Shown here piece by piece: positions 1 through 49,806 of a DNA stretch of 49,806 bases. Location of the stretch: NCBI GenBank assembly GCA_003153315.1, contig PLYA01000089.1, positions 1 to 49,806 of the forward strand. The letters run 5' to 3'. Below the pieces are notes generated by a model. That model was given only the letters and a program-made list of their open reading frames with translations. It was not told where the DNA came from and did not search any database. Numbering within the stretch: the first letter of the stretch is position 1; each line of letters opens with the position of its first letter. Made by a program: the position numbers and the translations under genes. The stretch comes from Bacteroidota bacterium. Lineage in GTDB: Bacteria > Bacteroidota > Bacteroidia > B-17B0 > Aurantibacillaceae.

Positions 1-69
1 ACAGTTAAAAACCCTTAAAATACTGACATTTTTAAGGTTTTATGCGCTGTAACATCAGTAAATACGACT

Positions 70-342
70 ATGTTTAAGATAAATATACACATACCTAAAG
101 CAAACACGTGTATGTTTAAAGTAATCATGCGTGTGTTTAAGATAAACATACACGTACTTAAAGTAAACATGTGTATACTTAAAGTAATCATGCACATGTT
201 TAAGATAAACATACACATACTTAAGATAAACATACACGTACTTAAAGTAATCATACGTATACTTAAGATAAACACCCATATACTTAAAGTAATCATGCGC
301 ATACTTAAAATAAACATAGGTATACTTAAAGTAAAGATGTGG
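70..342. repeat. 21-bp minisatellite, 13 units
   Basis: Thirteen head-to-tail 21-bp units run from 70 to 342 without a gap. Two alternating subtypes are visible: ATGTTTAAGATAAACATACAC and ATACTTAAAGTAATCATGCGT. Because 21 is a multiple of three, several frames stay open on both strands and would encode heptapeptide repeats such as ILKVIMR; I regard these reading frames as by-products. The array ends about 45 bp before the recombinase start codon, so it forms the upstream region of that gene. Positions 1-69 hold no gene I can support. A second, unrelated 21-bp array lies at 35539-35769. Confidence 0.9.
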
Positions 343-374
343 GCGTTTTTAAGCAAGCTAATTGCTTTTTGTAT

Positions 375-382
375 TATATTTG
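375..382 (+). promoter_or_regulatory. Bacteroidota-type -7 box before the recombinase
   Basis: TATATTTG matches the Bacteroidota -7 consensus TAnnTTTG exactly and lies four bases before the preferred ATG at 387. I see no convincing -33 TTG at the usual distance. If it is used, the transcript would be nearly leaderless. The alternative is that this is simply coding sequence, if translation starts at the in-frame ATG at 339. Confidence 0.35.
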
Positions 383-386
383 GTGT

Positions 387-1466
387 ATGCAAGCTATTAA
401 AATACAAAGCATAGAACATGAAGGCAAAAAACGCCTGGCACTTAGCTTTGAATATAACAACAAACTTATTGCGCTTATAAAAACTGTTGAAGGCTACAAA
501 TACAGCAGCAGCAAAAAACTATGGCACTACCCAAATAATGAAGACACACTAAATACCCTAAAACAAACCTTGCACGGCGTTGCAACTATTACCGAAGAAA
601 AACTAAGCCTGCCTCCTACGCTTAATGATGAAGCCAAACAAAAAGTAAAACAATATGTGCAATGGCTAAAAAGCAAACGTTATAGTGAGAGTACCATAGG
701 TACTTATACAAATGCACTACAGGCTTTTCTTAAATTTTATAACACCAAACCTGTAACAGAAATTACTAATCAGGATGTAATTATTTTTAATAATGAGTTT
801 GTGCTCAAATACAAGTTATCGGCATCATACCAAAGTCAGGTTGTAAATGCCATAAAATTATTTTTTAGAACCATACAAAATAAGAGTATTGATATAGAAC
901 AAATACACCGCCCTAAAAAAAGCAATGCATTGCCAAATGTTTTGAGCAAAGAAGAGATTAAGAAAATATTGGAAGCGCATGCCAATATAAAACATAGGGC
1001 TATGCTAAGTTTAATTTATGCTTGTGGTTTGAGGCGGAGTGAATTGCTTAATTTAAAACCCAATGATGTTGATAGTAAGCGTGGTTTGCTGCTAATAAAA
1101 GAAGCTAAGGGCAAAAAAGACCGCATTGCGCCTATATCCGATAAAATAATAAACCTATTGCGAGAATATTATAAAGCCTATAAACCACAAACTTGGTTAT
1201 TTGAAGGGCAATATAAAGGAGAACCCTATAGTGCAGAGAGCTTGCAAAACATATTAAAGCAAGCCTTGGCAAAAACTAAAATTAATAAGCCCGTTAGTTT
1301 GCATTGGTTGCGGCACAGCTATGCCACCCATTTATTAGAAAACGGAACTGATTTACGTTATATACAAGAGTTGCTTGGACATAAAAGCAGCAAAACAACC
1401 GAAATATACACACACGTAAGCACCAAAAGTTTGCAAAAAATAAAATCGCCGTTTGATGATTTATAA
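387..1466 (+). CDS. Tyrosine recombinase at the head of the cassette array (not canonical IntI)
   Basis: A 359-residue site-specific recombinase of the phage integrase/Xer family. The N-terminal part has a short Bacteroidota-type domain (IEHEGKKRLALSFEY), followed by a SAM-like core-binding domain and the catalytic domain. Catalytic residues are present: Arg in ACGLRRSELL (about 216), His and Arg in HWLRH (about 306 and 309), His in LGHKS (about 332) and the nucleophile Tyr in EIYTHV (about 341). The C-terminus IKSPFDDL resembles the RSPLD ending of IntI proteins, but the roughly 30-residue insertion that IntI carries between patches II and III is absent. The start at 387 is preferred because homologous domain sequence begins there; an in-frame ATG at 339 overlaps the minisatellite. 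The gene is immediately upstream of 15 attC-bounded cassettes and points the same way. I infer that it is their recombinase; this is unproven. Confidence 0.9.
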   Translation: MQAIKIQSIEHEGKKRLALSFEYNNKLIALIKTVEGYKYSSSKKLWHYPNNEDTLNTLKQTLHGVATITEEKLSLPPTLNDEAKQKVKQYVQWLKSKRYSESTIGTYTNALQAFLKFYNTKPVTEITNQDVIIFNNEFVLKYKLSASYQSQVVNAIKLFFRTIQNKSIDIEQIHRPKKSNALPNVLSKEEIKKILEAHANIKHRAMLSLIYACGLRRSELLNLKPNDVDSKRGLLLIKEAKGKKDRIAPISDKIINLLREYYKAYKPQTWLFEGQYKGEPYSAESLQNILKQALAKTKINKPVSLHWLRHSYATHLLENGTDLRYIQELLGHKSSKTTEIYTHVSTKSLQKIKSPFDDL

Positions 1467-1495
1467 TTGAAATGATATTACTTTTACAATATAAA

Positions 1496-1572
1496 TGTGA
1501 TACCAGTTACATAAAGCCCACCAAAAACGGATGGTTTTATGTAAGTTTATCACACATATAAACAAGTTATAA
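1496..1572 (+). other. Candidate attI-like junction with imperfect inverted repeat
   Basis: Between the recombinase stop and cassette 1 lies an imperfect inverted repeat: TGTGATA...TTACATAAA (from 1496) pairs with TTTATGTAA...TATCACA (to about 1554), with bulged bases. About 12 bp later the array starts at AACAAG/TTATAACC (cut position 1566/1567). The first bases of cassette 1 are complementary to its own 3' end near 2158-2175, which fixes this boundary. By position this is where the primary attachment site (attI) should be. The hairpin could instead be the recombinase terminator, although no T tract follows it. Confidence 0.5.
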
Positions 1573-1603
1573 CCAATACGGCGGACAAATCTAATAACCG
1601 ACA

Positions 1604-2149
1604 ATGAACATTGCAGACAAAAATATTCCTCGCCGACCTTTGACCGTTGAGTCAACAAATCAACTTCGCGACACATTACTAACTGCCTTGACAGAAATAC
1701 TTAAAGATTCTTGTCCTTGCCACTATCCACGTTTTCGCTACTTAACGGCATTTCAGCATGACAACTATAAAGCAGGGCCCGTGTTTTGCGCGGACTCCAA
1801 TTATTTAATATCAATTGCCCGTTCAAAAAACTTGGACTTTCTAAAACAAACAGACAGAATTACCGAAAATCTAATAGGTGACTACAGCGCCGACTTAGTT
1901 TACACATGCAACAAATGTTCAACAGTATATAAATGTATTGGTAAACAATACAGCATTAGTTTTGAATTTGAGTATTTAATTACAATCGACAAAAAATATG
2001 GAACTAACATTGGAGCCGACGTGACTTTTCCTATTCCTTTGCTTCAAGGACTTTATGGCTTCGACGACGCCAACATATTATTGTGTGCTAAAGAATATAA
2101 ACTTGGGACAGCGGAGGAAGTTTTTAATTATTTGACCGAGAAAAAATAA
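1604..2149 (+). CDS. Cassette 1: hypothetical cysteine-containing protein
   Basis: A 181-residue protein that I do not recognise. There is no signal peptide or membrane segment, so it is probably cytosolic. It has two small cysteine clusters, CPCHYPRF (about residue 37) and CNKCSTVYKC (about 102-111), which could bind a metal. The gene sits 37 bp after the cassette boundary and ends 19 bp before its attC core. It is the first cassette and so probably the most recent insertion, if the array behaves like an integron. Confidence 0.75.
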   Translation: MNIADKNIPRRPLTVESTNQLRDTLLTALTEILKDSCPCHYPRFRYLTAFQHDNYKAGPVFCADSNYLISIARSKNLDFLKQTDRITENLIGDYSADLVYTCNKCSTVYKCIGKQYSISFEFEYLITIDKKYGTNIGADVTFPIPLLQGLYGFDDANILLCAKEYKLGTAEEVFNYLTEKK

Positions 2150-2168
2150 ACTATGTGCGCCGTACTGG

Positions 2169-2299
2169 TTATAACAGCACCCAGAATTCCAAGCGGCGGA
2201 CAGCGTAAAGATTTTATTTGTACCTTTATTAAACATTGCTCCCAGCCGACTGTGACTTCTTCCAAAGCCGCTCGGAAATCTGGCTGCAAAACGTTACTG
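2169..2299 (+). other. attC-like site 1
   Basis: TTATAAC opens the site and AACGTTACTG closes it. The inner arms pair imperfectly: CCAGAATTCCAAGCGGC on the left against GCCGCTCGGAAATCTGG on the right. The loop carries TACCTTTA at 2221. It belongs to the same sequence family as sites 10 and 14. Confidence 0.88.
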
Positions 2300-2343
2300 G
2301 CAATGGCTCGACAGGACAAACCATCACATAAACAAGACTACTA

Positions 2344-2976
2344 ATGAATAGAGATTTTAATAAAGTAATGTCTAACAAATCAGACAATGATTTGCTTGAA
2401 ATAGCCTCGAATTACAAAAAATTTACAAAAGACGCATTAGCTGCTTTATTAAGTGAACTAAAAATGCGAAAAATAGAAATAACTAATATTATTGAAATTG
2501 AAAATTGGATAAAAGAACTTGAGGTTAAAAACGAGAATGTAGGGAAAGTAAGTGGAACAATAGAATTACATCCAAACATCGAACGTGTAGCAAAATTTAT
2601 ATTACTTGGAATTCCAATAAGTTTAATCCAGTTAATAATCACTGCATTTTATTTAAATCAAGCTGTAGGTAGCATTTCTTTCAGCCAAATAGTTAGCTTG
2701 TTATCTTTCTCTCTAATTCTTATATGGATAATAATATTATTATTTGCAGCATGGATAAAATCAGGAACTTCAATTTCAAGAATAGTAATAGCTATACTTA
2801 CTGGTTATGCTATTATCACCAATATTTCAAGTCTTATTGACTCAGTCAATGAGGGAATACTTTTAATATTTGTTTCTATTATTAATTTAATAATAGACTG
2901 CTATATCTTATATCTATTATTTAATAAAGACACATCCAATTGGTACAAATCGAACAAACTAAATTTGACGAACTAA
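2344..2976 (+). CDS. Cassette 2: membrane protein with four predicted helices
   Basis: A 210-residue protein. The first about 75 residues are soluble and contain the pattern MSNKSDNDLLEIASN...LAALLSELKMRKIE, which I have seen at the start of many small Bacteroidota membrane proteins. Four hydrophobic segments follow (roughly residues 82-102, 110-135, 143-163 and 172-195). Function is unknown. The gene is followed by about 145 bp of AT-rich DNA with no visible gene before attC site 2. Confidence 0.78.
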   Translation: MNRDFNKVMSNKSDNDLLEIASNYKKFTKDALAALLSELKMRKIEITNIIEIENWIKELEVKNENVGKVSGTIELHPNIERVAKFILLGIPISLIQLIITAFYLNQAVGSISFSQIVSLLSFSLILIWIIILLFAAWIKSGTSISRIVIAILTGYAIITNISSLIDSVNEGILLIFVSIINLIIDCYILYLLFNKDTSNWYKSNKLNLTN

Positions 2977-3122
2977 GCTGAACTAAACTTTTATAACAAT
3001 TGTGTAACAAGACAAACAAGCAAGACACAAAATACCGACCCAAGTGTTACGAACTGTATTTAATTAGACGTGAAAACCATTGCTTACCAAGACATGACAA
3101 GCAAAAAGAAAAATACCACTGC

Positions 3123-3251
3123 CAGTAACAACGGCTTGCTCGGCAGTCGGGCGACGGTGCAAAACAAAAAGTGTTATCTTTATAAAAAGTTTATCGGTTA
3201 AGTTGGTTGGTGCTTCGTATCGCCCGACCGCCAAGCCGTAGAACGTTAGGT
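3123..3251 (+). other. attC-like site 2
   Basis: CAGTAAC opens and AACGTTAGGT closes the site. Arms: ACGGCTTGCTCGGCAGTCGGGCGA against TCGCCCGACCGCCAAGCCGT. This site differs most from the others in sequence but keeps the architecture and the loop element TATCTTTA at 3175. The gene-free stretch 2977-3292 holds this site plus short flanks with nothing else recognisable. Confidence 0.85.
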
Positions 3252-3292
3252 GCAAGTGGCGGACATTCAACTGGACGAAAAATTGTAGTAAT

Positions 3293-3973
3293 ATGACAAA
3301 AAAGATACTGATAGTCTGTATAATTTCCGTTCTTATTTTTGGGTTTAAAACAAAGACTTTGACACCAAATGAATGGCGAAACAATGCTCGACAAATTGCA
3401 GACACTTTTTTATGCTCATTGTTCAAAATAAACTCCGTGGACAGCGCTTTTTATCTTAATTCACTAAAATCTGGTTATGACGATACAACAATAATTAATA
3501 AAAAAGAGACGAAACGCCTTAAACAAAAAATTCCAACATTTGTTCAATACAAGAACGGTATTAATTACATCCCTGTTTATTACTATTTTTGGTACAGTTT
3601 AAAAAATGACTTTTCCGACAAACCCTATTTCATGTGTATAGGGATTACTAAAGATTTAAAACCTATCAAGTTTACAGTTACTAACCTGATAAAAATTCAT
3701 GATGTTCGAACTTTGCCAACAAAAAAAGATTTCATGTTGCTGGTTAAACAATATAATCTTAATCCCAAAACGTGTGACATTTATTATATGATCGAACCAA
3801 ATATGCATAATGTAAAAAATGAATATGTTTTATTATTGAAACAAAGAATTGGAACCTCCGCTCCTGCTTATGACGGATGTGACAGTTCCTACATTACAAA
3901 GAGTATTTATATCAATCCATGGACTAAACAACTTCTTAGAATGGCTATTGACACAAATCAACTTTGCATATAG
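3293..3973 (+). CDS. Cassette 3: exported hypothetical protein
   Basis: A 226-residue protein that begins with a short hydrophobic signal-like segment (MTKKILIVCIISVLIFGFKT). The rest is rich in Tyr, Asn and Lys and matches no family I know. It has no T9SS sorting domain at the C-terminus, so if exported it probably stays in the periplasm or envelope. The cassette start 47 bp upstream, TTAGGTGCAAGTGGC, is complementary to its 3' end near 4024-4041. Confidence 0.75.
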   Translation: MTKKILIVCIISVLIFGFKTKTLTPNEWRNNARQIADTFLCSLFKINSVDSAFYLNSLKSGYDDTTIINKKETKRLKQKIPTFVQYKNGINYIPVYYYFWYSLKNDFSDKPYFMCIGITKDLKPIKFTVTNLIKIHDVRTLPTKKDFMLLVKQYNLNPKTCDIYYMIEPNMHNVKNEYVLLLKQRIGTSAPAYDGCDSSYITKSIYINPWTKQLLRMAIDTNQLCI

Positions 3974-4034
3974 AATTACCTTACACTTATGACTGGACAT
4001 GTAAGTATGATTTATTTGTATGTAGCCACCAGAC

Positions 4035-4165
4035 ACCTAACAGCAAGCAATACCCAATGGCGGGCGAATTGCGTAAAGAAAATTTATTACTTTTATCAAA
4101 CGTTATTGCAAGGCGAAAGTTGGTTGTTCCAAACCGCCACTGGGTTTGCTTGCAGAACGTTATAC
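4035..4165 (+). other. attC-like site 3
   Basis: ACCTAAC to AACGTTATAC. First member of the commonest sequence family, with left arm AGCAAGCAATACCCAATGGCG and right arm CGCCACTGGGTTTGCTTGC; the family also includes sites 4, 6, 7, 13 and the truncated site 15. Loop element TACTTTTA at 4088. Confidence 0.9.
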
Positions 4166-4172
4166 GCAAAAC

Positions 4173-4202
4173 GGTTGACTCGTCCCGGCGGACAAGTCAA
4201 CC
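4173..4202 (+). promoter_or_regulatory. Leader hairpin of cassette 4
   Basis: GGTTGACTCGTCC and GGACAAGTCAACC form a 13-bp inverted repeat with one mismatch and a 4-nt loop. It ends 14 bp before the start codon of the Mrr-like gene. The same GACTTGTCC/GGACAAGTC core recurs in the leaders of cassettes 5, 9 and 15. There is no T tract, so it is not a typical terminator. Confidence 0.6.
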
Positions 4203-4216
4203 TTAAATAAAAACAT

Positions 4217-5095
4217 ATGGCACGAAAAAAAGCAAACAGTGACTTACCATCTTTTGACGAACTAATTATTCCGACTGTTAAAGCTCTAAAAGAATTAGGC
4301 GGCTCGGGGACAATAGAAGAAATTAATTCTAAGGTTTATGTGATTGCTAAAATATCTGACGACATTTTACAAATTCCGCACGGCGACGACGGAACGACAA
4401 TGGAAGTTGACTATAGACTTGCTTGGAGTAGAACGTATCTTAAAAAATTCGGACTTCTTGAAAACTCTTCTCGCGGAATTTGGGCATTAACTAAATCCAA
4501 CATAGACCCTGACAAACTTGACTATATAGACATTGTACGGACAATTAGAGAACAAGCCAAACCAACTGTTCCAAAAAACAAAACCACAAAAGCGACCGAA
4601 CACGAAATCGCAGAAGAAGAAGTTAATGATACAGAGCAATGGAAAGAAAATCTATTAAATGTTCTTTATAAAATAAAGCCAGATGCCTTCGAGCGACTTT
4701 CGCAAAGACTTTTAAGAGAAAGCGGATTTTTTCAAGTGGAAGTAACAGGTAAATCAGGAGACGGTGGAATTGATGGAAAAGGAATTGTTAGAGTAAATGG
4801 TCTACTTAGTTTTTATGTTATCTTTCAATGCAAACGTTATAAAGGCTCTGTAGGCTCAAAAGACATAAGAGAATTTAGAGGTGCAATGATTGGCAGGGAG
4901 GTAAAAGGACTTTTTATTACTACTGGGACATTTACGAAAGATGCGATTAAAGAAGCTGTTAGAGATGGTGCCCCACCAATTGATTTAATGGATGGCAATC
5001 TACTTTGTGACAAATTAAAAGAATTAAAGTTAGGTGTTGACGTAAAACTAACAGAGACTGTTGAAATAAAAAACGACTGGCTAAATAATTTATAA
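4217..5095 (+). CDS. mrr: Cassette 4: Mrr-family restriction endonuclease
   Basis: A 292-residue protein with the layout of Mrr: an N-terminal winged-helix region (about 10-95: PTVKALKELGGSGTIEEIN...YLKKFGLLENSSRGIWALT), a charged linker, and a C-terminal PD-(D/E)xK nuclease domain (about 150-265). The catalytic pattern is visible as GDGGIDGKGIV followed by VIFQCKRYKG, with the QxK motif intact. Mrr enzymes are type IV restriction nucleases that cut modified DNA. No methyltransferase is in the window, as expected for type IV. A defence gene is common integron cargo. The gene lies 57 bp after the cassette boundary, just after a hairpin. Confidence 0.9.
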   Translation: MARKKANSDLPSFDELIIPTVKALKELGGSGTIEEINSKVYVIAKISDDILQIPHGDDGTTMEVDYRLAWSRTYLKKFGLLENSSRGIWALTKSNIDPDKLDYIDIVRTIREQAKPTVPKNKTTKATEHEIAEEEVNDTEQWKENLLNVLYKIKPDAFERLSQRLLRESGFFQVEVTGKSGDGGIDGKGIVRVNGLLSFYVIFQCKRYKGSVGSKDIREFRGAMIGREVKGLFITTGTFTKDAIKEAVRDGAPPIDLMDGNLLCDKLKELKLGVDVKLTETVEIKNDWLNNL

Positions 5096-5152
5096 GTTAC
5101 AAAATCGGCAGACCTTTGTACAGTATTGTGTAGTGTTAGTAAACCGTTCTGC

Positions 5153-5282
5153 GTATAACAGCAAGCAATTCCCAATGGCGCGCGAACTGTAAACCGAAAC
5201 ATTTTTTTATTATATTTACATTACGCAAGCCGACACATTGTACTTTCAAAACGCCACTGGGTTTGCTTGCGGAACGTTACAA
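5153..5282 (+). other. attC-like site 4
   Basis: GTATAAC to AACGTTACAA, family of site 3. Its loop carries an AAACCGAAACATTTTT stretch followed by TATATTTA at 5211, shared with sites 6 and 13. The cassette 4 end AAACCGTTCTGCGTATAAC is complementary to its start TTATACGCAAAACGGTT at 4160. Confidence 0.9.
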
Positions 5283-5293
5283 GCAACAACGGC

Positions 5294-5317
5294 GGACTTA
5301 TCCCTCGGGACAAGTCC
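5294..5317 (+). promoter_or_regulatory. Leader hairpin of cassette 5
   Basis: GGACTTATCCC pairs with GGGACAAGTCC around a 2-nt loop. It lies 56 bp upstream of the outer-membrane protein start. Same core as the hairpins at 4173, 9228 and 18385. Confidence 0.55.
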
Positions 5318-5372
5318 ACCTTCGACAATAATGTTACGGACTCTACGTTATTCGGACAAAATACAGCAGACA

Positions 5373-6062
5373 ATGAAAAAAATACTTCTTATTGCGACAC
5401 TGACAGCGACCACGTTGACCGCTCTTGCGCAGGACAGCACGACAACAAAAAAAGTTTATCATAACGAGTTCGGTGTTGACGCGACTGGTTTTATTAAACA
5501 GTTTGCAAACCTTAATTCAAGCTCGACAACTTATTCCCCGACTTACTATTTGACTTATCGTCGTTATTTCAAGTGCGGTAATATTCGACTTGCAGTTGGT
5601 GGTGACTTTTCAAATGCGACAATTCCTTCTTCCTATGTTGGCGACCCAAATACTTATCACAACAATTCAAATTCCCTGAATGCACGTATTGGTTGGGAAT
5701 TTGTTAGTGAGTTAAGCAAACGTTGGCAAGTATTTTACGGACTTGACCTTCGACCTGCTCTTGTTTACAGTAAAAATGACGCAGTTAATTTCAATGGCGG
5801 TTATGCCCAAGGCGACGAAACTAAATCGCAAATATATGGCGTTGCGCCGGTTCTTGGATTTCGTTTTAATCTGACAAACAGACTCAGCATAATAACTGAG
5901 ACAAGTTTTTCAATCAATATGCAAAAGGACTGGGAACACAAGTATTTTACTCCGACTTCAAGTGCGTATCCTCCACCAATGACTTACTCGCCGACAACAG
6001 CACAAAAAATGTTTAGTAGCTACGGACAACCTTTGTCAGTATTTATTGTGTTCAAAATATAA
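5373..6062 (+). CDS. Cassette 5: outer-membrane beta-barrel-like protein
   Basis: A 229-residue protein with a clear signal peptide (MKKILLIATLTATTLTALAQ). The mature part shows alternating amphipathic strands (GVDATGFIKQF, YYLTYRRYF, IRLAVGGDF, LNARIGWEF, WQVFYGLDLRP, VLGFRFNL, LSIITETSF) and ends with LSVFIVFKI, a typical barrel terminus with aromatic residues. I read it as a small outer-membrane barrel of unknown ligand. The start at 5373 is chosen because it begins the signal peptide; the longer reading frame to 5238 would start inside attC site 4. Confidence 0.82.
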   Translation: MKKILLIATLTATTLTALAQDSTTTKKVYHNEFGVDATGFIKQFANLNSSSTTYSPTYYLTYRRYFKCGNIRLAVGGDFSNATIPSSYVGDPNTYHNNSNSLNARIGWEFVSELSKRWQVFYGLDLRPALVYSKNDAVNFNGGYAQGDETKSQIYGVAPVLGFRFNLTNRLSIITETSFSINMQKDWEHKYFTPTSSAYPPPMTYSPTTAQKMFSSYGQPLSVFIVFKI

Positions 6063-6129
6063 CACGGTCTGCGGACATTTTGTACAGCAGGACACGTAGT
6101 CGTTGTGTAGTGTTAGTAGCCGTTGCAGC

Positions 6130-6259
6130 TTGTAACACAGGGTTTCGCGTTAGCGGGCTGACTCGGTAACGAAATATTTTGTACTTTTATTTATCCGTTC
6201 TCACGGTTGACACATCGCGGTTTCAAAACCCGCCAACGCAAACCCTGGGAACGTTATGC
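6130..6259 (+). other. attC-like site 5
   Basis: TTGTAAC to AACGTTATGC. Arms ACAGGGTTTCGCGTTAGCGGG and CCCGCCAACGCAAACCCTG; inner part close to sites 9 and 12. Loop element TACTTTTA at 6182. Preceded by GCGGACATTTTGTACAGC, a 3' element shared with other cassettes. Confidence 0.88.
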
Positions 6260-6267
6260 CCAATGCT

Positions 6268-7248
6268 ATGACAATGACACGAGTGACATTTATAATATTA
6301 ATCTTGACGACTTGGGTAACACTTGCGACAGGACAAAATCTTGTTCCCAATTCAAGTTTTGAAATATATACCGCATGCCCCGGACCGTATTGGCCAAACG
6401 ACGTTAATAAAGCTGCCCCGTGGTACAATCCGACAACCTGTTCTCCTGATTATTTTGATACTTGCGCTGCTGCAGTTAGCGCAGGTGTTGGCTCACCCAA
6501 CAATTGGATTGGGTATCAAAATGCTCACACGGGTGTTGCATACGTTGGAACATATGTTTGGGCAAGTAGTGGTCAAAATTCACGTGAATATATACAAGTA
6601 AAACTATTAGACTCCTTACGTTCAGGGCAACAATATTGCGTTAGCTTTTATGTTAGTCTTGGAGTTAGTCCATCAGGATATAATTACGCAATAACAGAAA
6701 TGGGCTTACTTCTTTCAAATAACTCAATCACAACTTCTAATTATTATTATTTACCATATATCCCACAGATTACATCTCCGCCAGGTGTTTTCTTGACAGA
6801 CACTCTTAATTGGACAATGATTTCAGGAACATATACTGCATTAGGTGGAGAACAATATATTACAATCGGAAATTTTAAAACCGATGTAAATACGGATTCA
6901 CTTAACTTTATGCACACTTCGCCTTCAGGAGGACAAGCTTATTACTATATTGATGATGTTAGTATTTATGAGTGTGTAACTGGAATCTCTGAAATAGTTG
7001 TAAGCAATAAAACGACTGTTTATCCAAATCCTTTTAATAGTAGCGCGACAATACAATTTAGTAATACAAAAAAAGAAATTTGCACGCTGACACTTTACGA
7101 CCTGCATGGACAAATTGTTCGGACAATAAATAATATTGCAAGCGACCAAGTTGTAATTCAAAAAAACGATTTGACAAATGGGTTGTATTATTTTGTTTTG
7201 CGGACAAGTGACAACGTTGTTGGAACTGGTAAATTATCAGTAGAATAA
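6268..7248 (+). CDS. Cassette 6: T9SS-secreted jelly-roll-like protein
   Basis: A secreted protein of about 326 residues. After the signal peptide (ending near LATGQ) comes NLVPNSSFE, which opens a carbohydrate-binding-like module common in Bacteroidota surface proteins; it closes at YYYIDDVSIYEC (about residue 236). The last 80 residues are a type A T9SS sorting domain (VYPNPFNSSATIQF...NGLYYFVLRTSDNVVGTGKLSVE), so it should be exported by the Por system and attached to or released from the surface. An in-frame ATG at 6256 overlaps the recombination core GTTATGC; the 6268 start is preferred but uncertain. It is a paralogue of cassette 7. Confidence 0.85.
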   Translation: MTMTRVTFIILILTTWVTLATGQNLVPNSSFEIYTACPGPYWPNDVNKAAPWYNPTTCSPDYFDTCAAAVSAGVGSPNNWIGYQNAHTGVAYVGTYVWASSGQNSREYIQVKLLDSLRSGQQYCVSFYVSLGVSPSGYNYAITEMGLLLSNNSITTSNYYYLPYIPQITSPPGVFLTDTLNWTMISGTYTALGGEQYITIGNFKTDVNTDSLNFMHTSPSGGQAYYYIDDVSIYECVTGISEIVVSNKTTVYPNPFNSSATIQFSNTKKEICTLTLYDLHGQIVRTINNIASDQVVIQKNDLTNGLYYFVLRTSDNVVGTGKLSVE

Positions 7249-7259
7249 ATAGCACTTGG

Positions 7260-7389
7260 GCATAACAGCAAGCAATACCCAATGGCGGCGAATCGTTAAA
7301 CCGAAACATTTTTTTATTATATTTACATTACGCAAGCGGACACATTGTACTTTTAAAGCGCCACTGGGTTTGCTTGCAAAACGTTATGC
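7260..7389 (+). other. attC-like site 6
   Basis: GCATAAC to AACGTTATGC, family of site 3 and close to sites 4 and 13 throughout the loop. Loop element TATATTTA at 7318. Cassettes 6 and 7 share the boundary sequence GTTATGCCCAATGC. Confidence 0.9.
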
Positions 7390-7401
7390 CCAATGCCTGA
7401 C

Positions 7402-8373
7402 ATGAAAATTATTCTAACAATATTGACTTTTCTAACCTTGACATTGGCGACAGGACAAAACCTTGTGACTAATGGTGGCTTTGAAACATATTCATTATGT
7501 CCGACAACAAAAAGCACATCAGGTAATCTACAAATTGCTTATGCAAATGGTTGGCACGCTGCTGCATCGACACCAGACTATTATAATGCTTGCGCAGGGA
7601 TAAGTACTGGCGTAAACGAACCATATTCTAACTTTGGCTATCAACAAGATTGTTGCGGCGGCTCAGGTTACGCGGGTGGTTTTATGATTTCCAGATTCGC
7701 GACCAATAATGATGACAGAGAATATATTTATACAAAGTTGATTGACACTTTAAAGGCTGGACATAAATATTTAGCAAGTATGTATGTTAGTCGAGCCGAC
7801 GGATGGGATTATGCAGTCGCGACAATAGGTATGTTATTTACTGATACGGTAATAAATTTAATTTACCCACAAAGTTTCATTAGCGCAATACCACAGATAA
7901 AAAACACCACAGTATTATCCGACACGCTTAATTGGATGTTAATACAAGACACTCTTACTGCAATTGGTAACGAAACATATTTAACAATTGGCAATTTTAA
8001 TACAAGCGCTACGTGTGACTCTGTTAATGTTGGAGGTAACGGCACTCATTCTAGTTTTGGTTATTATTTTATAGATGGCGTTTCCGTAATTGACATTGGA
8101 ACAACAAGCATTAATCAAATTAACTCCAAATCTTTATTTCAAATTTATCCAAACCCAACAAGCGACCAGTCCACACTACAATTTGACAATACAAAAGCAG
8201 AACTTTGTACGTTGACACTGTATAACAACTGCGGACAAATTGTGCGGACAATAAATAATATCACAAGCGACCAAGTTGTAATTCAAAAAAACAACTTGAC
8301 AAGTGGTTTGTATTATTTTGTACTGCGGACAAGTGACCGTGTTATTGTGACTGGTAAACTTGCGGTGGACTAA
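7402..8373 (+). CDS. Cassette 7: T9SS-secreted jelly-roll-like protein
   Basis: A 323-residue secreted protein and paralogue of cassette 6. Signal peptide MKIILTILTFLTLTLATGQ, then NLVTNGGFETYSLCP opening the same binding-like module, with the matching motifs REYIYTKLIDTLKAGHKY, DTLNWMLIQDTLTAIGNETYLTIGNF and YYFIDGVSV. The T9SS type A domain (IYPNPTSDQSTLQF... SGLYYFVLRTSDR) is nearly the same at the DNA level as that of cassette 6; for example, GCGACCAAGTTGTAATTCAA is shared. The start at 7402 begins the signal peptide directly; an in-frame ATG at 7393 is possible. Substrate unknown. Confidence 0.85.
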   Translation: MKIILTILTFLTLTLATGQNLVTNGGFETYSLCPTTKSTSGNLQIAYANGWHAAASTPDYYNACAGISTGVNEPYSNFGYQQDCCGGSGYAGGFMISRFATNNDDREYIYTKLIDTLKAGHKYLASMYVSRADGWDYAVATIGMLFTDTVINLIYPQSFISAIPQIKNTTVLSDTLNWMLIQDTLTAIGNETYLTIGNFNTSATCDSVNVGGNGTHSSFGYYFIDGVSVIDIGTTSINQINSKSLFQIYPNPTSDQSTLQFDNTKAELCTLTLYNNCGQIVRTINNITSDQVVIQKNNLTSGLYYFVLRTSDRVIVTGKLAVD

Positions 8374-8381
8374 AGCACAGG

Positions 8382-8512
8382 GCATAACAGCAAGCAATAC
8401 CCAATGGCGGGCGAAGTGTGTAAAGAAAATTTATTGCTTTTATCAAACGTTATTGCAATGCGACAGTTGGTTGTTCCAAACCGCCACTGGGTTTGCTTGC
8501 AGAACGTTATAG
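8382..8512 (+). other. attC-like site 7
   Basis: GCATAAC to AACGTTATAG, family of site 3 and closest to it (same loop GTAAAGAAAATTTATT). Here the loop element is TGCTTTTA (8433-8440), the only site that departs from TAnnTTTA. Confidence 0.9.
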
Positions 8513-8535
8513 TGCATTTTAGCCGACGACAAACT

Positions 8536-9078
8536 ATGTTGCGACAGACCTTAATATTCATAGCACTTTTGACAACGTTGACAAACTTTAAAACATTCAG
8601 TCAATCTGACAAATATCGTTTGACAATAATTAAAAATGGCAATCGTTTTTTAGATCGACAATTCAAAACGGACACTCTTTTTAAGGACACAGTTGTTGAT
8701 TTATCAAAAAAACCTGTCGACCTTTATTTTACTCACCGACTAATGCACTTTCCATACTATATGCCGACCGGCGGACTTAAAAAAACCAACTTTCAGTCTG
8801 GAGAGTGTAATTTTAAATTTTATCCTCGGACAGTCAAATGCTATCAATATGACTCTTTAGACAGAGTGACAAGAATGCAAGTAGAAGGCAGCGGGACAAA
8901 GGGCTATTGGTATTTCAAATATGACACTTGCAATAAGTGTGACAGAATAGTTCAACTAATAAGGGACACCCGTACTTATACAATGACTTACAACGAGTAC
9001 GGAAATCTTAAACAAATTGACCAAGTAGACGGTGACATGCTTGAACATATTTATTTTGTATACCGTAAGGTGGACTAA
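8536..9078 (+). CDS. Cassette 8: exported hypothetical protein
   Basis: A 180-residue protein with a signal peptide (MLRQTLIFIALLTTLTNFKTFSQ). The C-terminal half has short stretches such as YQYDSLDRVTRMQVEG and YTMTYNEYGNLKQID that resemble YD/RHS-like repeats, but too few to assign the family. Two cysteines in CNKC (about 139-142) may be metal-binding or disulfide-forming. No T9SS domain. The start at 8536 is used because it begins the signal peptide; the longer frame to 8404 would lie inside attC site 7. Confidence 0.75.
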   Translation: MLRQTLIFIALLTTLTNFKTFSQSDKYRLTIIKNGNRFLDRQFKTDTLFKDTVVDLSKKPVDLYFTHRLMHFPYYMPTGGLKKTNFQSGECNFKFYPRTVKCYQYDSLDRVTRMQVEGSGTKGYWYFKYDTCNKCDRIVQLIRDTRTYTMTYNEYGNLKQIDQVDGDMLEHIYFVYRKVD

Positions 9079-9084
9079 AACGCA

Positions 9085-9217
9085 CTATAACACACGTCTG
9101 AAAAACATGGCGGTCGACTCGTAAACCAAAACATTTCGTATCTTTATTTTCAGTTTCACCGCCGACAAATGGTCGCTTCCAAAGCCGCCACGATTTTCAG
9201 GCGTGGGAACGTTAGCA
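9085..9217 (+). other. attC-like site 8
   Basis: CTATAAC to AACGTTAGCA. Arms CACACGTCTGAAAAACATGGCGG and GCCGCCACGATTTTCAGGCGTG. A family of its own among these sites. Loop element TATCTTTA at 9139. The cassette 8 end CTAAAACGCACTATAAC is complementary to its start TTATAGTGCATTTTAG at 8507. Confidence 0.88.
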
Positions 9218-9227
9218 CCAACAAAAT

Positions 9228-9426
9228 GCGACTCGTCCCGGGGACAAGTCGCGGTCGACAAAAATGTTTTAACACCGCAGACAGGTGACCGTATTTGTAC
9301 CCACCGACTGGGACTTTCTTTCAAAACTCATTATCATCTTGACTGATAATAATCACTCTCGTTAGTGACATCCCTCATATTCTAAAAAACACTTTTCATT
9401 CACCTTTGTCTAACAAATAAAAGTGT
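9228..9426 (+). promoter_or_regulatory. Structured leader of cassette 9
   Basis: Cassette 9 has an unusually long gene-free leader (9212-9459). It holds the recurring hairpin GCGACTCGTCCC/GGGACAAGTCGC at 9228-9252, a 7-bp inverted repeat ATTATCA/TGATAAT at 9330-9350, and an 8-bp inverted repeat ACACTTTT/AAAAGTGT at 9389-9426, which ends 33 bp before the start codon. No open frame in it looks coding. It could be a regulatory leader or the remains of another cassette gene. Confidence 0.45.
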
Positions 9427-9459
9427 GGAGTCAGCACTATAATCACTGACAACAATAAA

Positions 9460-10338
9460 ATGAAAAAATTTACAATTATCCTGACAATATTAATTACAAT
9501 GACAATTAAGACAAACGCTCAAATTCCTAATAACGGATTTGAAAACTGGACAACTACCGGTAGTTATCAAGAACCAACCGGATGGGCAACAATGAATCCA
9601 AATTCTGCAGGGCCTTTCTATTCCTGCACAGTAGGAACAGATCACTACCCGGTATCAGTTGGTAATTATTGCATGCGGTTAGAAAATAATACTTCACTAA
9701 CACAAACTACCGGCGGATGGGGTTTCGCAGTTACAGATACCATGGCTTATCCTTTTCAGCCTGCATTTCCTATTTCAGGACATCCAAACAACTTTAATGG
9801 TTATTATAAATTTCATTCATTTAATAGTGATTCCATGTGGATTAAAATAATTCTGTTTCAAAATGGGACAATCGTTTGTTCTCCGGATTTTATTACAGGT
9901 ATTGATGCTTCAACATGGACTTCTTTTACCATCCCACTTATTTATACTTCAGCCGATAGCGCTACAATATTGATGGCTCCCTTTTATCCAAATGGGCCAA
10001 CCAGTGGACCCAAAGGTAATTCAGTGCTAAAAGTTGATAACCTTAGTTTTGATTCGCTAATAACTGTGGGTATTGCTGATTTTGAAGTGGAAAATAAAAT
10101 TTCTGTTTCTCCGAATCCATTTACTTCAACGACAACTTTACGGACAGGCAAAGTTTTAAAAGATGCTATCTTGACAGTTTACAACTCATTCGGACAACAA
10201 GTAAAACAAATAAAAAATATTTCAGGACAGTCAGTTGCTCTTTCTCGTGACAACCTCTCAAGCGGACTGTACTTCATTCAAATAACACAAGACAATAAAG
10301 CATTCTCAATAGACAAATTAGTAATCACGGACAACTAA
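9460..10338 (+). CDS. Cassette 9: T9SS-secreted protein
   Basis: A 292-residue secreted protein. Signal peptide MKKFTIILTILITMTIKTNAQ, then IPNNGFENWTTTGSYQEPTGWATMN, which opens a jelly-roll-type module (about 22-205) found in many Bacteroidota extracellular proteins. The C-terminal about 80 residues (VSPNPFTSTTTLRTG... LSSGLYFIQITQDNKAFSIDKLVITD) are a type A T9SS sorting domain. Binding partner unknown. The gene has the longest leader of the array, with several small inverted repeats. Confidence 0.83.
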   Translation: MKKFTIILTILITMTIKTNAQIPNNGFENWTTTGSYQEPTGWATMNPNSAGPFYSCTVGTDHYPVSVGNYCMRLENNTSLTQTTGGWGFAVTDTMAYPFQPAFPISGHPNNFNGYYKFHSFNSDSMWIKIILFQNGTIVCSPDFITGIDASTWTSFTIPLIYTSADSATILMAPFYPNGPTSGPKGNSVLKVDNLSFDSLITVGIADFEVENKISVSPNPFTSTTTLRTGKVLKDAILTVYNSFGQQVKQIKNISGQSVALSRDNLSSGLYFIQITQDNKAFSIDKLVITDN

Positions 10339-10456
10339 TCCGACCATACAAAGTAAAATGCGCTCGCGAACAGGTAACCTTATTTGTATCGCGACCATAA
10401 TACAAATACATCTGTGGACAAGTGCCTCGTTGTGTAATGTTTGTAGCATTTGCAGG

Positions 10457-10586
10457 TGCTAACACACGGCAATACGCAAAACGGCTGACTCGGTAACGAA
10501 ATATTTTGTACTTTTATTTATCCGTTCTCACGGGTGACACATTACGGTTTCAAAACCGTTCTGCGTTTGCCGTGGGAACGTTAGGG
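10457..10586 (+). other. attC-like site 9
   Basis: TGCTAAC to AACGTTAGGG. Arms ACGGCAATACGCAAAACGG and CCGTTCTGCGTTTGCCGT. It matches site 12 almost base for base (one difference seen inside the site, apart from the cassette-specific cores). Loop element TACTTTTA at 10509. Confidence 0.9.
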
Positions 10587-10595
10587 TGCATTGCA

Positions 10596-11078
10596 ATGGA
10601 CTTCAATAATACGGCGGACATACAAGCGAATGGCTTTACGGGTTTTAAAAAAATCTCGGACTTGTGGACTGACCATTCTTGCATACCCGACACTAAAGGC
10701 GTTTATCTCGTGCTGACACCGACACCAAAGAGACCAGCTTTTCTCACAACAGGTGTTGGTGGTTTCTTTAAAGGTAAAAATCCAAATGTAACCGTGGACG
10801 TGTTAATGGACAATTGGGTTGGTGACGCGCAAGTAGTTTACATTGGTAAAGCGACCAGTCTTCGTAAAAGACTAAAACAATATTTACGTTTCGGACAAAC
10901 CAATAACGTAGGACATTACGGCGGACGTTATATATGGCAATTAAAAAATCACGCTGACTTATTATTTTGTTGGCAAACTACAAGCGACCAAATACCGGGT
11001 GACGTAGAGCAAGAATTAATCAATAGTTTCCGTGGACAATTTAATAACCGTAGACCCTTTGCTAACTTGACTGGGTAG
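10596..11078 (+). CDS. Cassette 10: GIY-YIG nuclease-like protein
   Basis: A 160-residue protein with a GIY-YIG domain. KGVYLVL (about 38-44) is the GIY strand; VVYIGKATSLRKRLKQY (about 84-100) gives the YIG strand and the helix with the catalytic Arg; a downstream Glu in VEQELINSF (about 138) and Asn in RRPFAN complete the pattern. A loop of about 30 residues separates the two strands. Members of the family cut DNA in repair, restriction or homing. The missing partner domain leaves the role open; with the Mrr gene it makes two nucleases in the array. The start at 10596 is chosen because the longer frame begins inside attC site 9. Confidence 0.82.
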   Translation: MDFNNTADIQANGFTGFKKISDLWTDHSCIPDTKGVYLVLTPTPKRPAFLTTGVGGFFKGKNPNVTVDVLMDNWVGDAQVVYIGKATSLRKRLKQYLRFGQTNNVGHYGGRYIWQLKNHADLLFCWQTTSDQIPGDVEQELINSFRGQFNNRRPFANLTG

Positions 11079-11089
11079 TTGCAACGACA

Positions 11090-11223
11090 CCCTAACAGCG
11101 CCCAGAATTCCAAGCGGTCGACGCCGTAACGATTTTATTTGTACCTTTAAATTAACTTTGCTCCCAGCCGACTGTGATTTCATTCCAAAGTCCGCTCGGA
11201 AATCTGGGCGCAAAACGTTATGT
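11090..11223 (+). other. attC-like site 10
   Basis: CCCTAAC to AACGTTATGT, family of sites 1 and 14. Arms GCGCCCAGAATTCCAAGCGG and CCGCTCGGAAATCTGGGCGC. Loop element TACCTTTA at 11142. It overlaps no gene; cassette 10 ends 11 bp upstream. Confidence 0.9.
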
Positions 11224-11361
11224 GTAAAGTACCCAGTGACAAAAAACCGAATCTGGTACGACGGCTTCAACCACTTATTTGTTAAAAGCGACCAGTTATA
11301 AAGTCGACTTGTTCTCTAACTTAATTTGACTTAAATTCGAATATCATTAAACGCCGGCAAT

Positions 11362-12642
11362 ATGAAAAAATTTTTACTTCTTATTTCACTTGTTTATATT
11401 GGACAAGTAAATGCACAGACTTGGGTGACGATACCTGACGCCAACTTTGTTTCGTGCCTTCAGGCTATTGTGCCGGCAGCCATGAATGGTAATCAATTAA
11501 ATACAAGTAGCACCTTAGTTACAACAACTACACATACAATAAATGTTAGTAGTAGAAGTATTGCAAACTTAAGTGGTATTCAATTCTTCACATCACTTAC
11601 TTATTTAAATTGCCAAAACAATGTTTTAACAAGTTTGCCAACTTTGCCGAACTCGCTTACCTATTTAAATTGTGCCGATAATACCTATTTGTCATCTCTT
11701 CCTGCATTGCCTAATTCACTTTATTATCTATTATGTGATGCTTCAGGTATTACTACTCTACCTACATTACCTAATTCTCTTACTTACTTGATTTGTCGAT
11801 CTAATAATTTAACAACTCTCCCTACCTTACCTAATTCTCTTACTTATTTAGATTGCCAATTTAATTCTTTAACAGGTTTACCTTCTTTACCTAATTTACT
11901 TGATACCTTAATTTGCGAAAATAATTCTTTACACAATATTCCTGCATTGCCAAATTCTCTTATTTATTTGGACTGTTTTAATAATTCTTTAACAAGCCTT
12001 CCTGTTTTATCTAATTCACTTGTTTATTTAAATTGCAATCAAAATGTAATAACAAGTCTTCCTATTTTACCTAATTCTCTTTATTATTTAACATGTGTCG
12101 TTAATCATATAACAAGCCTTCCAGCTTTACCTAATTCGCTTCATTATTTTAATTGCAATAATAACTATTTAACAAGTCTTCCTATGTTGCCTGATTCTCT
12201 TAATTATTTATCCTGCCAAAACAACTACATAACATGTTTTCCAACTTTCCCTAATTCTATTACGTCTTTAATTATAATTGGTAATTCATATAATTGTTTA
12301 CCAAACTATGTTGCAGGCTTTAATTCTTCTAATTCCGCACCACTTTGCGCAGCAGGCAATCCAAATGGTTGTGCAGTTGCAACTGGAATAGAACAAATAA
12401 CTTTTACTAAAACTCTAGTAGAGGTTTACCCCAATCCAACAAGCGACCAGTTCTATATTGAAACAAACGTGACTGACAAACTAAACGTGGACTTGTATGA
12501 TGTAAACGGCAGACACGTGTTCAGCAAAAGCATAAGTGACAAATCAAATATTGACGTTACAACTTTAGACAATGGTATATATACATTGACAATAAATACC
12601 GTTGGCAACGTAACAAATAAAAAATTAGTTATCTTACATTGA
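11362..12642 (+). CDS. Cassette 11: leucine-rich repeat T9SS protein
   Basis: A 426-residue secreted protein: signal peptide MKKFLLLISLVYIGQVNAQ, then about eleven leucine-rich repeats of 20-21 residues with the consensus LPNSLTYLxCxxNxLTSLPxL (about 80-310), then a T9SS type A sorting domain (VYPNPTSDQFYIETN... LDNGIYTLTINTVG). Repeats of the LPNSLxxLxCxxN type occur in Bacteroidota surface proteins and would give a curved binding surface. The repeats are about 60 bp each and similar enough to expand or contract. The sorting-domain DNA is very close to that of cassettes 13 and 14. The leader (11224-11361) shows nothing recognisable. Confidence 0.9.
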   Translation: MKKFLLLISLVYIGQVNAQTWVTIPDANFVSCLQAIVPAAMNGNQLNTSSTLVTTTTHTINVSSRSIANLSGIQFFTSLTYLNCQNNVLTSLPTLPNSLTYLNCADNTYLSSLPALPNSLYYLLCDASGITTLPTLPNSLTYLICRSNNLTTLPTLPNSLTYLDCQFNSLTGLPSLPNLLDTLICENNSLHNIPALPNSLIYLDCFNNSLTSLPVLSNSLVYLNCNQNVITSLPILPNSLYYLTCVVNHITSLPALPNSLHYFNCNNNYLTSLPMLPDSLNYLSCQNNYITCFPTFPNSITSLIIIGNSYNCLPNYVAGFNSSNSAPLCAAGNPNGCAVATGIEQITFTKTLVEVYPNPTSDQFYIETNVTDKLNVDLYDVNGRHVFSKSISDKSNIDVTTLDNGIYTLTINTVGNVTNKKLVILH

Positions 12643-12719
12643 CAAATTATTCTTTGCTCGGCAGACATTTTGTATAGCGGACATGTGGTTGTTGTATAAG
12701 CAGGACAAGGGTGCTCTAC

Positions 12720-12852
12720 ACATAACAGCAGTCTGAATTTCAAGCAGGCGAAGTCGGTAAACGAAAATTTGTATCTTTAACTTAACTTTTGTGCTTGGTT
12801 GAGAGTTGGTCGTTTCAAACCCGCTCGAAAATCAGGCTGCCAAACGTTAGGC
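12720..12852 (+). other. attC-like site 11
   Basis: ACATAAC to AACGTTAGGC. Arms AGCAGTCTGAATTTCAAGC and CCCGCTCGAAAATCAGGCTG. Loop element TATCTTTA at 12772. The cassette 11 end GGGTGCTCTACACATAAC is complementary to its start TTATGTGTAAAGTACCC at 11218. Confidence 0.88.
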
Positions 12853-12867
12853 ACAAAGCGGTCGACC

Positions 12868-14583
12868 ATGAAAAAATTGTTTTCCATATTCATATTTTTT
12901 TCTCTCCTGACAAAATTCTCAGCGGACGGACAGAACACAAATAACTATTGGTATTTTGGGAATCATGCAGAAATCTATTTTGACAGTTCAGGAATTCATT
13001 CGACTACAGGAAATGTATTTGCAGCAGAAGGAACAGCATCAATCTCTAATGGCTGTGGACTTTTATTCTATACCGACGGTGACACTGTTTGGAATAAAAA
13101 TCATCAGATGATGATTAATGGCTTTAATATTGGAGGTAAATGCGCAGCTTTTAATAGGTCTTCAAGTACACAAGCAGCTTTAATTGTGCGTCAACCAACA
13201 TCAGATTCAATTTTTTATATTTTCACTACCGATTGTGTTGAAGACCTTCTTGTTGACGGACTACGATATTCAATTGTCAATATGAATTTGAACGCAGGCT
13301 TTGGAGAAGTTATTCTCAAAAATCAGCCCTTGTTTGCTAATGCCGAAGAAAAACTTACTGCCTCTAAACATTCAAACGGTTGTGATATTTGGATTATTTC
13401 TCATGAATTCACAACAAATAATTTTTATTCATACTTACTTACGAGCACAGGATTAAATTTAACTCCTGTAATTTCGCCCGCTGGACAAATACATCAATGT
13501 AATAACCCAAATTACCCAAATGGTCGCGGGTATTTAAAAGCATCGCCAAATGGTGAATTGCTTATCAATGTAAATCCGGACGCAGCATATTCGTATTGTG
13601 ACACAACACTCCCTGAAGTTTTTAATTTTAATAAGTTAAATGGAATAATCACTTCCAGTTTTGTATTTCCAAAAGACACTGATTATTGGTGGTCTTCTTA
13701 TAGTGCTTGGACAATTCCTTTTTATGGCGCATCATTTTCACCTGACAATTCAAAATTATATTTAAGCAGCGGTTTTTACGGACCAAATCTTTACCAATTT
13801 AATTTAAACGCGGGTTCGCCCGCAAACATAGTTGCCTCAAAAACATTTTTAGCTTACCCATATCCGTTTCCATTTTCTCCTTACAATATTCCAACTTCAC
13901 TTGTAAATGCTCCCGATGGTAAAATGTATGTCGCACAAAGATGGAGGAATTATTTAGGTGTTATTAATAATCCAGATTCATTGGGACTTGCCTGTAATTA
14001 TGTCGACTCTGCATTCAATCTTACAAATGGTACAATGAATGATTGGGGCGGACTTCCTAATTTTTTTGAAGATTACATTAATGCAAAAACATTAAAATCG
14101 AATTTCTCATTCTCTACAGTTGGCAATACAGTTAACTTTACCAATAATTCTTTAGGTGCAATTAGTTATTTTTGGAACTTTGGCGACGACAGTACAAGTA
14201 CTTTACAAAATCCAATTCATACATATTTAGGTTCAGGTTTCTTTACTGTCAGTTTAATTGCAAGAGACAGCTTATGCAATATTGATAAAATTTGCTATAC
14301 TATTTATATTTCTCCCACGACTGGAGTAATTGAAATCGCTGACAATTTTCATTTTACCGTTTTTCCAAATCCATTCGACAATACTATAAATATTGAATTT
14401 CAGTTAAAAGACAATTTTCAACTTGACTTGTACAATGCAATGGGACAAAAAATAAAAAGCTTTAATATTATTGACAAACAAAAAACTACAATACAACTTG
14501 GAGACAATTTAAATTCAGGAATTTATTTTCTTCAAGTTAAAAACAAACAATTCATAGCGACCAAAAAACTGACAAAACAATAA
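12868..14583 (+). CDS. Cassette 12: PKD-domain T9SS protein
   Basis: A 571-residue secreted protein. After the signal peptide (MKKLFSIFIFFSLLTKFSADGQ) comes a beta-propeller-like region starting NYWYFGNHAEIYFDSSGI and LLFYTDGDTVWNKNHQMM, a layout common in Bacteroidota gliding-associated surface proteins. A PKD domain follows at about 410-480 (NTVNFTNNSLGAISYFWNFGDDST...NPIHTY), then a T9SS type A domain (VFPNPFDNTINIEF... LNSGIYFLQVKNKQ). It is a relative of cassette 13, which has the first region but no PKD. The start at 12868 begins the signal peptide; the longer frame would start in attC site 11. Confidence 0.87.
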   Translation: MKKLFSIFIFFSLLTKFSADGQNTNNYWYFGNHAEIYFDSSGIHSTTGNVFAAEGTASISNGCGLLFYTDGDTVWNKNHQMMINGFNIGGKCAAFNRSSSTQAALIVRQPTSDSIFYIFTTDCVEDLLVDGLRYSIVNMNLNAGFGEVILKNQPLFANAEEKLTASKHSNGCDIWIISHEFTTNNFYSYLLTSTGLNLTPVISPAGQIHQCNNPNYPNGRGYLKASPNGELLINVNPDAAYSYCDTTLPEVFNFNKLNGIITSSFVFPKDTDYWWSSYSAWTIPFYGASFSPDNSKLYLSSGFYGPNLYQFNLNAGSPANIVASKTFLAYPYPFPFSPYNIPTSLVNAPDGKMYVAQRWRNYLGVINNPDSLGLACNYVDSAFNLTNGTMNDWGGLPNFFEDYINAKTLKSNFSFSTVGNTVNFTNNSLGAISYFWNFGDDSTSTLQNPIHTYLGSGFFTVSLIARDSLCNIDKICYTIYISPTTGVIEIADNFHFTVFPNPFDNTINIEFQLKDNFQLDLYNAMGQKIKSFNIIDKQKTTIQLGDNLNSGIYFLQVKNKQFIATKKLTKQ

Positions 14584-14648
14584 CGCATGTGACAAATAAT
14601 TCGGCGGACATTTTGTACAGCGTTGTGTAGTGTTAGTAACCGCTCAGT

Positions 14649-14778
14649 GCCTAACACACGGCAATACGCAAAACGGCTGACTCGGTAACGAAATATTTTG
14701 TACTTTTATTTATCCGTTCTCACGGGTGACACATTACGGTTTCAAAACCGTTCTGCGTTTGCCGCGGGAACGTTAGGT
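14649..14778 (+). other. attC-like site 12
   Basis: GCCTAAC to AACGTTAGGT. Nearly identical to site 9 although cassettes 9 and 12 are otherwise unlike. Loop element TACTTTTA at 14701. Preceded at 14601-14639 by TCGGCGGACATTTTGTACAG and TTGTGTAGTGTTAGTA, a tail shared with cassettes 4 and 5. Confidence 0.9.
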
Positions 14779-14820
14779 ATAACACGCCCGACAGACAACT
14801 GACTTCTGACAATTGACAAT

Positions 14821-16257
14821 ATGAAAAAAATCCTACTTCTTTTTTTAATCACTTGTGACACTTTCACAATAAAAGCGCAAGTCGGTAAAGAAGCTTGGCA
14901 TTGGCAATTTGGTACAAACGCAGCTTTAGACTTTAGTAGTGGAAGCCCCGTTATTGGGACAAGTAATATCAACACACATGAAGGCTGTGCATCTATTAGC
15001 GACCGTAATACAGGCCAGTTGCTTTTTTATACAGATGGAGATTCGGTTTGGGATAAAAATAATATCAGAATGCCAAATGGGATAGGTTTAATTAATGGAA
15101 TTCAGGGAACAACTACACAAGGAGCAACAATAGTACCAAGGCCAGGCACAAATAATATTTATTATATCATTACTGCTTACGACGAGGCTCAACCAAATTA
15201 TGGAGTTTACTATTCTATCGTCGACATGAATTTAAACGGCGGACTTGGTGATGTTACTACAAAAAATGTATTATTAACTGCTCCACTTGTGACTGAAAAG
15301 GTAGTAGCTACGCGACATTGCAATGGTACAGATTATTGGATTTTAACCCATCCATTTAATTCAAACAACTTTAATGCCTACTTGGTAAATTCCTTGGGCA
15401 TCGATTCAACACCAGTTGTATCAAGTATTGGTGCCATAGAACAAAATATTTGTTGTGGTGGTTTTGAAGCAACTGGGTATTTAAAAGTATCGCCGAATGG
15501 AAAAAAACTTGCTTTATGCTTATATATATTTTCACCCAAACCAATAATTGAAATATATGATTTCGATAATTCAACCGGAATTGTAAGTAATTTAATTACC
15601 ATACAAATAAATGGAGGAAATTATAATGGTGCTTATGGATGTAGTTTTTCTCCTGACAATACGAAGTTGTATGCTACTGTTTCGGGTGGTTCAATAAATC
15701 GACTTTTACAGTTTGATTTAAGTAGTGGCGTACAAAGTACAATTCTTGCTTCTTGTGATTCACTATTTACAAGCAATAATCATTGGGCAGGTGGTCTGCA
15801 AATTGCTCCAAATGGAAAAATATATGTGGCTAATCAAAACTCTGATAGTATTGGTGTAATTAATTCCCCAAACAGTTTAGGCACAGCTTGCAATTATCAG
15901 TACAATGCATTTCGTTTATCTAACAATACAATTTCTGGCTGGGGCTTTCCCAATTTCATTGATGCGGGTTTAAGCCCAACATATACTTGCACAAGTACAA
16001 ATATAAACGAGGCATTACTAACGAACAGAAGCGTGACAATTTATCCAAATCCAACAATCGACCAGTTCTTCATCGAAGCAAACACAACGGACAAACTAAG
16101 CGTGGACTTGTATGACGTAAACGGCAGACACGTGTTCAGTTCAAACGTAAGGGACAAATCAAATATTAACGTAGCAACTTTGGACAATGGTATTTATACA
16201 ATGACAATAAAATCTGTTCACCTCGTGGCAAATAAAAAATTAGTTATTGTTCGGTAG
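14821..16257 (+). CDS. Cassette 13: T9SS-secreted propeller-like protein
   Basis: A 478-residue secreted protein. Signal peptide MKKILLLFLITCDTFTIKAQ, then a region with the same motifs as cassette 12 (WHWQFGTNAALDFSSG, LLFYTDGDSVWDKNNIRMPNG, SPNGKKLALCLY, APNGKIYVANQNSDSIGVI), probably a beta-propeller. The T9SS type A domain (IYPNPTIDQFFIEAN... LDNGIYTMTIKSVH) is nearly the same at DNA level as in cassettes 11 and 14. Unlike cassette 12 it has no PKD domain. Its leader TTAGGTATAACACGCCCGAC is shared with cassette 14. Confidence 0.87.
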   Translation: MKKILLLFLITCDTFTIKAQVGKEAWHWQFGTNAALDFSSGSPVIGTSNINTHEGCASISDRNTGQLLFYTDGDSVWDKNNIRMPNGIGLINGIQGTTTQGATIVPRPGTNNIYYIITAYDEAQPNYGVYYSIVDMNLNGGLGDVTTKNVLLTAPLVTEKVVATRHCNGTDYWILTHPFNSNNFNAYLVNSLGIDSTPVVSSIGAIEQNICCGGFEATGYLKVSPNGKKLALCLYIFSPKPIIEIYDFDNSTGIVSNLITIQINGGNYNGAYGCSFSPDNTKLYATVSGGSINRLLQFDLSSGVQSTILASCDSLFTSNNHWAGGLQIAPNGKIYVANQNSDSIGVINSPNSLGTACNYQYNAFRLSNNTISGWGFPNFIDAGLSPTYTCTSTNINEALLTNRSVTIYPNPTIDQFFIEANTTDKLSVDLYDVNGRHVFSSNVRDKSNINVATLDNGIYTMTIKSVHLVANKKLVIVR

Positions 16258-16301
16258 ACACGTAAATGCGTGACGTGTCCAGCAGAACAAGGGCGTGATA
16301 T

Positions 16302-16431
16302 ACCTAACAGCAAGCAATACCCAATGGCGTGTGACCTCTAAACCGAAACATTTTTTTCTTATATTTACATTATGCAAGCCGACACATTGCGCTTTCAAAA
16401 CGCCACTGGGTTTGCTTGCAAAACGTTAGGT
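16302..16431 (+). other. attC-like site 13
   Basis: ACCTAAC to AACGTTAGGT, family of site 3, loop element TATATTTA at 16360. The pairing between cassette start (14773) and cassette end (to 16308) extends over about 18 bases with one mismatch, the clearest case in the array. Confidence 0.92.
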
Positions 16432-16466
16432 ATAACACGCCCGACAGACCACTATAAATTGACAAC

Positions 16467-18191
16467 ATGAAAAGACTATTGCTTTTTCTCCTCTTTATTT
16501 GTATCGGACAAATTCATGGACAAATTATTTCGACTGTTGTAGGCAATGGGACAGCCGCATACAATGGTGATGGCGGCCCCGCCATAAACGCAGAGATTTC
16601 TGCACCTAATGACATTGCCATTGACAAGAAAGGCAATATGTACATTGTAGATTATGGCAACAACATCATTAGGAAAGTTGATACAAGTGGCATTATCAGC
16701 ACCTTTGCTGGAAACGGAACGTTTGGTTACTCAGGTGATGGCGGGCCTGCAATAAACGCAACGTTTCAAACTCCAATTGGAGTTGCTACAGACTCTGCGG
16801 GTAATGTATATATTGCCGATTACGAAAACAATGCTATAAGAATGGTAAATACTATCGGTGTCATTAGCACCGTCGTAGGTAATGGAACGCTGGGATATAT
16901 AGGTCGTCCAACTGCAGTTAGATTTGATGTGTTGGGTAATATGTATATTGCCGATTTATCTAACTCTTGTATTCGCAAGGTAAATACATCTGGCATTATC
17001 AGTACCATTGCTGGCAACGGAACCTCTGGTTACAGTGGAGATGGAGGTCCCGCCATAAATGCATCATTAAGCAATCTTTGGGACGTAGCTATAGATCCTA
17101 CCGGTAATGTCTATGTTTCGGATTGGGGTAATAACGTTGTTCGAAAAATCGATAATTCTGGTATTATTAATGTCTTTGCTGGAAACCACGCGCCCGGTTT
17201 TGGAGGAGATGGAGGACCAGCTACATCTGCTTATTTACTTTATCCACTTGGTTTAGCCTGTGATAGTTTAGGCAATGTATTTATTTCCGATGGAAATAAC
17301 AATCGGGTTCGCAAAGTGGCAACAAGCAGTATTATTAGTACAATTGCAGGAGGAGGCAGTGGTGGTTTAGGTGATGGCGGGCTTGCAACAAATGCGAAAT
17401 TATCAACCCCACGAGGAATTGCATTTGACAAAAGTAGGAATGTTTATATTGTTGATGTCGACTATAATAGAATACGTAAGGTAAGTTATTGCGCAACTCC
17501 GATTACAATTAGTATAACTGGCTTAGATACAATATGCCGAGATAGTAATAATGTACTTACAGCCAATGGCGCAAGTACTTATTCTTGGAGCGCCAATGCA
17601 GGAAGCGCTGCTACAAACACCGCTGTTGTTAATCCTGTAACTAATACTTCTTATTCAGTAAATGGTATTACTGGAGAATGTATAGCAACTGCTAGTTTTA
17701 CTGTTAAGGTTAGTCCAATAATAAGACTAAGTAATATTGTTTGTTCTGGGGATACCGCTACTATAAGTGCCATAGGAGCTAATAGCTATACGTGGAGTGC
17801 AAATGCTGGTGCAGCCACAACAAACTCAGTAAGCGTTTCTCCTAGCGTAAATACAAGTTATACTGTTGAAGGTACAGATTCGCGGGGCTGCATAGATAGT
17901 TATTCGTTTTTATTAGATATTGGTGGATGTGGGATATATGGGATAAACCAATATTTAGAAAGTTTTATAAGAATTTATCCAAATCCAACAAGCGACCAGT
18001 TCTTCATTGAAACAAACACGACTGACAAGCTAAATGTTGACTTGTATGATGTAAACGGCAGACACGTGTTTAGCACAAGCGTAATGGACAAATCAAATAT
18101 TGATGTAACAACTTTAGACAATGGTGCTTATACATTGACAATAAAATCTGTTGACCGTGTAACAAATAAAAAATTGGTTATTGCTCGGTAG
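16467..18191 (+). CDS. Cassette 14: NHL-repeat T9SS protein
   Basis: A 574-residue secreted protein. Signal peptide MKRLLLFLLFICIGQIHGQ, then about six NHL repeats (about 35-340) of the form PxxIAxDxxGNxYIxDxxNNxIRKV with ISTxAGNGTxGYSGDGGPA spacers; these should fold as a beta-propeller. Two short Ig-like segments follow (TICRDSNNVLTANGASTYSWSA and VCSGDTATISAIGANSYTWSA), then the T9SS type A domain (IYPNPTSDQFFIETN...). The sorting-domain DNA is almost the same as in cassettes 11 and 13. NHL propellers usually mediate protein or glycan contacts; the partner is unknown. Confidence 0.9.
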   Translation: MKRLLLFLLFICIGQIHGQIISTVVGNGTAAYNGDGGPAINAEISAPNDIAIDKKGNMYIVDYGNNIIRKVDTSGIISTFAGNGTFGYSGDGGPAINATFQTPIGVATDSAGNVYIADYENNAIRMVNTIGVISTVVGNGTLGYIGRPTAVRFDVLGNMYIADLSNSCIRKVNTSGIISTIAGNGTSGYSGDGGPAINASLSNLWDVAIDPTGNVYVSDWGNNVVRKIDNSGIINVFAGNHAPGFGGDGGPATSAYLLYPLGLACDSLGNVFISDGNNNRVRKVATSSIISTIAGGGSGGLGDGGLATNAKLSTPRGIAFDKSRNVYIVDVDYNRIRKVSYCATPITISITGLDTICRDSNNVLTANGASTYSWSANAGSAATNTAVVNPVTNTSYSVNGITGECIATASFTVKVSPIIRLSNIVCSGDTATISAIGANSYTWSANAGAATTNSVSVSPSVNTSYTVEGTDSRGCIDSYSFLLDIGGCGIYGINQYLESFIRIYPNPTSDQFFIETNTTDKLNVDLYDVNGRHVFSTSVMDKSNIDVTTLDNGAYTLTIKSVDRVTNKKLVIAR

Positions 18192-18245
18192 ACATTTGTA
18201 CGCAGACACATGGTCGTTTTGTAAGCAGGCACAAGGGCGTGCAAT

Positions 18246-18376
18246 ACATAACCGCACCCATAATTCCAAGCGGCGGACAACGTAAAGATTTTATTCGTAC
18301 TTTTATTCAGCATTGCTGCCAGCCGACAGCGACTTCTTCCAAAGCCGCTCGGAAATTTGGCTGCAAAACGTTAGTG
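18246..18376 (+). other. attC-like site 14
   Basis: ACATAAC to AACGTTAGTG, family of sites 1 and 10. Arms CGCACCCATAATTCCAAGCGG and CCGCTCGGAAATTTGGCTGC. Loop element TACTTTTA at 18298. Last complete site of the array. Confidence 0.9.
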
Positions 18377-18384
18377 GCAATAGC

Positions 18385-18414
18385 GGTGGACTTGTCCCAG
18401 CGGACAAATCCACC
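18385..18414 (+). promoter_or_regulatory. Leader hairpin of cassette 15
   Basis: GGTGGACTTGTCC pairs with GGACAAATCCACC (one mismatch) around a short loop, 15 bp before the start codon. Same core as the hairpins in the leaders of cassettes 4, 5 and 9. Confidence 0.55.
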
Positions 18415-18429
18415 TTTGACAACAAAAAT

Positions 18430-18915
18430 ATGACAAAGCAGTTATCATACAGACTTTTGACTTTTATTTTAGTTGTGACTTCTTACTCTTTGTTTTCGCA
18501 AGGACAGAATAAGCGTTATGTAGAGGAGATTGCTTTGTATCACTTGGACAGCTTAACAAAGGTTGACCCTTTATTTAAAAATTTTAAGTATTTTACAAAT
18601 GGCTACTTATCGAGTTTCAGAACTGACGCAGACACAAATCACTTTATGCGGGTGACACCAAATATTTTAATTAAAACACCATTTAAAAATCTTCAAATAG
18701 TTGAGGACTTCAAACTTACTTCATTCGCAGTACCAAGACGCATAAGAAAAAATGGTTCATCAACGACCTTAATAATTTATGGCTATACAAAACTTAACGA
18801 CAAATACTTAGTAGGTTTCAGAATAGAAGAAGGTGAAAGTGGAAAAGAAGCTCTAATTATCATGAATAGCAATGGCGACCTCATTGGACGACGGTATTCG
18901 ACGTATATATATTAG
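18430..18915 (+). CDS. Cassette 15: exported hypothetical protein
   Basis: A 161-residue protein with a signal peptide (MTKQLSYRLLTFILVVTSYSLFSQGQ) and a mature part of about 135 residues with no family I recognise. No T9SS domain or lipobox is present, so the periplasm is the likely location. It is the last cassette; in an integron this would be among the oldest. The start at 18430 begins the signal peptide; the longer frame lies in attC site 14. Confidence 0.74.
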   Translation: MTKQLSYRLLTFILVVTSYSLFSQGQNKRYVEEIALYHLDSLTKVDPLFKNFKYFTNGYLSSFRTDADTNHFMRVTPNILIKTPFKNLQIVEDFKLTSFAVPRRIRKNGSSTTLIIYGYTKLNDKYLVGFRIEEGESGKEALIIMNSNGDLIGRRYSTYIY

Positions 18916-18953
18916 TTCGGTAGACACTTTGAATACAGTTCGTCCGCTAAAGC

Positions 18954-18984
18954 CACTAACAGCAAGCAATACCCAATGGCGGCG
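18954..18984 (+). other. Truncated attC-like site 15 (left half only)
   Basis: CACTAAC followed by AGCAAGCAATACCCAATGGC matches the left half of site 6 up to about 18984, then the match stops; no right arm or AACGTT core follows before the nadD stop codon 30 bp later. The cassette 15 end CGCTAAAGCCACTAAC still pairs with its start TTAGTGGCAATAGCG at 18371, so the cassette itself is intact. The break is inside the arm/loop region, not at the recombination core, which suggests a deletion. Confidence 0.8.
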
Positions 18985-19013
18985 TGGAAACAAAAAGCAT
19001 TAAGGGTACCAGC

Positions 19014-19592
19014 TTACTTCTTATAAAAGTTCATTTCGCTTACATAAGCGGCAACCTTTTCGGGCATAAAGCAGCTTACATCTTTTTTATCAGCAATGGC
19101 TTTGCGTATAAACGAGGAAGAAATTTCTATAACCGGAGCTTGGGTTATTATTACATTAGGGTGTTTTAGCAAATTGCCTGCCGTGTTGTTTTGCCGTGGG
19201 TACACATAAATGCAATGGTTGTTTAGTATCTGCTCGTAGTTTTTCCATTTAGGAAAGTTCTCTAAATTATCCATCCCCATTATTAAATGAAAACTCTTTT
19301 TAGGGTACTTCTCTTTTAAGTGTGTAAGGGTATGTATGGTGTAAGAAGGCTGAGACAGTTTAAACTCCACATCGCTGGCTTTAAATTTAGGGTGGTTTTC
19401 GGTTGCCAGCTTTACCATATACAAGCGGTGGTTTTGTGCCAACAAACTTTGCTTATCTTTTAATGGGTTGTGCGGAGAGATGACAAACCACACCTCATCC
19501 AAATCGGTAAAAGAAAGCATGTAGTTTGCCAGCACCATGTGCCCCACGTGTATGGGGTTAAAAGAGCCGAAGAACAAACCTGTTTTTTTCAT
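19014..19592 (-). CDS. nadD: Nicotinate-nucleotide adenylyltransferase
   Basis: A 192-residue cytosolic enzyme that joins nicotinate mononucleotide and ATP to form deamido-NAD in NAD synthesis. The nucleotidyltransferase signature GSFNPIHVGHMVLA (about 9-22) with the HxGH motif is at the N-terminus, SPHNPLK (about 39-45) follows, and ISSSFIRKAI (about 159-168) is the C-terminal ISSTxIR motif. Length is normal for the family. The gene is convergent with the cassette array: its stop codon is only about 30 bp from the truncated attC. Confidence 0.96.
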   Translation of the reverse strand: MKKTGLFFGSFNPIHVGHMVLANYMLSFTDLDEVWFVISPHNPLKDKQSLLAQNHRLYMVKLATENHPKFKASDVEFKLSQPSYTIHTLTHLKEKYPKKSFHLIMGMDNLENFPKWKNYEQILNNHCIYVYPRQNNTAGNLLKHPNVIITQAPVIEISSSFIRKAIADKKDVSCFMPEKVAAYVSEMNFYKK

Positions 19593-19679
19593 GATTCCTT
19601 CAGGTATTATTTTTTATTATGATAAGCATGGATGTCTTATACAAAAGTAAGTAAAAGATTGTGCTATGTGTTTTCTATC

Positions 19680-19775
19680 TTCTTTTTCCTTGACGAAAAA
19701 GAAGCAAAAAGTCAAGACAAAACGATCTGCTGCGCACATGCTAAACTGCTCCGCGTTTGGTCGGGCAGGGCGCTG
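19680..19775 (+). repeat. Dispersed repeat, copy 1
   Basis: CCTTGACGAAAAAGAAGCAA, then AAAAGTCAAGACAAAACGAT, then CTAAACTGCTCCGCGTTTGG. A second copy in the same orientation lies at 36947-37040 and matches at most positions over about 95 bp. CTTTTTCCTTGACG with CGTCAAG-like stretches gives some self-pairing. The rest of the nadD upstream region 19593-19832 shows no gene. Confidence 0.85.
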
Positions 19776-19832
19776 TTTTTAAATAGCATTAATTTATTTT
19801 GAAATCTTACCTGATAAAAGGCAGGAGGTAAA

Positions 19833-20675
19833 TTATAAATTACTAAGGGCTTTTGATGTTGCTATTCTTAGGTTCTCTATATAAAGCTGGTTATCGGGTA
19901 CAAGTTTTACTGCCTTTTTAAAATCATTTACGGCATCCGTATAGTTCCCTAAGTTAAAATTTGACTCGCCCCTATCATTATAAGCATCTGCATCTTTAGG
20001 AATAAGTTCTAAGGTTTTCGTAAAATCTGCAATAGATTCCTTGTATTTTTTAAGCACATATTCTGCATGGCCTTTATTGTAATAAGCTAAACCAAACTTA
20101 GGGTCTAATTTAATAGCGCTGTTAAAGTCATTCAGCGCTTCTTTAAAATAACCTAAATTGCTTTCGGCATTACCGCGGTCATTATAGGCCTCAATAAAAT
20201 CAGGTTTTAATTCAATTGCTTTGGTGTAATCTTCAATGGCTTTACTAAATAGTCCGGTATGGTAAAAAGCATAAGCCCTGTTATAATAGGCATATACAAA
20301 ATTGGGTTTTAATTCAATTGCTTTGGTATAATCTTTAATAGCTTGTTTGTGTTTCTCTAATTTAAATTTCAGAAGTCCTCTGTTTAAATACATTTCGGCA
20401 TCTTCGGGGTTTAGCTTTATGGCATCATTAAAATCCAACATAGCGCCATCCGTCCAGCCTAATTTTTCTGCGGCAATACCTCTTCCAAAATAAGCATCGG
20501 CATACTTAGGGTTTAGAGCAATGGCTTTTGTATAATTATCTACCGCCTCTTTATAGTTCTTTGCATTTTCTGCTATAATACCTTGTTTATCCCAGTATTC
20601 AGCAGTTTGTTCTTGTGCATTTAAGTTGAAGCAGATATTGGAAAGAAAACATATATAGGCAAACAGGATTCTCAT
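19833..20675 (-). CDS. Exported TPR-repeat protein
   Basis: A 280-residue protein with a signal peptide (MRILFAYICFLSNICFNLNAQ) and seven tetratricopeptide repeats of 34 residues (about 25-270), with typical motifs such as AIELKPNFVYAYYNRAYAFY and AIKLDPKFGLAYYNKGHAEY. TPRs form a helical scaffold for protein contacts; the partner is unknown. The gene follows the S41 protease gene (gap 35 bp) and could be co-transcribed with it. Confidence 0.88.
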   Translation of the reverse strand: MRILFAYICFLSNICFNLNAQEQTAEYWDKQGIIAENAKNYKEAVDNYTKAIALNPKYADAYFGRGIAAEKLGWTDGAMLDFNDAIKLNPEDAEMYLNRGLLKFKLEKHKQAIKDYTKAIELKPNFVYAYYNRAYAFYHTGLFSKAIEDYTKAIELKPDFIEAYNDRGNAESNLGYFKEALNDFNSAIKLDPKFGLAYYNKGHAEYVLKKYKESIADFTKTLELIPKDADAYNDRGESNFNLGNYTDAVNDFKKAVKLVPDNQLYIENLRIATSKALSNL

Positions 20676-20710
20676 TTAAAATAAAGATAAACTATTTTGG
20701 AATGGTTTAC

Positions 20711-22411
20711 CTAAAACTTTTTATTTTGATTAAAAGGTTTGGTTGCTTTTTGTATGGTAGTTAGTATGGAGTTGGTTTTATCTGTATTGGCTAAAGTACC
20801 AAGGGCAGTTTGTATATCAGAATCATTAGAAATAGAAGATTGTATTCTTCCGCCTAAATAATAAAAACGCGAAACAATTTCATCTTCTATAATGCGTTTT
20901 ATTTCAGGTTTAAATTTTTGTAAATCATCCTTCTTCCTATCCATTAATTTTTTCTCTAACTGCTTAAACTCACTTTCTATATCAGCAAAATACTTATCAC
21001 TTTCTGCACTTTTTTTCAGTGCTTGCATATCTTCTTCGCTGCTGGTTTTGTAATCATATTGTTTTCCCTGAAGTGAATTCACAAAATCGGTATAGTCTGC
21101 ATCTGTAATTTTAAAATTGCTGGCATCTGCATTTAGTTTCTGGTTTTTAATCACATAATTGGTAGCATAATCAAAAATATAATTCTTGGTAACAAGTACA
21201 TAACTAATCTCGCTTAATACCTGTGGTTCAGTTTGTAAATCTGGTAAAACACCTGCACCATCATATACAATACGTCCGTTACGGGTTTTAAAAGCCGTGA
21301 TAAGAGAATCCGGTACATGGTCTACACTTCCGTCTTCATTTCGATGGGTATAATCTAAAGCCTGAATACACCTGCCACTGGGGATATAATATTTTGCAAC
21401 CGTTACTTTAACCTGTGCATTGTAAGAAAGCGGTTTAGTTTGTTGCACGAGCCCTTTACCATACGTACGTTGACCAATAATAACAGCTCGGTCTAAATCC
21501 TGCAAAGAGCCCGAAACAATTTCTGATGCAGAAGCAGAGTTTCTGTTTACTATAACCGCTAAAGGCATTGTCAAATCAATCGGATTATTAACTGTTTTAA
21601 AAGCTTGTGTCCATTCTTTTGCGCGTCCTTTAGTAACGGCAACATCAACGCCTTTTTCTACAAATAAATTTACAATATTAACGGCTTCGTTAAGTAAACC
21701 ACCCGGGTTATCACGTAAATCAAGTATAAGTGCTTTGCAATTATTTTCGTTCTTTAGTTTTAAGAAAGCATCTTTAACTTCTTTAGATGCCGTAGTTGTA
21801 AAACCCGTAAGTTTAATATAACCAACCTGGCTATTTATCATACCATAATAAGGCACATCTTTTACTTTTATATCTTCTCTTACAATAGTATATTCAATTG
21901 GTTTTGTTTCGCCGGGTCTTTCAATTAATAACTTAACCGGTGTGCCGGATTGTCCTTTCATCATTTTACTAATCTCATCAGATGTTTTTCCTTTAACGGT
22001 AACATCGTTTATTTGAGCAATAACATCTCCTGCTTTCAACCCTGCTTTCATTGCCGGAGAGTTTTCATAAGGTTCGGTAATAATGACCTTATCTTTTATT
22101 TCGCGTACAGCTGCACCAATACCACCATATTGGCCGGTAGTTACCATTTTATAATCTTCAATATCGTTTTCCGTATAGTATTCGGTATAAGGGTCTAATG
22201 ACTGCAACATAGCATCAGCCGCCGTTTTGATAAGCTGACCCGGTTTTGTATCATCCACATAATACAAGTTTACCTCTTTAAAAAGCGAAGTAAAAATGTC
22301 TAAGTTCTTACTTACTTCAAATAAGTCTTCGGTAAATGCAAACGAAATAACACTTGCAGAAATAATAACCGGAAGTCCTATAGCTAAAAAAAGTTTATGC
22401 TTTTTATTCAT
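20711..22411 (-). CDS. S41-family C-terminal processing peptidase
   Basis: A 566-residue periplasmic serine protease. It has an N-terminal signal/anchor helix (about 8-26), a PDZ domain (about 95-175: GGIGAAVREIKDKVIITEPYENSPAMKAGLKAGDVIAQIN), and the S41 catalytic core with LILDLRDNPGGLL, the nucleophile Ser in NRNSASASEIVSGSLQD (about 290) and the Lys in RTYGKGLVQQ (about 315). Such enzymes trim or degrade envelope proteins. A long helical C-terminal region follows. It is the last gene of a DUF4271-hemD-rnpA cluster, 36 bp after rnpA; TACCTTTA in that gap is a possible -7 box. Confidence 0.93.
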   Translation of the reverse strand: MNKKHKLFLAIGLPVIISASVISFAFTEDLFEVSKNLDIFTSLFKEVNLYYVDDTKPGQLIKTAADAMLQSLDPYTEYYTENDIEDYKMVTTGQYGGIGAAVREIKDKVIITEPYENSPAMKAGLKAGDVIAQINDVTVKGKTSDEISKMMKGQSGTPVKLLIERPGETKPIEYTIVREDIKVKDVPYYGMINSQVGYIKLTGFTTTASKEVKDAFLKLKNENNCKALILDLRDNPGGLLNEAVNIVNLFVEKGVDVAVTKGRAKEWTQAFKTVNNPIDLTMPLAVIVNRNSASASEIVSGSLQDLDRAVIIGQRTYGKGLVQQTKPLSYNAQVKVTVAKYYIPSGRCIQALDYTHRNEDGSVDHVPDSLITAFKTRNGRIVYDGAGVLPDLQTEPQVLSEISYVLVTKNYIFDYATNYVIKNQKLNADASNFKITDADYTDFVNSLQGKQYDYKTSSEEDMQALKKSAESDKYFADIESEFKQLEKKLMDRKKDDLQKFKPEIKRIIEDEIVSRFYYLGGRIQSSISNDSDIQTALGTLANTDKTNSILTTIQKATKPFNQNKKF

Positions 22412-22447
22412 AATATAAATTACCCGTTATAAAGGTAAGGTTTATAT

Positions 22448-22828
22448 TTAATTTAGTTTGTTAACTAATGTTTTTATCGCTTTTAGCACATCTTCTTTTA
22501 ATTCATCAAAAGGGGCAATTTGTTTAGATAGGTAAATCATATAGATATGAATGTTTTTCCCTTTTTCATTAAGATGATCATAAAGTAAGTGCTTGTGATT
22601 TCGATAAATCTCTCGCATTCTGCGTTTAAGTAAATTTCTATCTACAGCCTTTTTAAAACCCCTCTTCGGAACAGAAAATACCACGCGACAAGGAGGGTAA
22701 TTACTTTTGGGAACTTCTATAAAGATTATTTTAATAGAATCAGTATGTAAATGCCTACCCTTGCTATAAACATTATCAAGGGCAGCATGCCCATAAAGCC
22801 GCTCTTCTTTCTTAAAAGTAAAGCGCAT
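22448..22828 (-). CDS. rnpA: Ribonuclease P protein component
   Basis: A 126-residue basic protein that helps the RNase P RNA cut 5' leaders off tRNA precursors. The RNR signature is visible as KKAVDRNLLKRRMREIYR (about 59-76), preceded by the conserved FKKEERLYG and VVFSVPKRGFKKA. Size is normal. It starts 5 bp after hemD, so the two are surely co-transcribed. rpmH, its usual partner, is not in this window. Confidence 0.95.
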   Translation of the reverse strand: MRFTFKKEERLYGHAALDNVYSKGRHLHTDSIKIIFIEVPKSNYPPCRVVFSVPKRGFKKAVDRNLLKRRMREIYRNHKHLLYDHLNEKGKNIHIYMIYLSKQIAPFDELKEDVLKAIKTLVNKLN

Positions 22829-22833
22829 TAAAG

Positions 22834-23964
22834 TTATCGTTTATTGGCTTCGCGAATGTAATTTTCTAAAGCCATTACCATACTGGGAGATTGTGGATTA
22901 GGGGCAGCAATATCAATACGTAATTTATGTTCATGCAGGGCAACGGCGGTAGCCGCACCATAAGCTGCAATGCGAATATCTCCTTGTTTAAAATTTGGGA
23001 AGTTCTTAAATAAAGACTTTATACCCGCAGGAGTAAAGAAAACCAATACGTCATAATTAAGTACACCATGATAATCGCTTAAATCTGCACTAACCGTATG
23101 ATAAATTACTGCCTTTTTGTAACGTAATTTAAGTAAATCAAGCACATCAATAATTTTTTCTTCACGGTGTACATCGGCAACAGGAAGTAAAAAATGTTCC
23201 TCTTTATTTTTCCGTAAAGCCTCTGCTAAATCAGCAATTGTTCCGTTACCAAAAAATATCTTGCGCTTACGGTACTGAATATATTTCTGCAGGTAATAAG
23301 CTGTTGCTTCGTTCAAACAAAAATACTTAGTAGTTTCAGGTACATTATAACGCATTTCACTGCAAACTCTAAAAAAATGGTCCACTGCGTTTCTACTGGT
23401 AAGTATAACGCCGTTATGTTCAGTAAGATTTATACGTTGTTGCCTGAATTCTTTTGAAGTTATACCTTCTATTTTAATAAAATGCCTGAAATCAACCTTA
23501 ATATTTAATTTATGTGCTAACTCTAAATAAGGATTCTTCTCGCTTTCGGGCTTTGGCTGAGATATTAAAAGCGTTTTTACTCTTGCTTTTAACGCATTTT
23601 TATCGGGATATACAACCTGTGGAGGGATATTAGGTATTACTATTTTAGGTTCTTTAACCTTTAGAGGTTTAAGCAAATCAATTTCTGCCTTTTTAGGAAC
23701 TTTGGCAGCCTTTTTAAGAACTACCTTCTTTATAATAACAGGTTTAATCTTTGTTTGGGCAGGTTTCTTTTTGAGCGGTTTTTTTAAAGAAACTACTTCC
23801 TTTTTTTTAGGTTTAAGCTTTTTTAGAGAAGTTTTCTTATCTTTGGTAGGCTTCTTTCTTACAGAAGATTTAACTGCTGTGCGGGCTGAATTTTTGCTAT
23901 TTTTAACGATAACTGTGCGTTTTTTTGTAGCCTTTTTTTTAACCGCCATATTATAATTTTGCAT
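22834..23964 (-). CDS. hemD: Uroporphyrinogen-III synthase with Lys-rich extension
   Basis: A 376-residue protein. The C-terminal about 250 residues are a HemD-type domain (TLLISQPKPESEKNPYLELAHKL, GVILTSRNAVDHFF, VLVFFTPAGIKSL, IAAYGAATAVAL) that would close the tetrapyrrole ring in haem synthesis. The first about 125 residues are extremely basic and low in complexity, with repeated KK, KKP and KKA blocks resembling a histone H1-like tail; other HemD proteins start near the KARVKTLLISQP stretch. Translation may start at the second Met (MAVKKKATKK, 23949). It lies between DUF4271 and rnpA, a common Bacteroidota order. Confidence 0.9.
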   Translation of the reverse strand: MQNYNMAVKKKATKKRTVIVKNSKNSARTAVKSSVRKKPTKDKKTSLKKLKPKKKEVVSLKKPLKKKPAQTKIKPVIIKKVVLKKAAKVPKKAEIDLLKPLKVKEPKIVIPNIPPQVVYPDKNALKARVKTLLISQPKPESEKNPYLELAHKLNIKVDFRHFIKIEGITSKEFRQQRINLTEHNGVILTSRNAVDHFFRVCSEMRYNVPETTKYFCLNEATAYYLQKYIQYRKRKIFFGNGTIADLAEALRKNKEEHFLLPVADVHREEKIIDVLDLLKLRYKKAVIYHTVSADLSDYHGVLNYDVLVFFTPAGIKSLFKNFPNFKQGDIRIAAYGAATAVALHEHKLRIDIAAPNPQSPSMVMALENYIREANKR

Positions 23965-23977
23965 TAGCCTTTAGCAA

Positions 23978-24703
23978 TCAACTCCTTACAATCACTTTAA
24001 TAAAAAAAGCTAAAGGTATTACTTCAACAGCGCAAAGATACAAAACTAAATGAAATATAGAAAAACCATACTGTAAATGCCCAAAAACTACTATTTTTAT
24101 CATTCTAAACATAAAAAGAAATCCTAATAATCCCAATCCTAGGGGAAATAAACACATAGAAGAAAAATTAGAGTAATGTATTAACAAACAAATAACAAGC
24201 ATAACTAGCCCCCCTGTATATAAACTAAAGGTGTATTGAAAAAAAGAATCCTCAGTTGCGTTTTTTTCTTTTATGATGATTCCAAAAAGATTGCTTAGTA
24301 TCCCCTTTGCAAGAACTAAAATACCAATTGCCAAAACAGATACTAAGGTAATCATTTCGGCAGGTATATTTTTGAACCAACCTGAATAAATACTTAAGTC
24401 GGTAAAAAAAATAGCACTACAAATCACATAAATTAAAAATAGTGATATAGAAAATGATCTGAAAAAGGAATATCCATCTCGTTGAATTTGTTGAAATACA
24501 CCGTAACTTACAACAGATAAAAAGACCTGTAATGATTTTTTATAGTAACGCAAATAAATATATATCACTAAGGCACAAGAGATAAAAAGTAAAATAAAAA
24601 CAGGTAGGTTATATGGTTCAATTCTAGGTAAAGCTTCATTGTGCTTTAAGAAAAGTTCATTTTTAGCAAAAATGCTTGGAATTATTTCAAGAAAGACTTT
24701 CAA
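23978..24703 (-). CDS. DUF4271 membrane protein
   Basis: A 241-residue integral membrane protein with about six or seven hydrophobic segments, starting near residue 33 (LPVFILLFISCALVIYIYLRYY) and continuing to the C-terminus. Together with its place directly before hemD, this fits the Bacteroidota family DUF4271. Function is unknown; the linkage suggests a connection to haem synthesis but nothing in the sequence shows it. The gap to hemD is 13-28 bp. Confidence 0.82.
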   Translation of the reverse strand: MKVFLEIIPSIFAKNELFLKHNEALPRIEPYNLPVFILLFISCALVIYIYLRYYKKSLQVFLSVVSYGVFQQIQRDGYSFFRSFSISLFLIYVICSAIFFTDLSIYSGWFKNIPAEMITLVSVLAIGILVLAKGILSNLFGIIIKEKNATEDSFFQYTFSLYTGGLVMLVICLLIHYSNFSSMCLFPLGLGLLGFLFMFRMIKIVVFGHLQYGFSIFHLVLYLCAVEVIPLAFFIKVIVRS

Positions 24704-24715
24704 TATGAGGTAAAA

Positions 24716-24750
24716 GTAAAAAGCCTCCGCATAAGGCGAAGGCTTTTAAT
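24716..24750 (-). terminator. Rho-independent terminator of the lipoprotein gene
   Basis: Read on the minus strand: AAAAGCCTTCGCC, loop TTAT, GCGGAGGCTTTTT. The stem is followed by a T run, directly downstream of the coiled-coil lipoprotein stop codon (24770). It separates that gene from the DUF4271 cluster. Confidence 0.85.
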
Positions 24751-24769
24751 AAATTATCTTTCAACAAAA

Positions 24770-25636
24770 TTATTCAGTAACTATTACTAAGTATTTAGAA
24801 GAACTCCAAAAGTCGGTAGCATTGCTAATATCTATACTCTTAACCGGTTTTTCTCCTGTTAATTTATAAGAACTACTCGGGTGAGTAGTAAGAACTTTTA
24901 CCTTTTTAGCTCCAATAGGTATACTTGTTACTTGTGTAATATCAATTTTAGTAAATTTATCTTTATTAAAATCAGGTTTTAATTCCATTGTTTTGCCAAG
25001 CCCGATAAATCCGCCCTCTTTTGCGGTAACACCATATTCTTTTAATTCTTTACCTGTACCAATTATATAATAAGCGGTATTTAATTGTTGTATTTTACCT
25101 TGGTTATCTTGTTCTAAGTTTTGATAGTTGGTGTTTAGGTTACTAAGCTCTATGTTTTTTTGCTCTAATTGGTTTTTAAGGTCTCCTATTTGAGCATCTT
25201 TATCATTTAGTTGAGATTGCAGTCCTTCAATCATTTTTTCAAGACCATCAATTTTTGTATTAGATGTTTTAAGCTTGTTTCTTAGAGCAGAAATATTGGC
25301 TTTGTTCTTATTCATCAAATCATAAATACTTTGTATATCGCTTTTAATTTGCTCCTCTTTGCTTTTAACATCACCTTCTTTTGAGGCATTAGTAACTATT
25401 TTTTCTTTGGTTTTTATTTCATCCAAATTAGCCTGTATATCATTAAAACCATTAACAAAATCTTGCAAAGCGGCTTCTTTTTCAGTTAACTCGCCCTTAA
25501 GGTTTGTGTTATCAGATGCAAGGCTATCTGCCTTGGGATTGTTTACTTTTTCTTTATTGCCACCGCCACAAGCAGTAGTTAACATAAGGGCTGTAGCTAT
25601 AAACCCTGTTACAAATAGTTTAGAGATTGTTTTCAT
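24770..25636 (-). CDS. Coiled-coil lipoprotein
   Basis: A 288-residue lipoprotein: signal peptide MKTISKLFVTGFIATALMLT followed by lipobox LTTAC and a glycine-rich stretch GGGN. Residues about 35-190 form a long heptad-rich coiled coil (LKGELTEKEAALQDFVNGF ... LKNQLEQKNIELSNLNTNYQ). The C-terminal about 95 residues are a compact domain (AYYIIGTGKELKEYGVTAKEGGFIGLGK...) that I have seen behind coiled coils in other Bacteroidota lipoproteins, but I cannot name it. It is a single-gene unit with its own promoter and terminator. Confidence 0.85.
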   Translation of the reverse strand: MKTISKLFVTGFIATALMLTTACGGGNKEKVNNPKADSLASDNTNLKGELTEKEAALQDFVNGFNDIQANLDEIKTKEKIVTNASKEGDVKSKEEQIKSDIQSIYDLMNKNKANISALRNKLKTSNTKIDGLEKMIEGLQSQLNDKDAQIGDLKNQLEQKNIELSNLNTNYQNLEQDNQGKIQQLNTAYYIIGTGKELKEYGVTAKEGGFIGLGKTMELKPDFNKDKFTKIDITQVTSIPIGAKKVKVLTTHPSSSYKLTGEKPVKSIDISNATDFWSSSKYLVIVTE

Positions 25637-25668
25637 ATTTAAAATATTTTTTATTAATTAATTAGCGG

Positions 25669-25697
25669 CAAATGTAACCAGTTTAGTTTATCTGCAA
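25669..25697 (-). promoter_or_regulatory. Promoter of the coiled-coil lipoprotein gene
   Basis: On the minus strand TTG (25697-25695) is followed after 18 bp by TACATTTG (25676-25669), an exact TAnnTTTG -7 box. The start codon lies about 30 bp downstream. The rest of the gap up to 25901 holds no gene. Confidence 0.6.
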
Positions 25698-25901
25698 TAT
25701 GATATTTGTTATTTTTTACTGAAATTGGAAATTATCAGTAAAACTAACCCTTTCTTTATCTCACCTAAAAACTTTTTTTATAGCAATAAATTTTCCTCAA
25801 AGCTTCGGAATCTTAGTTTTAGGCATTATTTCCTGTAGTTCTAAAACCAAAATAATAATGCAAAGACCAAAGCATATAAGCTATAATGTTAGCCACATAA
25901 T

Positions 25902-26717
25902 TTAAACTTTGCTTGCTGTCAGGGCAAGTTCTTTAGCCCGTTTTTCGGCATTAAGCAAGCCTTCCTGCAAATGTATATTTACATGGTGTTTGGCAAAGGT
26001 AGAGAGTGCGGCTTCGGTAGTGCCACCTTTAGAGGCTACTGCTTTTATCAATTCATCCAAAGGTTTGCCTGCATTATTAATTAAATGAAAAGAACCCAGC
26101 ATGGTTTGTTTTACCAACAGAGCTGCAGTGGCTTCATCCATACCCATTTTTTTACCGGCTTCTATAAGTTGTTGCACAAAATAAAAGAAATAAGCGGGCC
26201 CGCTTCCGCTAAGGGCTGTAACGGCATCCAAAAGGTTCTCGTCTTCCATATAAAGCGTGCGTCCTGTGGTTGCTAACAGGTTTTCTATTTTATGCGCTTC
26301 ATTAAAACTTACATCTTTGCTTAAACTATAGGCCGTAATACCCATTCCAATTTCAACCGGAGAGTTGGGCATGGCTCTTACTGTTTTTTGATGCTGTAGT
26401 TTTTGTTGCAAAAAAGAAATGTTTATACCCGCCATAATACTTAGCAGAATGGTTTCTTTATTCAACACTTTTTTTAAATCGGCTGTAAGTTCTGTAAAGT
26501 CTTGCGGTTTAACAGAGAGGATAATTACATCACTTTGTGATATAAGCTCACTATCGGGCACTACTACATGGCCTATATTCAGTTTTTTTAATTCTTCTTT
26601 GCGGGTTTCGTTCTTTTCTACCAGCAACAAATCCTGTTTAGATACGATGTTGTATTTTAAAAAAGAGCGGGCATAAATCAAACCCATGTTGCCGCAACCT
26701 ACTATTGTTATCTTCAT
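25902..26717 (-). CDS. proC: Pyrroline-5-carboxylate reductase
   Basis: A 271-residue cytosolic enzyme for the last step of proline synthesis: reduction of pyrroline-5-carboxylate with NAD(P)H. The N-terminal Rossmann motif is IVGCGNMGLIYA (GxGxMG), VIILSVKPQD follows, and the C-terminal domain has the P5CR signature AVTALSGSGPAYFFYFVQQLIEAG ... VKQTMLGS. Length is normal. It is the last gene of a dprA-mscS-proC run, 3 bp after the channel gene. Confidence 0.96.
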   Translation of the reverse strand: MKITIVGCGNMGLIYARSFLKYNIVSKQDLLLVEKNETRKEELKKLNIGHVVVPDSELISQSDVIILSVKPQDFTELTADLKKVLNKETILLSIMAGINISFLQQKLQHQKTVRAMPNSPVEIGMGITAYSLSKDVSFNEAHKIENLLATTGRTLYMEDENLLDAVTALSGSGPAYFFYFVQQLIEAGKKMGMDEATAALLVKQTMLGSFHLINNAGKPLDELIKAVASKGGTTEAALSTFAKHHVNIHLQEGLLNAEKRAKELALTASKV

Positions 26718-26720
26718 ATA

Positions 26721-27575
26721 TTATTGTGCTTGGTGTACAACCATATGGGGCATTGGTTCACCAATTTTATGTTTCACCAATTCTTTGTTTACGTTTTCTG
26801 TTATGCTTGCCGTGGTCAATCCATTGTCGGCTTCGGTTGTAAAAAAATTTGCCTGTAAGGTATACGTACCACCACCGGCTTTAGTACAAATAACAGTAGG
26901 TGGGTGCACGTTAATGATTACACGTTCATCTTTTAAAATAGTGTCTAAAATCAGTTTCTTAACCACATCACTGTCAAATTCATTACTGATGTTTACAGTT
27001 AGTGTTCCTCGTAAAGTACCTTCTATGCTTTGGTTTACAATGATGTTATTAGATACCGAGCCGTTTGGCAACATAATGGTTTTATTATCTACCGTAATTA
27101 AAATGGTGCTAAATATCTGTATTTCTTTTACGGTGCCTTTTTGCCCAAGTGCTTCAATATAATCACCTACTTTAAAAGGTTTAAATACCAAAACTAAAAC
27201 ACCTCCTGCAAAGTTTGATAAGCTGCCCTGCAAAGCCAAGCCAACTGCTAAACCTGCGGCACCCAAAACGGTTACTAAAGATGTGGTTTGTATGCCAATC
27301 ATTCCGGCAACAGTAATCAGTAATAATATTTTTAAGCCTATGCTGATTAAACTCTTTAAGAAGGTGCGCAAAGAAATATCAAGATCTCTGCGTTGCATGG
27401 CTTTTTCGGAAAGACGGGTTAATTTCTTTATCAGCCAAAACCCGACTATAAGTACAATAGTTGCCAGTATTATTTTGGGAGTATATTCAACGGTTAAATC
27501 AATAGCCGATTTAGTATATTTCTCTAAAAAAGAAGCTTCCTGATGTATATCTGTTTTCAGAATCGTTTCTGTCAT
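26721..27575 (-). CDS. Small-conductance mechanosensitive channel (MscS family)
   Basis: A 284-residue inner-membrane channel that opens on membrane tension and releases solutes during osmotic downshock. Three hydrophobic helices are visible (about 32-52, 75-95, 100-120); the pore helix is the Gly/Ala-rich LGAAGLAVGLALQGSLSNFAGG. The beta domain follows with VFKPFKVGDYIEALGQKGTVKEI and the MLPNG motif (NKTIMLPNGSVSNNIIVN). Length is typical of a minimal MscS. It lies between dprA (gap 9 bp) and proC. Confidence 0.94.
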   Translation of the reverse strand: MTETILKTDIHQEASFLEKYTKSAIDLTVEYTPKIILATIVLIVGFWLIKKLTRLSEKAMQRRDLDISLRTFLKSLISIGLKILLLITVAGMIGIQTTSLVTVLGAAGLAVGLALQGSLSNFAGGVLVLVFKPFKVGDYIEALGQKGTVKEIQIFSTILITVDNKTIMLPNGSVSNNIIVNQSIEGTLRGTLTVNISNEFDSDVVKKLILDTILKDERVIINVHPPTVICTKAGGGTYTLQANFFTTEADNGLTTASITENVNKELVKHKIGEPMPHMVVHQAQ

Positions 27576-27584
27576 AAATTTATA

Positions 27585-28727
27585 TTAGTTTAATGTATAT
27601 ATTTTTCCGGGTAATGACTTGATGAGGTTGCTAAATTCTAATTGTAGCAATAAACCAGAAGCCTTACCTGGTGTTAGTTGCAGTTTAGCACATATTTCAT
27701 CGATATGAATGGAGGGTGTGTCTTTCAATAAATTAATTAGCAAAGTTTCTTCTTCAGAAAGATTAACGGGTAGAACAAATTGCTTGCTTTTAGTTTTCCT
27801 TGTTTCCATTTGCTCCCAACCCATGGCATAAAGCAAATCAGCTGCATTTTCAATTAAGGCAGCTTTGTTTCTTTTAATTAGCATATTGCATCCGGCAGAA
27901 AATTCCGCTTCTGCTTCACCCGGAAAAGCAAATACATCTCTATTGTATGTGTGTGCTATTTCAGCAGTTATAAGCGCACCGCCGGTTCTCTTAGATTCTA
28001 CAACTACAACAGCATCACTCATACCTGCCACAATACGGTTGCGTTTAGGAAAGTTTTCTTTATCAGGATTTGTTTTAGATAAGAACTCGGTAAGCAGCCC
28101 TCCTTGATGAATCATTTTGTTGGCTGTATTTGTATGCAAATCAGGATATAAGTCATCTAAGCCATGTGCCAATACACCAACCGTATCAAGCTTATTGGTA
28201 AGAGCAGCTTTATGTGCACAAACATCAATACCATAGGCCAAGCCACTAACTATCAGAATATTTTCAGCAGCTAAATCAGCAATTAGTTTTTCAGTTTGTT
28301 GTTTGCCATAATCTGTTGCATTCCGTGTTCCTATTACGGCAACAATCTTTTCTTTATTTAAATCGGCATTTCCTTTATAGAATAAAAGCACGGGTGCATC
28401 ATTACAATGTTTTAATTTATTGGGGTAAGCAGCATCCGTAAAAAATAAAGGGGTAATATTTTCTTCTTCAATAAACTTTATTTCTTCTTCGGCACGTTTA
28501 AATATTTCAGAAGTATTCCTGCTGTCTAAAACAATTTTTGCAACATACCCTCCCACTTGTGGGATTTTTATCAAAGTTTCTTTTTTTGTATTAAAAACAG
28601 CGCTTGCACTGCCACAATAGGCAATAAGGTTTTTAGCAATTACATCGCCAATTCCATGTATTTGCTTTAGTGCTATTTGGTATAATAACTCGGTTTTTTG
28701 CAAAAGAAAATAATATTTATCTTGCAA
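27585..28727 (-). CDS. dprA: DNA-processing protein DprA
   Basis: A 380-residue protein that loads RecA on incoming single-stranded DNA during transformation. An N-terminal helix-hairpin-helix-like region (IHGIGDVIAKNLIAYCG, about 19-35) precedes the Rossmann-like core (IVAVIGTRNATDYGKQ, ILIVSGLAYGIDVCAHKAAL, SDAVVVVESKRTGGALITAE), and a C-terminal winged helix (about 310-380) closes the protein. It is divergent from the TonB receptor, with only 17 bp between the start codons. No other competence gene is in the window. Confidence 0.95.
   Translation of the reverse strand: MQDKYYFLLQKTELLYQIALKQIHGIGDVIAKNLIAYCGSASAVFNTKKETLIKIPQVGGYVAKIVLDSRNTSEIFKRAEEEIKFIEEENITPLFFTDAAYPNKLKHCNDAPVLLFYKGNADLNKEKIVAVIGTRNATDYGKQQTEKLIADLAAENILIVSGLAYGIDVCAHKAALTNKLDTVGVLAHGLDDLYPDLHTNTANKMIHQGGLLTEFLSKTNPDKENFPKRNRIVAGMSDAVVVVESKRTGGALITAEIAHTYNRDVFAFPGEAEAEFSAGCNMLIKRNKAALIENAADLLYAMGWEQMETRKTKSKQFVLPVNLSEEETLLINLLKDTPSIHIDEICAKLQLTPGKASGLLLQLEFSNLIKSLPGKIYTLN
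28694..28725 (+). promoter_or_regulatory. Possible TonB-receptor promoter inside dprA
   Basis: TTTTTTG (28694-28700) and TATCTTGC (28718-28725) lie about 17 bp apart, close to a Bacteroidota -33/-7 pair, although the -7 box lacks one T. The sequence overlaps the first codons of dprA, which fits the tiny 17-bp divergent gap. Confidence 0.35.
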
Positions 28728-28744
28728 AAATAACTAAAACAAAA

Positions 28745-31123
28745 ATGTTTAAACGAATACTTCTTTTTATTTGTCAGTTTATTTTATCCTATACAGCTTC
28801 TTATGCACAAAGTATAGTTAAAGGAAGAATCTCCGATAAATCAAGCAAAGAAACATTGCCGGGTGTAGTGGTAAGTTGTGCCAATAAAAGTACTATTACA
28901 GATATAAATGGCGGTTTCATATTACAAGTACCGGCAGGAAAACAAACACTAACCGCTTCTTTAATTGGTTATACGTCTTTTTCTAAAGCAATAATCTTAA
29001 ATGAAAAAGATACTTTTAAAATCTCTATAGGGTTAGAAGTTTCGAATAAAGCCCTAGATGAAGTAGTTGTTTCTGCTGGAAAGTTTGAACAAAAACTTTC
29101 TGAAGTAACTGTATCCATGGAAGTAATAAAAACTGAATTACTCCAAAATAAAGCTATTGCACAACTCGATCAGATAATGAATCAGGTGCCGGGTGTTTAT
29201 TGTACCGATCAACAAGTAAGTATACGTGGGGGAAGTGGTTTTACTTATGGTGCAGGAAGCAGAGTGACTATGCTGGTAGATGGAATGCCGATGATGTCCG
29301 CCGATGCAGGCGATATAAAATTCAATTATATACCTATTGAAAATATGGCACAGATGGAGGTTATCAAAGGTGCGTCATCCGTTTTGTACGGTTCTTCTGC
29401 ATTGAACGGCGTAATTAATATGCGTACAAAATTTGCCGGAGATGAACCTGAAACACAGGTAAACACATACACAGGTATATACGGAAACTCTGACAGAGCA
29501 AGTATGAACTGGTGGAAACAGGAAAATAAATCTAATCCCATGTATCAGGGGGTAACATTCTCTCATGCCCAAAAGCTTGGCGATTTTGATTTGGTAATGG
29601 GCGGTCAACTATATAATGATGACGGGTATCGAGATAGTGCCAATGAGCAGCGTGTGAGAGCTAACTTGAATTTACGCTATCGTTTTAAAAAAATACCCGG
29701 GCTTATGGTTGGAGTTAACTCAACTATTATGAGTTATAGCGGACGACTTTTCTTTTTATGGAAGAATGCAGATTCTGCCTATAAAGCACAGCATGGGACT
29801 TTATCTAATTATAATAACCAGCGTAACAATATAGACCCCTATATATCGTATACCAGTAAACAAGGTGGAAAACATAATTTAAGAAGCAGGTATTTTTTAA
29901 CTAATAACACCAATAGTGCCGGTGGTCAAGACCAAAGCTCCAGGGCGGAATTATATTACATCGAGTATCAGTGGCAGAAAAGATTTAAAAACAATTTGAA
30001 TCTTACTGCCGGAGGGGTTGCTATGAAACAAGTAGTACTGGCTCCTCATTTGTATGGCACACGTTTTGGAAAAAATTATGCAGGGTATATTCAAGCAGAT
30101 AAAAAGTTCTTTAACCGTTTAACGCTTTCAGCTGGTATGCGCGCAGAATATTACAAAGTGGATACCGCAGAAACACACGGAGGTTTTTTCTTACTTAATG
30201 CCCCCAAGAAAACGAATCTACCTGTACAACCAGTTTTTAGGGCGGGTTTGAATTATCAGCTTTTTGAATATACTTTTATCAGAGCTTCCTTCGGTCAAGG
30301 GTATCGTTTTCCAAGCGATGCTGAAAAATATATCCTCACCAACATTGGTGTTAATGTTTATCCTAATCCATCTCTTCAACCTGAGAGAGGTTTTAGCTCG
30401 GAAGTTGGCATTAAGCAAGGGTTTAAAATAGGAAATTTTCAAGGCTTTGCAGATGCTGCTTATTATGTGTCACATTATTATAATTATATTGATTTTATGT
30501 TTACTTATGGAAACGTACCTCCTGCATTATTGAATAATATATTTATAGATAAAAAATATGCCGGCTTCCAATTTCAGAATATTGGTAATGCCAATATTAA
30601 TGGGGTAGATCTTTCGGTTAGTGGAACCGGAAAAATAGGACAGGTTAGGGTAGATATGCTTTCAGGTTATACCTATTCTAATCCTATCAACCCAAATTAC
30701 AATCCTAAAACAGATACTATAGGAACTGTGAAAAGTAATCTTTTACGCTATAGGAATAAAACCATGGTAAAGAACGATATACAACTAACCTATAAAAATG
30801 TTTCTTTAGGCTGGAGTATTCGCTATACAAGCCCCATGCAAAATATTGACAGGCGTTTTGTAGAAAATATTTTTTACGATAAATCAAACATACAATATAC
30901 CTACGACACCCGAGTGTTTTTTCTTTTGCCTGGCTTGACCCAATACCGTATTATACATCAATGGGGTACATGGGTAAACGATTTCAGGATTGGATATCAG
31001 GTAAGTAAAAACTTAAAAGTATCTTTCTTAATAAACAATTTCTTTAATGTAGAATTTATGTCTCGCCCAGGCTTGATAGAGCCTCCAAGAACTTTCGTGT
31101 TTCAGGCAGCCTTTAAGTTTTAA
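28745..31123 (+). CDS. TonB-dependent outer-membrane receptor
   Basis: A 792-residue outer-membrane receptor that imports a substrate using energy from TonB. Signal peptide MFKRILLFICQFILSYTASYAQ; a carboxypeptidase-regulatory-like domain (about 24-105: VKGRISDKSSKETLPGVVVSC); a plug domain (about 125-235: IMNQVPGVYCTDQQVSIRGG, MLVDGMPM, VIKGASSVLYGSSALNGVIN); then the 22-strand barrel, ending in FVFQAAFKF. No SusD partner or heme/siderophore enzyme is adjacent, so the substrate is open. The start at 28745 begins the signal peptide; the longer frame would overlap dprA. Confidence 0.94.
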   Translation: MFKRILLFICQFILSYTASYAQSIVKGRISDKSSKETLPGVVVSCANKSTITDINGGFILQVPAGKQTLTASLIGYTSFSKAIILNEKDTFKISIGLEVSNKALDEVVVSAGKFEQKLSEVTVSMEVIKTELLQNKAIAQLDQIMNQVPGVYCTDQQVSIRGGSGFTYGAGSRVTMLVDGMPMMSADAGDIKFNYIPIENMAQMEVIKGASSVLYGSSALNGVINMRTKFAGDEPETQVNTYTGIYGNSDRASMNWWKQENKSNPMYQGVTFSHAQKLGDFDLVMGGQLYNDDGYRDSANEQRVRANLNLRYRFKKIPGLMVGVNSTIMSYSGRLFFLWKNADSAYKAQHGTLSNYNNQRNNIDPYISYTSKQGGKHNLRSRYFLTNNTNSAGGQDQSSRAELYYIEYQWQKRFKNNLNLTAGGVAMKQVVLAPHLYGTRFGKNYAGYIQADKKFFNRLTLSAGMRAEYYKVDTAETHGGFFLLNAPKKTNLPVQPVFRAGLNYQLFEYTFIRASFGQGYRFPSDAEKYILTNIGVNVYPNPSLQPERGFSSEVGIKQGFKIGNFQGFADAAYYVSHYYNYIDFMFTYGNVPPALLNNIFIDKKYAGFQFQNIGNANINGVDLSVSGTGKIGQVRVDMLSGYTYSNPINPNYNPKTDTIGTVKSNLLRYRNKTMVKNDIQLTYKNVSLGWSIRYTSPMQNIDRRFVENIFYDKSNIQYTYDTRVFFLLPGLTQYRIIHQWGTWVNDFRIGYQVSKNLKVSFLINNFFNVEFMSRPGLIEPPRTFVFQAAFKF

Positions 31124-32085
31124 GAAAATACTATCGTAAAGATTGTTCCTTTAGGTTTATTATCGCTGATGTTTATTTGCGCATGGTGCAAAGCGACTAA
31201 GTTTTTTACAATATATAATCCTAAACCTGTTCCTTTTGCAGAACGGGTTTCTTCGTTTCCTATGCGGTAGAACTTAGTAAACACATTCTCCTTTTCGTTA
31301 TCAGGAATTCCCGCACCGCTATCGGCAATAGAGATAGTTGTTTTGTTATTTTCCTGTTTACTTATTATTTCAATAGGTGTGTTTTCAGGAGAATACTTAA
31401 TGGCATTTTCTATCAGGTTAGAAAAGATAATAGAAAGAAATTGCTCATCCGCTTCAACAAAAACATTTTCAGTAGCAGATAATTTAATCCTGCTCTTATT
31501 CTCTTCAAAAGATTGTTCAACGAGTTTAGTTAGTGTTTCTATAAGATTTATCCTTTTAAGATTTAAAACATTCTTTTCGTTTTCTGCCTTAGACGCGAGT
31601 AATACATTATCTATCATGCGTAATAAGCGCTCATTATCTGACAAGGCTTTTTGAATTAATTTATTTCTTAAACTTTCTTCTAAGTTATGTTTTTGTAAAG
31701 TTTGCAATTGCAGCTTTACGGATGCCAAAGGAGATTTAAGTTCGTGTGTTATGGACAATAAAAAATTGCTTTGCAAACGGTTCAATTCGTTTTCTTTTTT
31801 ACGTGTATTGTGTATTTTTAAAACGCCAAGCGAAAGAAAAATCAGGAATACAGTACCCTCTCCCACATGCATCCACAGTCGGTGCACTTTTTTTGTTTCA
31901 ATCTGTTTTAAGTTCTCTTCCAGTAAATCTTTATCAGCAAAATGCAGGGCTGATATTTTCTTTTGTTCTTCGGCCAGTTGATTGTTTTGTCTGGTTAATA
32001 ATACCTCCCACCACAAAAACTGCATAATTACATATGCCACCAGTGCATAAAATAACCAGTTATTTTTAACTGTGGACTTCATCAT
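31120..32085 (-). CDS. Membrane-bound sensor histidine kinase
   Basis: A 321-residue kinase with two membrane helices (about 10-29 and 73-91) around a short periplasmic loop of about 43 residues. The dimerisation/phosphoacceptor motif SITHELKSPLASVKLQ has the His at about 114; the ATPase domain has the N box (NLIENAIKYSPENT), G1 (DSGAGIPD), F (FTKFYRIG) and G2 (GTGLGLYIVKNLVALH). No response regulator gene lies in the window. The start overlaps the 3' end of mfd by 20 bp, and its stop overlaps the TonB receptor stop by 4 bp. Signal unknown. Confidence 0.92.
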   Translation of the reverse strand: MMKSTVKNNWLFYALVAYVIMQFLWWEVLLTRQNNQLAEEQKKISALHFADKDLLEENLKQIETKKVHRLWMHVGEGTVFLIFLSLGVLKIHNTRKKENELNRLQSNFLLSITHELKSPLASVKLQLQTLQKHNLEESLRNKLIQKALSDNERLLRMIDNVLLASKAENEKNVLNLKRINLIETLTKLVEQSFEENKSRIKLSATENVFVEADEQFLSIIFSNLIENAIKYSPENTPIEIISKQENNKTTISIADSGAGIPDNEKENVFTKFYRIGNEETRSAKGTGLGLYIVKNLVALHHAQINISDNKPKGTIFTIVFS

Positions 32086-35000
32086 GTTTAGGCATTAGTT
32101 TTTCTATACCGGTAAATATAGTCATAACATCTTTTACCGATTTTACATTTTGTATGCTGATGTAAAAACGTGCGCCTTGTTCTTTAAGCGAGCAGTGTGC
32201 AGGATTCTTTTGTGCGTATAATAAGATACTCTTAAAGGCTTCCGAATTATAATATTCGCTTTCCTGCTTGCTGATAAAGTAGGCTAGCATCTTTCCGCTC
32301 TTTAACAATAGTTTCTCAAAACCAAGATACATGGCTCTTCTGCGCATGCGTATAGCATCTACTAAATTCAATACTTGCTGCGGTAAAGGGCCAAACCTAT
32401 CTTCTAAATTCTTTTGAAGCGTTTCCAATTCATCTTCGGTTTGTGCTTCGTCTAATTGTTTGTAGGTATTTAAACGCTCGGTTATATTTTCAATGTACTT
32501 ATCGGGTATCAGTAATTCAAAGTCGGTTTCTAATATGGTGTCTTTTACAAAGGCTTTCGAGAAGGCTGTCTTTACCTGTGTTTCAGCTAACTGAGTTTCC
32601 GGGTTTTGTTCTTTATACCAACTTTCCTCTTTCAATTCTTCCACAGCTTCATTCAGGATTTTCATATAAGTATCAAAACCCATATCATTGATAAAACCGC
32701 TTTGTTCGCCACCCAACATATCGCCGGCACCACGTATATCCAAGTCACGCATGGCAATCTGAAAACCGCTTCCTAAATCGGTAAACTCGGTAATGGCTTT
32801 TAAACGTTTCTTGGCATCACTGGTTAATGTAAGCAGAGAAGGAACTAACAAATAGCAAAACGCTTTTTTGTTCGAACGCCCCACCCTGCCACGCATCTGA
32901 TGCAAATCACTTAAGCCAAAGTTTTGCGCATCATTAATGATAATGGTATTGGCATTTGAAATATCAAGACCTGATTCTACAATGGTAGTTGCTACCAATA
33001 TATCGGTTCTTCCCTCTACAAAATTAAGCATCACTTCTTCCAGCTTGTCTCCATCCATTTGTCCGTGACCAACCGCAACCTTTGCTTCGGGCAACAAACG
33101 TTGAATAATCCCCGCCACCTCTTGTATGCTTTGCACTTTATTATGAATAAAGAAAGCTTGTCCGCCGCGGGTAATTTCAAACTGTAAAGCATCGCGCACC
33201 AACTCTTCATTAAAATTATGTAACTCAGTTTCTACAGGATAACGATTTGGCGGAGGGGTTGCAATAACCGACAGATCTCTGGCACCCATCAAAGAGAATT
33301 GCAGCGTACGTGGAATAGGTGTAGCAGTAAGGGTTAACGTATCTACATTTTGTTTGATAAGTTTTAGTTTATCTTTAGAGCCTACTCCAAACTTTTGTTC
33401 TTCGTCAATAATAAGTAAGCCCAAATCTTTAAACTTAATTTGGTTACTAAGCAGTTTATGCGTGCCTACTAAAATATCTACTTTACCTTCTTCTAATTTC
33501 TTAAACGTTTCTTTTTGTTCTTTAGCAGATTTAAAACGATTCACATAATCAACCCGGACGGGAAAGTCTTTAAACCTTTCGGCAAATGTTTTATAATGTT
33601 GAAGTGCCAATATGGTTGTAGGCACCAGTATAGCAGTCTGCTTACCATCGCAGGCAGCTTTAAAGGCGGCACGTATGGCAATTTCGGTTTTACCAAAACC
33701 CACATCACCGCAAACCAACCTATCCATAGGATATGGTTTTTCCATATCCCGCTTTACATCGGCAGTTGTTTTTTCCTGATCAGGGGTATCTTCATATATA
33801 AAAGAAGCTTCCAGTTCATTCTGCAAATAAGTATCGGGTGCAAAGGCATGTCCTTTAGATGCTTTGCGTTTAGCATAAAGCTTAATCAAATCAAAGGCAA
33901 CCTGCTTAACGCGTGTTTTGGTTTTTTGTTTAAGCGTTTGCCAGTGCGTAGAACCCAGCTTATCCATACGCGGCACCTGTCCTTCTTTGCCGGTGTATTT
34001 GGCAATGCGGTGCAGCGAGGTAATACTCACATATACCGCATCATTATCTTTATACACCAGCTTAACGGCTTCCTGTGTTTTATCGCCAACTTTTATTTTC
34101 TCTAAGCCTGCAAAGCGACCGATACCATGGTCTATATGAACTACGTAATCTCCGGGGTTAAGACTTTGCAGTTCTTTAAGCGTAAGCGCCTCGCCTGTTT
34201 TCTGGAAAGATTGCGGAGCTTTGTATTTATGGTAACGTTCAAAAATCTGGTGGTCGGTATAGCAGGCTACTTTGTTGGTGTAATCAATAAAACCCTCGTG
34301 TATGCTAAGATGTATGGTTTCAAACAAATTTTCTACCACACGGTTGGTGTTAGATACATCACTTAGTATTTGTCGCAAACGCTCTGCCTGCTTCTCGGTA
34401 TCGGTATATAAATAATTGCTGTAACCCTTTTGTTTGTTTTCTAAAAGGTGTTTAAAAAGTAATTCGAAATTCTTATTAAAAGAAGGTTGAGGCTGTTGGT
34501 TAAACTCTACTGCATCATCAGCAAATAAAGGGTTGGTATTTGTTTCAATTGTTTGCTTTTTTTGCAAGGCATCTTTTAATTCATCTGCTTTACAAAATAG
34601 TTTGTGCGGTGCCTGTTGAACGGTTTCGGTTAAAGACTCATAAGCCGTCACGGCTTTATCAAACAACTGCTCTGTTTTTTGCAACAGGTACGCGGCATCT
34701 TTAATAAAGAGCAGCGTATCGGCATCGGGCAGGGTATCTAAAAAACAAATCTTGTTGTCCGATAAATCTTCGCTGGTAATGTTGGGCGTAATCACCACCC
34801 TGTCATAACGCGTTATAGACAGCTGCGTAACGGGGTCAAAACTTCTGATAGATTCTATCTCATCGCCAAACAATTCTATGCGGTAAGGGGTGTTAGACGA
34901 AAAAGAAAATACATCAATAATGCCGCCGCGTATGGCAAACTCACCTGGCTGGGCAACAAAATCAACGCGGTTGAAGTGATACGAAAACAAAAACTCTTCC

Positions 35001-35440
35001 AGAAACTCTATAGATAGTTTTTCTTTTACCGCAATCTTAAACGTGTTCTCGCTCAGCGAATTTTTGTTGGGTATCTTTTCAAACAGCGCCTCGGTGTAGG
35101 TAACAATTAGGTTCTTCCTGTCGCTTGATGTTATTTTCTCCAGCGTTTCTATGCGTTGTTGTTGCGATGCCGTTTGTGTCTTTTCAAAATCGTAGGCATT
35201 AATATAACTATAGGGCAGGTACAAAGGTTTTTTATCCTGTAGCGCCTGCAAATCATTCAGCACATACAGGGCATCCTCGTTGTTGTTGCAAATAATAACA
35301 ATGTTCTTTTCAAAAGCCTGTGCACATTGGGCATACAAAAAGCTCCAGGCCGAGCCGCACAATCCCTTTACCGAAAGGTTTTTTCTTTGGTTTACTTTTT
35401 CCGCTACGGGGGTAAAAACTAACTTACTCTCAGCACCCAT
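32066..35440 (-). CDS. mfd: Transcription-repair coupling factor
   Basis: A 1124-residue ATP-dependent DNA translocase that pushes stalled RNA polymerase off DNA lesions and recruits UvrA. In order: UvrB-like interaction region (about 1-350, including RGGIIDVFSFSSNTPYRIEL), RNA-polymerase-interacting CarD-like domain (about 425-490: LNPGDYVVHIDHGIGRFAGL), helicase domains with Walker A GDVGFGKTEIA (about 580) and DEEQ box (IIDEEQKFGV), helicase C (VATTIVESGLDI, QMRGRVGRS), and the C-terminal TRCF domain (about 980-1090). Length is normal for Bacteroidota. Confidence 0.97.
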   Translation of the reverse strand: MGAESKLVFTPVAEKVNQRKNLSVKGLCGSAWSFLYAQCAQAFEKNIVIICNNNEDALYVLNDLQALQDKKPLYLPYSYINAYDFEKTQTASQQQRIETLEKITSSDRKNLIVTYTEALFEKIPNKNSLSENTFKIAVKEKLSIEFLEEFLFSYHFNRVDFVAQPGEFAIRGGIIDVFSFSSNTPYRIELFGDEIESIRSFDPVTQLSITRYDRVVITPNITSEDLSDNKICFLDTLPDADTLLFIKDAAYLLQKTEQLFDKAVTAYESLTETVQQAPHKLFCKADELKDALQKKQTIETNTNPLFADDAVEFNQQPQPSFNKNFELLFKHLLENKQKGYSNYLYTDTEKQAERLRQILSDVSNTNRVVENLFETIHLSIHEGFIDYTNKVACYTDHQIFERYHKYKAPQSFQKTGEALTLKELQSLNPGDYVVHIDHGIGRFAGLEKIKVGDKTQEAVKLVYKDNDAVYVSITSLHRIAKYTGKEGQVPRMDKLGSTHWQTLKQKTKTRVKQVAFDLIKLYAKRKASKGHAFAPDTYLQNELEASFIYEDTPDQEKTTADVKRDMEKPYPMDRLVCGDVGFGKTEIAIRAAFKAACDGKQTAILVPTTILALQHYKTFAERFKDFPVRVDYVNRFKSAKEQKETFKKLEEGKVDILVGTHKLLSNQIKFKDLGLLIIDEEQKFGVGSKDKLKLIKQNVDTLTLTATPIPRTLQFSLMGARDLSVIATPPPNRYPVETELHNFNEELVRDALQFEITRGGQAFFIHNKVQSIQEVAGIIQRLLPEAKVAVGHGQMDGDKLEEVMLNFVEGRTDILVATTIVESGLDISNANTIIINDAQNFGLSDLHQMRGRVGRSNKKAFCYLLVPSLLTLTSDAKKRLKAITEFTDLGSGFQIAMRDLDIRGAGDMLGGEQSGFINDMGFDTYMKILNEAVEELKEESWYKEQNPETQLAETQVKTAFSKAFVKDTILETDFELLIPDKYIENITERLNTYKQLDEAQTEDELETLQKNLEDRFGPLPQQVLNLVDAIRMRRRAMYLGFEKLLLKSGKMLAYFISKQESEYYNSEAFKSILLYAQKNPAHCSLKEQGARFYISIQNVKSVKDVMTIFTGIEKLMPKHDEVHS

Positions 35441-35538
35441 TTCTCTTTGTTGGCAAGCTCAAGCAAAAGTCGGGATTATTTTGCAGATAGGGTAAATATA
35501 TGTTAGGGGTCTTATATGAACCTTTTAGCTATCTGCAA

Positions 35539-35769
35539 GGAAACAATGACAGGTTACATGAAAGCAAGCGCATCTTACACGGAAACAATGGCAGGTTGCA
35601 TAAAAGCAAGAACATCTTACATGGAAACAATGACAGGTTGCATGAAAGCAAGAGCTACCTACCTGAAAGCAAACGCACCTTACACGGAAACATTGACAGG
35701 TTGCACGAAAGCAAGCGCATCTTACATGAAAGCAAGCGTATCTTACATGAAAACATTGGGGGCTTACCT
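35539..35769. repeat. 21-bp minisatellite, 11 units
   Basis: Eleven 21-bp units in a row with two subtypes, GGAAACAATGACAGGTTGCAT and GAAAGCAAGCGCATCTTACAC, mostly alternating (A B A B A B B A B B A). As at 70-342, the period is a multiple of three, so two + frames stay open (heptads such as RLHESKRILHGNN and MTGCMKARATY). I do not count these frames as genes. The gene-free region 35441-35953 holds this array and, after it, AT-rich DNA before the next start codon. Sequence is unrelated to the first array. Confidence 0.9.
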
Positions 35770-35953
35770 AATAGAAATGCAATCCGCCTGAAACGCAAAA
35801 GCTCTATACTTAATTGTATGGCTATTCGCCCTATTTATCAACAGGTGCGGTCCAAACGGTTAATAAGTTAATGTAACCTTTTTTATTTTTTGCCGTATAA
35901 ATACTTGGAAACAGACACAAAGAAATAAATATAAATTAAAAAAAGTAGAAATC

Positions 35954-36901
35954 ATGGATCAGAGACAAGAGGATAGCATTTCGATGCTAAGCGCGGTAAA
36001 GTTGGTTATGAATAATGCAACTTATAGCCCTATATGGGCAACTAATACCATAGTTACTGCGGCTGTGGGTACGCACACCAATAATTTGAATACGATTAAT
36101 TTAACGGCGGTAAGCCAAGACCCGAATGTGCAGGGGGCTACAGACAGCAAAGCGGTGCTTAGGGAAACGCTGATTGATAATGCAGTGGCATTGGCTATGG
36201 CAGGAAAAGCATATGCTGCAGCTACGAGTAATGCTACGCTGAAGGCGGCATGTTCGGTAAGTAAAACAGAATTGACACGAACTACGGAAGCAAGTTTGGC
36301 GAGTGTGTGCCAGACTTTATATAATGCGGTGAACCCCTATATAGGCAGTATGGCGGGCTATGGACCAACTACTACAACACAAACTACGCTGCAAGGAAAC
36401 ATTACTACGTTTGCAGGATTGGTTGGAACGCCAAGGGCTGTGCTTGCTATAGGAGTGGCAGCGACTACTTTGCTTGATGAGCAACTGACCGCTGCATTGA
36501 CTTTTGCGGAGGAACAACTGGATGGTTTGATGGAGCAATACAGGGTAACGCATGAGGCTTTTTATGAAGCCTATTATACGGCACGTAAGGTGATACACCA
36601 CGGACATAGAACGAAAGTGATTGCGGAGGGTGTGATTAGTAACGGGGGAGTGGCTGTGCATGGGGCTATTGTAACCTGTGATGATGGAACACATGTGCAT
36701 AAGAAAATTACAGAAGAAGATGGTAAATATAAATTTTTGATAACGCCGCCTGTGAATAGTGTGGTGAAGGTTGAACTAAGCGGATTTGCTACGCAGACTA
36801 AACCTGTGGTTAGCACTACGCCGAAAACACTTACTATTGATTTTACTTTTGGAGGTGGAACGGGAACGACTACGGGGACTATACCGCCGGCGACAAGTTA
36901 G
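35954..36901 (+). CDS. Ala/Thr-rich hypothetical protein with regulatory-like domain
   Basis: A 315-residue protein. The first about 215 residues are helical and rich in Ala, Thr and Asn, with repeated stretches such as AVALAMAGKAYAAATSNATL and no signal peptide. Residues about 220-300 look like a carboxypeptidase-regulatory-like (CarboxypepD_reg) beta-sandwich (VIAEGVISNGGVAVHGAIVTCDDG...ITEEDGKYKFLI...VKVELSGFATQTKPV). The C-terminus is a GGGTGTTTGT low-complexity tail. Function is unknown. It stands alone between a minisatellite and a terminator, and it is less AT-rich than its downstream neighbour. Confidence 0.78.
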   Translation: MDQRQEDSISMLSAVKLVMNNATYSPIWATNTIVTAAVGTHTNNLNTINLTAVSQDPNVQGATDSKAVLRETLIDNAVALAMAGKAYAAATSNATLKAACSVSKTELTRTTEASLASVCQTLYNAVNPYIGSMAGYGPTTTTQTTLQGNITTFAGLVGTPRAVLAIGVAATTLLDEQLTAALTFAEEQLDGLMEQYRVTHEAFYEAYYTARKVIHHGHRTKVIAEGVISNGGVAVHGAIVTCDDGTHVHKKITEEDGKYKFLITPPVNSVVKVELSGFATQTKPVVSTTPKTLTIDFTFGGGTGTTTGTIPPATS

Positions 36902-36910
36902 GTTAGAAGA

Positions 36911-36937
36911 GCGGGGCGAAAGCCCCGTTTTTATTTT
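36911..36937 (+). terminator. Rho-independent terminator
   Basis: GCGGGGC-GAAA-GCCCCG followed by TTTTTATTTT, ten bases after the stop codon of the preceding gene. A GNRA-type GAAA tetraloop closes the stem. Confidence 0.9.
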
Positions 36938-36946
36938 GCTTACTTT

Positions 36947-37040
36947 CTTTTTCCTTGACGAAAAAGAAACAAAAAGTCAAGACCAAACGATCTGCAACGC
37001 ACAGGCTAAACTGCTCCGCGTTTGGTCGGGCGGCGCGCTG
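36947..37040 (+). repeat. Dispersed repeat, copy 2
   Basis: Second copy of the repeat at 19680-19775, same orientation: CTTTTTCCTTGACGAAAAAG, AAAAAGTCAAGACCAAACGA, CTAAACTGCTCCGCGTTTGG. It begins right after a terminator and ends about 60 bp before the DUF4238 gene. Confidence 0.85.
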
Positions 37041-37103
37041 TGTTAAAAGAAGATTTTGTAATTTGGATGCATCAATTAAATGCTAAATATTATACCGTCA
37101 GCA

Positions 37104-37973
37104 ATGAAAAAATCAAGTAAACATCATTATCTCCCGGAGTTTTATTTAAAAGGATTTACAAATGAAAATGGACAGTTTGCGATATATGATTGTAAAAACA
37201 AAAGAGTTAAAAATGATATGTTTTATCCTTCAAGCCATTTTTTTGAAAAAGATAGGAATACAATAGAGATTAATGGTACTGAAACAGATTTTTTAGAAGA
37301 AGCGTATGCAAAGTTTGATAATAGACATGCTAAACTCTTGAAACTTATTCAAGATACAGAAAAGACACCTTTATTAAACAACAATCAAAAAACTTTTCTT
37401 CAAGAATTTATTTCGCACATTTTTTGGAGAATTCCTGCTAATGATCAATTATATAAGAAAGAATATATAGCAAATTCTAATTTCTATAAAACATTTAAGA
37501 TTCGAGATAAGAAAACAAAACAGGAAGTTAATAATACATTTACAGAAGAACTCAAACAATCAGAACCCTTTATAAAGGCAGTACGTGCATTTGCAGGTAA
37601 TATTTCGCTCTTATCATACACTAATATAAATGACTATACTAACTGGCAAATTTCATATAATCAAAATGGATTTAAATTATGTTCTGATTCTCCTATAATT
37701 TTCAAGAAGGAAGACCCTAAGAATATTTTTGAAAGCGAGTTCATTTTTCCACTGACAAAAAAGCACCTTCTAGTTCGAACATTTAATTCATTAGAAATCC
37801 AATTTTTAACTCCCGAAATATGTTTAATGATTGATTTAATAATTTTTAAACAGGCAGAATTATATTCTTGTTGTTTAAGAAGAGATTATTTAGAATCCAT
37901 TCATTCGATAGCAGACAAGTATGGTATTGAAACGTTAAAAAGAAAAGTATTTGATTATCTTGAAATGCGTTAG
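37104..37973 (+). CDS. DUF4238 family protein
   Basis: A 289-residue protein beginning MKKSSKHHYLPEFYLKGFTN, the signature start of DUF4238 (a His-His-Tyr-x-Pro motif). The rest is AT-rich with many Lys, Asn and Ile codons, more so than its neighbours. No signal peptide, so cytosolic. DUF4238 genes often sit alone in accessory regions; their function is unknown, and a link with defence is only suspected. The ATG at 37080 would add eight residues; 37104 is preferred because the conserved motif follows directly. Repeat DNA flanks the gene on both sides. Confidence 0.85.
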   Translation: MKKSSKHHYLPEFYLKGFTNENGQFAIYDCKNKRVKNDMFYPSSHFFEKDRNTIEINGTETDFLEEAYAKFDNRHAKLLKLIQDTEKTPLLNNNQKTFLQEFISHIFWRIPANDQLYKKEYIANSNFYKTFKIRDKKTKQEVNNTFTEELKQSEPFIKAVRAFAGNISLLSYTNINDYTNWQISYNQNGFKLCSDSPIIFKKEDPKNIFESEFIFPLTKKHLLVRTFNSLEIQFLTPEICLMIDLIIFKQAELYSCCLRRDYLESIHSIADKYGIETLKRKVFDYLEMR

Positions 37974-37974
37974 G

Positions 37975-38118
37975 GATTGTAGTGGAAAGCCTTTTGCTAT
38001 ATGAGATTGCTTCGGGCATAGCCCTCGCAATGACGGGCTGGGGCAAAAGCTTGGAACGGAAAGCCCGACGGCGCATTTCGACATTTCGACAAGCTCAATG
38101 TTCAGCAATGGCGCCGGA
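37975..38118. repeat. Intergenic repeat-like debris
   Basis: The gap between DUF4238 and the thioredoxin-like gene holds GAGATTGCTTCGGGCATAGC and CGCAATGACGGG, followed by CATTTCGACAAGCTCAATG. Both stretches look like pieces of widespread intergenic repeats (GAGATTGCTTCG...CGCAATGACG and TTTCGACAAGCTCA). No other copy is in this window, so I rely on recollection of the motif. Confidence 0.4.
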
Positions 38119-38147
38119 ACGCCTAAATAGAGAATAATAATTTGTGT

Positions 38148-38155
38148 TATCTTTG
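38148..38155 (+). promoter_or_regulatory. -7 box before the thioredoxin-like gene
   Basis: TATCTTTG matches TAnnTTTG exactly, nine bases from the start codon region (ATG at 38164). No clear -33 TTG. If used, the leader would be only a few bases long. Confidence 0.4.
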
Positions 38156-38163
38156 TTAAACAA

Positions 38164-38661
38164 ATGAAGAAATTAGCTTACACTCTATTAATAGCTGTTG
38201 CACTTTTAGCAACAACCCAAACGTATGCCCAACAAAACAAATTGGTTTGGTATACCAGTTTAACCGAAGCAAGTACGGTATCCTTAAAAACAGGCAAACC
38301 TATTTTTGCTTTCTTTACCGGAAGCGATTGGTGCGGGTGGTGCATGAAACTGCAAGCGGCTGTGTTTAGCAAAGATGTTTTTGTAGCATGGGCAGAAAAG
38401 CATGTGGTTTTGCTGGAGCTGGATTTCCCCAGAAGAAAGCAGCTTAGCCCCGAACTTACCAAACAAAACAATGATTTGCAGCAGGCTTTTAAGGTATCGG
38501 GGTTTCCTACGGTGTGGATTTTTAATGCGGCAAAAGACCCTAAGACAAACAACCTATCTATTGTTGCATTAGGCTCTTTGGGTTATCCTGCCGGCGCTGC
38601 TGCAGGTGAAGAAGCGGAAAAGTTTCTGGCTAATGCCAATGCTATATTGGGTAATAAATAA
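38164..38661 (+). CDS. Exported thioredoxin-like protein
   Basis: A 165-residue protein with a signal peptide (MKKLAYTLLIAVALLATTQTYAQ) and a thioredoxin fold. The redox motif CGWC lies at about 57-60 (FFTGSDWCGWCMKLQAAVF), and the cis-Pro loop is GFPTVWIF. It belongs to the DUF255/thioredoxin_7-like group, which has WCGWC rather than WCGPC. A role in periplasmic thiol chemistry is likely; the partner is unknown. Confidence 0.92.
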   Translation: MKKLAYTLLIAVALLATTQTYAQQNKLVWYTSLTEASTVSLKTGKPIFAFFTGSDWCGWCMKLQAAVFSKDVFVAWAEKHVVLLELDFPRRKQLSPELTKQNNDLQQAFKVSGFPTVWIFNAAKDPKTNNLSIVALGSLGYPAGAAAGEEAEKFLANANAILGNK

Positions 38662-38731
38662 GGTATTCTTTTTCTTTTGTGAAGCATAAGTTGTATTAAC
38701 AGAAGCCTGTTAAAAGCCTGCGTTTGTTTAG

Positions 38732-38762
38732 TTGACTGCTATTGCCTGATTTTGTACCTTTG
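38732..38762 (+). promoter_or_regulatory. Promoter of the glucosaminidase gene
   Basis: TTG (38732-38734), 20 bp spacer, TACCTTTG (38755-38762): a full Bacteroidota -33/-7 pair. The start codon is only eight bases after the -7 box, so the transcript should be leaderless or nearly so. Confidence 0.55.
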
Positions 38763-38770
38763 GTAAGATA

Positions 38771-39706
38771 ATGTTACGCCATTTACGATACATCTGTCTT
38801 TTGTTTTTACCTGCGTACAGCTTGTTGGCGCAGCCATCGGAAAAGAAGCTTACGCCCGATGATTACATTAGTCGTTATAAAGAAGATGCGGTGAAAGAAA
38901 TGTACCAGTATGGTATACCGGCCAGTATTACGCTGGCGCAGGGAATGCTGGAAAGCGGCAACGGAAACAGCGCCTTATCGGTTTATGCCAATAATCATTT
39001 TGGGATTAAATGTCATAAAGATTGGAGTGGGCCTACCTACATAATGGATGATGATGCCAAGAACGAGTGTTTTAGAAAATATTCGGATGTGCTGGATTCT
39101 TATGCCGACCATTCAAAGTTTTTAAGCACCCGAGATCGTTATGCCTTTTTGTTTGAATACCCCAAAACAGATTATAAAGCCTGGGCAAAAGGCTTAAAAG
39201 AGGCAGGCTATGCTACGCACCCCACCTATGCCGAACAATTGATCGGTTTGATTGAGCAATACAAACTGTATGAGTTGGATAAAGATGTGGCACTTACTAT
39301 GCGTACGATAAAAGAGAAAAAGCCGCAGGTGAAACTGAACTTAAGGCAGGTGCTGAAGTTTAATCGTACTAAGTTTATTATTGCCAAGCCGGGAGATTCT
39401 TTCTACAAAATAGCTTTTGATTTTGATATAGAACTGGATGAATTATTAAAGTACAATGATTTTAATAAGGGCGATAAAATAATTCCGTATGAAAAGATTT
39501 ATGTGGAAGCCAAGCGCAGAAAGGCTTTAGAGCCTTATCACGTAGTTACAAAAGGAGAGACGATGGAAAGCATTTCGCAGCTGCATGGCATTAAACTAAC
39601 TTCGCTTTACAAAAAGAACCGCATGCGCTTTAGGGCAGCAGACCCTGCACCCGGAACGGTTTTATACTTACGAAAAAAGAAACCTAAGCACGAGGCTGCG
39701 AAATAA
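38771..39706 (+). CDS. Glucosaminidase (GH73) with two LysM domains
   Basis: A 311-residue exported peptidoglycan hydrolase: signal peptide MLRHLRYICLLFLPAYSLLAQ; a GH73 domain (about 30-175) with YGIPASITLAQGMLESGNGNSAL, carrying the catalytic Glu of the LESGNG motif, NNHFGIKCHKDW and TYAEQLIGLIEQY; then two LysM peptidoglycan-binding domains (about 195-240 IIAKPGDSFYKIAFDFDI and 257-305 HVVTKGETMESISQLHGI). It should cut the glycan strands of the wall during growth or division. Confidence 0.93.
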   Translation: MLRHLRYICLLFLPAYSLLAQPSEKKLTPDDYISRYKEDAVKEMYQYGIPASITLAQGMLESGNGNSALSVYANNHFGIKCHKDWSGPTYIMDDDAKNECFRKYSDVLDSYADHSKFLSTRDRYAFLFEYPKTDYKAWAKGLKEAGYATHPTYAEQLIGLIEQYKLYELDKDVALTMRTIKEKKPQVKLNLRQVLKFNRTKFIIAKPGDSFYKIAFDFDIELDELLKYNDFNKGDKIIPYEKIYVEAKRRKALEPYHVVTKGETMESISQLHGIKLTSLYKKNRMRFRAADPAPGTVLYLRKKKPKHEAAK

Positions 39707-39722
39707 ACTGCTTTAATTTTTG

Positions 39723-39730
39723 TATATTTG
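39723..39730 (+). promoter_or_regulatory. -7 box of the toxin-antitoxin pair
   Basis: TATATTTG (exact TAnnTTTG) lies 14 bp before the antitoxin start. No convincing -33 TTG. It would serve both genes, which overlap. Confidence 0.4.
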
Positions 39731-39744
39731 TATAAAAGTAAGTC

Positions 39745-39981
39745 ATGTTGCTACAGTTAGAAAACGCCAAAAAATCAAGCCTTCAAAAACTATTTGCCTT
39801 TGCAGCAGAGAACAGTTTGCACTTATCGTTAGTAGATGCCGATAAAACAAAAACCTATTTACCAGGTGAAGCACTTACAGCCAAAGAATTAAAAAAACTG
39901 GTTGAACACAGCCGTAAAAGTGGTACTGTTTCTTTGGAAAAAGCCCATAAGCAAATACAGAAAAAGCTAAATGGAGATTAA
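39745..39981 (+). CDS. Putative antitoxin of a ParE-type pair
   Basis: A 78-residue basic protein (MLLQLENAKKSSLQKLFAFA...) with no family I can name. Its role is inferred from context: it overlaps the downstream ParE/RelE-like gene by 11 bp, and the two form a small unit with its own promoter. A C-terminal Lys-rich helix (KAHKQIQKKLNGD) could contact the toxin. It could alternatively be a small DNA-binding protein. Confidence 0.7.
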   Translation: MLLQLENAKKSSLQKLFAFAAENSLHLSLVDADKTKTYLPGEALTAKELKKLVEHSRKSGTVSLEKAHKQIQKKLNGD

Positions 39982-40258
39982 CTATACCAACGATGCCGTT
40001 GATTCGTTGACAGCCTTGGTTAGTTTTATTGAAGTGCATAATACGAAAGGTGCAGGACTAAGGTGGTTAAACAAGTTTGAATTGTACTTACAAAAAACAC
40101 TAAAGCATTATGAGTTGATTACGTTGTGTAATAATGCCACGTTTAAACAACTGAAACTAAAGTGCATTTATTATAAAGATTGGCTGGTAGCTTTTTCGGA
40201 AACAAAAAACGGAGTTACCATTGAGGTATTACTTCACAAATCGAGAATTAAGGATTAA
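39971..40258 (+). CDS. ParE/RelE-family toxin-like protein
   Basis: A 95-residue protein with the ParE/RelE pattern: YTNDAVDSLTALVSFI near the start, AGLRWLNKFELYLQKTLKHYEL in the helix, and LKLKCIYYKDWLVAFSETKNGVTIEVLLHKSRI at the end. ParE proteins poison gyrase, while RelE proteins cut mRNA on the ribosome; the sequence does not decide which. It ends 11 bp inside aroQ, in a convergent overlap. Confidence 0.85.
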   Translation: MEINYTNDAVDSLTALVSFIEVHNTKGAGLRWLNKFELYLQKTLKHYELITLCNNATFKQLKLKCIYYKDWLVAFSETKNGVTIEVLLHKSRIKD

Positions 40259-40673
40259 GCGAAATAAACCACTTTAGAGCTAACTCGTAGCTCATTAATC
40301 CAAAGCCTGAGATAGAGCCTTTGCAATGCTTACCCAAATATGAAACATGACGGTAATCTTCTCTGGCAAAAATGTTGCTGATATGTACTTCTACAACAGG
40401 GGTACTGATAGCCGCAATGGCATCGGCTATGGCAATGGAAGTATGTGTGTATGCACCTGCATTTAAAATAATTCCATCATACTTTTTATCGGCGGCCTGT
40501 ATGTGGTTAATTAATTCGCCTTCTACATTGCTCTGAAAATAATCTAAATGAAGGGCAGGGTATTTTGCTTTTAAACCGGATAAATACGTTTCAAAGGTTT
40601 GGTTGCCATAAACCTGTTGTTCTCTTGTGCCTAATAAATTTAAATTGGGTCCGTTTATGATTAGAATTTTCAT
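40248..40673 (-). CDS. aroQ: 3-dehydroquinate dehydratase, type II
   Basis: A 141-residue cytosolic enzyme of the shikimate pathway (dehydroquinate to dehydroshikimate). Type II signature ILIINGPNLNLLGTREQQVYG at the N-terminus; the FQSNVEGELI motif, NAGAYTHTSIAIADAI, the catalytic His in VEVHISNIFAREDYRH, and GFGLMSYELAL are all present. Length is typical. It is convergent with the toxin gene. Confidence 0.96.
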   Translation of the reverse strand: MKILIINGPNLNLLGTREQQVYGNQTFETYLSGLKAKYPALHLDYFQSNVEGELINHIQAADKKYDGIILNAGAYTHTSIAIADAIAAISTPVVEVHISNIFAREDYRHVSYLGKHCKGSISGFGLMSYELALKWFISLNP

Positions 40674-40750
40674 GATGTTTTATTTATTATTTTTTTAAGT
40701 ACCATGCTGTTCCCCGAAAAGGCTCGGTTCATCGTGTAAACATACTAAAA

Positions 40751-41335
40751 TCAATTAATTTTTTGCAACAGATAAACATGCTGTTGCAAATCAGGAAAGA
40801 AAGATTGAAATTCGTTTTTATAATCAGCATAATCCTTTTGCAATTCTTCAACAGCGGTTTCCATACCTGATATAAAGCTTGCCCTGCGCGACATGCCCTG
40901 CATCACCCTCTCGATACCTTCCAGTTTGGTATAAGCAAAAAGTATGTCGTATTTAATCATGTAATTATAAAACTGTTTAGAGCGTTCAGGGAAAATCGCG
41001 TAATGTTTTCCTAAGTATTCGTAAACCTGCTGCGTATATTCTCTAAGAGAAACAGCGGAATAATCCTGCCAGTTAACTGCCAGAAAATGATCATAAAATA
41101 TATCGCTGATAACCGGTGCGTATTTTTTGTAACGTGGGCGTAAGCGGTCTTTGCTCTTTAGCATATCGACATGGTTATCTGTAAATTCATCAATGGCGCG
41201 ATGTAGTTTTATTCCCTGTTGTATGCCCTGGGAATAGTTAATGGTGCTGCTTCCTTTAACAGAGTCGGCTATAAAATTACCTACCATCAATTCGCTAAGT
41301 TCGCCGGAAAGAAATAAGTGTGCTAAAAAGTTCAC
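40751..41335 (-). CDS. ACP phosphodiesterase-like protein
   Basis: A 194-residue protein of the DUF479/AcpH family (MNFLAHLFLSGELSELMVGNFIADSVKG, GIKLHRAIDEFTDNH, ISDIFYDHFLAVNW). Family members remove the 4'-phosphopantetheine arm from acyl carrier protein; the HD-like metal ligands (His, Asp) are visible in HRAIDEFTD and DIFYDHFL. It is divergent from the XerD-like gene, with a 47-bp shared gap. Confidence 0.88.
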   Translation of the reverse strand: MNFLAHLFLSGELSELMVGNFIADSVKGSSTINYSQGIQQGIKLHRAIDEFTDNHVDMLKSKDRLRPRYKKYAPVISDIFYDHFLAVNWQDYSAVSLREYTQQVYEYLGKHYAIFPERSKQFYNYMIKYDILFAYTKLEGIERVMQGMSRRASFISGMETAVEELQKDYADYKNEFQSFFPDLQQHVYLLQKIN

Positions 41336-41358
41336 CTGCTAAAGATAGAAACTAAGCG

Positions 41359-41366
41359 TAAATTTG
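41359..41366 (+). promoter_or_regulatory. -7 box of the XerD-like gene
   Basis: TAAATTTG (exact TAnnTTTG) lies 17 bp before the TTG start codon in the 47-bp divergent gap. No clear -33 element, and the upstream bases are the start of the AcpH-like gene. Confidence 0.35.
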
Positions 41367-41382
41367 TTGCAAATAAAAAGCC

Positions 41383-42294
41383 TTGAGCAAGTTTACTACT
41401 TACATACGTTCTTTTGAGATGTATTTATCTGCCGAGCGCTCTCTCAGCAAACACTCTGTAGAAGCCTATTTGCGGGATATTGGCGGACTGGCTTCGTTTA
41501 TGGAAGAACGTTTTCCAAATCTTACACCGCAAAAAACAGAGTTAAAACATTTGCAGGAATACATTAAACAAATCAATGAGTTTGGTTTAAGTGCTTCTAC
41601 ACAAGCACGCATACTATCGGGCATACGGGCATTTTATAAATTTTTATTGATAGAGAAAGAAACCAATAACGATCCCACACTTTTGCTTGACTGGCCACGA
41701 ATGGCAAGAAAACTACCCGATGTATTGAATGAAAAGGAAATAGAAGATATGCTAAATGCCATTGACCGAAGCACAGATGATGGAGAAAGAAACCGTGCCA
41801 TACTGGAAACCCTTTATGGTTGTGGTCTACGTGTCAGTGAATTGGTTAACTTAAAAATAAGCGAGATACATAAGGAAGATGAGTATTTAATTATTACCGG
41901 AAAGGGAAATAAACAAAGGCTGGTACCCATTAATGGAATGGCACTTAAACACATTGATATTTACATGAAGAATGTGCGAACGCACATTAAAATAAAAAAG
42001 GATAAGGAAGACTTTCTGTTTCTAAACAGACGGGGAAGTCCTTTATCAAGGGTGATGATATTTTACATTATAAAAGATCTGGCAGAGAAAGCAGGTATAA
42101 AAAAAACAATATCTCCGCATACTTTCAGACATAGTTTTGCTACACACTTACTAGAAAACGGTGCCGACCTGCGCGCTGTGCAAGATATGCTGGGACATGA
42201 GAGCATTACTACTACAGAAATTTATACGCATATAAGCAGAACCATGCTAAAAGATGTGATTGAGAAGCATCACCCGAGGAATAGGAAAAGCTAA
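41383..42294 (+). CDS. xerD: XerD-like tyrosine recombinase
   Basis: A 303-residue site-specific recombinase that would resolve chromosome dimers at dif. The core-binding domain (YLSAERSLSKHSVEAYLRDIGGLASFM) is followed by the catalytic domain with Arg in YGCGLRVSELVNL, HTFRHSFATHLL, LGHESITTTEIYTHIS (nucleophile Tyr) and the C-terminal KHHPRN typical of XerD. It starts at TTG (41383); the next ATG (41419) would cut into the first helix. It is a normal chromosomal Xer protein and differs from the array recombinase at 387, which has a longer N-terminus and a SPFDDL ending. Confidence 0.93.
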   Translation: MSKFTTYIRSFEMYLSAERSLSKHSVEAYLRDIGGLASFMEERFPNLTPQKTELKHLQEYIKQINEFGLSASTQARILSGIRAFYKFLLIEKETNNDPTLLLDWPRMARKLPDVLNEKEIEDMLNAIDRSTDDGERNRAILETLYGCGLRVSELVNLKISEIHKEDEYLIITGKGNKQRLVPINGMALKHIDIYMKNVRTHIKIKKDKEDFLFLNRRGSPLSRVMIFYIIKDLAEKAGIKKTISPHTFRHSFATHLLENGADLRAVQDMLGHESITTTEIYTHISRTMLKDVIEKHHPRNRKS

Positions 42295-42306
42295 GCGAAG
42301 TAGGCT

Positions 42307-42341
42307 GTTATACAAATGATTAATTATTACTTTTGTATAAC
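42307..42341. promoter_or_regulatory. Inverted repeat over a -7 box (possible operator)
   Basis: GTTATACAAA (42307-42316) and TTTGTATAAC (42332-42341) are perfect 10-bp arms separated by 15 bp. The right arm overlaps TACTTTTG (42328-42335), an exact -7 box of the downstream gene. A dimeric repressor could bind here. It is also just after the xerD-like stop codon, but no T tract follows, so a terminator is less likely. Confidence 0.45.
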
Positions 42342-42358
42342 GTCGTTAATACCTAAAC

Positions 42359-42985
42359 ATGAAACAAACTTTACTTTTCATCTTTTTTCTAAATCTGACC
42401 TTTATAGCATTTGGTCAAATAAATGCAGTTACTGAAAAAGGTGAGCAAGTAGTACTATATGATAATGGAACATGGAAATCATTGGAAACCAAGCCTGCGT
42501 GGGAAACGCGTTTAGATACACTTAAATTTAACAAATCTGCTTCATCATCTTTTTTAGTAAAATCAGACAGAGTAAAATGCGGAGTTTGGATAAATCCCAA
42601 AAAGTGGAAGTTTAGAAAAGATGAAAATGGTAGTGCTGCCAGCGAATTTAAATTTACGCTTATTAACGAAGATGCTTATGCCATGCTTATAACCGAAAAG
42701 ATAGAAATTCCTTTAAACAGGTTTAAAGAGGCTGCGCTAGGAAATGCAAAAAAAGCGGCTCCAGATGCTCATTTGGTAAAAGAAGAAATAAGAAAAATAA
42801 ACGGAATAATTATTTGCATGTTGCAAATGGAAGCAACCATAGATGGTATTAATTTTGTTTATTTAGGCTATTATTATTCTGATGCTGATGGCAGCACACA
42901 GTTTTTAAGTTATACTTCTAAAAATTTGTTTGAACAATATAAAAATGATTTGGAACAATTCCTTAATGGTTTTGTTAAACTTTAG
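42359..42985 (+). CDS. Exported hypothetical protein
   Basis: A 208-residue protein with a signal peptide (MKQTLLFIFFLNLTFIAFGQ) and then INAVTEKGEQVVLYDNGTWK, a motif common at the start of secreted Bacteroidota proteins of unknown function. No T9SS domain or lipobox, so the periplasm is likely. Stand-alone gene with its own promoter and a nearby inverted repeat. Confidence 0.8.
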   Translation: MKQTLLFIFFLNLTFIAFGQINAVTEKGEQVVLYDNGTWKSLETKPAWETRLDTLKFNKSASSSFLVKSDRVKCGVWINPKKWKFRKDENGSAASEFKFTLINEDAYAMLITEKIEIPLNRFKEAALGNAKKAAPDAHLVKEEIRKINGIIICMLQMEATIDGINFVYLGYYYSDADGSTQFLSYTSKNLFEQYKNDLEQFLNGFVKL

Positions 42986-43027
42986 AATTACTGTTTATCT
43001 TATAGGAATAACACGTTGATTTTTTAG

Positions 43028-43080
43028 GCTTTTACGTTGCAAGTTTTGCCCATTATTGCAAAGATTTTCCATTGCAATCC
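43028..43080 (+). repeat. Degenerate direct repeat, left of the aromatic operon
   Basis: The stretch from TTTTACGTTGCAAG to TTTTCCATTGCAATCC resembles 49532-49580 (TTTTACTTCAAGTTTTTGCC ... ATTTTCATTATAAATCC) over about 50 bp with small gaps. The two copies flank the whole aromatic-degradation operon in the same orientation. Confidence 0.5.
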
Positions 43081-43200
43081 ATAACTAAATCACCTGCCAT
43101 TTTTAAGCATGCTCTTTTAGCATTTAAAAAGACTTCTTCTGTAATAAGATGATTTATATCAGTTCTGATTTAAGTCATAGCTAAAGCTTTATACCCTATC

Positions 43201-43208
43201 TACATTTG
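43201..43208 (+). promoter_or_regulatory. -7 box of the aromatic operon
   Basis: TACATTTG is an exact TAnnTTTG box 24 bp before paaA. No convincing -33 TTG is seen at the usual distance, which may mean that an activator is needed. The gap 42986-43232 otherwise holds no gene. Confidence 0.45.
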
Positions 43209-43232
43209 CTATGTTTCTAAAAGCAAGCTACC

Positions 43233-44180
43233 ATGAGCACAGAAGAAAAAGAACAAAAGTTTCAGGCACAGATTAATGAAAACGGGCATATAGAACCTAA
43301 AGATTTTATGCCTGATGGGTATCGTCATAACTTAATCCGTCAGATTTCTCAACATGCACATTCAGAAGTGATAGGTATGCAACCCGAGGCCAACTGGATT
43401 ACACGTGCACCGAGTTTGCGTGCTAAACAAATTCTTTTGGCTAAAATACAAGACGAGGGTGGGCATGGTTTATACCTTTACAGTGCTGCAGAAACACTTG
43501 GTATTTCCCGTGAGGAGATGATTGAGCAACTGCATGAAGGCAAAGCAAAATACTCTAATATATTTAATTACCCTACTCTTAACTGGGCAGACATCGGTGC
43601 TATCGGTTGGTTGGTAGACGGAGCTGCTATTGTAAATCAGGTGTCGTTGCAGCGTACTTCTTTTGGGCCTTATAGCCGCGCCATGATTCGTATATGCAAG
43701 GAGGAAAGTTTCCACCAACGTCAGGGTTATGAAATTATGACTAAGATGATGCGTGGCACAAAAGACCAACAGGCAATGGCTCAGGATGCCATGAACCGAT
43801 GGTGGTGGCCTGCGCTGATGATGTTTGGTCCGCATGATACCGATTCGCCACACTCTAAAGATGCGATGAAGTGGAAAATAAAAAGAGAGACTAACGATGA
43901 GTTGCGTCAGAAATTTATTGATAAAACAATTCCTCAGGCAGAACTGATTGGCTTAACTATACCCGATGGCGATTTAAAACTGGATGCTAAAACAGGTCAC
44001 TACGCTTACGGCAAAATAAATTGGGATGAGTTTTATCGTGTGATAGCGGGCAACGGGCCTTGCAACAAGCAACGTGTAAGTCATCATGTAAAAACACACG
44101 AAGATGGAGAGTGGGTGCGCGAAGCTGCGCAAGCCTACAAGCAAAAAAGAACACACAGAGAAGAAGTACTAACCGCATAA
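43233..44180 (+). CDS. paaA: 1,2-phenylacetyl-CoA epoxidase subunit A
   Basis: A 315-residue catalytic subunit of the multicomponent oxygenase that epoxidises the ring of phenylacetyl-CoA, the second step of the phenylacetate pathway. The di-iron ligands are visible in [15 protein letters not shown] (ExxH-type) and [14 protein letters not shown]. Length matches PaaA. It is the first gene of a seven-gene run, followed by paaB after 9 bp. Confidence 0.97.
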
Positions 44181-44189
44181 ACTATATAC

Positions 44190-44483
44190 ATGAAGAACCA
44201 GAATACACAATTAGATCTTTGGGAAGTTTTTATTCAAAGCAAAGCAGGCTTACCTTATATGCACGCAGGCAGCGTTCATGCATCTGATGCAGAAATGGCT
44301 ATGCAAAACGCACGCGATACATACACCCGCAGGGGAGAAGGTACCAGCATTTGGGTAGTGCCATCACATAGTATTAAAGCATCCAACCCAGATGAAAACG
44401 ATATGATGTTTGATCCTGCCAATGATAAAATTTATCGTCACCCGACCTTTTACGTAATGCCCGAAGGTGCTAAAAACATTTAA
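44190..44483 (+). CDS. paaB: 1,2-phenylacetyl-CoA epoxidase subunit B
   Basis: A 97-residue small subunit of the epoxidase. Typical PaaB motifs: WEVFIQSKAGLPYMHAGSVHASDAEMAMQNARDTYTRRGEG and SIWVVPSHSI. Its role within the complex is thought to be structural or regulatory. Between paaA and paaC, gaps of 9 and 12 bp. Confidence 0.96.
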   Translation: MKNQNTQLDLWEVFIQSKAGLPYMHAGSVHASDAEMAMQNARDTYTRRGEGTSIWVVPSHSIKASNPDENDMMFDPANDKIYRHPTFYVMPEGAKNI

Positions 44484-44495
44484 TACAGATTAACC

Positions 44496-45254
44496 ATGAC
44501 AAAGAAAGAAGCACTTTACAACTATTGTTTACGCATGGCAGATGATGCCTTAATAGTGGGGCATCGTTTATCTGAATGGTGCAGCAACGGACCTATCTTG
44601 GAAGAAGACTTAGCATTAACCAACCTATCACTAGATATGATTGGGCGTGCACAAGCCATACTTACTTATGCTGCAGAGTTAAAGGGGGGCAATATCACCG
44701 CAGATGATTTAGCTTATCGCCGTTCGGAAAGAGAGTACTACAATCATTTGTTGGCTGAGCAAGACAATGGAGATTTTGCATATACTATTGCCCGCCAGCT
44801 TTTTATTTCTGTTTTTGAATTGTACTTCTATGATGCGTTACAACAAAGCAGAGATACTACCTTAGCCGCTATTGGTGCCAAGACGTTGAAAGAAGTTAAA
44901 TATCATGTGCGTCATGCCAGCGATTGGGCAATACGTTTGGGTGATGGAACCGAAGAAAGCCATAAACGTATGCAGCAGGCTGTAAATGATTTATGGATGT
45001 ACACCGGAGAATTATTTGAAATGGATAACACCGAAGATTTGCTTCTGCATGAAGGGTTGGCGGTTGATTTGGCCCCCGTAAAATCATCGTGGCAAAAACA
45101 CATTAAAGAAGTATTAAGCGAGGCTACCATCAACACACCAGAAAATGGTTATATGCAAACAGGTGGTTTAAAAGGTATTCATACCGAGCAATTAGGGCAT
45201 GTCTTATCTGAAATGCAATACTTACAGCGCGCATATCCAGATGCGAAATGGTAA
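44496..45254 (+). CDS. paaC: 1,2-phenylacetyl-CoA epoxidase subunit C
   Basis: A 252-residue subunit that forms a complex with PaaA. Motifs of the family: ALYNYCLRMADDALIVGHRLSEWCSNGPILEEDLALTNLSLD and EVKYHVRHASDWAIRLGDGTEESHKRMQ. PaaC has the ferritin-like fold but does not carry the catalytic metal site. PaaD and the reductase PaaE, normally next in line, are absent here. Confidence 0.96.
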   Translation: MTKKEALYNYCLRMADDALIVGHRLSEWCSNGPILEEDLALTNLSLDMIGRAQAILTYAAELKGGNITADDLAYRRSEREYYNHLLAEQDNGDFAYTIARQLFISVFELYFYDALQQSRDTTLAAIGAKTLKEVKYHVRHASDWAIRLGDGTEESHKRMQQAVNDLWMYTGELFEMDNTEDLLLHEGLAVDLAPVKSSWQKHIKEVLSEATINTPENGYMQTGGLKGIHTEQLGHVLSEMQYLQRAYPDAKW

Positions 45255-45281
45255 AATTATAAACTAGCTAAAAAAATTCTC

Positions 45282-46451
45282 ATGCCAATCTATCAGCAAC
45301 AAGGTGTAATACCTAATAAGCGTCATACAGTCTTTCGTCAGAAAAACGGAATGCTATATAATGAGGAACTTTTTGGAACCGAAGGTTTTGCAAGTACTTC
45401 ATCTTTGGTCTATCATGTTCATCCGCCAACAATGGTGCATAAAATGGGTAAGCCCTTTTCGGTAAAACCCGAAATTGCCATTGAAGATAATATGAAGGCT
45501 ATGAGCTTTCTGGGCTTTGAAGTTGAGCCGGAGAAAGATTATTTAAACAGTCGGAAAACACTTTTTATTAACGATGATTTAGCGGTTGGTATTGCAGCTC
45601 CTTCTCAAAGCATGAAAGAATATTTTTTTAAGAATGCTGATGCTGATGAATTACTATTTGTACACAAAGGCTCGGGTGTATTAAAAACTATGTATGGCTC
45701 TGTAAAGTTTGGCTATGGCGATTATCTGGTTATTCCTCGTGGAACGGTTTATCAGTTAAGTTTTACTGACCAAGAGAATCGTATTTTATTTATTGAATCG
45801 CACAGTCCTGTGCATACCCCAAAACGTTACCGTAATGAGTTTGGTCAATTATTAGAGCATTCTCCTTTCTGCGAGCGTGATTTCAGGTTTCCACAAAATT
45901 TAGAAACACATGAAGAAACCGGAGAATTTAATATCCTCATTAAAAAACGCGGGTTGATTTATCCCTATGTATATGAAACGCATCCCTTTGATGTGGTAGG
46001 ATGGGATGGGTATAACTATCCGTATGCCTTCAGCATCTTTAATTTTGAACCTATAACAGGGCGTGTGCATATGCCACCCACTATTCACCAAAACTTTGAA
46101 GGAAGGAATTTTGTTATCTGTTCTTTTGTTCCTCGTTTATATGATTACCATCCTAATGCTATACCTGCCCCTTATCATCACAGTAATATAGATTCTGATG
46201 AGATTTTATATTATGTGGATGGAGATTTTATGAGCCGCAATAATATTGTGCCCGGTCAGTTTACGTTACATCCCGGTGGTGTACCTCATGGTCCTCATCC
46301 GGGTGCTATTGAACGCAGCATAGGTAAAAAAGAAACCAATGAACTGGCAGTTATGATAGACCCCTTTAATCCGGTAAAAATAACCAAAGATGCTTTGGAT
46401 ATGGAAATCGGAGATTATTATAAATCTTGGAAAAGCGAATCACTTGTTTAA
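45282..46451 (+). CDS. hmgA: Homogentisate 1,2-dioxygenase
   Basis: A 389-residue cupin dioxygenase that opens the ring of homogentisate to maleylacetoacetate in tyrosine breakdown. Iron-binding region: PAPYHHSNIDSDEILYYVDGDFMSR and TLHPGGVPHGPHPGAIE, with the His and Glu ligands in place. It sits 27 bp after paaC and 33 bp before hppD, so two different aromatic pathways share one transcript here. It is somewhat shorter than the human enzyme, as I would expect for a bacterial one. Confidence 0.95.
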   Translation: MPIYQQQGVIPNKRHTVFRQKNGMLYNEELFGTEGFASTSSLVYHVHPPTMVHKMGKPFSVKPEIAIEDNMKAMSFLGFEVEPEKDYLNSRKTLFINDDLAVGIAAPSQSMKEYFFKNADADELLFVHKGSGVLKTMYGSVKFGYGDYLVIPRGTVYQLSFTDQENRILFIESHSPVHTPKRYRNEFGQLLEHSPFCERDFRFPQNLETHEETGEFNILIKKRGLIYPYVYETHPFDVVGWDGYNYPYAFSIFNFEPITGRVHMPPTIHQNFEGRNFVICSFVPRLYDYHPNAIPAPYHHSNIDSDEILYYVDGDFMSRNNIVPGQFTLHPGGVPHGPHPGAIERSIGKKETNELAVMIDPFNPVKITKDALDMEIGDYYKSWKSESLV

Positions 46452-46484
46452 TAAAACATAAATAATTTTTTAAATAAATATACC

Positions 46485-47636
46485 ATGAAAGACTTAACAG
46501 CAGTAAAAGATTTTAGCTACAGTGGTGAGAAAATATTTAGCGAAGCAAAAGATTTCTTACCCATCAATGGAACAGATTATGTAGAGCTTTATGTAGGGAA
46601 TGCCAAACAATCGGCACATTACTATAAAACAGCTTTTGGCTTTCAGTCATTAGCGTATGCGGGCTTAGAAACTGGTGTGCGCGATAAAACATCTTATGTA
46701 TTGGTGCAGGATAAAATACGCTTGGTATTAACTACTTCTTTCGATCCTGAGAGCGAAATCTCTAACCACGTGCGTAAGCATGGTGATGGAGTAAAGTTTA
46801 TTTCCTTATGGGTTGATGATGCACGCAAGGCTTATGAAGAAACTATTAAGCGTGGTGCAAAATCGTATTTAGAACCAACGGTTGTAAAAGATGAGCATGG
46901 CGAGATTGTAAAAGCAGGGATTCATACCTACGGAGAAACTATCCATTTATTTATTGAACGTAAAAACTACAAGGGGGTTTTTATGCCCGGGTATGTTAAA
47001 TGGGAATCGGAATATAACCCATCTGATTTAGGCTTTAAATATGTAGACCATATGGTAGGTAATGTAGAATTAGGCAGCATGAACAAATGGGCTAAGTTCT
47101 ATGAAGAGGTAATGGGTTTTGCTAATCTGGTAACCTTTGATGATAAAGATATCTCTACTGAATATACCGCACTGATGAGCAAAGTAATGACCAATGGAAA
47201 TGGCAGGATTAAATTCCCTATTAACGAACCCGCTAAAGGGCTTAAAAAATCTCAGGTAGAAGAATACCTTGATTTTTACAGAGGCCCCGGTTGTCAACAC
47301 ATTGCCATTGCTACCAATGATATTGTTCATTCTGTGACCGAAATGCGTAAGAGAGGAGTAGAGTTTCTACATGTTCCCGGCGCGTATTATGATACTGTTG
47401 CCAATCGTGTAGGTATTATAGAGGAAGATTTAAAAACACTAAAGCAATTAGGTATTATGGTAGACAGAGATGATGAAGGATACCTGTTGCAAATATTTAC
47501 TAAACCGGTAGAAGACAGACCAACTCTTTTCTTTGAGATTATACAACGTAAAGGAGCTATGTCTTTTGGTAAAGGAAACTTTCAGGCTCTGTTTGAAAGT
47601 ATTGAAGAAGAACAAAGGAAGCGAGGAACGCTATAA
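46485..47636 (+). CDS. hppD: 4-hydroxyphenylpyruvate dioxygenase
   Basis: A 383-residue non-haem iron dioxygenase that makes homogentisate from 4-hydroxyphenylpyruvate. Two VOC (glyoxalase-like) domains: N-terminal (about 25-165: YVELYVGNAKQSAHYYKTAFGFQ) and C-terminal (about 185-370). The metal ligands are His in YVDHMVGNV, His in GCQHIAIATND and Glu in TLFFEIIQRKG. Length is normal. Its stop codon overlaps the next start codon (TAATG). Confidence 0.96.
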   Translation: MKDLTAVKDFSYSGEKIFSEAKDFLPINGTDYVELYVGNAKQSAHYYKTAFGFQSLAYAGLETGVRDKTSYVLVQDKIRLVLTTSFDPESEISNHVRKHGDGVKFISLWVDDARKAYEETIKRGAKSYLEPTVVKDEHGEIVKAGIHTYGETIHLFIERKNYKGVFMPGYVKWESEYNPSDLGFKYVDHMVGNVELGSMNKWAKFYEEVMGFANLVTFDDKDISTEYTALMSKVMTNGNGRIKFPINEPAKGLKKSQVEEYLDFYRGPGCQHIAIATNDIVHSVTEMRKRGVEFLHVPGAYYDTVANRVGIIEEDLKTLKQLGIMVDRDDEGYLLQIFTKPVEDRPTLFFEIIQRKGAMSFGKGNFQALFESIEEEQRKRGTL

Positions 47637-48100
47637 TGGAAACAGAGAAGATTAGAGTTACTAAAAAGTTTACGTTTAATATGGCGCATGCACTATATGG
47701 GCACGATGGTCCCTGTGCTAATATACACGGGCATACCTATCACTTAGCTGTTACTATAGCAGGTTCTCCTTTGCAGGAAACAAACCATCCTAAAAATGGA
47801 ATGGTAATTGATTTTGGAGATTTAAAAAGCATTGTACAAAGAGAAGTAGTCGAACGTTTTGATCATGCACTAGTTTTAAACGGAAACTCCCCGCACAGCA
47901 AAGTAGAAGTATTACATCAACAATTCAACAAAATAATACTTCTTCCATTTCAGCCTTCTTGCGAGAATATGCTTGTTGAAATAAAGAACAGCCTCTTACA
48001 TTTCTTTGATATAAAACACCAGTTAATCTCTTTACGATTAGATGAAACACCCACTTCTTATGCAGAGTGGCATTTGAGTGATAATTTAAAAGCACTTTAA
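47636..48100 (+). CDS. 6-pyruvoyl/6-carboxy-tetrahydropterin synthase family
   Basis: A 154-residue enzyme of the PTPS/QueD family. Zinc ligands and active site: the first His in NMAHAL, then CANIHGHTYHL, FDHALVLN, and the Glu of RLDETPTSYAEW. QueD makes the queuosine precursor, while PTPS makes the precursor of tetrahydrobiopterin. The one-base overlap with hppD and the aromatic operon suggest that it could supply the pterin cofactor of phenylalanine hydroxylase, but a QueD role cannot be excluded from sequence. Confidence 0.88.
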   Translation: METEKIRVTKKFTFNMAHALYGHDGPCANIHGHTYHLAVTIAGSPLQETNHPKNGMVIDFGDLKSIVQREVVERFDHALVLNGNSPHSKVEVLHQQFNKIILLPFQPSCENMLVEIKNSLLHFFDIKHQLISLRLDETPTSYAEWHLSDNLKAL

Positions 48101-48110
48101 ACTATAAACC

Positions 48111-49493
48111 ATGTTTATACAACAACTTTATACAAACTGCCTGGCTCAGGCAGCTTATTATGTAGAGTCTGAAGGAGAGTCACTTATCATAGACCCATTA
48201 AGAGAGCCCTATCCCTATCTTGAACTTGCCAAACAAAGAGGCGCCAAAATAAAGTTTGTGTTCGAAACGCATTTTCATGCTGATTTTGTTTCGGGTCATG
48301 TGGAGCTTGCCAGAAAAACGGGGGCCATTATTGTGTATGGTCCTGATGCCGACCCCAATTATGAAGCTTTGGTGGCTTATGATGGAGAGAAGTTTAAGTT
48401 AGGCAATATCAGTATAGAAGTATTACATACACCCGGTCATACGGTAGAATCTTCCTGCTTTTTGTTGTATGATGAACACCATAAGGCAAACGCCCTATTT
48501 ACCGGAGATACATTGTTTGTGGGCGATGTAGGTCGTCCTGATTTACTGAGCGGTAATTTGAATAAAGAACAGTTGGCGGCTATGTTATATGATTCTTTAA
48601 ACACAAAAATAAAAACCCTGCCCGATGAAGTAATTGTTTATCCCGGGCATGGTGCAGGTTCGGCCTGCGGAAAGAATATAGGTAAAGAGGCTACTTCTAC
48701 TATTGGGCAGCAAAAAAAGTTTAATTATGCTCTGCAACCTATGAGCAAAGATGCTTTTATAAAAGCTGTTACCAGTGATTTGCCAACCCCGCCACCCTAC
48801 TTTTTTAAAGATGCCAAAATAAATATAGAAGGTTACGATAGTTATACCACAACTATACTACATGCCAACAAGGCCTTAACAATAAAAGAATTTCAACAAC
48901 AAATAGCAGAAGGCGCCATTGTTTTAGATACCCGCACAGCTGCTCAATTTGGCAGGGGCTTTATTCCCGATTCTGTTAATATTGGTTTAGATGGTGGCTT
49001 TGCTGTTTGGGTGGGAGTTTTACTTAAATTTGGTGTAACCATTGTTTTGGTTGCTGAAGAAGGCAAAGAACAGGAAAGCATCACCCGCTTGGCAAGAATA
49101 GGTTACGATGCCGTAAAAGGTTATTTGCAGGGAGGTATAGAAACCTGGAAACAAGCCAAATTACCTGTAGAAAAAATTGATCAGTTAGAAAGCCCCGAAC
49201 TGGAAGATTATATCAAAACAGGAGAATACACCCTTATAGATGTAAGAAACAAAATAGAAATAAACCTGAATGGTAAATTAAAAAACTCCCTCTCCATCCC
49301 CCTAAATGAATTGCAGGAAAAAGTAGCCGATTTAGATAAGCATGAGTATTACATAGTATATTGTGCAGGTGGTTACCGCTCTATGATAGCAGCTTCTATA
49401 CTTAAACAGGCAGGCATATCCCATGTATTTAGCATTAGCGGAGGTCTTAGTAAAATAAAACAGGATGCTCCTGTATTGGTGGAAGAAGTTTAA
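48111..49493 (+). CDS. MBL-fold hydrolase with two rhodanese domains
   Basis: A 460-residue protein. The N-terminal metallo-beta-lactamase domain (about 1-240) has ETHFHADFVSGHVELA (HxHxD), LHTPGHT and VYPGHGAGSACGKN, as in persulfide dioxygenase-like enzymes. Two rhodanese domains follow: the first (about 260-355) lacks a cysteine at the active-site loop (LVAEEGKEQ), the second (about 365-455) has CAGGYRS. Probably acts on persulfide or glutathione-bound sulfur. It is last in the aromatic operon, 10 bp after the pterin gene; the functional link is unclear. Confidence 0.92.
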   Translation: MFIQQLYTNCLAQAAYYVESEGESLIIDPLREPYPYLELAKQRGAKIKFVFETHFHADFVSGHVELARKTGAIIVYGPDADPNYEALVAYDGEKFKLGNISIEVLHTPGHTVESSCFLLYDEHHKANALFTGDTLFVGDVGRPDLLSGNLNKEQLAAMLYDSLNTKIKTLPDEVIVYPGHGAGSACGKNIGKEATSTIGQQKKFNYALQPMSKDAFIKAVTSDLPTPPPYFFKDAKINIEGYDSYTTTILHANKALTIKEFQQQIAEGAIVLDTRTAAQFGRGFIPDSVNIGLDGGFAVWVGVLLKFGVTIVLVAEEGKEQESITRLARIGYDAVKGYLQGGIETWKQAKLPVEKIDQLESPELEDYIKTGEYTLIDVRNKIEINLNGKLKNSLSIPLNELQEKVADLDKHEYYIVYCAGGYRSMIAASILKQAGISHVFSISGGLSKIKQDAPVLVEEV

Positions 49494-49531
49494 TTTTGGT
49501 GATGTTGCAGTAGATTTTAGTGTTGATAGAC

Positions 49532-49580
49532 TTTTTACTTCAAGTTTTTGCCATTATACAAAGGATTTTCATTATAAATC
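49532..49580 (+). repeat. Degenerate direct repeat, right of the aromatic operon
   Basis: TTTTACTTCAAGTTTTTGCC, then ATTATACAAAGGATTTTC; see 43028-43080 for its partner. It starts about 40 bp after the operon's last stop codon. Confidence 0.5.
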
Positions 49581-49701
49581 CCTTAGCGTCAAAGAAACAA
49601 AATCTTCTCATTTTATTTACAATGTCCTCTAATAAAACTATCCTATATAGGAATGTAAATAAATAAATTTAGATTGGCTATGACGGGCTAATTTATAAGC
49701 C

Positions 49702-49740
49702 AAAAAACCACAAACACTTGTTATTTAAGTGCTTGTGGTT
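49702..49740 (-). terminator. Rho-independent terminator of the tRNA-Ser
   Basis: On the minus strand AACCACAAGCACTT, loop, AAGTGTTTGTGGTT, then TTTTTT. The stem is long with one bulged base. The T run is on the minus-strand side, so it terminates the tRNA; the hairpin may also slow transcription from the operon on the other strand. Confidence 0.85.
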
Positions 49741-49747
49741 ATAAGAG

Positions 49748-49806
49748 CGGAGAAAGAGGGATTCGAACCCCCGGAGGTTTGACCCTCAACAGTTTTCAAG
49801 ACTGCC
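49748..49806 (-). tRNA. tRNA-Ser(UGA), partial
   Basis: Read on the minus strand: GGCAGTCTTGAAAACTG (anticodon loop CTTGAAA, anticodon UGA), a long variable arm (GAGGGTCAAACCTC), T arm GGGGGTTCGAATCCC and acceptor strand TCTTTCTCC followed by the discriminator G. CCA is not encoded. The 5' part (acceptor, D arm) is beyond the window. Confidence 0.93.

What the first reader, a model, noticed from the sequence alone, without database searches (positions are those of the whole stretch)
1567..18984. Integron-like cassette array in a Bacteroidota chromosome
Fifteen genes on one strand, each followed by a 129-134 bp site that starts with a core ending in AAC, ends in AACGTT and pairs with itself. 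This is the structure of integron attC sites, and 14 of 15 are complete. The sites fall into a few sequence families that alternate along the array, as in resident chromosomal integrons. Canonical integrons are best known from Proteobacteria; an array of this size, with an atypical recombinase, in Bacteroidota is to my knowledge poorly described.
Basis: partly seen in the sequence, partly recalled or inferred. Interest (0 to 1): 0.93.

Follow-up and report, generated by a model that had tools for sequence, protein, structure and literature searches.

The report
Bacteroidota integrons with a different recombinase
This piece of a Bacteroidota chromosome holds fifteen gene cassettes lined up behind a recombinase gene and separated by hairpin-forming sites: a platform that looks like an integron but whose recombinase lacks the domain by which integron integrases are recognised, and that likely lets many bacteria of this group pick up and swap genes.

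Summary
Confirmed, and larger than reported. Window 387-18988 holds a XerA-type tyrosine recombinase, an attI-like junction 102 bp behind it, 14 complete attC-like sites and one truncated, bounding 15 codirectional cassettes. Each cassette's own ends are complementary (mean 10.5 of 15 positions, against 4.5 for the two flanks of one site; 0 of 100,000 permutations). The sites fold alike and covary. The set recurs in Bacteroidia: 136 codirectional sites against 2 opposite around 93 recombinases. A 1436-bp cassette is 98% identical in two genomes of different families, and a 1071-bp one occurs twice, identical, in one array, all with breaks at CG|TTA. It works like an integron but fails a defining feature: the IntI-specific domain is absent (68-70 residues in 87 of 91, 110 in 13 of 13 IntI), and extrahelical bases are not constant. 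A HARP-like N-terminal domain and a conserved G.T wobble on the bottom strand are predicted to take over structure and strand recognition. Canonical IntI: 1 of 247 Bacteroidia genomes; this recombinase: 121 of 247. Recombination itself was not observed.

The parts
387..1466 (+). tyrosine recombinase, 359 aa (ATG 387): HARP-like N-terminal domain (about 1-73), SAM-like domain, XerA-type catalytic domain, no IntI-specific domain
1506..1569 (+). attI-like site; ..CATATAAACAAG|TTA, junction G1566|T1567, 102 bp after the last recombinase codon; upstream limit arbitrary
1604..2149 (+). gene of cassette 1 (1567-2293), no Pfam match
2172..2296 (+). attC-like site 1
2344..2976 (+). gene of cassette 2 (2294-3245), no Pfam match
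3126..3248 (+). attC-like site 2 (a divergent stem)
3293..3973 (+). gene of cassette 3 (3246-4159), no Pfam match
4038..4162 (+). attC-like site 3
4217..5095 (+). gene of cassette 4 (4160-5276): Mrr-type restriction endonuclease
5156..5279 (+). attC-like site 4
5373..6062 (+). gene of cassette 5 (5277-6253), no Pfam match; ATG chosen by eye inside ORF 5238-6062
6133..6256 (+). attC-like site 5
6256..7248 (+). gene of cassette 6 (6254-7383): secreted protein with type IX sorting tail; the listed ATG overlaps the site's end, a later start is possible
7263..7386 (+). attC-like site 6
7393..8373 (+). gene of cassette 7 (7384-8506): secreted protein with type IX sorting tail, similar to that of cassette 6
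8385..8509 (+). attC-like site 7
8536..9078 (+). gene of cassette 8 (8507-9211); weak RHS-repeat match below Pfam's cut-off; ATG chosen by eye inside ORF 8404-9078
9088..9214 (+). attC-like site 8 (weak fold, z -1.90)
9460..10338 (+). gene of cassette 9 (9212-10580): type IX sorting tail
10460..10583 (+). attC-like site 9
10596..11078 (+). gene of cassette 10 (10581-11217): weakly GIY-YIG-like (below Pfam cut-off); ATG chosen by eye
11093..11220 (+). attC-like site 10
11362..12642 (+). gene of cassette 11 (11218-12846): leucine-rich repeats plus type IX sorting tail
12723..12849 (+). attC-like site 11 (weakest fold, z -0.60; near-copies of the site in the same genus and genome)
12868..14583 (+). 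gene of cassette 12 (12847-14772): PKD domain plus type IX sorting tail; ATG chosen by eye
14652..14775 (+). attC-like site 12
14821..16257 (+). gene of cassette 13 (14773-16425): type IX sorting tail
16305..16428 (+). attC-like site 13
16467..18191 (+). gene of cassette 14 (16426-18370): NHL repeats plus type IX sorting tail
18249..18373 (+). attC-like site 14 (weak fold, z -1.71)
18430..18915 (+). gene of cassette 15 (from 18371), no Pfam match; ATG chosen by eye
18957..18988 (+). truncated attC-like site 15, 5' half only (right limit approximate); beyond it nadD (19014-19592, -)

Best explanation
Window 387-18988 is an integron-like platform, a XerA-type tyrosine recombinase gene followed 102 bp downstream by an attI-like junction and 15 codirectional cassettes, and this recombinase is predicted to insert and excise the cassettes by joining attI to the folded bottom strand of the hairpin sites although it lacks the IntI-specific domain of canonical integron integrases. 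Shown from sequence: cassette boundaries at G|TTA; complementarity of each cassette's own two ends, which meet only when the cassette is a circle; a covarying hairpin (TAAC/GTTA, a 1-nt against 5-nt spacer, a stem of about 20 bp, a loop); an attI site of form TATAAnnnAG|TTA, mostly 90-114 bp behind the recombinase in relatives; sharing and duplication of whole cassettes with breaks at those boundaries in relatives; absence of the IntI domain. Inferred: that this recombinase is the enzyme; that the bottom strand is the substrate (its stem is the more stable one, through a conserved G.T wobble where the top strand has an A.C mismatch); that the HARP-like N-terminal domain takes over structure recognition; that replication resolves the junction, as in integrons.
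For: Own-end pairing: 15 window cassettes mean 10.5/15 against 4.5/15 for the flanks of one site, 0 of 100,000 permutations; 70 cassettes in 20 other loci mean 8.96, 46 with 9 or more, against 4.40 and 1 of 119. Hairpins and covariation. Linkage: 136 codirectional sites (13 of them the window's), 2 opposite, around 93 recombinases in 1.16 Mb, 0 in two shuffles; sites in 31 of the 56 loci with at least 3 kb downstream, 21 of 28 where the recombinase is at least 50% identical. attI: 24 of 33 strong first-cassette starts lie at the motif; in loci not used to define the motif, 15 of 38 (13 of 16 at 50% identity or more) have it at +80..+120, 0.014 expected per locus. Boundaries: two cases of whole-cassette identity (98% and 100%) with 46-53% identical flanks. 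Strand asymmetry: bottom stem more stable in 13 of 14 window sites and 110 of 118 others (6 top); 89 of 96 (5 top) in a strand-neutral rescan. No match to the integron integrase family in this genome at E <= 1e-45.
Against: No recombination was observed; nothing proves that this recombinase rather than another acts. No second strain of the window's own species was available, so movement is shown only in relatives. 25 of 56 loci with at least 3 kb downstream show no site by my detector (18 of 25 when identity is below 45%), and 5 of the 136 sites are under 75 nt and doubtful. In the first set of loci the two shuffles gave 3 chance hits in 688 kb. Three of the 14 hairpins fold little or no better than shuffles. 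Whole-site energies are less one-sided than the stems: bottom more stable in 11 of 14 and 81 of 118 (35 top). In the window, 8 of 14 sites do carry one extrahelical base on the R''-L'' arm. The HARP-like assignment is weak: 3 of 14 N-terminal domains match PF07443 and 7 of 14 match DUF5710, the window's own below the cut-off; VIA-align ranks CASTOR1 and XPB chains above it. The genome is a draft of 105 contigs with 6.21% contamination, and the contig starts 386 bp before the recombinase's ATG.
Confidence: 0.85

Rival explanations
1. Double-stranded Xer-type recombination: cassettes move as duplex circles, and the hairpin symmetry is only the pair of duplex arms of a Xer site, as in elements that use XerCD.
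Against: The two arms lie tens of bases apart with a loop between them (median loop 76 nt); the stem is kept by compensatory change while its sequence varies; one strand's stem is consistently the more stable. None of this is needed for duplex recognition.
Confidence: 0.15
2. A canonical integron whose IntI lies elsewhere or was lost (a CALIN); the XerA-like gene is a bystander.
For: CALINs are common, and in Bacteroidetes proper IntegronFinder 2.0 names one complete integron, in Salinibacter ruber (PMC9024848, passages).
Against: No match to the IntI family in this genome at E <= 1e-45 and 1 of 247 Bacteroidia genomes with one over the cut-off; the XerA-like gene, attI and codirectional sites recur together; sites differ from canonical attC.
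Confidence: 0.04
3. Dispersed repeats: palindromic elements inserted behind unrelated genes, or a fixed gene cluster copied by homologous recombination.
For: Single sites also occur away from the array in the same genome, and seven genes share type IX sorting tails.
Against: Own-end pairing per cassette, breaks at CG|TTA in shared cassettes, uniform orientation behind a recombinase, conserved attI.
Confidence: 0.02

Closest known systems
Canonical integrons (IntI, attI, attC, cassettes)
   Same: Recombinase gene, attI, cassettes, imperfect palindromic sites with AAC/GTT at the crossover, boundaries at G|TT, bottom strand favoured (here by stem stability)
   Different: Recombinase lacks the IntI-specific domain; has an N-terminal domain that 0 of 13 IntI have; spacer 1/5 nt; no constant extrahelical bases but a conserved A.C (top) = G.T (bottom) mispair; own-end pairing up to about 17 bp; recombinase codirectional with the array (it usually diverges in canonical integrons: recalled, no call)
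XerA / NF040815 tyrosine recombinases
   Same: Catalytic and SAM-like domains; 226 bits against a cut-off of 220; best VIA-align matches are archaeal Xer chains
   Different: Linked to cassette arrays; extra N-terminal domain; the genome has a separate XerD (41383-42294)
CTXphi / elements that use XerCD (IMEX)
   Same: Stem without constant extrahelical bases recombined by an I2-less recombinase (PMC4792948, passages)
   Different: Here the platform has its own recombinase gene and arrays of many cassettes
SMARCAL1 HARP domain (PF07443) and the XPB N-terminal domain
   Different: Below Pfam's cut-off (21.2 against 25 bits); VIA-align Z to 4o66 only 4.7 (49 residues, 1.8 A), CASTOR1 7.9; in a profile search of PDB sequences 4o66 is second at E 0.27 behind a glycosyltransferase at E 0.085

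Membership tests
Canonical integron | Tyrosine recombinase adjacent to the array | tested here: met
   catalytic Arg, His-x-x-Arg, His and Tyr stretches readable
Canonical integron | IntI-specific additional domain (around patch III, includes I2) | tested here: not met
   68-70 residues between KDR and RHS in 87 of 91 family sequences (73-84 in four), 110 in 13 of 13 IntI; YPNA of the IntI motif in 0 of 91; TIGR02249 201 bits against a cut-off of 265, in two stretches
Canonical integron | attI next to the recombinase gene | tested here: met
Canonical integron | attC hairpin with AAC/GTT boxes and unpaired spacer | tested here: met
   the spacer is one-sided (5 against 1 nt)
Canonical integron | Two to three extrahelical bases on the R''-L'' arm (PMC2727003, passages) | tested here: not met
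   one on that arm in 8 of 14 window sites; of 131 sites 79 have none, 26 only on R''-L'', 22 only on L'-R', 4 both
Canonical integron | Whole cassettes exchanged with breaks at G|TT | tested here: met
   (two cases among 92 cassettes compared; in relatives, not in the window's species)
Canonical integron | Promoter reading into the array | tested here: inconclusive
   TAnnTTTG near the recombinase stop in 13 of 43 array loci against 2 on the other strand
Canonical integron | Hit by an attC covariance model | not testable with these tools
   model not held; no Rfam match in the array
Canonical integron | Recombination activity on single-stranded sites | not testable with these tools
   needs a bench assay
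XerA-type recombinases (NF040815) | Score over the curated cut-off | tested here: met
   226.3 against 220 bits
HARP domain (PF07443) | Score over Pfam's gathering cut-off | tested here: not met
   21.2 against 25 bits for the window's domain; 3 of 14 related domains match at all, DUF5710 matches 7 of 14
HARP domain (PF07443) | Fold of the SMARCAL1 HARP domain | tested here: inconclusive

The most novel reading that the evidence does not exclude
A second class of integrons, widespread in Bacteroidia: a complete cassette-capture system that recombines folded single-stranded sites without the I2 domain. A HARP-like structure-specific DNA-binding domain at the other end of the protein replaces the IntI domain, and a G.T wobble in the bottom-strand stem replaces extrahelical bases as strand signal. 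It could be the functional intermediate between Xer recombinases and canonical integrons, whose lack has been called a chicken-and-egg problem.
Probability: 0.45. Interest if true: 0.96.

Novelty: new variant of a known kind. Interest (0 to 1): 0.92.

Why it matters
IntegronFinder identifies IntI by the IntI-specific domain (PMC9668308, passages), so in the class Bacteroidia, where canonical IntI is nearly absent (1 of 247), a common gene-capture system (recombinase in 121 of 247; not all of these were checked for arrays) would be missed or filed as integrase-less clusters. It makes an open question testable: whether I2 and extrahelical bases are needed to recombine folded single-stranded DNA, and what came before them (the paradox stated in PMC4792948, passages). 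Cassettes seen shared include one with a MerT/MerP-like gene (named by eye) found in two families.

Tried and rejected
Canonical integron or CALIN: rejected as membership because the IntI domain is absent and the genome shows no match to the IntI family at E <= 1e-45. Rfam: nothing in the array. MAFFT on whole sites misaligned the palindromic stems, so I aligned the stem arms alone. A claim that IntI descends from within the I2-less family: the careful tree nests IntI there on a long branch, but the AU test does not reject the alternative (p 0.257); left open. The quick tree held two badly cut XerCD rows and is not used for claims; for I dropped 22 named rows (cut or near-duplicate Xer and IntI rows; L199, whose 62-nt 'site' is doubtful; L077; and the near-copies L040, L042, L046 of L041) and all rows with short downstream sequence. 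L040 and L046 have no detected site although they have the attI motif, so with the three near-copies the array clade would read 34 with and 4 without a site rather than 33 and 2. [quoted passage not shown] of four proteins without it, one is a clipped fragment (L072) and the other three have no codirectional site; too few to conclude (the regex version was too loose). Window-array DNA against 87 family genomes gave partial matches only, no whole shared cassette. Phages: three records with weak relatives, not followed up. My first detector limited sites to about 178 bp and was widened (then 34). The detector scores G.T on the bottom strand better than A.C, so the strand asymmetry was repeated with a strand-neutral scan.
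Full report
WHAT IS THERE. The window lies in a 71-kb contig of a 4.14-Mb draft Bacteroidota genome. A tyrosine recombinase gene (387-1466, 359 aa) is followed by 15 genes on the same strand, each bounded by a 123-128 bp palindromic site (TAAC to GTTA); the fifteenth site is cut after its 5' half, and beyond it begins ordinary chromosomal sequence (nadD, a C-terminal processing protease, mfd, xerD). Genes: an Mrr-type endonuclease, seven proteins with type IX sorting tails, one weak GIY-YIG and one weak RHS-repeat match (both below Pfam's cut-off), five without match.

CASSETTE BOUNDARIES. Each cassette's first bases are the reverse complement of the bases just before its own TAAC. The unbroken match, TTA included, is 7-10 bases in 14 of 15 cassettes (3 in cassette 14), usually followed by one or two mispairs and up to seven more pairs. 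Own ends match at 10.5 of 15 variable positions on average, while the two flanks of one site in the array, which come from neighbouring cassettes, match at 4.5 (two of 14 are high, 9 and 13, where neighbours have similar ends) and all other pairs at 3.96; no permutation of 100,000 reached the observed sum. In 70 cassettes of 20 other loci the mean is 8.96 (46 with 9 or more) against 4.40 (1 of 119) for the flanks of a site and 4.16 for pairs between loci. The complementary ends meet only if the cassette is a circle; that is the cassette concept of integrons, with a longer pairing than the seven bases of canonical sites (the number seven is recalled).

THE SITES. The bottom strands of all 14 fold alike: TAAC/GTTA pairs, a spacer of 5 nt on one side and 1 nt on the other, a stem of about 20 bp, a loop (11 of 14 with z of -3.2 or lower, three weak). 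Twelve distinct stems show changes on both sides in all eight stem pairs tested; 97.2% of cells pair against 71.6% in shuffles and at most 37% when slid. At stem position 14 or 15 the top strand has A opposite C in 14 of 14 window sites, and in 77 of the 79 sites of all loci (5 of them the window's) that align without a gap. On the bottom strand this is a G.T wobble. Accordingly the bottom stem is the more stable one in 13 of 14 window sites, in 110 of 118 others (6 the other way), and in 89 of 96 (5 the other way) in a scan that treats both strands alike; for whole sites, loops included, the bias is weaker (11 of 14; 81 of 118, 35 the other way). Single extrahelical bases are not constant: 79 of 131 sites have none, 26 have them only on the R''-L'' arm, 22 only on the other, 4 on both; in the window 8 of 14 have one on the R''-L'' arm.

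THE SAME SYSTEM ELSEWHERE. Of 87 genomes of the family (this one included), 58 have the recombinase at E <= 1e-60; of 247 drawn from the class, 121, while IntI over the family's cut-off is in 1 of 247 drawn in the same way. In the phylum sample 84 of 296 have IntI over the cut-off, all but one outside this class among those listed. I took the surroundings of 93 recombinases (window, L038-L089, L161-L200) and scanned them for the hairpin: 136 sites codirectional with the recombinase (13 in the window, where the detector misses one of 14), 2 in the other direction, 0 in two shuffles of 1.16 Mb (3 in two shuffles of the first 688 kb). Five of the 136 are under 75 nt and doubtful. 43 of 93 loci have at least one site and 23 at least two; with 3 kb or more downstream, 31 of 56; by identity of the recombinase, 21 of 28 (50% or more), 3 of 3 (45-50%), 7 of 25 (less). 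The largest arrays found besides the window's have 10 detected sites. In the careful tree of 78 rows one clade of 35 (99/92) holds 33 array-linked recombinases and two without a detected site (34 and 4 if three near-copies that I had dropped are put back); XerC/D split off at 100/100; IntI sits inside the I2-less radiation on a long branch, but the alternative is not rejected. Two Chryseobacterium plasmids carry a relative (57% identity) with the attI motif, one of them with a complete site and a matching cassette start.

attI. Behind the recombinase lies TATAAnnnAG|TTA, after which the sequence becomes that of the first cassette (logo of 26 junctions within 400 bp of the recombinase, of 31 found). 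The junctions were found by own-end pairing alone, and 24 of 33 strong ones lie at the motif. The motif was read from loci L038-L089; in the loci fetched later it stands at +80..+120 in 15 of 38, and in 13 of 16 with identity of 50% or more, where 0.014 are expected per locus. Upstream lie inverted repeats that differ in sequence between genomes (seen, not tested).

MOVEMENT. Among 92 cassettes compared (a few places were fetched twice), two pairs are near-identical over their whole length. A 1436-bp cassette in genome G421 is 97.9% identical to one in G446, of another family; the 300-bp flanks are 53% and 46% identical, and identity begins and ends at CGTTA. It encodes a protein with MerT/MerP-like features (named by eye). 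A 1071-bp cassette occurs twice in the array of G421, 100% identical, flanks 47% and 52%, with the same limits. Near-copies of site 11 of the window occur in G065 and on another contig of the same genome between different genes; similarity of the parts shown begins at TAAC and ends at GTTA.

HOW IT LIKELY WORKS. A cassette circle presents its site, extended by its own complementary ends, as a hairpin on the bottom strand; the recombinase would cleave at G|TTA and join it to attI, giving insertion behind the recombinase in one orientation; recombination between sites would excise cassettes. In canonical integrons the I2 domain accommodates extrahelical bases, and the two are said to have co-evolved (PMC4792948, passages). 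Here both the domain and the constant extrahelical bases are missing, which fits; the conserved wobble and the HARP-like domain are my candidates for their roles. Loops of the sites are enriched on the top strand for TAnnTTTG (26 of 131 against 6.9 in shuffles, maximum 16; bottom 5 against 5.1) and TAnnTTTA (38 against 7.1, maximum 15), similar to the Bacteroidota -7 element (recalled), so sites may also bring a promoter for the next cassette; related sites are not independent, so this is a lead only.

WHAT IS KNOWN. IntegronFinder 2.0 reports that only In0 elements had been seen before in Bacteroidetes, and one complete integron in Bacteroidetes proper, Salinibacter ruber M1 (PMC9024848, passages). 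Reviews list Bacteroidota among phyla with integrons (PMC8618304, passage; PMC2426708, passages, which selected genes by the IntI domain). My literature searches listed no paper on an integron-like system with an I2-less recombinase, judged by titles and starts of abstracts; for some searches only the best of many papers were listed (20 of 540), and preprints and most subscription journals are not held, so it may exist in print. I call it a new variant of a known kind: it works like an integron but fails the integrase criterion.

Noticed in passing
L242 (NZ_CP104735.1, Acinetobacter baylyi plasmid): A shorter relative of this recombinase (52% identity over residues 134-359), annotated tyrosine-type recombinase, lies directly upstream of tet(X3); by eye the gene starts behind a G|TTA junction and is followed by a sequence like the first half of a site. 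My detector finds no complete site there. xerD and tigecycline resistance occur together in papers of a search listing (not opened); a cassette origin of tet(X) is only a lead.
   Followed up: partly
window 11-360: Direct repeats at 21-bp spacing (11 copies listed), ending 27 bp before the recombinase's ATG (family D1); function unknown, perhaps regulatory.
   Followed up: no
window 37953-38074 (+): Flavo-1 RNA, 47.5 bits.
   Followed up: no
G000:C93 (L055), C24, C70, C85, C90, C97: The same genome has a second recombinase with attI and two sites (C93), a two-site cluster (C85), two sites on C90 whose ends do not match, and single sites on C24, C70 and C97: possible insertions at secondary sites.
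   Followed up: partly
loops of the sites, e.g. window 2221-2228, 10509-10516: Top-strand enrichment of TAnnTTTG/TAnnTTTA in site loops, a possible portable promoter.
   Followed up: partly
L240 15158-15195, and L048 behind attI: In two Weeksellaceae the attI junction is followed by a near-perfect short hairpin (GTTGGGAAAAATCG...CGATTTTTCCCAA) instead of a cassette gene.
   Followed up: no
L079, L052: Recombinases of the distant branch with hairpin sites in the opposite orientation or upstream; unexplained.
   Followed up: no
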